A stretch of DNA of 30,755 nucleotides, taken from positions 1 through 30,755 of the forward strand of contig JAJRTK010000240.1 in NCBI GenBank assembly GCA_024278345.1, given 5' to 3'. Position 1 is the stretch's first letter; every line of letters starts with the position of its first letter. The DNA comes from a bacterium (GTDB lineage Bacteria > CSSED10-310 > JAJRTK01). The translations under genes and the position numbers were made by a program. The notes beneath the pieces are model-generated. The model saw nothing but the letters and a program-made list of their open reading frames with translations, was not told where the DNA came from and made no database searches. Below, in pieces: positions 1-30,755 of the stretch.

Positions 1-138
1 GTTTGCGTGACTCGAAGGGTCACGTTTGCGTGACTCGAAGGGTCACGTTTGCGTGACTCGAAGGGTCACGTTTGCGTGACTCGAAGGGTCACGTTTGCGT
101 GACTCGAAGGGTCACGTTTGCGTGACTCGAAGGGTCAC
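1..138. repeat. Tandem array of six 23-bp palindromic units (family 1)
   Basis: Six identical head-to-tail copies of a 23-bp unit start at 1, 24, 47, 70, 93 and 116. Each unit reads GTTTGCGTGACTCGAAGG followed by GTCAC. GTGAC and GTCAC within a unit form a stem around TCGAAGG. Across each junction GTCACG-TTTG-CGTGAC forms a second 6-bp stem with a 4-nt loop, so the array can fold in two registers. The first unit begins at base 1, so the array probably continues to the left. Two further perfect copies lie at 18378-18423. There are no unique spacers, so this is not a CRISPR array. Confidence 0.95.
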
Positions 139-230
139 GCATCGCGTTACCCGGCGGTCGTCCGGGGACGCTGTCCCCCGTCCCCTGGCAGGACTTCGCC
201 CTGCACCCACCAGGGAGCTCGCAAGGATCC
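139..230 (+). repeat. Hairpin block flanking the 23-bp array (family 1, copy 1)
   Basis: This block follows the array directly and resembles the block after the second array (18424-18535). Shared features in order are GCGTTACCC (144-152), a GGTCGT-CGGGGA stretch, a hairpin GGGGAC/GTCCCC (164-169 with 173-178), and a hairpin GCAGG/CCTGC around a TTCG-containing loop (188-192 with 200-204). In the second copy the same hairpins use different bases, which suggests the structure is conserved. Orientation is given relative to the array. Confidence 0.7.
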
Positions 231-530
231 GTTGCAATGAAAAGCAACGAGTTCCCCACCCACGTTTTTGTGCGCTGCGCGTTTTCCTTTTATTTCCAAT
301 CTTTGTCCCGCCTTGCGTGGATACCCCCAAAAGAAGTTGATCTCCCCTCTCTCCAAGTGCCCGCTGGAGCTTGACTCCTAAGGTGGCAGTATGTTTCTTT
401 GTGGGGCTTGGCGGTTTCGCCAATACTGGAGGCCCAACCCTTGAGAGCTTCCTGTTTTTGCCCTCGCTTGCCCCAGTCGGGGCGAGCGGAACCATTTCCA
501 CCTACCGATGTTTGGGATCGACGGCTTGAG
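231..530. other. Intergenic region upstream of the sigma-factor operon
   Basis: About 300 bases without a convincing gene; short open frames on both strands look random. The region must hold the promoter of the sigma-factor operon. A TTGACT hexamer lies at about 372-377, but no good -10 sits at the right distance, so I do not call a promoter. Confidence 0.5.
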
Positions 531-1127
531 ATGGAGAAGACTGACGAGCAGTTAATGCTGGATGTGAAGGCCGGCAAGAGGTCCAGTTTCGATGAGCTTC
601 TCCGTCGTTACCAGAAGCCGTTGATCAATTTCCTGTACCGTTTCGTCGGAGACTACGAGGCTGCCAAAGATCTCTTTCAAGAGACATTTCTCCGGATTTA
701 CCGCTATGCGCCGAAGTACCAGCAGCTTGCGAACTTTTCGACCTTTGCCTACCGCATTGCCACGAACCTTGCCATCAACGAGCTCAAGAAGCGCAATGTT
801 CGCAGGCATGTGTCGATGGATCAGCCGTTGCGTCCTGGGGACGATGGCGGTGATTTCAACGTGCGCTCCACCCTCCACTCACAGCAGCGGGGACCGCTAG
901 ATGACCTGGAGCGCAACGAAAAAATTGAAATCATGCGGGAAGCACTGCAAAGTCTCAATGAAGATCAACGAGCCGTCCTTATTTACAGTGAATACCAGAG
1001 TAAAGGTTACAAGGAGATCGCTGAAATCATGGGATGCTCGGTGGGTACGGTGAAATCGCGGGTTTTTCGGGCGAAGAGGAACATGGAGCGCTTTCTCAAG
1101 GAAAAAGGCTATGAAGAGCTGCCGTGA
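531..1127 (+). CDS. RNA polymerase ECF-type sigma factor (sigma-70 family, RpoE-like)
   Basis: A 198-residue alternative sigma factor, a typical ECF length. Region 2 covers roughly residues 20-85 (FDELLRRYQKPLINFLYRF, then DLFQETFLRIYR), the core-binding and -10 recognition part. Region 4 lies near residues 133-190 (LNEDQRAVLIYSEYQ, then an HTH with GCSVGTVKSRVFRAKRNM), which binds the -35 element. The reading frame is open upstream to 399, but the family begins at about MEKTDEQLM, so the ATG at 531 is chosen; its ribosome site is weak. The next gene overlaps it by 17 bases and encodes a zinc-type anti-sigma factor, the usual partner. Its regulon cannot be read here, but the exported third gene of the operon suggests envelope stress. 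Confidence 0.93.
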   Translation: MEKTDEQLMLDVKAGKRSSFDELLRRYQKPLINFLYRFVGDYEAAKDLFQETFLRIYRYAPKYQQLANFSTFAYRIATNLAINELKKRNVRRHVSMDQPLRPGDDGGDFNVRSTLHSQQRGPLDDLERNEKIEIMREALQSLNEDQRAVLIYSEYQSKGYKEIAEIMGCSVGTVKSRVFRAKRNMERFLKEKGYEELP

Positions 1128-1845
1128 GATCCAACGGGTTCTTCTGGCTGAGCTTGCCTACCTGGGGGGAATGCAGCTCGACCGGACAGTAGAATCACAT
1201 CTAGAGCACTGCACCGCCTGCCAGGGCATTTACCCAACGCGGCCGCCACTGCGTAAGTTCTTGGATGCATGGCCCGAGATCGATCCTGATCCCTGGCTGA
1301 TCCAGCGGGTACGCGGCTCCGTTTTTCGCGAAATGGATGGTCATCAAAGCGGCCTATTTTCCCTCGGTTTCTTCCCTACCGTCGCGTTTGCCACGGGATT
1401 GGCCGCGCTTTTCGCGATCCTCAGCGTGCCTCTTTTCTGGCTCTCCACTCCCCTGGAACAAGCTGTGGAACTCCCGGTTGATCGGGCCGCTCGCCTCGAC
1501 GCCAGATCCGGCCTGGCAAGCCCCTTTTCCAGCGGTGATCCACTCCTCCTTACCGACTCTCTCACAAGCCTGAACCAACAGCCATTTCGAGGCTTCGCCA
1601 GGGGGAGCATGCAAGTTCATGCCACGGCCAGGCTCCAGTATTCATCGAGCTATTCCGCGGTTGTCCATGTGATCAACATTCGTCCGCCCGCCGACGGAGC
1701 GCCGGCTCCGATGGCAATGCTGACTGGGGCTTCTCTTCCCGACTCCAATACCCTTTTTGAAAATCCCTGGCAGACAGGATCCGTGATCCACGTGATCGAC
1801 ACTGGTGCGGATCAGGATGATCAACAGACCTTCCACAGTCTTTGA
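1111..1845 (+). CDS. Membrane-anchored zinc-type anti-sigma factor
   Basis: A 244-residue protein whose start lies inside the sigma-factor gene, implying coupled translation. The N-terminus has the ZAS/zf-HC2 pattern: C4, then H30-x3-C34-x2-C37 (HLEHCTAC). In this family the motif binds zinc and clamps the cognate sigma factor. One strongly hydrophobic segment at about residues 82-112 (FFPTVAFATGLAALFAILSV) should span the inner membrane, leaving about 130 residues outside. That outer part is Ser/Pro/Ala-rich and resembles nothing I recognise; it would be the sensory or protease-cut region. The role as anti-sigma factor of the preceding gene is inferred from motif and operon order. Confidence 0.87.
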   Translation: MKSCREIQRVLLAELAYLGGMQLDRTVESHLEHCTACQGIYPTRPPLRKFLDAWPEIDPDPWLIQRVRGSVFREMDGHQSGLFSLGFFPTVAFATGLAALFAILSVPLFWLSTPLEQAVELPVDRAARLDARSGLASPFSSGDPLLLTDSLTSLNQQPFRGFARGSMQVHATARLQYSSSYSAVVHVINIRPPADGAPAPMAMLTGASLPDSNTLFENPWQTGSVIHVIDTGADQDDQQTFHSL

Positions 1846-1866
1846 GGCTCTTTTCGGGGTTGTCCC

Positions 1867-3120
1867 ATGCACCGCTCGACTTGTCTAGCAGCCTTTTGGT
1901 TGATGCTTTTTTCCGCCTCGTCATCCCTGGCAAAAGAAATTGGCAGCTTCGAACGCGCCAATCTTCTGCTCTTGGCTGGCAAATACGAAGAGGCTCTTAC
2001 CCTCTACGACCATGTTCGAAGCCAACAGGGTGCGCCGCGGGCCGTGGACGCCGAGTATCTAGCTGCCCGAAGCCTTCTCCATCTTGACGCCACCCGAGAA
2101 GCCCGCTCCCGCCTCGAAGCCTTCGTAGGCCAACATCGCGGCAGCCCTTGGGCCGATGACGCCCTCATGGACTTGGCACGCCTCGATGCCACGGATGACA
2201 TTGACCAGAATCTCCAAGCTGCCATCGCCCGCTACGAGTATCTCATCGAGAATTACCCCGATTCAATACGGCTCCAAGAGGCCTTGCGTGAGATCGGTCG
2301 ACTCTACGTTCAAGTTGAGCAGTGGAAGGAAGCCGAAACCACTTTCTACAGTCTCTTGAGCAGCGCGGAGACCGACGAACAAGTTGTCCATGCAAGGCTA
2401 CGCATTGCGGCGATCTTCTCCGCCGATGGCAACCCCGGTCGCGATTTGCCCCGGGCACTGGACGAATACGAAAACGAAATCTTGGCAAAATATCCCAAGA
2501 CCCGACAAAGGCCAACGGTCTATTTTGCCTACGGCGAAGTGCGGCGCAAACTGGGGCTCTTCGGCGAGGCAATTGACTCTTATCGGGTCATTCTCCAAAA
2601 GTGGCCGCGCCACTCTCTTGTTCCTCTGGTACGCTCCCTCGTCGAGTATTGCCAGGAACAAAAAAACCTCCAGGCCGCGGCGGCCAGACCAGCGGAAGGC
2701 GTGTTGAAAAAGTTTGGCGACGAGGCAGGGCTCTCAACGGTCGCGACGACGGCCAGTCTGGGAAGCACGGAAGGCAAGCAGATTCAGGTTCTGTCCAACA
2801 GGACTGAATCGGACAAAAGCGGGCTGATTACTCTCTTTAGCGAAAACGTTCAGGTTTTCTACGGAGAGTTCCGGATCGATGCTCAGCGTGCGCGCTACGA
2901 CTCGCGGCGGCGGACCTTCGACATCGAAGGCCCGGCGAAAATCCAGACGCGGAGTTGTGTGATCCACACCGACAGCCCCCTTCAGCTCAATCTCGCCCGC
3001 CAAATCATGGAGATCCATGGCCGAGTGCGTGAAGTTATGCCTGACGGCAAGGAGAGAATCCTGGACGGCGAGCTCGTGGAGCTTCACCTGCCCACGGGTA
3101 AACTCAGCCGCATCCGTTAA
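1867..3120 (+). CDS. Exported TPR protein with C-terminal OstA/LptA-like domain
   Basis: A 417-residue protein starting 21 bases after the anti-sigma gene, so probably the third gene of its operon. Residues 1-22 look like a Sec signal peptide (LAAFWLMLFSASSSLA). Residues about 28-265 are tetratricopeptide-like helical pairs in the YbgF/BamD style (ANLLLLAGKYEEALTLYDHV; AIARYEYLIENYP; AIDSYRVILQKWP). From about 315 to the end the sequence becomes beta-rich and resembles an OstA/LptA-N unit (LFSENVQVFYGEFRIDAQRA, then DGELVELHLPTGKLSRI). LptA-type domains carry lipopolysaccharide across the periplasm, while periplasmic TPRs mediate protein contacts. I do not recognise this two-part architecture as a named protein. 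No lipobox cysteine is seen, so it is probably periplasmic. Confidence 0.75.
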   Translation: MHRSTCLAAFWLMLFSASSSLAKEIGSFERANLLLLAGKYEEALTLYDHVRSQQGAPRAVDAEYLAARSLLHLDATREARSRLEAFVGQHRGSPWADDALMDLARLDATDDIDQNLQAAIARYEYLIENYPDSIRLQEALREIGRLYVQVEQWKEAETTFYSLLSSAETDEQVVHARLRIAAIFSADGNPGRDLPRALDEYENEILAKYPKTRQRPTVYFAYGEVRRKLGLFGEAIDSYRVILQKWPRHSLVPLVRSLVEYCQEQKNLQAAAARPAEGVLKKFGDEAGLSTVATTASLGSTEGKQIQVLSNRTESDKSGLITLFSENVQVFYGEFRIDAQRARYDSRRRTFDIEGPAKIQTRSCVIHTDSPLQLNLARQIMEIHGRVREVMPDGKERILDGELVELHLPTGKLSRIR

Positions 3121-3164
3121 GGAGAAAATGAGCTGGAAACCCAATTGACCAGCCCAAAACTGAG

Positions 3165-4157
3165 TCAATGGCTTCCGTGCAACTCCGCTGGCTGGGAAAG
3201 CTGGGCATCGACCACCCCCGGTGGATCATCCAAGGGCACGAAGAGGCAGGCTTCCGTTCCCTCGCCCGACTGACTCTTCAGATCGAGCGTTGCATCGATC
3301 TGAGCCGCCAATTCACAGCATATCGATAAGCCCAACCCAAGCCCAGTTTCCTTGGTCGTAAAGTAGGGCTTGAAGATGTGCTGAAGCTCGTCCTGGACAA
3401 TCCCGCAGCCCTCGTCCCGCAAAGTCACCAAGGCCCCCTTCTCGACCTTCTGAGCTCCCAGGTGAATGCGTCCTCCGTCCGGCATACTTTCCATCGCATT
3501 GAGCAGCAAATTGAAAAAGATTTGCGTCAACTGGCGGGAAACACTGGTGGCGAAACCGTCCGCGAAAGGTGCCCAGCAAATCTCATAGTGCCCCCGCCGG
3601 ATTTGGCCACTAAGTAATCTGAGAACCCGTTCGAGAGTTGTGCGAACCGGTTCTCGATTCGGTGGTTGGCGCTCTCGTCCTTGGCGCTGCACCTCAAACA
3701 ACTGGTGCGTCATGTCGGCGATCCGATGCAATTCTTCTTCAATGACTTCGAAGGAACGCCGGTGTTCCTCTTCCGCGAGACTCTGCCGGATGACGTACAG
3801 GTAATTCTTGATTCCCTCGAAACTGTTGTTGAGCTCGTGAATCAGGCGGCTCGCCATGCGGCCAATCGTGAGATATTTTTCAATCTCGCCATGGCGCCAC
3901 TGGGCTTCAGAAAGCCGGCGTTCGAGGATGCAAAGCGCGAGTTCCGATGCCGGAAGCGCGAAGCAATCAAAACGAAACCGTTCTGACTCGTGTTTCCATT
4001 CGCACCTCCGTCCAAGGGACTCGTACAAGGTGGAAACGCCTTGTGGAGACAACTCCGACAAGGAAACGTCAACCCCAAGTCCCCACCGCGCCAAAAGCTG
4101 GCCTTTGCGGTCAAAAACCCAGAATCCGCAGCGACTCTGTTGGCAATCCCCACTCAT
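3165..4157 (-). CDS. Soluble orphan sensor histidine kinase
   Basis: A 330-residue histidine kinase with all catalytic boxes: H-box RLIHELNNSFEGIKNYLY (phospho-acceptor His about 107), N-box FFNLLLNAMESMP (Asn about 216/220), G1 DEGCGI (about 248), F-box FKPYFTTKE, and G2 GLGLGLSI (about 272). The H-box resembles NtrB/HPK4-type kinases that work with NtrC-like regulators. The first 90 residues (CGFWVFDRKGQLLARWG) may be a divergent PAS-like sensor. There is no membrane segment, so the signal is probably cytoplasmic. No response regulator adjoins it, making it an orphan here. It converges on the TPR/OstA gene with 44 bases between the stops. Confidence 0.88.
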   Translation of the reverse strand: MSGDCQQSRCGFWVFDRKGQLLARWGLGVDVSLSELSPQGVSTLYESLGRRCEWKHESERFRFDCFALPASELALCILERRLSEAQWRHGEIEKYLTIGRMASRLIHELNNSFEGIKNYLYVIRQSLAEEEHRRSFEVIEEELHRIADMTHQLFEVQRQGRERQPPNREPVRTTLERVLRLLSGQIRRGHYEICWAPFADGFATSVSRQLTQIFFNLLLNAMESMPDGGRIHLGAQKVEKGALVTLRDEGCGIVQDELQHIFKPYFTTKETGLGLGLSICCELAAQIDATLDLKSQSGEGTEACLFVPLDDPPGVVDAQLSQPAELHGSH

Positions 4158-4216
4158 GCCCCCTTGAATCTCCTTCTTTGGAAGAGTAGCGGAAGACAGG
4201 CTATTCTACAACTGAA

Positions 4217-4290
4217 GGGAGCCGAAGTGGGCGCCGACCGACGCCCGCTGCTCGCCATTGTCGCCCTTCGACCCATTGATTCAGAGGAGG
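4217..4290 (-). repeat. Dispersed intergenic element, family 2 (copy B)
   Basis: On the minus strand this reads GGGCGACAATGGCGAGCAGC, nearly identical to copy A (4634-4729), then a hairpin with stem GGGCG/CGCCC. It lacks the GAGCGGAACGCAAC tail seen in other copies, so it is truncated or diverged at that end. It overlaps the last codons of the 4281-4613 gene and lies upstream of the histidine kinase. Confidence 0.7.
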
Positions 4291-4613
4291 AAAAGCGACA
4301 ATGCAGAAATGCTCAGCGAAGCTAGGAACAAAGTAACGACCCCCCCAGTCAGCTCAAAACCATCGACGAGCTTATGAGTCATCCAAAGCAAGAACGCATT
4401 GATGACCAACAAAAACATCCCGAAACTCAAGATGACGAAAGGAAGGGATAACAACACAAGCACATTAAACAAGAGTTTGTCCAAAATTGCATAGACAACC
4501 GCCACGACTACCGAAGTTCCAAAGCTCTTGACTTTGATTCCTGGTAAGAGATGGGCAATGACAAAGATTCCAATGGCAAGAAGAAACACATGAAAAAGCA
4601 TGGAAAACATCAC
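4281..4613 (-). CDS. Small integral membrane protein, YvlD / phage holin family 4 type
   Basis: A 110-residue protein made almost entirely of hydrophobic helices, about four (VFLLAIGIFVIAHLLPGI; VVVAVVYAILDKLLFNVL; LSLPFVILSFGMFLLVINAF; VVTLFLASLSISALSLFLL). The order of an N-terminal helix ending in LLPGI, a second helix, FVILSFGMFLLVINAFLLW, and a last helix is typical of the YvlD/DUF360 ('phage holin family 4') proteins. These are widespread chromosomal membrane proteins of unknown function; despite the name, nothing here suggests a phage. It could share a transcript with the downstream histidine kinase, although a family 2 repeat lies between them. Confidence 0.8.
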   Translation of the reverse strand: MMFSMLFHVFLLAIGIFVIAHLLPGIKVKSFGTSVVVAVVYAILDKLLFNVLVLLSLPFVILSFGMFLLVINAFLLWMTHKLVDGFELTGGVVTLFLASLSISALSLFLL

Positions 4614-4633
4614 GGACCCTCCAAGTTTCCGAA

Positions 4634-4729
4634 TTCCGGTGGTGCTCCAGCCCTAGGGCAATGGAGCGAAGGCGGCGACAATGGCGAGCAGCGGGCGCCG
4701 GATGGCGACCGATGTGAGCGGAACGCAAC
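4634..4729 (+). repeat. Dispersed intergenic element, family 2 (copy A)
   Basis: A long copy. It starts with CCGGTGGTGCTCC and TAGGGCAATGG, matching copy C (GGCGGTACTCC, TAGGGCAGTGG). It continues with GGCGACAATGGCGAGCAGCG, the hairpin region GGGCGCCGGATGGCGACC, and the tail GAGCGGAACGCAAC. It lies in the 274-base gap between the aminotransferase and the YvlD-type gene; the remainder of the gap has a T-run (4745-4754) but no clear terminator hairpin. Confidence 0.8.
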
Positions 4730-4887
4730 GCCAAGAAAACAAAGTTTTTTTTTGACAGCTCCGCCCTGAACGAAGAGCACGACCCGAATTTTTTTGGCAT
4801 CCACTTCGCCGGGACAACTCCACGATATGCGAGATTCGGATCGAGGACAAATAGTCCCAGCTAGGTGGAGGACCGACGACCCCGAAT

Positions 4888-6072
4888 CTAGCAAAGAACC
4901 GAGTTAAGACGCTCAATGGCATCCTTGAGCTGTGGTAGATCAACGGCCGTGAAACAGAGGCGCACAAAGCTTGAGAATCCGCTCCCGAACGCTTCTCCCG
5001 GCGCCAGAGAGACTCCTGCTTCAAGAGCTCGGTCGATGAAGGTCCAGACATCCGGGGCCATGAGCGACGTGTCGAAAAAGATGTAGCTCCCTCCTCGTGG
5101 ACGATGAAAAGGGCACTTCAGCCGACTCGTGACAAGGTCCAGGGCCTTCCGGTAGCGAAGCCGCGTCTCCTCCATCCAATCCCGACCGTCCACCAAAGCC
5201 GCCGCCGCCACGCGTTGGGCTAGGACCGGTACATTGTAGACCGAATGATTCGCGATTTTTTGCACCGTGCTCAGAAGGCGGTCATTCGCCACAAAATAGC
5301 CAACCCGCATGCCGCTCAGGGCATGGCTCTTGGAAAAGGTGTAGACGCTCACGACCTGGGAGGAGATCTCGTTCAGAGAGGCCATGCTCAGATGCTTTTC
5401 CCCTTCGTAAATATAGTCCTCGTAGGCCTCGTCAGACAGGACCCACAGACCGCGGTCCAGGCAAAGGCGGGCTAGGGCCTCAAGGTTCTCCCTGCCCAAG
5501 ACCATTCCCGTTGGGTTGTTCGGCGTATTGAGATAGAGAGCCGCCGTGCGATCCGTGAGATAGGGCCTGATGAGGCTTGTGGGATCTTGCTCTGGGTCAT
5601 CGAGGAGCGCACTATAGAAGGGAACATGCACCGGTGTTGCCCCGGTGCAAAGGATGATTCCCTGGATGAGAGGCCAAAATGGGGCGAGGACCAAGACCTC
5701 GTCACCGGGGCCGACCAGGGCCTGAGCACTACAAAAGAGGGCGTGCGTCGCTCCACAGGTGATCTGAACGGAGCGGGAATCGACCTCCTGGAAACCTGGT
5801 TTCTGGTGAAGACGCAAGATAAGGAGGTCGAGCAACTCGTCCAAGCCGTGGGGATGGCCGTAGGTATTGAGGTCCTCTGGCTTTACGGCACTGTTCCAGA
5901 TCCGAGAGGCTGCTTCCGGAGGGTGACGGTACGTGTCCCCGATGTGCAGTGGATGAATTTGCCCACGATAGCGTCGCATCTTTTGGGCAAGGGTGGCAAA
6001 GACCGAAGCGCGAAGAGGCTCGACTCGGGGGTGTTTCTTGGGATATCGCGGCATCTTGTTTTTTCCGGTCAT
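4888..6072 (-). CDS. PLP-dependent class I/II aminotransferase
   Basis: A 394-residue fold-type I aminotransferase of the aspartate aminotransferase superfamily. Visible motifs are YGHPHGLDELLDLL near the N-terminus, NTPNNPTGMV (substrate and cofactor binding Asn), SDEAYEDYIY (the Asp that pairs with the PLP ring nitrogen), and FSKSHALSGMRVGY with the Schiff-base Lys. FVRLCFT near the C-terminus carries the Arg expected to bind the substrate carboxylate. The amino donor cannot be told from sequence. Its ATG overlaps the stop of the Mur ligase by four bases (ATGA), so the two are translationally coupled. Pairing with a Mur ligase suggests provision of an amino acid for peptidoglycan or a peptidoglycan-like ligation, but this is inference. 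Confidence 0.9.
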   Translation of the reverse strand: MTGKNKMPRYPKKHPRVEPLRASVFATLAQKMRRYRGQIHPLHIGDTYRHPPEAASRIWNSAVKPEDLNTYGHPHGLDELLDLLILRLHQKPGFQEVDSRSVQITCGATHALFCSAQALVGPGDEVLVLAPFWPLIQGIILCTGATPVHVPFYSALLDDPEQDPTSLIRPYLTDRTAALYLNTPNNPTGMVLGRENLEALARLCLDRGLWVLSDEAYEDYIYEGEKHLSMASLNEISSQVVSVYTFSKSHALSGMRVGYFVANDRLLSTVQKIANHSVYNVPVLAQRVAAAALVDGRDWMEETRLRYRKALDLVTSRLKCPFHRPRGGSYIFFDTSLMAPDVWTFIDRALEAGVSLAPGEAFGSGFSSFVRLCFTAVDLPQLKDAIERLNSVLC

Positions 6073-7472
6073 GAATGGGAGTTTCGCGCTCGTTGCCCTA
6101 GCGCCGTAACCAGCGTTCGAGCCAGATCGGACAGAGTTGGGTCCCGCGCTCCAAGGAACAATACGCGGTCACCGGAGCGGGCTTGAGCGGAAAGGAATGC
6201 CAAGAGTTCTGGCCGATCCATCACGGCGGGTTCAGGAGCACCAAGGTCTCGCACGGCGGTTGCCAGGTCCTTGGAGGAAATTGTTCGATCAGCGGTTCCG
6301 CCAGCATCGAAGATGGGAAGTAGAATTAGCTGATCGGGCGTCTGGACTCCTTGGCTTAGGGCATCAGCCAGCTCGGCGAGGAGGAAGCGGGTAGGTCCAT
6401 AGCCATGCGGCTGAAAGATGATCCAGCGCGGCCCCCCTTCCGTCGCTTGCAGGACTGCGGCGATCTTGTGAGGATTGTGGGCATAATCGTCGTAGACCTC
6501 AACGCCCTCGGCGGTTCCCACTAGTTCCAAACGTCGGCTGAGCCCTCGAAATCCTGACAATAGATCGGCGACGGAAAGCAGGTCGATGCCGAGCTCGCGG
6601 CAGACCGCGATGGCAGCCAGGGCATTCTGGACATTGTACAGTCCCGGTACAGGCAAATGAAAAGAGACGCCAGCTACGGAAAATCGGCTTCCGGCGGCAG
6701 AGAGCTCCAGGGAGTTGGCGGCAGTGTCACCCTGCGTGATGCCGAAAAGGTGCCGCCGGGTTCCGTCCAAGGAGGCAGCCCGAGGACAATCGCCCCCCAA
6801 GATGACGACATCTTGGCAACGCCGAGCAAACTGCTGGAACAAGTCCATGAGCACGGACAGAGGCTGGTGGTCTTTGCTAATGTTTGTCACCACTCCCATG
6901 ACTGGATCGTAGCGAAGGAAGCTGCCATCGCTTTCGTCGGCCTCGATGACAAAAAGATCTCCACCTCCGGCCAGGGCCGCGGCGGCACGGTCTCCGATGC
7001 CATAAACTTCCGCTCCGCACATCAGGGAGGGATCGCAGCCAAGATGAAAAAGCAGGTAGCCGAGCATCGCCGTGACGGTGGATTTGCCACTGGTCCCCGC
7101 AATGGCGATTCCCTGCCGGCGCCCAAAGAGCTCCGCCAGGGCTTCTGAACGGTGAACCACGGGGAGAGCAAGCTGCCGGGCTCGCACGACATCGGGGTTG
7201 GTCTTTTCAATAGAGGAGGACAAGATCAGACGGTCTCCAGGGCGCGGGCCGGAACCATCTTGGGGATAGAGCTCTATCCCATGACCGCGAAGCTCCTCGA
7301 AACGCTGGATCCCCCGTGCGGCATCCAAGGCTCGATCCGAACCCGCCACCTGCCGTTCCTCCGCCACGAGTAAGAGAGCCAGGGGACGCATACCGCCGCC
7401 GCCAATGCCCACCAAGAAATCGCGTGTGGGCAAGCCGGCTCCGTTGGGCGGGAAAGGGGGGCCATCATTCAC
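6069..7472 (-). CDS. MurC/Mpl-type Mur ligase (ATP-dependent amino-acid ligase)
   Basis: A 467-residue Mur ligase with all three domains. The N-terminal fold has GIGGGGMRPLA (about 23-33), resembling the MurC signature GIGGxGM. The central ATPase domain has GTSGKST (about 126-132) and EADESDGSF (about 177-185), the latter characteristic of MurC/Mpl. The C-terminal domain has YDDYAHNPHKI and FQPHGYGPTRF. In MurC and Mpl the P-loop is usually GTHGKTT; here His is Ser and the first Thr is Ser. TNISKDH replaces the usual TNI-x-x-DH. It could be the organism's MurC, the recycling ligase Mpl, or a paralogue with another substrate. It starts with GTG, which overlaps the previous gene's stop (GTGA). 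Confidence 0.85.
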   Translation of the reverse strand: MNDGPPFPPNGAGLPTRDFLVGIGGGGMRPLALLLVAEERQVAGSDRALDAARGIQRFEELRGHGIELYPQDGSGPRPGDRLILSSSIEKTNPDVVRARQLALPVVHRSEALAELFGRRQGIAIAGTSGKSTVTAMLGYLLFHLGCDPSLMCGAEVYGIGDRAAAALAGGGDLFVIEADESDGSFLRYDPVMGVVTNISKDHQPLSVLMDLFQQFARRCQDVVILGGDCPRAASLDGTRRHLFGITQGDTAANSLELSAAGSRFSVAGVSFHLPVPGLYNVQNALAAIAVCRELGIDLLSVADLLSGFRGLSRRLELVGTAEGVEVYDDYAHNPHKIAAVLQATEGGPRWIIFQPHGYGPTRFLLAELADALSQGVQTPDQLILLPIFDAGGTADRTISSKDLATAVRDLGAPEPAVMDRPELLAFLSAQARSGDRVLFLGARDPTLSDLARTLVTALGQRARNSHS

Positions 7473-7753
7473 GGTTTCTCTCCAGCTCCAGAGAGCTTGT
7501 GAGCCAGGCGACCTCGCAAAACGCCCTGCTCGAAGATCTTGAAGTTCTTGACCAGAAACTCCTGGACACGCAACTCATCCTCCACCTTCGAGTCGCCACC
7601 CAACAGATGCTTGTAGGGAAGTTGCTTGCTCAACAAAACCTGGCCTTCGACGTAAATACGAACATCTAGAGTCAAGTCCTCCGGGAGATCCTCGATCTGG
7701 ACATGGTAGGTAACACCCTGAAACACCACGGTTTTGTTCACACCGACGATCAT
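7469..7753 (-). CDS. Small conserved protein of unknown function
   Basis: A 94-residue protein if it starts at the ATG at 7753, preceded by a GGATGG ribosome site; a GTG at 7774 would give 101 residues. The core GVNKTVVFQGVTYHVQIEDL looks like a conserved family pattern rather than chance, but I cannot assign a function. It is predicted to be beta-rich with no signal peptide or membrane helix, and is acidic in the middle. It is the first gene of a three-gene operon: its stop overlaps the Mur ligase start by four bases, so the products are probably made in proportion. Confidence 0.72.
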   Translation of the reverse strand: MIVGVNKTVVFQGVTYHVQIEDLPEDLTLDVRIYVEGQVLLSKQLPYKHLLGGDSKVEDELRVQEFLVKNFKIFEQGVLRGRLAHKLSGAGEKP

Positions 7754-7845
7754 GTTGATTCCATCCTGATCCACGTCCCCGCCAAAACCCGACTGGGCTC
7801 TTCGTTTTGGGCCGTGATTTTCGTTAAACCCTTTGCCCTATTTGT

Positions 7846-7937
7846 GTTGCGTCCTGCTCCCATCGGCGTCCATCCGACCGCCGCTACTCGCCCTTATCGC
7901 CCCTCTCCAACCACTGCCCTAAGCCCGGAGTACCGCC
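7846..7937 (-). repeat. Dispersed intergenic element, family 2 (copy C)
   Basis: On the minus strand it runs GCGGTACTCC, TTAGGGCAGTGG, GAGAGGGGCGATAAGGGCGA, then a hairpin with stem CGGCG/CGCCG around GTCGGATGGA, and ends GAGCAGGACGCAAC. The same order is seen in copies A and D. The stem bases differ from the other copies yet still pair. It lies in the 268-base gap between the surface protein and the small conserved gene. Confidence 0.8.
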
Positions 7938-8021
7938 TGAAACCAGGTTCCGGGGCTTTTGTGATCCAGAAATCCTGGTCCTTGCGGCCCCTGGACGAAA
8001 GGATCTGCCTCCCCAAAAGAG

Positions 8022-9806
8022 TCATGGAGCCGGAGACCGCGATTCGGCTCTTCTTCCGGTCGAGGCCGAAGGCCTCCCGCCCCGTGACCGGAACAGCGCC
8101 AAAACCGTGAGAATGCTCAACAGTAGCCAAAGGAACGTGGGCGAATCTCCGTTTGAGACGACTGGGCCGGCTGAAGGTGGCGGTGTCCCGTTGGCGCCCC
8201 CGCCACCGGGTGTCGCCGTTGGCGGTGGACTGGGCGGAGTGGACTCAAACCAGAGTACGAGGTGCGAGCTGCTGCCTCGGGGGGAGACATCGCCATAAAT
8301 CGCAATGACGTGATCTCCATCAAAAACCTTGATCACGCCCTTTGACTCGCTATTTTCGGTCCGGGAGAAGGTCAAGTTCATGCCCTGGGAGACACTATTG
8401 AAGATCCCGGTATTCGGGCCTGTTTCCCTGATGGTCACACCAAGTCCACCAAGGGTTGAGCTCACAAAGATACGGGCGAGTTGATATGTCTCGGGGTTGG
8501 TGTTGAGATTCGAGTCAAAGACCGTAATGACCGCCTGATCCCGTTCGCTGTAGAAGTTTTCCTTGTTGAAGAACACCCGGCCCACCGCCTTGGGATCACC
8601 ACAATCGAAAAGGGCGGCGCAGATGGAACGGCGGAGCAAGGTCGTCAGCGCACTGTTTCCCCCGCTCCCTTCCAGGGAAGCCAGGGGGAGAGCAAAGAAA
8701 AGGCTCTTGAAACTACCGCCATCATAAAGGAGCGCCGCGGGATTTTCCTCGTCATCCTCCAGCCAGGTCTGGCCCCGGTGCGTCAGGCGGTCCGCTTCCA
8801 CGATCATTGAGCCATCCGTGGCCAAATAGAACTCCATGCCATCCGTGAGAGTACCAGAACTCCCGGAAAGCCGAGCTCCCGCCCCCAGCACATCGTTCTC
8901 CACCGTCTCAACTCCAAGATAGACAGAGGCAAAACTCTGAGTCGAAAGAGGCCCGTCTAAATCTCCGCTCTCTTCGTACAGGTAGTCCTGACTCGCGAAG
9001 AGAAGTGATCCTCCTTGCTCACCAAGAAAAGACTCCAGCAACTGCAATTCTCTGAAAGTTAACGTCTCGGTGAAGGCTTCTCCCGTAAACCAGAAAAGGA
9101 CATCATAATCCCTTAGATCTTTCGCCGCCAATTGGTCGCTCGTTTCGACAGAAAACAGGAACCCTGCCTCCTCAAGAGCCTGCTCCATGATCCACGACCT
9201 GTCGGGAAGCGTTGGCGAGGCGTCGTCGTCCACAAGCAGCAACCTTGGCAGCTCCTGAGTCGGACTTGGTACGGGGGTGAACAGGGGAAATGGAGTTTCA
9301 GTCGCCGTGGGGGTAAAGACTGGTGTAGGCGTCATTGTCGGAGTCGGAGATGGCGAACCGGGCGAATAAGCAAACCAGGGGGCCGCAGCCGTGATTTGTT
9401 CGAAAGGGACTAGGTCCTGGTAGACCGCAGCCACCACGTCGCCATGCCCGACGAGAATCGTCGAGCTGCTTCCGGAGCTTCCTGAAACACTGAAATGGAG
9501 AGTTCCCGTGAAAATTGTCGAATTTTTGGAGATCTCGGTCAAGACAAGCTGGATGCCCACGGGATCCGAGTTCGAAAGAACGGAAACGACGACGGCCTGG
9601 GGGCTGCCTGGATCGGTATCAAGGTCCGCATCATCGAGTTGAACGACAGCCTGTGTACTTTCTCCGACGTATTGTGGCTGATCAAAGTCTAGAGTCGCCG
9701 CCGCCACGGGTTGCCAGCAAAAAAGCATCAGCCCTAGCAAAGAAGGACAACGCAAACCTGGAGCCCTCCGTTCATCCCTTATGTTTTGGAAGAAGATCTG
9801 TTTCAA
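8022..9806 (-). CDS. Secreted, C-terminally anchored beta-domain protein with Pro/Thr linker
   Basis: A 594-residue exported protein. The signal peptide ends near residue 36 (LLGLMLFCWQPVAAA). A beta domain (about 38-135) is followed by a Pro/Thr-rich linker (about 148-182, PTPTMTPTPVFTPT). A central domain (about 187-400) begins PRLLLVDDDAS and looks like a class I glutamine-amidotransferase-like Rossmann region without visible catalytic residues. A second beta domain (about 406-515) resembles the first: VFFNKENFYSERDQAVITVF compares with LDFDQPQYVGESTQAVVQL, and both have GDHV/GHGD-VIAIYGD/VAAVYQD endings. A Pro/Gly linker, a hydrophobic segment (PTFLWLLLSILTVLALF) and an Arg-rich tail then resemble sorting signals such as PEP-CTERM or MYXO-CTERM. 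The start is TTG overlapping the methyltransferase stop (TTGA); a TTG at 9755 behind GGAGG is an alternative. Function unknown. Confidence 0.8.
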   Translation of the reverse strand: MKQIFFQNIRDERRAPGLRCPSLLGLMLFCWQPVAAATLDFDQPQYVGESTQAVVQLDDADLDTDPGSPQAVVVSVLSNSDPVGIQLVLTEISKNSTIFTGTLHFSVSGSSGSSSTILVGHGDVVAAVYQDLVPFEQITAAAPWFAYSPGSPSPTPTMTPTPVFTPTATETPFPLFTPVPSPTQELPRLLLVDDDASPTLPDRSWIMEQALEEAGFLFSVETSDQLAAKDLRDYDVLFWFTGEAFTETLTFRELQLLESFLGEQGGSLLFASQDYLYEESGDLDGPLSTQSFASVYLGVETVENDVLGAGARLSGSSGTLTDGMEFYLATDGSMIVEADRLTHRGQTWLEDDEENPAALLYDGGSFKSLFFALPLASLEGSGGNSALTTLLRRSICAALFDCGDPKAVGRVFFNKENFYSERDQAVITVFDSNLNTNPETYQLARIFVSSTLGGLGVTIRETGPNTGIFNSVSQGMNLTFSRTENSESKGVIKVFDGDHVIAIYGDVSPRGSSSHLVLWFESTPPSPPPTATPGGGGANGTPPPSAGPVVSNGDSPTFLWLLLSILTVLALFRSRGGRPSASTGRRAESRSPAP

Positions 9807-10957
9807 TTAGGTTGTCCGTTCAAGTCGGGTCGTTTCCGAGCCACAAAGATCATCCCCAACGCACTCCCGCCAAAAAGCCGCCCAAGGGAAAGAGCAATCT
9901 TCATCAAAGGGCGATATCGAGGTTTGTTCAGCCTCCCCATCAACCAGTCGTAGTAGCGCCCCCTCGTCAACCAGTTCCCAAGGATTTCCAAGTAAAAGCC
10001 TTGGTAATCAATCACTTCGAAGCCGTTTTGCTCCAACAATTGATGGACCCGTTCGCAACTCATCTCACTGAGGTGGTCGGGACTAATAGGAGTCTTTGTC
10101 GCCGACAACCTGTTGGAAAGCCGATTGAGATTCGGGGTGGTCAAGATGAGAATCCCTTCTTTACCCAGAACGCGGCACCATTCCTCTAGGGTGGAACGGG
10201 GTTCTCTCACGTGCTCGATGATCTCGCCGGCAAACACGCCGGCAAACGAGGCATCGGAAAAGGGAACCCTTTCGCAATCCGCGACGATCCACTGGCGATG
10301 GGGTTGTTGCCGCCGTCGCCGACGCAGCAGCCCCTCGCCGAGATCCGTCAGGGTGAGGGAAAAAGGCCAGTCATCCTGGATCTCCAAGAAAAGGGAGTTC
10401 CCGCAACCAACATCGAGGACATTTGATTCCGGAGCAAAGTAGTTCTCGAAGAGCTGCTTCAGGATCCTGAGCTTGTACGCGTGGAGCGTAAGGAGGAAGG
10501 TATTGTTTTCCGTTGCATATCCGACGCCATCATGGAGGTCCTCATAGTAGGTTTTTAGAACCTCTGGATCTTTGTATTTCAGATAGATCGGCCGATTCTC
10601 CAAAATCCGGTTGCCTCGGTTTCTGGTGAGAACCATGACCTCCTGTATCGGGGCAAATTGGTAATTCTGGTTGAACCAAGCGTCGTCGGCTCTCCGCAGC
10701 TCATTCCCTACCAACAGGCGAACGCTTGCTTCGTCGATCTTCGTGAAATCCAGCTCCACCAATGCCTCCCCGGATCGAGGAGGATCGACGAACAGCCACC
10801 AACCTAGATGATACTGAGGGTGTTCGGCTTTCTGAAACCGGTAGATATCGATGGTGAGGCGAAGCCCCTTTCGAACGGAACGATTGAGAACCACACGAAA
10901 GTTCGAGCGCCCGCCACGCAGCTCGATATCCTGATCGGGAAGTTGAACAAAGGCCAT
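9803..10957 (-). CDS. SAM-dependent methyltransferase with an extra N-terminal domain
   Basis: A 384-residue protein. Residues about 175-320 form a class I methyltransferase of the Methyltransf_11 type: motif I VLDVGCGNSLFLE binds the SAM methionine side, an acidic residue follows in TLTDLGEGLL, then FAGVFAGEIIEHVREP (motif IV region) and GILILTTPNLNRLSNRL. The first 140 residues (IELRGGRSNFRVVLNRSV; YHLGWWLFVDP) form a separate domain I do not recognise. Family members with an EHV-x-x-P motif often act on quinones, sugars or lipids; the substrate here cannot be read. Its stop overlaps the start of the surface protein gene, so it may modify that protein or its attached glycan, as inference only. 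The M23 gene lies 89 bases upstream. Confidence 0.85.
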   Translation of the reverse strand: MAFVQLPDQDIELRGGRSNFRVVLNRSVRKGLRLTIDIYRFQKAEHPQYHLGWWLFVDPPRSGEALVELDFTKIDEASVRLLVGNELRRADDAWFNQNYQFAPIQEVMVLTRNRGNRILENRPIYLKYKDPEVLKTYYEDLHDGVGYATENNTFLLTLHAYKLRILKQLFENYFAPESNVLDVGCGNSLFLEIQDDWPFSLTLTDLGEGLLRRRRRQQPHRQWIVADCERVPFSDASFAGVFAGEIIEHVREPRSTLEEWCRVLGKEGILILTTPNLNRLSNRLSATKTPISPDHLSEMSCERVHQLLEQNGFEVIDYQGFYLEILGNWLTRGRYYDWLMGRLNKPRYRPLMKIALSLGRLFGGSALGMIFVARKRPDLNGQPN

Positions 10958-11046
10958 GACGCAGCCCCTCTACCACATGCAAACCGTCACACAAGCCCAA
11001 TGAGTATACGAGCAACCTCGCGTTTGAGCCAAACCCGATATCCGGG

Positions 11047-12318
11047 TCATTGCTTGTCGCAAAATGGAGAGGCGATGGCAAACAAGAGAGGGACTCTGTC
11101 AAGTTGCGCCGCAAGGGTTGCTACCAATTCACCAAATGGCTTCCGGTCTTTGCTGGCAAGGGGAGCACTCGTAGGCAAATCCGCCCTCAGAGGATCGACG
11201 GAGCGTCCGTATTTGATGATCTCGTAGTGCAGATGGGGTGCCGTGGACAACCCAGACTGGCCGACATAACCAATCACATCCCCCTGCCGCACGAGCTTGC
11301 CCTTTCGCAATCCTGACGCGAAGCGGCGTAAATGGGCATAAAGGGTATTGTAAACAGCACCGTGGGAAATCTTGATGGTCCGGCCAAAGCCACCCTTCCT
11401 GCCAACGAATTCCACCTTTCCGTCCCCAGCGGCATAGATAGGAGTCCCGGATCGGGCAGAGATATCGATGCCGTTGTGGGGGCGCCTGCGGCCTGTGACA
11501 GGATGGCGCCGGCTTCGGAGAAACCTCGAGGATATTCTCCGGTAGCGAGCCAAGGGCTTTCTCATCAGCGAGCGCCGAAGAGGGTTACCGCTTTCATCGT
11601 AGTAAGAACTCTGGAAACGGTAAGCACGATGGACTTCCCCGCCCGCCGAGATTTTCGCTGCAATGATGTGTCCCGTCTTCACGGGGTTCCCGCGATCAAA
11701 GAACACCTCCGCGAGCATGGAAAACGAGTCGCCCGGTCTGAGGTCGCTGTTGAAGTCTAGGACCGCGGAGTATATCTCCATCATCTGGAGCACTAGATGG
11801 GTGGGGACTTTCGCCTCCATGGCGGCTTTGTAGAGGCTACTGTCGATCACCGCGTCGAAGCGCTGAATGCGGCGCTCCAAGAGACTACTCTCCACCCGCG
11901 CGGAAAAACCATCGCCATCCCTGGCCACAACCAGCAACCGCTGGTCATCGATGGAGTATTCGAAAGCCAGCAACGAGTCCGTCGCCAAATCAAAGCTCCC
12001 CCTAAGAAGCCGCCCCTTCCGTAGTTCCCTTAAATTAAAGACTTTCCGGCAGCTTCTCGCAAATTTCTCGATGGTTTCCGGCGACAACCCCCATCCCGTG
12101 AGAATCCTCGACAGGCTGTCCCCACGGCGAATCCTGTGGGACCGGACGACCGCCGAGCTGCCCGCCGAACTTGGAGTCATCTCCAGAGATCCGGCTTTGA
12201 CTTCCACCTGAACCCTGGGCGGGTAAACGTGATGATAGCTCGTATGCGTGAGGGTGGGCCAAGCCACCAAAAGCAAAAAAAATGAAATCCCACTGGCATA
12301 CCGCTTTGACATTCGCAT
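11047..12318 (-). CDS. Periplasmic M23 murein endopeptidase (MepM-like)
   Basis: A 423-residue zinc endopeptidase expected to cut peptide cross-links in peptidoglycan. The frame is open up to 12399, but the ATG at 12318 is chosen because a signal anchor follows directly (RYASGISFFLLLVAWPTL). Next come a LysM/OapA-like stretch (HRIRRGDSLSRILTGWGLS), a central region typical of MepM/Csd3 proteins (FDLRPGDSFSMLAE-like), and the LytM domain. Zinc ligands are visible as H281 and D285 (HNGID) and H364 in HLHYEI; H362 and the His of YAHLRRF are the usual catalytic partners. All are intact, so it should be active and not an EnvC-like activator. Confidence 0.9.
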   Translation of the reverse strand: MRMSKRYASGISFFLLLVAWPTLTHTSYHHVYPPRVQVEVKAGSLEMTPSSAGSSAVVRSHRIRRGDSLSRILTGWGLSPETIEKFARSCRKVFNLRELRKGRLLRGSFDLATDSLLAFEYSIDDQRLLVVARDGDGFSARVESSLLERRIQRFDAVIDSSLYKAAMEAKVPTHLVLQMMEIYSAVLDFNSDLRPGDSFSMLAEVFFDRGNPVKTGHIIAAKISAGGEVHRAYRFQSSYYDESGNPLRRSLMRKPLARYRRISSRFLRSRRHPVTGRRRPHNGIDISARSGTPIYAAGDGKVEFVGRKGGFGRTIKISHGAVYNTLYAHLRRFASGLRKGKLVRQGDVIGYVGQSGLSTAPHLHYEIIKYGRSVDPLRADLPTSAPLASKDRKPFGELVATLAAQLDRVPLLFAIASPFCDKQ

Positions 12319-12739
12319 GCTCACTTCAAACAACCAAGCAAGGATGACGCCCGAAGGCAAACCGAACCCGCGCTTTTCCCCGCTTCCCCAGGAAAACAAA
12401 TAACGTGCCTATAAGGTGACACATAATGGGAGTGTCAGGTGCAGAAATAGCAAGTTCCAATACAACCCGCAAATCAGAGTTTACCAAAATCACTGGACCC
12501 AAGGGAAAAAAAACCGGCGGCGGATCGTCAGGAAAAACCTCCACCGGAACTCTTCCAATGATGCCCATCGACAAGCACAGTCCAATATATCTACACATAG
12601 CCCATGAATTCTGTCAAGCCCCGGTGAGGAAATGCGATATCCATGCAGGGATCGCAACGATGTACTCGAGGCGGAGCCGTCACTACGAATTTGTCGCGGC
12701 GACTGATTCATCGCCTCCCCGGGGCGGATTCAAGGCGAA
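12319..12739. other. Intergenic region and probable long leader of the M23 gene
   Basis: Roughly 420 bases between the M23 and DHH genes. Part of it (about 12400-12610) is clearly more AT-rich than its surroundings. Short frames on both strands show no recognisable protein. If the promoter at 12588-12617 is right, the M23 transcript would carry a leader of about 260 bases. I do not recognise a riboswitch in it. Confidence 0.45.
12588..12617 (-). promoter_or_regulatory. Candidate sigma-70 promoter for the M23 gene
   Basis: On the minus strand a perfect -35 TTGACA (12617-12612) is followed after 18 bases by TAGATA (12593-12588), within a TA-rich stretch. The -10 match is only moderate. Confidence 0.4.
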
Positions 12740-13831
12740 TCACGAGGATCGACGAAAAATAGCGGGCAGGGTAACGGGCAAGTCCATCTGGACCGACAAC
12801 ATGGCTGCGGCCACAGGTACGGCCCGGCGCAAGGCATCTCCCAGCGAGCCTCGCAACTTGGCGCCAGCGGCATGTTGATGGCCCCCGCCATGGAGTTTCT
12901 TGGCAATTTCAAGGACATTTGCCCTCCCCTTTGAGCGAAGGCTGAGCTTGACCTCTCCCCCCTCGATCTCCTGAAAAAAGAGAACGACCTCAACGGATTC
13001 CAGCTCCCGCGGTGTTTCTGAGAAGCAGGCCATTTCATCCGCCGTCACCCCAAATCGGGCCATTTCCTCGCGGCTCACCTGGAGCCAGGCTAACTTGCCT
13101 TCCTCGCTCATTTCGAGCGAAAGCATCAAGTGGGCCGCCATTCTGTAACGTGCCAAAGAGCTTCGTTGGAACAAGTTCCGGTAGATTTCCGAGTGGGAAA
13201 TGCCGGTTTCCAAGAGCTCCGCGGCGATCCGGTGGACCCGGGGAGACGAGTTCGTATGGGAAAAACAACCTGTATCGGTAAGGAGTGACACGTAAAGAGG
13301 CAACGCCAGCTCCTGCGTCAGCTCCATGGGCCAACGCCGCACCAACTGGTAAACGAGTTCCCCGGTGGCCGAGGCTTCGGTATCGATGAGGCTCAGATCC
13401 GAGACTTCATCTCCTGATGGGTGATGGTGGTCGAGACAAATGGTGAGGGCATCGCTACCGAGCACATAGCCTTCCATCCCCCCCAGGCGACTGGTGCTGG
13501 CAATATCGACGATGAAGATGACCTCCGGAGAATAGCGTTCTAATGCTGGTTTCAGCTCATCGAAACTCTTGATGAGGCGCAGTGGATCCAAAAAGTGGTA
13601 GGCGGAATGCAAAGGACTGTCATTCACGATCCACACCTGTTTCCCGATTTTCTCCAGAAAGTAAGCAATCGCCAACTGTGAGCCAATTCCATCGCCATCC
13701 GGTTTGATGTGGGTCGTCAGCAAGAAGCGACAATGAGCATCGACGACATGAATGAGCCGATTCCACAACCCATGCGGAAGCCCGCTCTCTATCACCCTGG
13801 GCGAATGGGGAAACTGGATTTGAGTTTGCAT
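12740..13831 (-). CDS. DHH/DHHA1 phosphoesterase, NrnA-type oligoribonuclease / pAp phosphatase
   Basis: A 363-residue DHH-family phosphoesterase. The N-terminal domain has THIKPDGDGIGSQLA (metal ligands H41, D45, D47), IVDIAS (D109) and the family motif LDHHHPS (about 133-139). The C-terminal DHHA1 domain has KLSLRSKG and KLHGGGHQHAAG, the substrate-binding Gly-rich loop. NrnA-type enzymes degrade nano-RNAs and, in several bacteria, dephosphorylate 3'-phosphoadenosine 5'-phosphate or cleave pApA from c-di-AMP breakdown. There are no N-terminal membrane helices, so it is not a GdpP-type protein. A promoter and 5' end lie close upstream. Confidence 0.87.
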   Translation of the reverse strand: MQTQIQFPHSPRVIESGLPHGLWNRLIHVVDAHCRFLLTTHIKPDGDGIGSQLAIAYFLEKIGKQVWIVNDSPLHSAYHFLDPLRLIKSFDELKPALERYSPEVIFIVDIASTSRLGGMEGYVLGSDALTICLDHHHPSGDEVSDLSLIDTEASATGELVYQLVRRWPMELTQELALPLYVSLLTDTGCFSHTNSSPRVHRIAAELLETGISHSEIYRNLFQRSSLARYRMAAHLMLSLEMSEEGKLAWLQVSREEMARFGVTADEMACFSETPRELESVEVVLFFQEIEGGEVKLSLRSKGRANVLEIAKKLHGGGHQHAAGAKLRGSLGDALRRAVPVAAAMLSVQMDLPVTLPAIFRRSS

Positions 13832-13867
13832 GGCGTTTGCCCGGTGGAGAAAATCGAAAAGAAATGT

Positions 13868-13896
13868 AGGGTATGGAAAGACCCCTCCAAAGTCAA
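13868..13896 (-). promoter_or_regulatory. Candidate sigma-70 promoter for the DHH phosphoesterase gene
   Basis: On the minus strand TTGACT (13896-13891), a 17-base spacer, then TACCCT (13873-13868), about 37 bases before the ATG at 13831. The -35 is good and the -10 is weak. Confidence 0.4.
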
Positions 13897-14308
13897 AGGC
13901 GATGGGTCGATGGCCAGCGTTCCTTCCATTGGCTCCTTACTTTCCCACCCCGGAATGTGGCAAAACCATCACATTACGATGAAGCCAGCTTCTACCTCGC
14001 CACGGCGAGGCAGAGGCTGTCGTCCTCCTTCCTCCGGACTCTGAGAAGTGTCTCCGCTTCTCCACCCCGACAAAAACAGGAGTTCGAAGGATAAGAAAAA
14101 AACTTCACCTTGATAATCGACTATTTCTAAAGGCATTTCCAGGCGTCACACCATTGGATTGTGTTCTCGCGGTGTAACAATCTTGTCACCAAAGAAGCGA
14201 TTCGCTCAATCCAGTTTCGAGGCATACAGAAACCAAGAAGTCGAAAACAATTCAACGACAGTGAGTTTCTAGCTTTGGCTCAATAAATGCAACAAGGCAT
14301 GGCAATCG

Positions 14309-14336
14309 TTGATTTGTTGCTGTGTTTTTCTATTTT
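14309..14336 (+). promoter_or_regulatory. Candidate promoter for the subtilisin-like protease gene
   Basis: TTGATT (14309-14314), a 16-base spacer, then TATTTT (14331-14336). It is about 45 bases before the ATG at 14381, in an AT-rich stretch. Confidence 0.35.
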
Positions 14337-14380
14337 TCATGCCGCAACCGGCGAGATTTCGCATTTTAGGAGACGACCTC

Positions 14381-15919
14381 ATGAAGTTTTTCGCAAAGTC
14401 CTTCTTGGTAGTGGCCTTGGCCCTTACCTCCACGGTGGCTCTGGCGCAGAAGGCTGGGGAGATCATCCCGGGCAAGTGGCTCGTGGGTTACGATGCCACG
14501 CAAAGAGCTGCGGTGAGCATCCTGAGCGCTGATGTTGAAGCACTGGGTGGCAAGGTGTCAGCGGATATCCCCATCGCCAATGCAGTGGCTGTCGAAATGT
14601 CGGCAACAGCCGTAGAAGAACTCCGCCGAAATCCAGCCGTCCTTTATGTTGAGCCGGATCGCTATGTCGTCGCGTTCGGGACGTTGAATCCCGGCCCCTT
14701 CCTGGTGGGCGAAGTGCGACCGTACGGAATCGATATGGTCAATGCCCCGGCCGCTTGGAGTGTGACCAAAGGAAGCGGAGCCAAGGTTGGCCTTCTCGAT
14801 ACGGGTTACGATCTCAACCATGAAGACATGGTCAACATCGCCGGTTCCAAGAGCTTTGTCGGCGGCTCGGTGCAGGATGGAGCGGGGCACGGGACGCACA
14901 CCGCGGGCACGATTGGTGGCCCGGAAAACGGTGTCGGAGTTGTCGGTGTCGCGCCGCAGGTTTCCCTCTACATCGGGAAGGTTCTCTCTGACAGCGGCGG
15001 TGGCTCACTCTCCGGAATCGCTTCAGGGATCAACTGGGCAGCGGGGCAGGGTGTGAACGTCATCAGCATGAGTCTTGGTGGCCCCAGCGGCTCGTGGACG
15101 ATGGAAACGGCTTGTAACAATGCGCGCAACGCTGGCGTTTTCGTGGTCGCCGCAGCGGGTAATGACAACACCTCTACAAAATCCTATCCCGCCGGTTATG
15201 CATCGGTTTTCGCGGTCATGGCCATTGACCAAAACAAGGAAAAGGCTTCTTTCTCCAACTACGGGGATTGGGTAGATGTTGCGGCGCCTGGCGTGGGAAC
15301 TCTCTCCACGGTTCCCATGGGGACCGGTGGCAGCGCCAACACCATTTTCTCCGGTGCAAACCATGACAGCAACGCAATCCAGGGAAGCCAGACGGGAACG
15401 GTTGCGGCCTCCGTTTACGACTGCGGCCTTGCCAACGGCACGGGCGGTTCCTGCCCGGGTGCCGTTTCCGGAAACATTGCCCTCATTCAGCGCGGTGAGA
15501 TCTCCTTCGCTGACAAGGTTGCCCATGCTGAAGCAGCCGGTGCCGCAGGCGTGATTATCTACAACAACGCTCCGGGCAACTTCAACGGAACTATCGGCGA
15601 TGCAACAACCGCTTTGGTAGCCGTATCGATTTCCCAGGAAGACGGCCTGGTTCTCCAAGGCCTGGGCGATGGCGCCTCTGCCACACTCTCCTTTGAAGCG
15701 GACAACTACTCGAAGTACAGTGGAACTTCCATGGCTTGCCCGCACGTGGCTGGCGTCGCGGCCCTCCTGATGGCAGCAGCCACGGGCACGGTGAGTGTGG
15801 ATCAGATCGAAGCCGCCCTCATCAACACGGCTGAGGATCTTGGCAGTCCCGGAAAAGACAACACCTTCGGCAACGGCCTCGTGGATGCCAATGCCGCACT
15901 GGGTTACCTTGGTTTCTAA
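14381..15919 (+). CDS. Secreted subtilisin-like serine protease (S8) with PA-type insert
   Basis: A 512-residue preproprotein. The ATG at 14381 follows an AGGAG ribosome site and begins a clear signal peptide (FLVVALALTSTVALA, cut near residue 22). Residues about 30-95 form an inhibitor I9-type propeptide. The S8 domain starts near 115; the catalytic triad is visible as D140 (GLLDTGYD), H170 (GHGTHTAG) and S450 (YSGTSMACPHVAG), with the oxyanion Asn in AAAGNDN (about 261). Between about 335 and 440 a protease-associated-like domain is inserted (NIALIQRGEISFADKVAHAE; AAGVIIYNNAPGNF), as in cell-envelope and some thermostable subtilases. There is no C-terminal anchor, so it is probably released. 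It is monocistronic: its own promoter region lies before it and a strong terminator after it. Confidence 0.95.
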   Translation: MKFFAKSFLVVALALTSTVALAQKAGEIIPGKWLVGYDATQRAAVSILSADVEALGGKVSADIPIANAVAVEMSATAVEELRRNPAVLYVEPDRYVVAFGTLNPGPFLVGEVRPYGIDMVNAPAAWSVTKGSGAKVGLLDTGYDLNHEDMVNIAGSKSFVGGSVQDGAGHGTHTAGTIGGPENGVGVVGVAPQVSLYIGKVLSDSGGGSLSGIASGINWAAGQGVNVISMSLGGPSGSWTMETACNNARNAGVFVVAAAGNDNTSTKSYPAGYASVFAVMAIDQNKEKASFSNYGDWVDVAAPGVGTLSTVPMGTGGSANTIFSGANHDSNAIQGSQTGTVAASVYDCGLANGTGGSCPGAVSGNIALIQRGEISFADKVAHAEAAGAAGVIIYNNAPGNFNGTIGDATTALVAVSISQEDGLVLQGLGDGASATLSFEADNYSKYSGTSMACPHVAGVAALLMAAATGTVSVDQIEAALINTAEDLGSPGKDNTFGNGLVDANAALGYLGF

Positions 15920-15941
15920 GAAGCTAGCCTAGGACATCGAA

Positions 15942-15977
15942 GACAAGTGGCCGTCCCTGCGGGGACGGCCACTTGTC
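15942..15977 (+). terminator. Rho-independent terminator with a perfect 16-bp stem
   Basis: GACAAGTGGCCGTCCC (15942-15957) pairs perfectly with GGGACGGCCACTTGTC (15962-15977) around the loop TGCG, 23 bases after the protease stop. The following bases are GTTTCG, only a short T-run. The symmetric stem could also stop transcripts coming from the right. Confidence 0.85.
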
Positions 15978-16119
15978 GTTTCGGGGAGCCCGCAAAGGGA
16001 CAATGGGGAGACACGCGCTCAATCAGATACGCGGCGTAGAGGCGCGGAGGAAACCGTTGAACTCAGCCGGCCCCGGTCAGCGGTGACAACCTTCGAGATC
16101 TCACTGTCGTCAGCCCCCG

Positions 16120-16180
16120 GTGAATCTTAGGAAGGGCGCCGGGGCCTTCGGCCCTGACCCGGCGGAGGCTCCGGCGACCA
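16120..16180 (+). repeat. Hairpin block related to family 1, without the 23-bp array (copy 3)
   Basis: It aligns with 18473-18535: GTGAATC, then GCGCC-(A/G)-GGG, TTCGGCCCTG, CCCGGCGGAGG and CTCCG in the same order and spacing. The first hairpin is GGGCC/GGCCC around TTC here and CCAGGG/CCCTGG in the other copy. It sits between the protease terminator and the end of the receiver-like gene. Confidence 0.72.
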
Positions 16181-16191
16181 CGGACGCCAAC

Positions 16192-16713
16192 TCAGCCCAT
16201 CTCTTCGAGGTGTTTGACGATCGTTTCCTGGAGCCGTTCCGGATTGCTCCTCACCACTAGGCGGTTGGCCCGGTACTGCTTGAGTTGGAGCATCAGGGCA
16301 GGGGGAGGACTCTGGTCGGCCAACACGAAAATCGGGACTTTATCGTCCATGGAGCGCATTAGACGGAGAACTTGGACAACATCCAGCCCACCAAGATTCC
16401 GATCAAGAAGGATGAGGTCGAAACTGGTTTGGCTTTTGAAAAGCTTGCCAAGCTCCCCGACGGCAGCGTATCCATCTCCAACAGCGACGATTTGGTGTCC
16501 TTCGGCGGAAAGCCAATCACTCAACTTGACGCGGAAAGCCTCGTCGTGATCGACTAGAAGGATGTAGCGGGTACGCCAGACACCACTGACGCGCCCGGAG
16601 TCAGCCGGGGCAACTCGACCGCCACAAATACTACAGAAAAGGCCTTCGGGAGTTTGGGTAAAATGCGCGCTCCCAAAGCCGCAAGTACACTGCCTGTCAC
16701 TATCTTGGCTCAA
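16192..16713 (-). CDS. Zinc-ribbon protein with a receiver-like domain
   Basis: About 173 residues if it starts at the TTG at 16713, behind a G-rich ribosome-like stretch. The frame is open into metK, so the true start lies somewhere between 16713 and about 16798. An N-terminal CxC...CxxC pattern (C9, C11, C27, C30) suggests a zinc ribbon. It is joined to a CheY-like receiver: YILLVDHDEAF has the acidic pocket and LILLDRNLGG the phospho-acceptor Asp. The usual Thr/Ser is Ala (VLADQS), and the conserved Lys of the K-P motif is replaced (VRSNPE), so it may be a pseudo-receiver. There is no output domain. It lies 85 bases downstream of metK on the same strand and may be co-transcribed. Partner and function unknown. 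Confidence 0.7.
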   Translation of the reverse strand: MSQDSDRQCTCGFGSAHFTQTPEGLFCSICGGRVAPADSGRVSGVWRTRYILLVDHDEAFRVKLSDWLSAEGHQIVAVGDGYAAVGELGKLFKSQTSFDLILLDRNLGGLDVVQVLRLMRSMDDKVPIFVLADQSPPPALMLQLKQYRANRLVVRSNPERLQETIVKHLEEMG

Positions 16714-16798
16714 AACAAAGCCCCCCAAAAGTGCGCCGCCGTAAGAGTCGTTCAGGCCGGCAGGAGAAACCTTACCGGCCTCGATAAAGCACCCGGTG

Positions 16799-17956
16799 CT
16801 AGGCAGACTCGCGAACCGCACTTTGCAGGTCGTCCAAAAGGTTGGTTTTTTCCCAGGTAAACTCGTCTTCAGTGCGGCCAAAGTGCCCATAAGCCGCTGT
16901 CTTTTCGTAGATGGGCCTGCGAAGATCAAGTTCCCTGATAATGCCCGCCGGTGTCAAATTAAACACCCTGCGAACGGCCCTTTCCAGGATCCTCGAGTCG
17001 ATTTCGCTGCTCCCGAAGTGGTCGATGAGCAAAGAGACTGGTTCCTCCACACCGATGGCGTAGGCAAGCTGGACCTCAATCCTGCTGGCGAGGCCGGCAG
17101 CTACAATGTGCTTGGCGATCCAACGAGCTGCATAGGTGGCCGACCGATCAACCTTGGAAGGGTCCTTCCCAGAAAACGCGCCACCACCATGGCGGCCCAT
17201 ACCGCCGTAAGTATCGACGATAATCTTCCGGCCCGTGAGGCCTGCGTCCCCTTGAGGCCCGCCAACGACGAATCTACCTGTGGGGTTGATGTGAAAGAGG
17301 GTCCTCTCGTCAAGGAGATGCTTGGGCACGATCTTCTCGATCACCTTGTCGATGATATCCGCTCGGAGATCTTTCATCCCGATATCAGGGCTGTGCTGGC
17401 TCGAAATGACTACTGTATCAACCCGAGTGGGCTGGCTTCCATCATATTCGATGGTCACCTGGCTCTTCCCATCGGGGCGAAGGTAGTCAAGAACTCCATC
17501 TTTGCGGCACACGGCAAGTTGTCGGACGAGCTTGTGGGCCAACGAGATGGGAAGAGGCATGAGCTCCGGAGTCTCGTTGCAGGCGTAGCCAAACATCAGT
17601 CCCTGGTCTCCGGCGCCGCCAGTATCCACGCCCATGGCGATGTCAGGAGACTGTTCGTCCAAGGAGGTAAGAACAGCGCAGGTCTCAGCATCGAACCCGT
17701 ATTTCGCCCTGGTGTAACCGATGCGGCGTATCGTGTCGCGGGCCACCTTTGGAATATCGGCGTAAGTGTTGGTGGTAATTTCGCCGGCAACGACGACCAT
17801 TCCAGTCGTTACGAGTGTCTCGCAGGCAACGCGGCCCATGGGATCCCCGGCCATGACTGCGTCGAGAACCGCATCGGAGATCTGGTCCGCTATCTTGTCG
17901 GGGTGGCCCTCGGTCACCGATTCGGAGGTAAAGAGGAATCGTTCACGGTCTGACAT
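16799..17956 (-). CDS. metK: S-adenosylmethionine synthetase
   Basis: A 385-residue full-length enzyme that makes S-adenosylmethionine from methionine and ATP. Signatures include [20 protein letters not shown] at the N-terminus, [12 protein letters not shown] (adenosine and metal binding), and [17 protein letters not shown] with the P-loop-like Lys. The C-terminus YGHFGR, then FTWEKT, is also typical. The ATG at 17956 is chosen because GGAG lies eight bases upstream; a TTG directly before it is ignored. It has its own good promoter and a leader of about 160 bases. The product would supply the methyltransferase encoded at 9803-10957 among many others. Confidence 0.97.
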
Positions 17957-18117
17957 CAAAAGATCTCCAAATACAGAATCCTAAAAGTGGGTCTCGGCCA
18001 GTCCCAGTTTCTCCGTTTTCGCACGGGGTCACGTCAACACGACGGGGCGCAATCGGTAAGGCAAATTCCACCGTCATCGATCTCCGCCCTGGAACAGGGA
18101 CGATTCCATGCATGGAA
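17957..18117 (-). other. Long 5' leader of metK
   Basis: About 160 bases between the inferred transcription start and the metK ATG. I looked for SAM-binding riboswitch cores and found none I can support. A small hairpin CCCTG/CAGGG and other short inverted repeats are present. The leader has an open short frame without similarity that I recognise. It may regulate metK by an unknown device. Confidence 0.4.
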
Positions 18118-18123
18118 ACAAAA

Positions 18124-18152
18124 TTGATAACCCCTTTTCTCTTGGAAGTCAA
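18124..18152 (-). promoter_or_regulatory. Sigma-70 promoter of metK
   Basis: On the minus strand TTGACT (18152-18147), an exact 17-base spacer, then TATCAA (18129-18124). Transcription would start near 18117. Confidence 0.65.
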
Positions 18153-18203
18153 CTCTCTTCGAACTGAAAATGGCATCTCACGGCCCTTGGACGAGATCCA
18201 GTC

Positions 18204-18264
18204 AGGCGAGCAATGATAGGCGAACGGCGCGCAACGGCCGTGAGCGACGTCAGCGGAACTCAAC
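18204..18264 (+). repeat. Dispersed intergenic element, family 2 (copy E, diverged)
   Basis: A diverged copy, recognised by AGGCGAGCAATGATAGGCGA at the start and CAGCGGAACTCAAC at the end, with the same length as copies C and D. It lies upstream of the metK promoter, about 110 bases before the second 23-bp array. Confidence 0.6.
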
Positions 18265-18370
18265 CTCCGATAGAGCCCACTATGATCTGGGATTTCAGTC
18301 TGGTAGGCTTTGGACGACTACCGGACTCGGTCATGGGAGGTGCCTTCGGCAGCTCACGCTGTCGCTCGGC

Positions 18371-18423
18371 GGGTCACGTTTGCGTGACTCGAAGGGTCAC
18401 GTTTGCGTGACTCGAAGGGTCAC
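18371..18423. repeat. Second array of the 23-bp palindromic unit (family 1)
   Basis: Two perfect units (18378-18400 and 18401-18423) preceded by a partial one (GGGTCAC, 18371-18377). They are identical to the units at 1-138. The copy number differs (six or more against two), so the array expands or contracts. Confidence 0.95.
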
Positions 18424-18535
18424 GCCGTGCGTTACCCGAAGGTCGTTCGGGGATTCCTTCCCCGGCCACCCAGTGAATCCATCACAGCGCCAGGGATTTC
18501 GGCCCTGGAACCCGGCGGAGGAGGCCTCCGAACCA
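18424..18535 (+). repeat. Hairpin block after the second array (family 1, copy 2)
   Basis: In order: GCGTTACCC (18429-18437), hairpin GGGGA/TCCCC (18449-18453 with 18459-18463), GTGAATC (18473), hairpin CCAGGG/CCCTGG (18490-18495 with 18503-18508), and hairpin CGGAGG/CCTCCG (18516-18521 with 18525-18530). It resembles the blocks at 139-230 and 16120-16180 and lies 75 bases before the NAD(P)HX repair gene, so it may be in that gene's leader. Confidence 0.75.
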
Positions 18536-18610
18536 CCGCCAGAAGCGCTGGGCTTTGGGAGGATCGGACGATGACCGACACCGACTCTGCCTATCCCGTG
18601 GGAGGAAAAG

Positions 18611-20158
18611 ATGCAAAAAGTGGTGACTGGCCTTGAGATGCAACATCTGGACAAGCGCAGTATTGAGGGAGGCATTCCCAGTCTGGTCTTGATGGAAAAT
18701 GCAGCCCGCGGAGCGGTGGATCTGGTCGTTGAGGAGATGGGTCTGCCTTCTCGGGTCTGGATCGTTTGCGGTGGAGGGAATAATGGGGGAGACGGGCTGG
18801 CCATGGCTCGGCACTTCCACAACCGGGGAAGTTCCCGTGTGGAAATCCTACTCTTGGGGAAGAGGGCACGCCTTTCCCCAGATGCCGCGGCAAATCTGAG
18901 GATGCTGGAGCTCTCCGACGTTCGGATCGAGGCCCGCGAGACCCAGAAAAGCGTGAGGACTTGGCTGTCTCGGGAGCCGGCACCGGAGTTCCTTGTGGAC
19001 GCCATCATGGGGACGGGCCTGCGAGCAGCTGCTCGGGGTCTGGCATCGGACGCTATCGAGGCGATTTTGAGTCGGCCCGAGCTCAGAGTCGTCTCGGTGG
19101 ATTTACCCTCCGGTCTTTCGGGGCAAACATCGGTGGTGCCGGGACGAGCCCTGGTTGCCGACTTGACCTTGACCTTCGGCCTACCAAAGGTGCCTCACTT
19201 CGTCTTTCCCGCCGCGGCCCACTGCGGGAAAGTGCGGGTCATCGAAATCTCCATACCAACAAAGTTTCTGGACGAAGCAGAGGCGACTTACTGGACCGGT
19301 GCCCCGCACCCCTTTTGGCTGCCCACGCGACCACAAGATACGCACAAGGGCAATTACGGGCGATTGCTCATCGTGGCTGGATCTCGCGGCCTTACCGGGG
19401 CGGCCTGTCTGGCTGCCGAAGCCGCCGTGCGCGGGGGAGCGGGTCTCGTCACCGTAGCTACCCCGGACAACGTGCATGAGATCATCGAGCAAAAGACCAC
19501 GGAGTCCATGAGCATCCCGCTTCCCACGGGCATCGATGGCGGCCTCAGATTGGACTGTGTCCAAAGAATTCTTGAGGCCATGGGCACGAAAGCGGGAACC
19601 CTCTTGATCGGCCCCGGCCTGGGAACGGCGCCATCCACCGCTCAAGTGGTCCGGCGAGTGCTACAGCAAGCCGACGGTCGGGTCATCCTCGATGCGGACG
19701 GCCTCACCTGCCTGGCCCAAGCCGGCGATCCCGCGGCGCTCCTTGCCGAAAGACCCGCCGCGACGATCCTGACGCCTCATCCCGGGGAAATGGCTCGCCT
19801 TCTGGGCCGCCGGGTAAGCGAACGACTGGCCGATGCCAAGAACTACGCGGCGCAATCACGCTCCGTCGTCGTGCTCAAGGGCGCTGGAACAGTCATCAGC
19901 AACGGTCGGTCTTCCTTCGTGCTGAACGTGGGCAATCCGGGGATGGCCTCTGGAGGCACGGGAGACGTCCTGGCCGGTCTCATCGGAGCCCTAGTGGCCC
20001 AAAACCTATCGGCATTCAGGGCGGCGGTGCTGGGTGGCCACCTCCACGGCCTGGCGGGCGACCTTGCAGCGGAAGAAACGGGCCAGGAAAGCCTGGCGGC
20101 CAGAGACCTCATCACCTGGCTGCCACAGGCCTGGCGCCATTGGAAAAACCAGACGTAG
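18611..20158 (+). CDS. nnr: Bifunctional NAD(P)H-hydrate epimerase / ADP-dependent dehydratase
   Basis: A 515-residue fusion that repairs damaged hydrated NADH and NADPH. The N-terminal epimerase (YjeF-N, about 1-215) has the GGGNNGGDGLAMARH loop and SVDLPSGLSG. The C-terminal dehydratase (about 230-510), a ribokinase-like fold, has KGNYGRLLIVAGS, TPHPGEMARLLG and NPGMASGGTGDVLAG, the last holding the catalytic Asp. All expected motifs are intact. The ATG at 18611 follows a perfect GGAGG ten bases upstream. The next gene in the same direction starts 233 bases later with a family 2 repeat in between, so co-transcription is uncertain. Confidence 0.95.
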   Translation: MQKVVTGLEMQHLDKRSIEGGIPSLVLMENAARGAVDLVVEEMGLPSRVWIVCGGGNNGGDGLAMARHFHNRGSSRVEILLLGKRARLSPDAAANLRMLELSDVRIEARETQKSVRTWLSREPAPEFLVDAIMGTGLRAAARGLASDAIEAILSRPELRVVSVDLPSGLSGQTSVVPGRALVADLTLTFGLPKVPHFVFPAAAHCGKVRVIEISIPTKFLDEAEATYWTGAPHPFWLPTRPQDTHKGNYGRLLIVAGSRGLTGAACLAAEAAVRGGAGLVTVATPDNVHEIIEQKTTESMSIPLPTGIDGGLRLDCVQRILEAMGTKAGTLLIGPGLGTAPSTAQVVRRVLQQADGRVILDADGLTCLAQAGDPAALLAERPAATILTPHPGEMARLLGRRVSERLADAKNYAAQSRSVVVLKGAGTVISNGRSSFVLNVGNPGMASGGTGDVLAGLIGALVAQNLSAFRAAVLGGHLHGLAGDLAAEETGQESLAARDLITWLPQAWRHWKNQT

Positions 20159-20169
20159 CACGCTTCCAG

Positions 20170-20247
20170 GGCAGGTACCCCTGATCTTGGAGTGATGAAA
20201 GGCGAGTGGCGACGGACGGATTGCCGTCGCCGCGAGCGGAACGCAAC
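20170..20247 (+). repeat. Dispersed intergenic element, family 2 (copy F)
   Basis: It begins GGCAGGTACCCC and CTTGGAGTGATGA. It has the best hairpin of the family: GGCGACGG (20207-20214) pairs with CCGTCGCC (20223-20230) around an 8-base loop. It ends GAGCGGAACGCAAC, identical to the tail in copies A and D. It sits between the NAD(P)HX repair gene and the carbamoyltransferase gene. Confidence 0.8.
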
Positions 20248-20391
20248 CTAGGCTTTTCTCGAAGCTGTTTTGAGGGAGCTTGATCGATTTGACCTGGGCC
20301 GCGAAGCGTAGTACCGGCCAACTCTTCCGCCGCGAGGGCGGCGGATCGTCCATTCAACCGCGGTTTCCGCCGCAACGGCAGGAGGCATCCC

Positions 20392-21534
20392 ATGAATCGC
20401 GTTCTCCCCAACGAACTTGCTCTCGAACCAAAGGCCGTCGAACAGCTCCGGGGGCGGAGCCTGCTCACGACCAAGGATTGGGGGCAACCAGAGCTGGAAA
20501 CACTCCTCGATCTTGCCCGCGCCTTCGAAACCCTGGACAAGATGGGGAAGCGGACCGAGCTTCTTCGCGCCGAGCTGGCCTACGCCCTCTTCTTCGACCA
20601 GTCCACTCGAACAAAGTCCGCATGGGCTGGAGCGGCGGCACGCCTTGGAATGCTCCCGGTCATCGTGGACGGCGAAACAACACAGCTTTCCCACGGCGAA
20701 ACCGGCGTCGAAACAGGTGCAATGCTGGGAATGAATTCCCATGCCCTGGGCGTTCGCCACGACAAGGTGCTGGGCGAGGGCCGAAAACTCCTCCGCGACC
20801 TGGAAGAGGGAATCGGCGACTATCTGGCCGCCACCGGTTCGAAGCGATCCGTGCCCATCGTCAACCTTCAGTGCGATCTGGATCATCCCACTCAAACCCT
20901 GGCCGACTTGCTCTGGCTTCAGGAAAAGCTCGGAGACCTCTCCGGCCGCAAGATCGCGGTCACTTGGGCTTTTTCACCATCCTACGCGAAACCGCTCTCG
21001 GTGCCACAGGGGCTCTGCATGCTGCTTACCCGCTTTGGAGCGGAAGTCACACTCGCCCATCCAGAAGGTTACAATCTTCTACCCGAATCTCTGGATGCGG
21101 CCCGTTATTTCGCCAAACAATCAGAGGGAACATTTCGCGTTGCCAACACCATGGAAGAGGCATTTGAGGGTGCGGATGCCGTCTATCCCAAAAGCTGGGG
21201 CCCACTGGATCTCATGAGATCCCGCGTGGAAGTCGCAAGGGACGCCAAGGCGCTCGCAAAGCTGGAACGGCTGGCCTTGGAAAGGAATGCCGCCCACCGA
21301 AATTGGATCTGTGACGCGAGACAGATGGCTCGGACCAAGGATGGCTCGGCCCTCTATATGCACTGCCTGCCCGCGGACATCGGCGATGAGGTCTCTCCGA
21401 CCGTCATGGACCGGTATCGCCTGGACGTGGCCCGACAAGCGAACAAAAAAGTCTACACCATCATGGCTCTTTTGGCGGGAGCCAAGGTTTCAAATCTGGC
21501 CGAAAAACTGCTGCGGATTGCCGACAACTCCTGA
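20392..21534 (+). CDS. ygeW: Knotted carbamoyltransferase, YgeW family
   Basis: A 380-residue aspartate/ornithine carbamoyltransferase-superfamily enzyme. Carbamoyl-phosphate binding residues are visible as STRTKS (71-76) and DHPTQTLADL (about 164-173), with HCLPAD near the C-terminus. TWAFSPSYAKPLSVPQGLCM, LAHPEGYNLLPE and YPKSWGP follow E. coli YgeW closely from memory, and not ArgF, PyrB or N-acetylornithine transcarbamylase. YgeW proteins are knotted carbamoyltransferases; their amino acceptor is not established. In enterobacteria the gene lies in a purine-catabolism cluster. Here none of those partners is visible. A GGAGG ribosome site precedes the ATG. Confidence 0.85.
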   Translation: MNRVLPNELALEPKAVEQLRGRSLLTTKDWGQPELETLLDLARAFETLDKMGKRTELLRAELAYALFFDQSTRTKSAWAGAAARLGMLPVIVDGETTQLSHGETGVETGAMLGMNSHALGVRHDKVLGEGRKLLRDLEEGIGDYLAATGSKRSVPIVNLQCDLDHPTQTLADLLWLQEKLGDLSGRKIAVTWAFSPSYAKPLSVPQGLCMLLTRFGAEVTLAHPEGYNLLPESLDAARYFAKQSEGTFRVANTMEEAFEGADAVYPKSWGPLDLMRSRVEVARDAKALAKLERLALERNAAHRNWICDARQMARTKDGSALYMHCLPADIGDEVSPTVMDRYRLDVARQANKKVYTIMALLAGAKVSNLAEKLLRIADNS

Positions 21535-21566
21535 CTAGGGCCACAAGAAGCTGCTTTTCTCCGTCT

Positions 21567-21660
21567 GTTGCGTTCCGCTCTCATCGGGCGCAGTCCGTCG
21601 CCCGCTGCTCGCCAATTTCGCCCCTCTCCCCATCGGTCGTCCCGAAAACCGAGTACCGCT
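21567..21660 (-). repeat. Dispersed intergenic element, family 2 (copy D)
   Basis: On the minus strand: GCGGTACTCGG, then GAGAGGGGCGAAATTGGCGA, GCAGCGGGCGACGGACTGCG, and the tail GAGCGGAACGCAAC. The hairpin stem is GGGCG/CGCCC. From GAGAGG to the tail it is the same length (63 bases) as copy C. It lies between the carbamoyltransferase gene and the TetR promoter. Confidence 0.8.
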
Positions 21661-21727
21661 CGCGCTTCCCCCGATCCTGTCACACAGCGAAAGAGAGACT
21701 CCCGGACGATCCTTGTATGCCCAAAGC

Positions 21728-21770
21728 TTGACAGAGTGCTCTTGTCGGTATTATTGGTTGGTTGACCAAC
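21728..21770 (+). promoter_or_regulatory. Promoter with a palindromic operator for the TetR-SPFH operon
   Basis: A perfect -35 TTGACA (21728-21733) is followed by TATTAT (21749-21754, 15-base spacer) or TTATTG (21751-21756, 17-base spacer). Directly after lies a perfect palindrome GTTGGT-TG-ACCAAC (21757-21770), over the transcription start region. This is a typical place and shape for a TetR-family operator, so autorepression is likely. Confidence 0.65.
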
Positions 21771-21788
21771 TTACTCCGTGGGGAACCC

Positions 21789-22457
21789 ATGACGCGAAGC
21801 AAGAATACCGAAATCCGCCGAGCCCAGATCACTGATGCCCTCCGCCGGGTCATGGCGCGGGAAGGATATGAAGGGGCTTCCATTGCCAAGATCGCCGCCG
21901 AGGCCGGGCTCACCCCCGGGCTTGTCCACTACCACTTCAAAAACAAGCTAGAAATTTTGCTTTCGCTCCTTGGAATCATCATTGGGTGGCAGGAAAAGCG
22001 GATTGAGCGGCTGCTCGCCGCGGTCGACTCCAAGCCATGGCGCCAATTATGCGCCCTCATCGACGCGCATTTGGCCGTTGGGAGGGAGCAAGATCCGGAA
22101 ATGCTGGCCTGCTGGATCGCCATGAGCGGTGAGGCGCTTCGCAACGAGCGTGTTCGCGGTCTTTACTCCAAGGCGGAGGCAAAATGGTTGGAGGGAATCC
22201 AGGAAGTCATCCACCGTGGAATCCAGGCAGGAAGCATGGAGACGGTCGATCCACCGGCAGCGGCGGCAGCTTTACTCGCGGTCATCCAAGGCTACTACGT
22301 CGTGTCGGGGACTTCCAGATCCCTCATTCCTCGCGGAACAGCAGCACGTTCGGCCAAGGCGATGGCCAAAGGTTTGCTTTTACAACAAGGGGGCCTGTCA
22401 CCGTTGGTGGGCGACCCATCAACGATGGACGAATCCACGATAATGAAGGGAGGCTGA
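21789..22457 (+). CDS. TetR-family transcriptional regulator
   Basis: A 222-residue regulator. The N-terminal TetR DNA-binding domain (about 10-57) is clear: ITDALRRVMAREGYEGASI, KIAAEAGLTPGLVHYHFKNK. The C-terminal ligand and dimer region (LCALIDAHLAVGREQDPEML) resembles BetI-like regulators but does not reveal the ligand. The ATG at 21789 is preferred to the in-frame TTG at 21762, which lies inside the operator palindrome. The SPFH gene starts four bases after its stop, so both belong to one operon and the regulator probably controls it through the palindrome upstream. Confidence 0.9.
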   Translation: MTRSKNTEIRRAQITDALRRVMAREGYEGASIAKIAAEAGLTPGLVHYHFKNKLEILLSLLGIIIGWQEKRIERLLAAVDSKPWRQLCALIDAHLAVGREQDPEMLACWIAMSGEALRNERVRGLYSKAEAKWLEGIQEVIHRGIQAGSMETVDPPAAAAALLAVIQGYYVVSGTSRSLIPRGTAARSAKAMAKGLLLQQGGLSPLVGDPSTMDESTIMKGG

Positions 22458-22460
22458 GTG

Positions 22461-23696
22461 ATGTCCAGTTTATTCATGACCTTTTTCTATCTTCTTACAG
22501 CTCTTTTGGGAATGGGTCTCTTTGGCATATTGAAGTGGCTCTTGGTGGTTGCCGAACCGGACGAGTGGCTGATCCGGGTCCGAGGCGGCCAATTGGTGGA
22601 GGCAGGGGTGGGGATCACCCTTTGGCGTTGGCCGGGGGACTCTTTGGCCAAGTTTTCCAGCACCCACCAACGTGTGGCCTTTTGTGCCGAAGCTCTCAGC
22701 TCGGAACGGATTCGGGTGGAGATCAGAGGCTTTTTCTTCTGGACGGTTTCCCGGGACCCCGAAGGTCCGTTCCGGGCCTTCCAGAACCTGGGAATCGCGA
22801 ATCTTTTGTCCCCGCCCCCCGAGTTGAAACATCCCAAGCACCTCTTGACAACGGCCCAGTATCGGGCTTTCCAGCAAGTCGTCGTTTCCCTGGTACAGCG
22901 AAATTCCAGCAAGCTCCGCCTTGGGAAACTCATGGAAAGGCAAGACGAATTCATCGACGGCCTCGGGTCCATGCTCCGAGAATCCCTGGAGCCCCTGGGG
23001 GTGGAGGTGACTCAGGTCCAATTGCTCAGCGTGATCCCGGCGGACGGTGATCTTCTGTCCAAGCTCAGCGCTGGGGAAAAGGCCCGGATTCAAGAAGAAT
23101 CGGCCAAGGTTCGCCTGGCCACGGAGGAACGGATCAGGCAACAAGAATTGAAGATCGCCACCCGGCAAGCCAAAGAGGAAGCCGAAGCACAGCGCGAGAA
23201 AGAGCTGCACCAGGCCAAGTTGGAAGTGGAGCTGGAAAGCCGCAAATCTGATCTGGAGGAACAAAAGCGAGCCATCGAGCTTCGGGAGCTCGATGGTCAA
23301 CATATGCTTGAGGAGCATAAGCTCCAGCTCCGGCACGACCGCGAGATGCTTGTCGAGACCTTCACATCGGCGCGTCTAGAGGCCCAACTTCAGCGACGGC
23401 GGCAGGAGACCGCCTTCCAAATGGAGAAGCTTCAAAACGAGGCCGAGACCACGAGAATCACGCGATTGGCCGACCTGGCGGTGGAAGAAAGGAAATCCCC
23501 GGAAGTGAGAAAGCACGAACTGGGACGCTTCACTGCCCAAAAAGTTGCGGAAACCCTCAGGATCGGCAACGCGAAGTGGGTGAGCGTTGGAGGGGATTCC
23601 CCCATGGCCGGGCTCGCGGCCATGCTGGAGGGAATGCGGCAGCTCGCGGGAGTCTCCGACGCCCAAGAAGTTGGCGAAGGTGCGCGAACCCAATAG
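22461..23696 (+). CDS. SPFH/band-7 (flotillin-like) membrane protein
   Basis: A 411-residue protein. A single N-terminal helix (about 4-30, FFYLLTALLGMGLFGILKWL) anchors it. It is followed by an SPFH/prohibitin-like domain (about 32-205, with EWLIRVRGGQLVEAGVGITL and a domain end LLSVIPADGDLLSKL). A long charged coiled coil (about 210-345, with runs such as EERIRQQELKIATRQAKEEA) comes next. Such proteins form membrane scaffolds that organise microdomains or guard membrane proteases. The C-terminus has GNAKWVSVGGDSPMAGLAAM, which recalls the flotillin-type Ala/Gly-rich tail. No NfeD-type protease partner is adjacent. GGAGG lies seven bases before the ATG at 22461; the GTG at 22458 is the alternative. 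Confidence 0.82.
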   Translation: MSSLFMTFFYLLTALLGMGLFGILKWLLVVAEPDEWLIRVRGGQLVEAGVGITLWRWPGDSLAKFSSTHQRVAFCAEALSSERIRVEIRGFFFWTVSRDPEGPFRAFQNLGIANLLSPPPELKHPKHLLTTAQYRAFQQVVVSLVQRNSSKLRLGKLMERQDEFIDGLGSMLRESLEPLGVEVTQVQLLSVIPADGDLLSKLSAGEKARIQEESAKVRLATEERIRQQELKIATRQAKEEAEAQREKELHQAKLEVELESRKSDLEEQKRAIELRELDGQHMLEEHKLQLRHDREMLVETFTSARLEAQLQRRRQETAFQMEKLQNEAETTRITRLADLAVEERKSPEVRKHELGRFTAQKVAETLRIGNAKWVSVGGDSPMAGLAAMLEGMRQLAGVSDAQEVGEGARTQ

Positions 23697-23709
23697 GCTA
23701 GGCAGGGCC

Positions 23710-23757
23710 GGTCCCATGAAACAGATGTCTCGTGGGCCGGTCATTGGTGGCTTTTTT
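23710..23757 (+). terminator. Possible terminator or attenuator after the SPFH gene
   Basis: GGTCCCATGA (23710-23719) pairs imperfectly with TCGTGGGCC (23730-23738). A run of six T follows at 23752-23757, rather far from the stem. It may reduce read-through into the next gene. Confidence 0.3.
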
Positions 23758-23829
23758 ATGCTATGCATCTTTTGGAAGAGTGGACGCCAACGCCAACTTT
23801 CTGAAATCGCTCAAGTCGGAGGTTTCTAT

Positions 23830-24606
23830 ATGATCGGATCTATTGCTGGAGATATCATCGGTTCAGTCTTTGAATTCAGGCCTCACAAGGAGAAGGAGTT
23901 TCCCCTGTTTTCGCGCCGTTGCCATTTCACCGATGACACGGTTCTTACGGTGGCCATTGCCCAGGCGATTCTGGGAGATGGCGACTACCTTGGGGCAGTG
24001 CTGGAGCTGGGGCGGAAATATCCTCGTGCCGGGTATGGCGGCTTCTTCCGGCGTTGGCTCCAGGAGGCGGATCCCAAGCCCTACAACAGTTGGGGGAACG
24101 GCTCCGCCATGCGGGTTTCGCCGGTGGCCTTCGCCTTCGACACCCAGGAAGAGGTTCTGGCTGAAGCGGCACGGTCCGCCGCCATCAGCCACAACCATCC
24201 CGCCGGGATCAAGGGGGCACAGGCGACGGCCTTGGCTATCTTCCTGGCCCGAACCACCGGCGACAAGGAGATTATCCGCCGGGAAATGGCTGATCGCTTC
24301 TCTTACGTTTTCCGGTACACCTTGGAGGAGATTCGCCCCTCATACACCTTTGACGTCTCTTGCGAGGGCTCCGTCCCCGAAGCGATCCTTGCCTTCCTGG
24401 AATCTACATCGTACGAAGATGCCATAAGGAATGCTGTCTCCCTGGGCGGCGACGCCGACACCCAAGCCTGCATCGCCGGCGGAATTGCTGAAGCCTTCTA
24501 CGGCCCTGTTTCCCGGGAAATCGCCGCCGAGGTTCAGCGGCGTCTCACTCCCGATCTCTGGGAGATCACAGAGGAATTTTGCCAAAGATTTCCTCCTCAT
24601 CGGTGA
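23830..24606 (+). CDS. ADP-ribosylglycohydrolase (DraG/ARH family)
   Basis: A 258-residue enzyme. The frame is open to 23587, but the ATG at 23830 follows GGAGG with ideal spacing and begins exactly at the family start MIGSIAGDIIGSVFEF. Binuclear-metal ligands are visible as FTDDTVLTVA and GGDADTQACIAGGIAEA, with GNGSAMRVSP near the middle. DraG/ARH enzymes remove ADP-ribose from proteins or other acceptors. No ADP-ribosyltransferase, toxin or nitrogenase gene is nearby, so its substrate is unknown. Its last 10 bases overlap the end of the convergent metal-efflux gene. It is 133 bases after the SPFH gene and may be part of that operon. Confidence 0.92.
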   Translation: MIGSIAGDIIGSVFEFRPHKEKEFPLFSRRCHFTDDTVLTVAIAQAILGDGDYLGAVLELGRKYPRAGYGGFFRRWLQEADPKPYNSWGNGSAMRVSPVAFAFDTQEEVLAEAARSAAISHNHPAGIKGAQATALAIFLARTTGDKEIIRREMADRFSYVFRYTLEEIRPSYTFDVSCEGSVPEAILAFLESTSYEDAIRNAVSLGGDADTQACIAGGIAEAFYGPVSREIAAEVQRRLTPDLWEITEEFCQRFPPHR

Positions 24607-27600
24607 TGGTTCGGTTCCCGGGTGCCGCTTCGCTTCTCCGCGAACCGGCTGTAGACCACCGGCAGAACCAGAAGTGTCAGCAGGGTCGAAGTGAGAAGCC
24701 CTCCGATGACAACGGTGGCCAGTGGTCGCTGAACTTCCCCGCCGGCACTGGTTGCAAGAGCCATGGGTATGAAGCCCAAAGAAGCCACCAAAGCCGTCAT
24801 CAAGACGGGCCTGAGCCGGATTTTCGCTCCTTCCATGGCGGCAGCCTCGGCACTCATGCCTTCTTGGCGTTTCTCGACAATGTAGGAGACAAGAACGACT
24901 CCGTTGAGTACAGCGACACCAAAGAGTGCGATGAAACCGACACCGGCGGAAATCGAGAACGGATAGCCACGAAGAGCCAGAGCAAAGATTCCGCCAGAAA
25001 TCGCAAGAGGAACGTTGAGAAAGATGAGCATGGCAAGGCGGCCGGACCCAAACGTCGAGTAGAGCAGCACAAAGATGAGCAACAAGGCCAAGGGAACCAA
25101 GATCGCCAGGCGGGCTGAAGCTGCCTGGAGGTTCTCGAATTGTCCGCCCCAGTCCATGACCCAGCCGGTGGGAAGCTGAACGTTTTCATCGACGGCCTTT
25201 TGGGCTTCGCTGACGAAGGAAGCCAGATCCCGGCCCCGGACGTTGAGCTCCACGTTGATTCTCCGGCTGATGTTGTCTCGACTGATCTGGGCCGGCCCGT
25301 CCTCGATTTTGATGTCGGCGAGCTGCGACAAGGGGATCAGGCGCGGAGGACCACCGTTGATGGGTGGCCCGGCGACCCTGAGATCCCGGATACGTTGGAG
25401 GTTCTGGCGTATTTCGCTGGAGAATCTGACTTGGAGGGTGAACCGTTTTTGTCCCTCGATGACGACGCCTACGGAGCGTCCTCCGATGGCCTCCACGACG
25501 TCGAGCACTTCCTGGGCGTGGATCCCGTACCGGGCGATGGCCTGGCGGTCGATGCGTATCCGCATCATTGGAAGTCCGATGGTCTGTTCGGCCTTCACGT
25601 CGGCAGCCCCTGGGACTCGCCGAAGAACGCGGACGACTTCGTCAGCCTTCTGCTTCATGAGATCCAGGTCATCGCCGTAGATGTGGACCGCGATGTCGGA
25701 GCGGACACCGGAGATCAGCTCGGCTACGCGGAGCTCGATGGGCTGCGAGTAGCTGAAAACAGCTCCCGGAACGCTTCGATTCAGCTCTTCGTCGATGGCT
25801 TCGACGAGCTTTTCCTTGGTGGGGAAGCGCCACGTATCTCTTGGCTGGAGGATAATGTAGGTATCGCTGATTTCCACGCCCATGGGATCGGTAGCGATTT
25901 CCGCGCGACCGGTCCTGGAGACCGTGGTTCGAACTTCGGGGAACTTATCGAGGAGGACTTTTTCCGCCATGGTGCTGATGACATTGGACTGCTCCAGGGA
26001 GATACTGGGCAGTCGCCAAATCTGCATGGCGATGGCCCCCTCGTCCAGGCGGGGTATGAACTCCGCCCCCAAGAAGGGTCCCAATCCGACGCTGGTGAGA
26101 AACAGAATGACCGCGGCTCCTACGGTAACTTTCTTGCGGCGGACAGCACCGTTGAGAAGGGGCAAATATACCCACTTGGCCATCCGAAAGAGGAGGGGCT
26201 GCTTTTCAGAGACCCGTTTCAGGAAAAAGGTGGCCAGCACGGGCATGAGGGTCAATGCGCAGACCAAGGAGCCAGCCAGGGCAAAGACTACGGTCAGGGC
26301 CATGGGCCGGAACATTTTCCCTTCCACGCCTCTCAAGGCAAGGATCGGAAGGTAGACGATCATGATGATGCCCACGGCAAAGACCACTGGCCGGGCCACC
26401 CCTTGAGCCGCTTTCCGGATGCGTTCTTCGGGCGAAATAGAGCGGTCGTTTCTCTGTTCGTGAAGCACACGGACAATGTTCTCGATCATGACCACGGATC
26501 CATCGACGATGAGCCCGAAATCGATAGCCCCGAGGCTCATGAGATTGCCCGAGATCCCGAACCAGCGCATTGCAGTGAACGCCACCAGCATGGACAATGG
26601 AATGGCCGCGGAGACGATGAGCCCTCCTCGGAGGTTGCCAAGGAGCAATAGCAGTACAAGGACGACCAGAAGACCGCCTTCGATGAGGTTCTTGGCCACG
26701 GTAGCGATGGTGCGGCGGATAAGCTCCGTCCGATCGTAGAAGGTATCGATGGTCACGCCTTCTGGCAGGGTTTTTTTGATCTGCTCGATCTTCTCTTTGA
26801 CGCGGTTGACCACCATGCGGGAGTTTTCGCCCATGAGCATCAAGACGATCCCCACCACCGCTTCTCCTCGCCCATCGCGTGTCACGGCGCCTTGGCGGAT
26901 CATTGGGGCGAACTCGACTTTCGCCACATCTCGAACGTGGACCGAGGTGCCATGCTCGTTAGAGGCCAGTACCACGTCTTCCAGGTCCTGCAACGAGGTG
27001 ACGAGGCCTTCGCCCCGGATGAGATACTGTTCCCCTCGGTGGGCGATATAACCGCCCCCCACATTTCGGTTGTTGGCTTCCAGGGCCTCGAAGAGATCTC
27101 CCACGGAGAGCCGATAGGCAACCAGGCGCTCCGGGTCTACGGTAACTTGATAGGTCTTGAGCATGCCGCCAAACGAGTTGACCTCCACGATTCCAGGGAC
27201 CGAGCGCAACTGATAATTGACGAACCAGTCCAGGATCGTCCGAAGCTCCATAGGCGTGTAGCACTTGTCGGTATTGGGTTTTTCCGGCCCACACATCGGT
27301 TCGCCGCGGACCTCGAACTGGTAGATCTCGCCGAGACCCGTGGAGATGGGTCCCATCTCCGGCTCGCCGTAACCCTCCGGGATCGAATCGTTCGCCGCAG
27401 ACAGCCGCTCCGCGACGAGCTGGCGGGCCCAATAGATGTCAGTTCCCTCTTCGAAAACTACGGTGACAACAGAGAGACCGAATTTGGATACCGAACGGAT
27501 CTCATCGATCCGTGGCAAGCCACTCATGGCCGTTTCCACCGGAAAAGTGATGAACTTTTCCACTTCCTCGGGCGCAAGGCCTGGACTGTTGGTCAGCACC

Positions 27601-27743
27601 TGCACCTGGATGTTCGTCACATCGGGAACGGCATCGATGGGAAGTCCAAGGAGAGAGTTGATGCCCACGGCCACGACAAGAAGCCAGAGGACGATCACCA
27701 AGAATCGGTTATCGAGAGAAAAATCGATGATGCGACGAATCAA
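24597..27743 (-). CDS. Heavy-metal RND efflux transporter (CzcA/CusA family)
   Basis: A 1048-residue inner-membrane pump, full length for the heavy-metal RND family. The fourth membrane helix carries the family hallmark DFGLIVDGSVVMIEN with the proton-relay Asp and Glu residues. Twelve membrane helices in two halves surround two large periplasmic regions. Conserved flanks such as IDFSLDNRFLVI at the N-terminus and TDIYWARQLVAERL in the first periplasmic loop are present. It pumps a divalent or monovalent metal from periplasm or cytosol through an outer-membrane channel. The metal cannot be named. It starts with TTG overlapping the adaptor's stop (TTGA), so the two are coupled. No outer-membrane channel gene is present in the window. 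Confidence 0.93.
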   Translation of the reverse strand: MIRRIIDFSLDNRFLVIVLWLLVVAVGINSLLGLPIDAVPDVTNIQVQVLTNSPGLAPEEVEKFITFPVETAMSGLPRIDEIRSVSKFGLSVVTVVFEEGTDIYWARQLVAERLSAANDSIPEGYGEPEMGPISTGLGEIYQFEVRGEPMCGPEKPNTDKCYTPMELRTILDWFVNYQLRSVPGIVEVNSFGGMLKTYQVTVDPERLVAYRLSVGDLFEALEANNRNVGGGYIAHRGEQYLIRGEGLVTSLQDLEDVVLASNEHGTSVHVRDVAKVEFAPMIRQGAVTRDGRGEAVVGIVLMLMGENSRMVVNRVKEKIEQIKKTLPEGVTIDTFYDRTELIRRTIATVAKNLIEGGLLVVLVLLLLLGNLRGGLIVSAAIPLSMLVAFTAMRWFGISGNLMSLGAIDFGLIVDGSVVMIENIVRVLHEQRNDRSISPEERIRKAAQGVARPVVFAVGIIMIVYLPILALRGVEGKMFRPMALTVVFALAGSLVCALTLMPVLATFFLKRVSEKQPLLFRMAKWVYLPLLNGAVRRKKVTVGAAVILFLTSVGLGPFLGAEFIPRLDEGAIAMQIWRLPSISLEQSNVISTMAEKVLLDKFPEVRTTVSRTGRAEIATDPMGVEISDTYIILQPRDTWRFPTKEKLVEAIDEELNRSVPGAVFSYSQPIELRVAELISGVRSDIAVHIYGDDLDLMKQKADEVVRVLRRVPGAADVKAEQTIGLPMMRIRIDRQAIARYGIHAQEVLDVVEAIGGRSVGVVIEGQKRFTLQVRFSSEIRQNLQRIRDLRVAGPPINGGPPRLIPLSQLADIKIEDGPAQISRDNISRRINVELNVRGRDLASFVSEAQKAVDENVQLPTGWVMDWGGQFENLQAASARLAILVPLALLLIFVLLYSTFGSGRLAMLIFLNVPLAISGGIFALALRGYPFSISAGVGFIALFGVAVLNGVVLVSYIVEKRQEGMSAEAAAMEGAKIRLRPVLMTALVASLGFIPMALATSAGGEVQRPLATVVIGGLLTSTLLTLLVLPVVYSRFAEKRSGTREPNHHR

Positions 27744-29020
27744 TGGCTGTGTCCTCCGCCCATCTCCTCCTTGGAGAGCTCGCTCTTGAGCACGAAGCTC
27801 CCCTCGGCCACCACCAACATTCCCGCTTCAAGGCCTTCGATGATCTCCACTTCTCCTCCACTGTGGGAGCCCACCTCCACAAAATGTCTCCGGAATCGGC
27901 CTTTCCCGCCTTCGGGAACGAATACGATGAAGCGCTTTCCAAGGCGCTGCACCGCTCCTTCGGGAACGGTGAGCACCAGTCGGTTTTCCGGTCCCGCCCC
28001 TTCGATGGCCGCGGTGAAAAACATCCCGGGCCGAAGACGGCCGTCGGCGTTACTCACTACAACCCGGGCCCGAGCCGCTCGCGTCGCTTCATCCACCAGG
28101 GCCGACAAATAGGTGATCGTTCCCTCGACGGGATCCTCGGGAAAAGCGTCCAGCGTTATCACAACCTTAGAGCCGACGGCGACGGCGGCGAGATCCCTCT
28201 CGTAAACATTGAGCTGGGCCCAGAGAACCGAGGTGTCGGCGATGAGAAACAGGGTCGTCATGGGCTCCGCCATCTGTCCCAACGCCACCGGTCGCTCGAT
28301 GACCTGGCCGGCAATGGGCGAGCGAATGGAAAAACCCGCGATTTCGTGCCCTTGGTTCTTCAGGCTCTTGATCTCGTCTTCGGTGAGGCCCAGAACATGT
28401 AAGCGCGTCTCCGCGGAGGCCACTTCGACTTCGGCTTTGATCTTCTCAGCCTCCGCTTCCAGCAAATCCTTCTCTGAGCTGATCCCCTTCTTCCGAAGGC
28501 CCTCCGACCGCTTGTAGTTGCTCTTGCTCAGGTCAAGCCTCGCCTTCCGCGCCAAAAACTCGGCCTTTGCCTCCCCCAGCTCCACGCTGATGAGGCTCGC
28601 CAACACTTGCTTGGCCCGCACGCGGTCTCCCTCCTGAGCCAGAAGCTTGAGAATACGGCCATCGATGCGCGGCCCGACTCGAGCCACACGGTCGGGATGT
28701 AGCTTGAGCTCCCCAGTGGTGTGGATGAGCCGCCGGAAGAGGCTTCGTTCCACTTTCTCGATCTGCAGCCCAGTGGCTAGAAGTGCGGATTCACTGAGCG
28801 CCACCACCCCTTCTTCGCGTTGCTCGTCACCATGCTCCCCAGACTCGCCCGGCTCGTGGTCCTCGCCATGCTCCTCGGCATGCTCGGCCTCGGGTGCCGC
28901 TGCCAACGCCACATCCATCGAATTGACGAGCCCCACCAGGATCCCCAAAAACAAAAATGTCCGGGCGAAATTCCCCGCGCCTGAAAGGCGCATCAAACTG
29001 CCGTTCCCAAAATGCCACAT
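27740..29020 (-). CDS. Periplasmic adaptor of the metal efflux pump (CzcB/CusB type)
   Basis: An adaptor of about 426 residues if it starts at the ATG at 29020; a GTG at 29023 fits the AAGGAG ribosome site slightly better. The frame is open to 29134. A signal-anchor follows (ARTFLFLGILVGLVNSMDVA). A His/Glu/Asp-rich segment next (AEHAEEHGEDHEPGESGEHG) probably binds metal, as does the GGGHSH tail. A lipoyl/barrel-sandwich domain (VGPRIDGRILKLLAQEGDRV), an alpha-hairpin (KAEFLARKARLDLSKSNYKR), a beta-barrel and a membrane-proximal domain follow, as in HlyD-family adaptors. It would link the RND pump to an outer-membrane channel. Confidence 0.88.
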   Translation of the reverse strand: MWHFGNGSLMRLSGAGNFARTFLFLGILVGLVNSMDVALAAAPEAEHAEEHGEDHEPGESGEHGDEQREEGVVALSESALLATGLQIEKVERSLFRRLIHTTGELKLHPDRVARVGPRIDGRILKLLAQEGDRVRAKQVLASLISVELGEAKAEFLARKARLDLSKSNYKRSEGLRKKGISSEKDLLEAEAEKIKAEVEVASAETRLHVLGLTEDEIKSLKNQGHEIAGFSIRSPIAGQVIERPVALGQMAEPMTTLFLIADTSVLWAQLNVYERDLAAVAVGSKVVITLDAFPEDPVEGTITYLSALVDEATRAARARVVVSNADGRLRPGMFFTAAIEGAGPENRLVLTVPEGAVQRLGKRFIVFVPEGGKGRFRRHFVEVGSHSGGEVEIIEGLEAGMLVVAEGSFVLKSELSKEEMGGGHSH

Positions 29021-29201
29021 CACGATTCGTTCTCCTTGGCGATCACCATTCGATGTTCCAGGCGACCGGGTATTCCGGGCACGGGGAGCTCTTCTCCGGT
29101 TCGTCAACCCATCTTCTCCTGGATCTATTATCATCGATAGTAGGTGAGCGCAACACTTCCATTTCTAAAATCTTGGAACTCTTGCCTCTTCGTCTTCTTC
29201 T

Positions 29202-30617
29202 TCATCGTGGCCACTCCGACGGCGGGGAAAGCGAGCGGAGCGGCAGGTTCTTGGCCAAACGGTGTCGGAGCGTGGTCCTGGGAATTCCCAGGAGTTTCGC
29301 CGCTTTCGCCTGGTTTCCACCGGCTTTGGAGAGAGCCCAAAAGACGGTCTCTTCCTCCACTTGCTTCAGGAGAGCCGTGAGGTCGATCTGTTCCCGTTCG
29401 GTCAGATTGAGGCGGAAGAGGGCATTTTTCCGACGTTCCTCCCTAAGTCTGGCCGGAAGATCCCCTTGTTCAATGGTGCCAGCGGGGGCGAGGAGTACGG
29501 CCTGTTCCACGACATTTTCCAGCTCGCGAACGTTCCCGGGCCAATCGTGCTCCAAGAAAGCCCGCATGGCTTCGGCACTCACGCGTTTGGTGGAGATTTT
29601 GCGGGCCTTGCACATCTCTTCCAGAAAATGGTCCACGAGGAGCGGAATGTCCTCCCGGCGCTCCACCAGGGGAGGAAGCTGGATCTTGGCCACTTCCAGG
29701 CGGTAGTAGAGGTCAGTGCGGAAGGTGCCTTCCGAAACCATCTCGCCCAGATCCCGCTTAGTAGCGGAGACCAGCCTGGCATCGACCTTGATGGGGCGCT
29801 CTCCTCCGACTCGCATGAGCTCCTTTTCTTCGATGACGCGCAAGAGCTTGACCTGGATGTCCAAGGGGATTTCGTCGAGCTCGTCCAAAAAGAGTGTGCC
29901 GCCTTGAGCCAGTTCGAATCGCCCCTTGTGGCGCCGGAGCGCGCCGGTGAAGGCGCCTCGTTCGTGGCCGAAGAGCTCGCTTTCGATGACCTCGCGGCTC
30001 AGGGCGGCACAATTGACCGCGACGAAGGGGGCACTTTGGCGGGGACTGTTGTAGTGGATGGCCTTGGCCACCAGCTCTTTTCCGGTTCCGGTCTCTCCCT
30101 GGATCAAGACGATACACTGGTCCGCCGCCAGGGCCTGGATCCTGTCAAAAACCCGTTGCATGGGTGGAGAGCGCCCGATGATGTTCTGGAAGGCGTAACG
30201 CCCCCGAAGCGCTCCCCGCAAGAAAGCGATCTCCCGCAACTGGTCCCGGAACGCCACCACCCGCTTGAGCTTGTGGGCGAGCTCCTCGTACCGGTATGGC
30301 TTCGAGAGGTAATCGTGGGCGCCGGCCTTCATGGCGCCCACGGCTGACTCGATGCTGGCATAGGCGGTGAGCAGGATGACCTGTGTATCCGGTGAACGCT
30401 CTTTGATTTTCTGGAGGAGTTCCATCCCGTCCATGCCGGGCATGCGGAGATCCGTGAGCACCACATCGATCTCGCTCTTGTAGACCTGGAATTGCGCCCA
30501 TGCCTCCGTGGCGCCCGCCGCGCTCAAAACGTGATACCCCTCGTCCCGGAGCTGCTCCACGAGTGTGAGACGCTCCAGCTTGTCATCCTCCACCACGAGA
30601 ACCGTCCGGTCAACCAT
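29202..30617 (-). CDS. NtrC-family response regulator (sigma-54 activator)
   Basis: A 471-residue activator. The receiver domain (1-120) has the acidic pocket EDD, the phospho-acceptor D56 in [10 protein letters not shown], and K107 in LSKPY. The AAA+ domain has GETGTGKE (174-181, Walker A), the sigma-54-contacting GAFTGA loop (221-226) and [11 protein letters not shown] (Walker B). A Fis-type helix-turn-helix ends the protein ([17 protein letters not shown]). All key residues are intact, so it should be a functional phosphorylation-controlled activator. It resembles ZraR/HydG in layout. The metal efflux operon directly downstream is its likely target, although I could not find a good sigma-54 promoter there. 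Confidence 0.94.
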
Positions 30618-30755
30618 GCTCTTCCCTCCCGCTAGCCTCCTCCAAACCCGTTAAAGGCAGGCGAATCGTGAAAAGGCTTCCCTTCCCGGGCAGACTGGAG
30701 GCAATCAACGTCCCGCCATGCTCCTCGGCAAGGCGTTTGCTGATGGCCAGTCCCA
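30610..30755 (-). CDS. Sensor histidine kinase, C-terminal end only (cut by window edge)
   Basis: The last 48 codons of a histidine kinase run into the window from the right. The frame reads [20 protein letters not shown], then [12 protein letters not shown], the end of the HATPase domain (after the G2 box), and stops at 30610. Its stop overlaps the response regulator start by eight bases. They form a two-component pair, which by position and the metal pump downstream may sense metal. The sensor part lies outside the window. Confidence 0.85.

Follow-up and report, generated by a model that had tools for sequence, protein, structure and literature searches.

A probable lineage-specific family of MITE-type repeats with a conserved, strand-specific hairpin at its centre

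RESULTS

Six copies of one repeat family in the window

The window analysed here comprises 30,755 nucleotides of contig JAJRTK010000240.1 (assembly GCA_024278345.1; GTDB lineage Bacteria; CSSED10-310; JAJRTK01) and holds six copies, A to F, of a short repeat (Table 1). An earlier note, made from the sequence alone, had placed the copies between genes, apart from a slight overlap of copy B with one gene end. The location is mostly intergenic, but copies E and F overlap gene ends as well: the start of E runs over the stop codon of the upstream NAD(P)H-hydrate dehydratase gene (18611-20158), and F extends over the final ~19 bases of the gene for a carbamoyltransferase (20392-21534). The closest relatives of this carbamoyltransferase, at 60 to 67% identity, come from uncultured delta-/Myxococcales-like MAGs.

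A single covariance model (R1), built from 40 genomic cores, matches all six copies, and the next R1 match in the window has an E value of 0.11. The six places thus belong to one family, as the earlier note had held, although copy A scores weakly because it is truncated. Copies B, C, E, and F also turned up in a pattern search, and searches of the genome that started from B or from E each returned at least 40 strong matches; a covariance model and a genome search, both proposed in the note, yielded alignable copies and a large family. The note's coordinates marked the right sites but, for B, C, E, and F, took in only the centre of units of 146 to 150 bp. Likewise, the TAGGGCA-TGG block, described as best in A and C, is best in B and C, and the GAGCGGAACGCAAC tail is shared by the copies other than A. 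The occurrence of copies in both orientations was borne out.

Table 1. Positions and features of the repeat copies in the window
Feature	Positions	Strand	Description	Evidence
Copy A	4217..4290	-	Truncated; 5' inner arm and hairpin (GGCGAGCAGCGGGCGTCGGTCGGCGCCC) kept; conserved tail and terminal repeats absent	Alignment; R1 18.7 bits, E = 0.0023 at 4219-4258
Copy B, unit	4638..4784	+	Full 147-bp unit, B-type; 5' end GGTGGTGCTCCAGCCCTAGGGCA, 3' end GAGCACGACC	Terminal-repeat pair score 44/46 (L001:1539-1685); homologous copies genome-wide
Copy B, conserved core	4683..4729	+	GGCGAG, hairpin, GAGCGGAACGCAAC	R1 73.3 bits; pattern search
Copy B, left 8-bp flanking repeat	4630..4637	.	CGAATTCC; 6/8 bases as in right repeat	
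Copy B, right 8-bp flanking repeat	4785..4792	.	CGAATTTT	
Copy C	7791..7937	-	Full 147-bp unit; core 7846-7892; flanking repeat 5/8	R1 64.5 bits
Copy D	18204..18268	+	Stem differs but still paired (ACG/CGT, G.A mismatch, CGC/GCG); terminal repeats unrecognisable	R1 38.8 bits at 18217-18268
Copy E	about 20151..20299	+	E-type unit; core 20201-20247; 5' terminal repeat 18/23; degenerate 3' end with estimated boundary	R1 70.9 bits
Copy F	about 21516..21661	-	Core 21567-21613; ends placed by length	R1 72.5 bits

Unit architecture and target duplication

Intact units are 146 to 150 bp long (sometimes ~170 bp), have no coding capacity, and end in imperfect 23-bp terminal inverted repeats (GGTYGTG...AGGGCA), for which a pattern search gave 28 matches against 0 in the reversed control. 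Among 83 candidates defined by their terminal repeats, a flanking direct repeat of exactly 8 bp stood out (z = 9.6), with 15 candidates matching at 7 or more of the 8 bases, while none of the other lengths tested between 4 and 14 bp rose above |z| = 1.8. This value replaced an estimate of 10 to 13 bp once the ends were fixed. The duplicated target is roughly palindromic (S-R-A-A-W-T-C-S). Given the terminal inverted repeats and the exact 8-bp direct repeat, the intact copies are, on sequence grounds, MITEs that a DDE-type transposase would have inserted. We also considered the terminal repeats as a compensated stem; the arms of the same copy were no more alike (12.43 of 23 positions) than those of different copies (12.05; sd, 0.22), and compensation is therefore confined to the core hairpin.

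A hairpin maintained on one strand

The core has the form GGCGAG-stem-GAGCGGAACGCAAC and lies in a central structural module of ~70 bases. G-C pairs close this extended hairpin, and the other elements follow in order: a GA/GA internal loop (present in 112 of 114), a covarying stem that usually contains one more G.A mismatch, a CGGAY-type loop, the tail, and an A-rich stretch. Across 40 distinct cores, 82.5% of the stem cells are paired, compared with 67.3% after shuffling, and 65 are changed on both sides (27.6 shuffled). The covariation score reaches 0.446, whereas shuffling gives 0.187 and sliding the partner gives no more than 0.224; these counts, like those for the strands below, ignore relatedness among copies, which the slid-partner control retains while still separating the covariation score. 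The compensated hairpin reported by the earlier note thus holds over a much larger set of copies. The two sides of the hairpin change together, which argues that selection for its shape persists.

The argument for structural selection is strengthened by a strand asymmetry. Stems contain 39 G.T wobbles but 3 A.C, whereas unpaired columns carry similar numbers of C-to-T (26) and G-to-A (23) changes (Fisher p = 2e-5 against the stem asymmetry). Only one of the two strands preserves the hairpin shape.

Conservation reaches 0.92 to 0.97 in the head and tail of the core and 0.64 to 0.75 in the terminal repeats. A first, more extreme picture of core conservation was in part a product of ascertainment, and searches anchored on head and tail favour copies in which both are good; the order was retested on the survey and terminal-repeat-selected sets, and the core exceeds the ends also within the latter. 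Conservation around the core stops ~9 bases before and 14 bases after it, and the hairpin still pairs in cores that have no recognisable ends. Gene conversion among the copies is another process that could maintain a uniform centre.

Copy number and distribution

The search identified 177 elements in 1.353 Mb of sampled DNA and 0 in the reversed-sequence control, which extrapolates to ~790 copies in the 6.06-Mb genome, an incomplete assembly of 550 contigs. Element midpoints fall within crudely called open reading frames in 27% of cases, compared with 86% expected at random. As the earlier note had argued, gene-specific leaders are excluded, since hundreds of copies adjoin unrelated genes in both orientations. 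Both terminal repeats are recognisable in 32 of 151 cores, neither in 87, and some cores retain one end only. With two recognisable ends in a minority of copies, we infer the MITE origin of many of the others.

Rfam contains no family that matches at gathering score, and a permissive search gave chance matches far below the cut-off; plasmid, phage, and viral collections likewise held no match. From these results, it is likely that the family is undescribed, a status that the earlier note had assigned without searches. R1 at E ≤ 0.001 found the family in 0 of 59 other genomes (7 of the same phylum, 0 of the same class), and a laxer search of the seven same-phylum genomes and nine named MAGs gave weak scores only (best E = 0.02).

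Candidate transposases

The earlier note had suggested a search for a REP-associated transposase, and the genome encodes one RAYT (contig C390, 22522-23232). It matches PF01797 above the cut-off (30.2 bits; cut-off, 23) and NF047646 below the curated cut-off of 80 (67.3 bits, E = 1.3e-18). A diverged core with this family's architecture lies directly beside its 3' end (covariance model, 29.9 bits; E = 2e-7), and only 2 to 5% of genes have an element as close. Given this lone RAYT and the neighbouring family member, the MITE may enclose a REP-like hairpin that is recognised as single-stranded DNA.

A full-length element combining these ends with a transposase gene was not found in the sampled DNA of this fragmented assembly, and a search for long elements that combine such ends with a target duplication gave matches no better than chance. 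Other transposases were rejected as parents: the IS256 family is absent from the genome, an ISL3 fragment has different ends (GGCTCTTCGC), and a C-terminal ISAs1 fragment on contig C373 is unlinked to the MITE ends.

DISCUSSION

Collectively, these results point to a lineage-specific MITE-type family with a conserved, strand-specific hairpin module at its centre, which we regard as the probable explanation. A DDE-type transposase would act in trans on intact units, and each insertion would duplicate 8 bp of the roughly palindromic target. The central fold is kept on one strand and survives in copies stripped of their terminal repeats, possibly because a protein recognises that strand once it is folded, whether as single-stranded DNA or as RNA; the RAYT is one candidate for this protein. 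Of the two types named in the earlier note, REP or MITE, the latter holds for the intact copies, given their ends, 8-bp duplication, and dispersal with no bias in orientation relative to genes, while a REP nature is not demonstrated.

It is unlikely that the ~70-base core is itself the mobile unit, read by the RAYT as folded single-stranded DNA, with the MITE a later vehicle that captured it and the end-less copies representing independent core insertions instead of eroded MITEs. The lone RAYT gene with its adjoining core, the large share of end-less cores, and the narrow limits of conservation around them agree with such a history, as does a structure with a mismatched stem that is read from a single strand, similar to published REP recognition (PMC8266576). 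However, the RAYT-adjacent copy could be due to chance, and comparable hairpins are absent beside RAYT relatives elsewhere, with the reservation that REPs diverge fast. Core positions 6 to 9 read GTAG, GCAG, or GTGG but covary and pair with the 3' side, so that a classical unpaired GTAG is not evident, and closely spaced copies are seldom found (4 within 400 bp). The end-less copies are ambiguous, cores with one end only fit erosion, and the intact copies bear terminal repeats and an 8-bp duplication. RAYT-type enzymes are not known to produce these last two features. A composite repeat is quite unlikely: the strand-specific REP-like hairpin would be spread alone by a RAYT acting on single strands and would also travel as the central part of a double-strand DDE-type MITE. 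If true, a single family would join transposition systems that are otherwise unrelated.

Just as unlikely as the mobile core is a cis-acting RNA element selected at its present sites, for example, a hairpin that governs mRNA stability, processing, or termination, a role proposed for the ERIC and NEMIS repeats. Bacterial MITEs are known to act as transcribed hairpins (PMC3733652; PMC2267715), the consensus units form strong RNA folds (z = -3.0 and -5.0), and the paired changes, the one-strand tolerance of G.U, and the conserved GA/GA loop would suit this role. Against it, a strand-specific structure shows no sense-strand bias relative to neighbouring genes, either over the elements (34 versus 23, p = 0.18) or among end-less copies (32 versus 26, p = 0.51), and Rfam offers no match. 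We consider it decidedly unlikely that the copies are decaying MITEs of no current function, their centre homogenised by gene conversion and their palindrome pairing kept by template switching. Mosaics that combine segments of the B and E types (8 of 32) speak for exchange of this kind, and conversion would spare ends adjoining unique DNA, but it leaves unexplained both the excess of G.T over A.C and the paired stem variation beside a near-fixed head and tail.

The usual criterion for a MITE is its ends, yet in this MITE-type family the centre is best conserved, and paired changes on one strand keep the fold after the ends are lost. A hairpin that is conserved beyond the terminal repeats, and that survives in the more than half of cores lacking them, is uncommon for a MITE. 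With its dozens of copies, both intact and end-less, a candidate reader in the single RAYT, and natural compensated stem variants, the family offers a concrete test of why bacterial genomes retain hundreds of intergenic hairpins.

Comparison with known systems

The best candidate mobiliser is a degenerate IS1595-family element. Direct repeats of 8 bp are reported for ISApl4 of this family (PMC12561309), and the ends of the IS1595 copy in this genome begin with GG and carry CAGGG at positions 17 to 21, like the E-type repeat. The terminal repeats are not identical, agreeing at 9 of 23 positions (GGCTCTATATGCGATCCAGGGATCT compared with GGTCGTGGTACGCTTTCAGGGCA), and the link to the MITE is putative; the IS1595 copies in this genome look degenerate or are broken by contig ends.

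The family resembles REPs and their RAYTs in its hundreds of intergenic, strand-specific hairpins with mismatched stems and in the one RAYT with a member at its 3' end. It differs in that intact copies sit in 146- to 150-bp units that have terminal repeats and are flanked by an 8-bp duplication, in the apparent lack of an unpaired GTAG tetranucleotide, and in the scarcity of close pairs.

Bacterial MITEs are defined as short, non-coding elements of 70 to 300 bp with terminal inverted repeats of 15 to 30 bp, dispersed as intergenic hairpins (PMC3733652). The family is like RUP, NEMIS/Correia, ERIC, YPAL, and Nezha in size, lack of coding capacity, terminal repeats, and copy number, and Vibrio cholerae ERIC has likewise lost terminal repeats (PMC2267715). 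Unlike these MITEs, to which no sequence relation was seen, it has no found parent bearing matching ends, and its central hairpin is strand-specific, shows paired changes, and exceeds the ends in conservation.

A family of short intergenic elements

The six places described in an earlier note as copies of one intergenic hairpin element are real. R1, a covariance model of the core (head GGCGAG, hairpin, and tail) trained on 40 cores, all from the genome (6.06 Mb, 550 contigs) of which the window is one entire contig (C164), recovers 6/6 after re-reading of the sequence, with copy A matching weakly because it ends after the hairpin. The boundaries needed correction, as the blocks first noticed are only the centre of a 146- to 150-bp unit. 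DNA searches of the genome seeded with copy B and with copy E each gave at least 40 strong matches. When 1.353 Mb, or 22% of the genome, was searched with a profile HMM, 177 elements were identified at E < 0.01, and the reversed sequence yielded none at this threshold. The density, one element per 7.6 kb, extrapolates to ∼790 per genome (1.6% of the DNA) and is perhaps somewhat high, since many contigs were picked for carrying a match; the first survey round, including 40 contigs picked by number alone, gave the same figure. Family elements lie at, or within ∼100 bases of, the starts of contigs C45, C511, C15, and C489. The repeats probably broke the assembly there, so the copy number may be underestimated.

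Element midpoints fall within called ORFs in 27% of cases versus 86% for random positions (simple codon-usage gene caller). Most of these 27% sit at extreme ORF ends, which is consistent with misplaced start calls. Elements occupy convergent, divergent, and tandem gaps, and in tandem gaps 34 lie along the genes versus 23 opposed (P = 0.18). This occurrence in all gap types, without orientation bias, gives no sign of a gene-linked leader, as the earlier note had argued.

Of 59 other genomes, seven from the same phylum and zero from the same class, none had an R1 match at E ≤ 0.001, and laxer filters on the seven same-phylum genomes and nine named MAGs returned weak scores only (best E = 0.02). 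Plasmid, phage, and viral collections gave no family match, nor did any Rfam family match the element. On these searches, the family is probably lineage-specific and undescribed, the latter having been proposed in the earlier note from non-recognition. MITEs (short gene-less repeats with terminal inverted repeats) and REPs are well-known kinds.

Intact copies are MITEs

The unit forms two main sub-families, B type and E type (after copies B and E), with a common centre and different arms. Among 83 candidates with ends fixed, some of them false, the bases directly flanking the left and right ends agree when offset by exactly 8 bp (z = 9.6) and at no other lag; 15 candidates match at ≥7/8. In the window, copy B retains 6/8 duplicated bases and copy C 5/8. 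The insertion target is approximately palindromic (S-R-A-A-W-T-C-S). The ends and the exact 8-bp duplication are a DDE-type transposon signature, and a transposase gene would not fit in units of this length by a wide margin; the intact copies are therefore MITEs, which supports the original REP-or-MITE reading and narrows it.

No intact element combining family ends with a transposase gene was found in the sampled DNA. ISL3 and ISAs1 fragments were rejected as a source (ends different or unlinked), and IS256 is absent from the genome. A lead is an IS1595-family element, split across several contigs, with ends GGCTCTATATGCGATCCAGGGATCT. This family makes 8-bp repeats (PMC12561309), and its ends resemble the E-type ends in a leading GG and in CAGGG at equal offset, although total agreement is only 9/23 positions. 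Judged from these sequences, it is a candidate mobiliser.

Features of the family and other repeats and genes (L, sampled survey sequence; C, genome contig)
Feature	Location	Sequence	Remark
B-type ends		GGTGGTGCTCCAGCCCTAGGGCA; GGTCGTGCTCTTCTTTTAGGGCG	5′ end; 3′ end complementary to the second
E-type ends		GGTYGTGGTACGCTTTCAGGGCA; GGTYGTGGGACTCCTGCAGGGCA	
8-bp duplication	L041	AGAAGATC	
8-bp duplication	L043	CGGTTTCT	
8-bp duplication	L072	GGAATCCT	
8-bp duplication	L010	TGAAACCG	
8-bp duplication	L048	GGAAGGCC	
Paired stem variants		GGCGGCGG/CCGCCGCC; GGGCG/CGCCC; CAGGTGCGGG/CCCGCACCTG	and others
RAYT gene	C390:22522-23232		
RAYT reading frame	L059:1300-1460	GGCGGGTTCGGAACCCGCC	two in-frame direct-repeat copies with this palindrome, between conserved parts; otherwise rare in survey
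IS1595-family copies	L281, L282, L014, L074, L284		25-bp ends identical in the different copies; most copies broken by contig ends; L281 truncated by B-type MITE
Dispersed repeat	L285, L092, L248, L276, L025	GGGTATCCACGTACCATGAAAGTACATGG / GTGGATACCCG	several times directly adjoins end-less core
Second mobile repeat family	L065:3212-3413	ends like GGCCTTGGTCATCGTTTCGGCCACC	exact 8-bp flanking duplication GTTGAGTT; 35-42 similar end sites in 1.35 Mb
Second mobile repeat family	window ∼18450-18600		assigned by eye
Short palindromic units	window 18370-18440; L096, L072, L027	GGTCACGTTTGCGTGACTCGAAG	repeated; elsewhere GCCGAGCGGAGCGCGGCGTTGCCC in tandem
Dispersed motif	L039, L043, L049, L058, others	(GTTGTCAACC)GGATCTGATAGGTCC / TTGATAGGTCC	∼26-35 sites in 1.35 Mb
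Gene with match to RomY N-terminal domain	window 7469-7774		E = 4e-9, below cut-off
Gene with match to part of anammox S-layer protein model	window 8022-9740		E = 9e-22, far below cut-off

A strand-specific core that outlasts the ends

Conservation within the unit is highest in head and tail (GGCGAG and GAGCGGAACGCAAC; 0.92-0.97), intermediate in the hairpin (0.81-0.85), and lowest in the terminal repeats (0.64-0.75), in matches partly selected on core similarity. Copies selected on terminal repeats, a set that still demands a recognisable tail, show the same order (0.90 and 0.92 versus 0.75-0.79). The compensated hairpin reported earlier holds: the stem is variable, but its changes are paired across copies. 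Cores fall into length classes of 31, 32, 33, 34, and 56/57 bases, the last with an additional inner hairpin. Nearly all cores (112/114) contain a GA/GA internal loop, and in 69/114 positions 9 and 30 form a G.A mismatch.

Stem wobbles are G.T in 39 cases versus A.C in 3, whereas unpaired conserved columns show no comparable asymmetry (C-to-T 26, G-to-A 23; Fisher P = 2e-5 versus stems, inexact because relatedness of copies inflates the counts). In a double-stranded cruciform neither strand would be favoured; the excess of G.T thus places the relevant structure on the + strand, as RNA or single-stranded DNA.

Two recognisable terminal repeats occur in 32 of 151 anchored cores and none in 87, the rest having one. 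End-less cores are still paired and conserved, and their similarity drops to background ∼9 bases upstream and ∼14 bases downstream of the core. Either these copies lost their ends by erosion and retained the core, or some cores moved without ends; nested insertion likely cost some copies their ends (e.g., L025, beside the GTGGATACCCG repeat). B/E mosaics (8/32) show exchange between copies. The unusual feature of the family is this strand-specific, compensated core outlasting its ends. The most economical reading of its role is that a protein recognises the folded strand; RAYT (REP-associated tyrosine transposase), RNA, and gene-conversion alternatives rank behind it.

For the RAYT alternative, the search proposed in the earlier note found one such gene in the genome. 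Immediately at the 3′ end of this gene sits a diverged, E-like core; folded by eye (CUG-G-CGC-GA-ACC-GGAU-GGU-GA-GCG-A-CAG) this core has the family architecture, and its 3′ arm is also E-type-like. The adjacency is suggestive only, because 2-5% of genes have an element equally close. TnpA-REP enzymes recognise one folded strand and, in Escherichia coli, require stem mismatches (PMC8266576), and this strand-specific recognition resembles the strand bias of the family cores.
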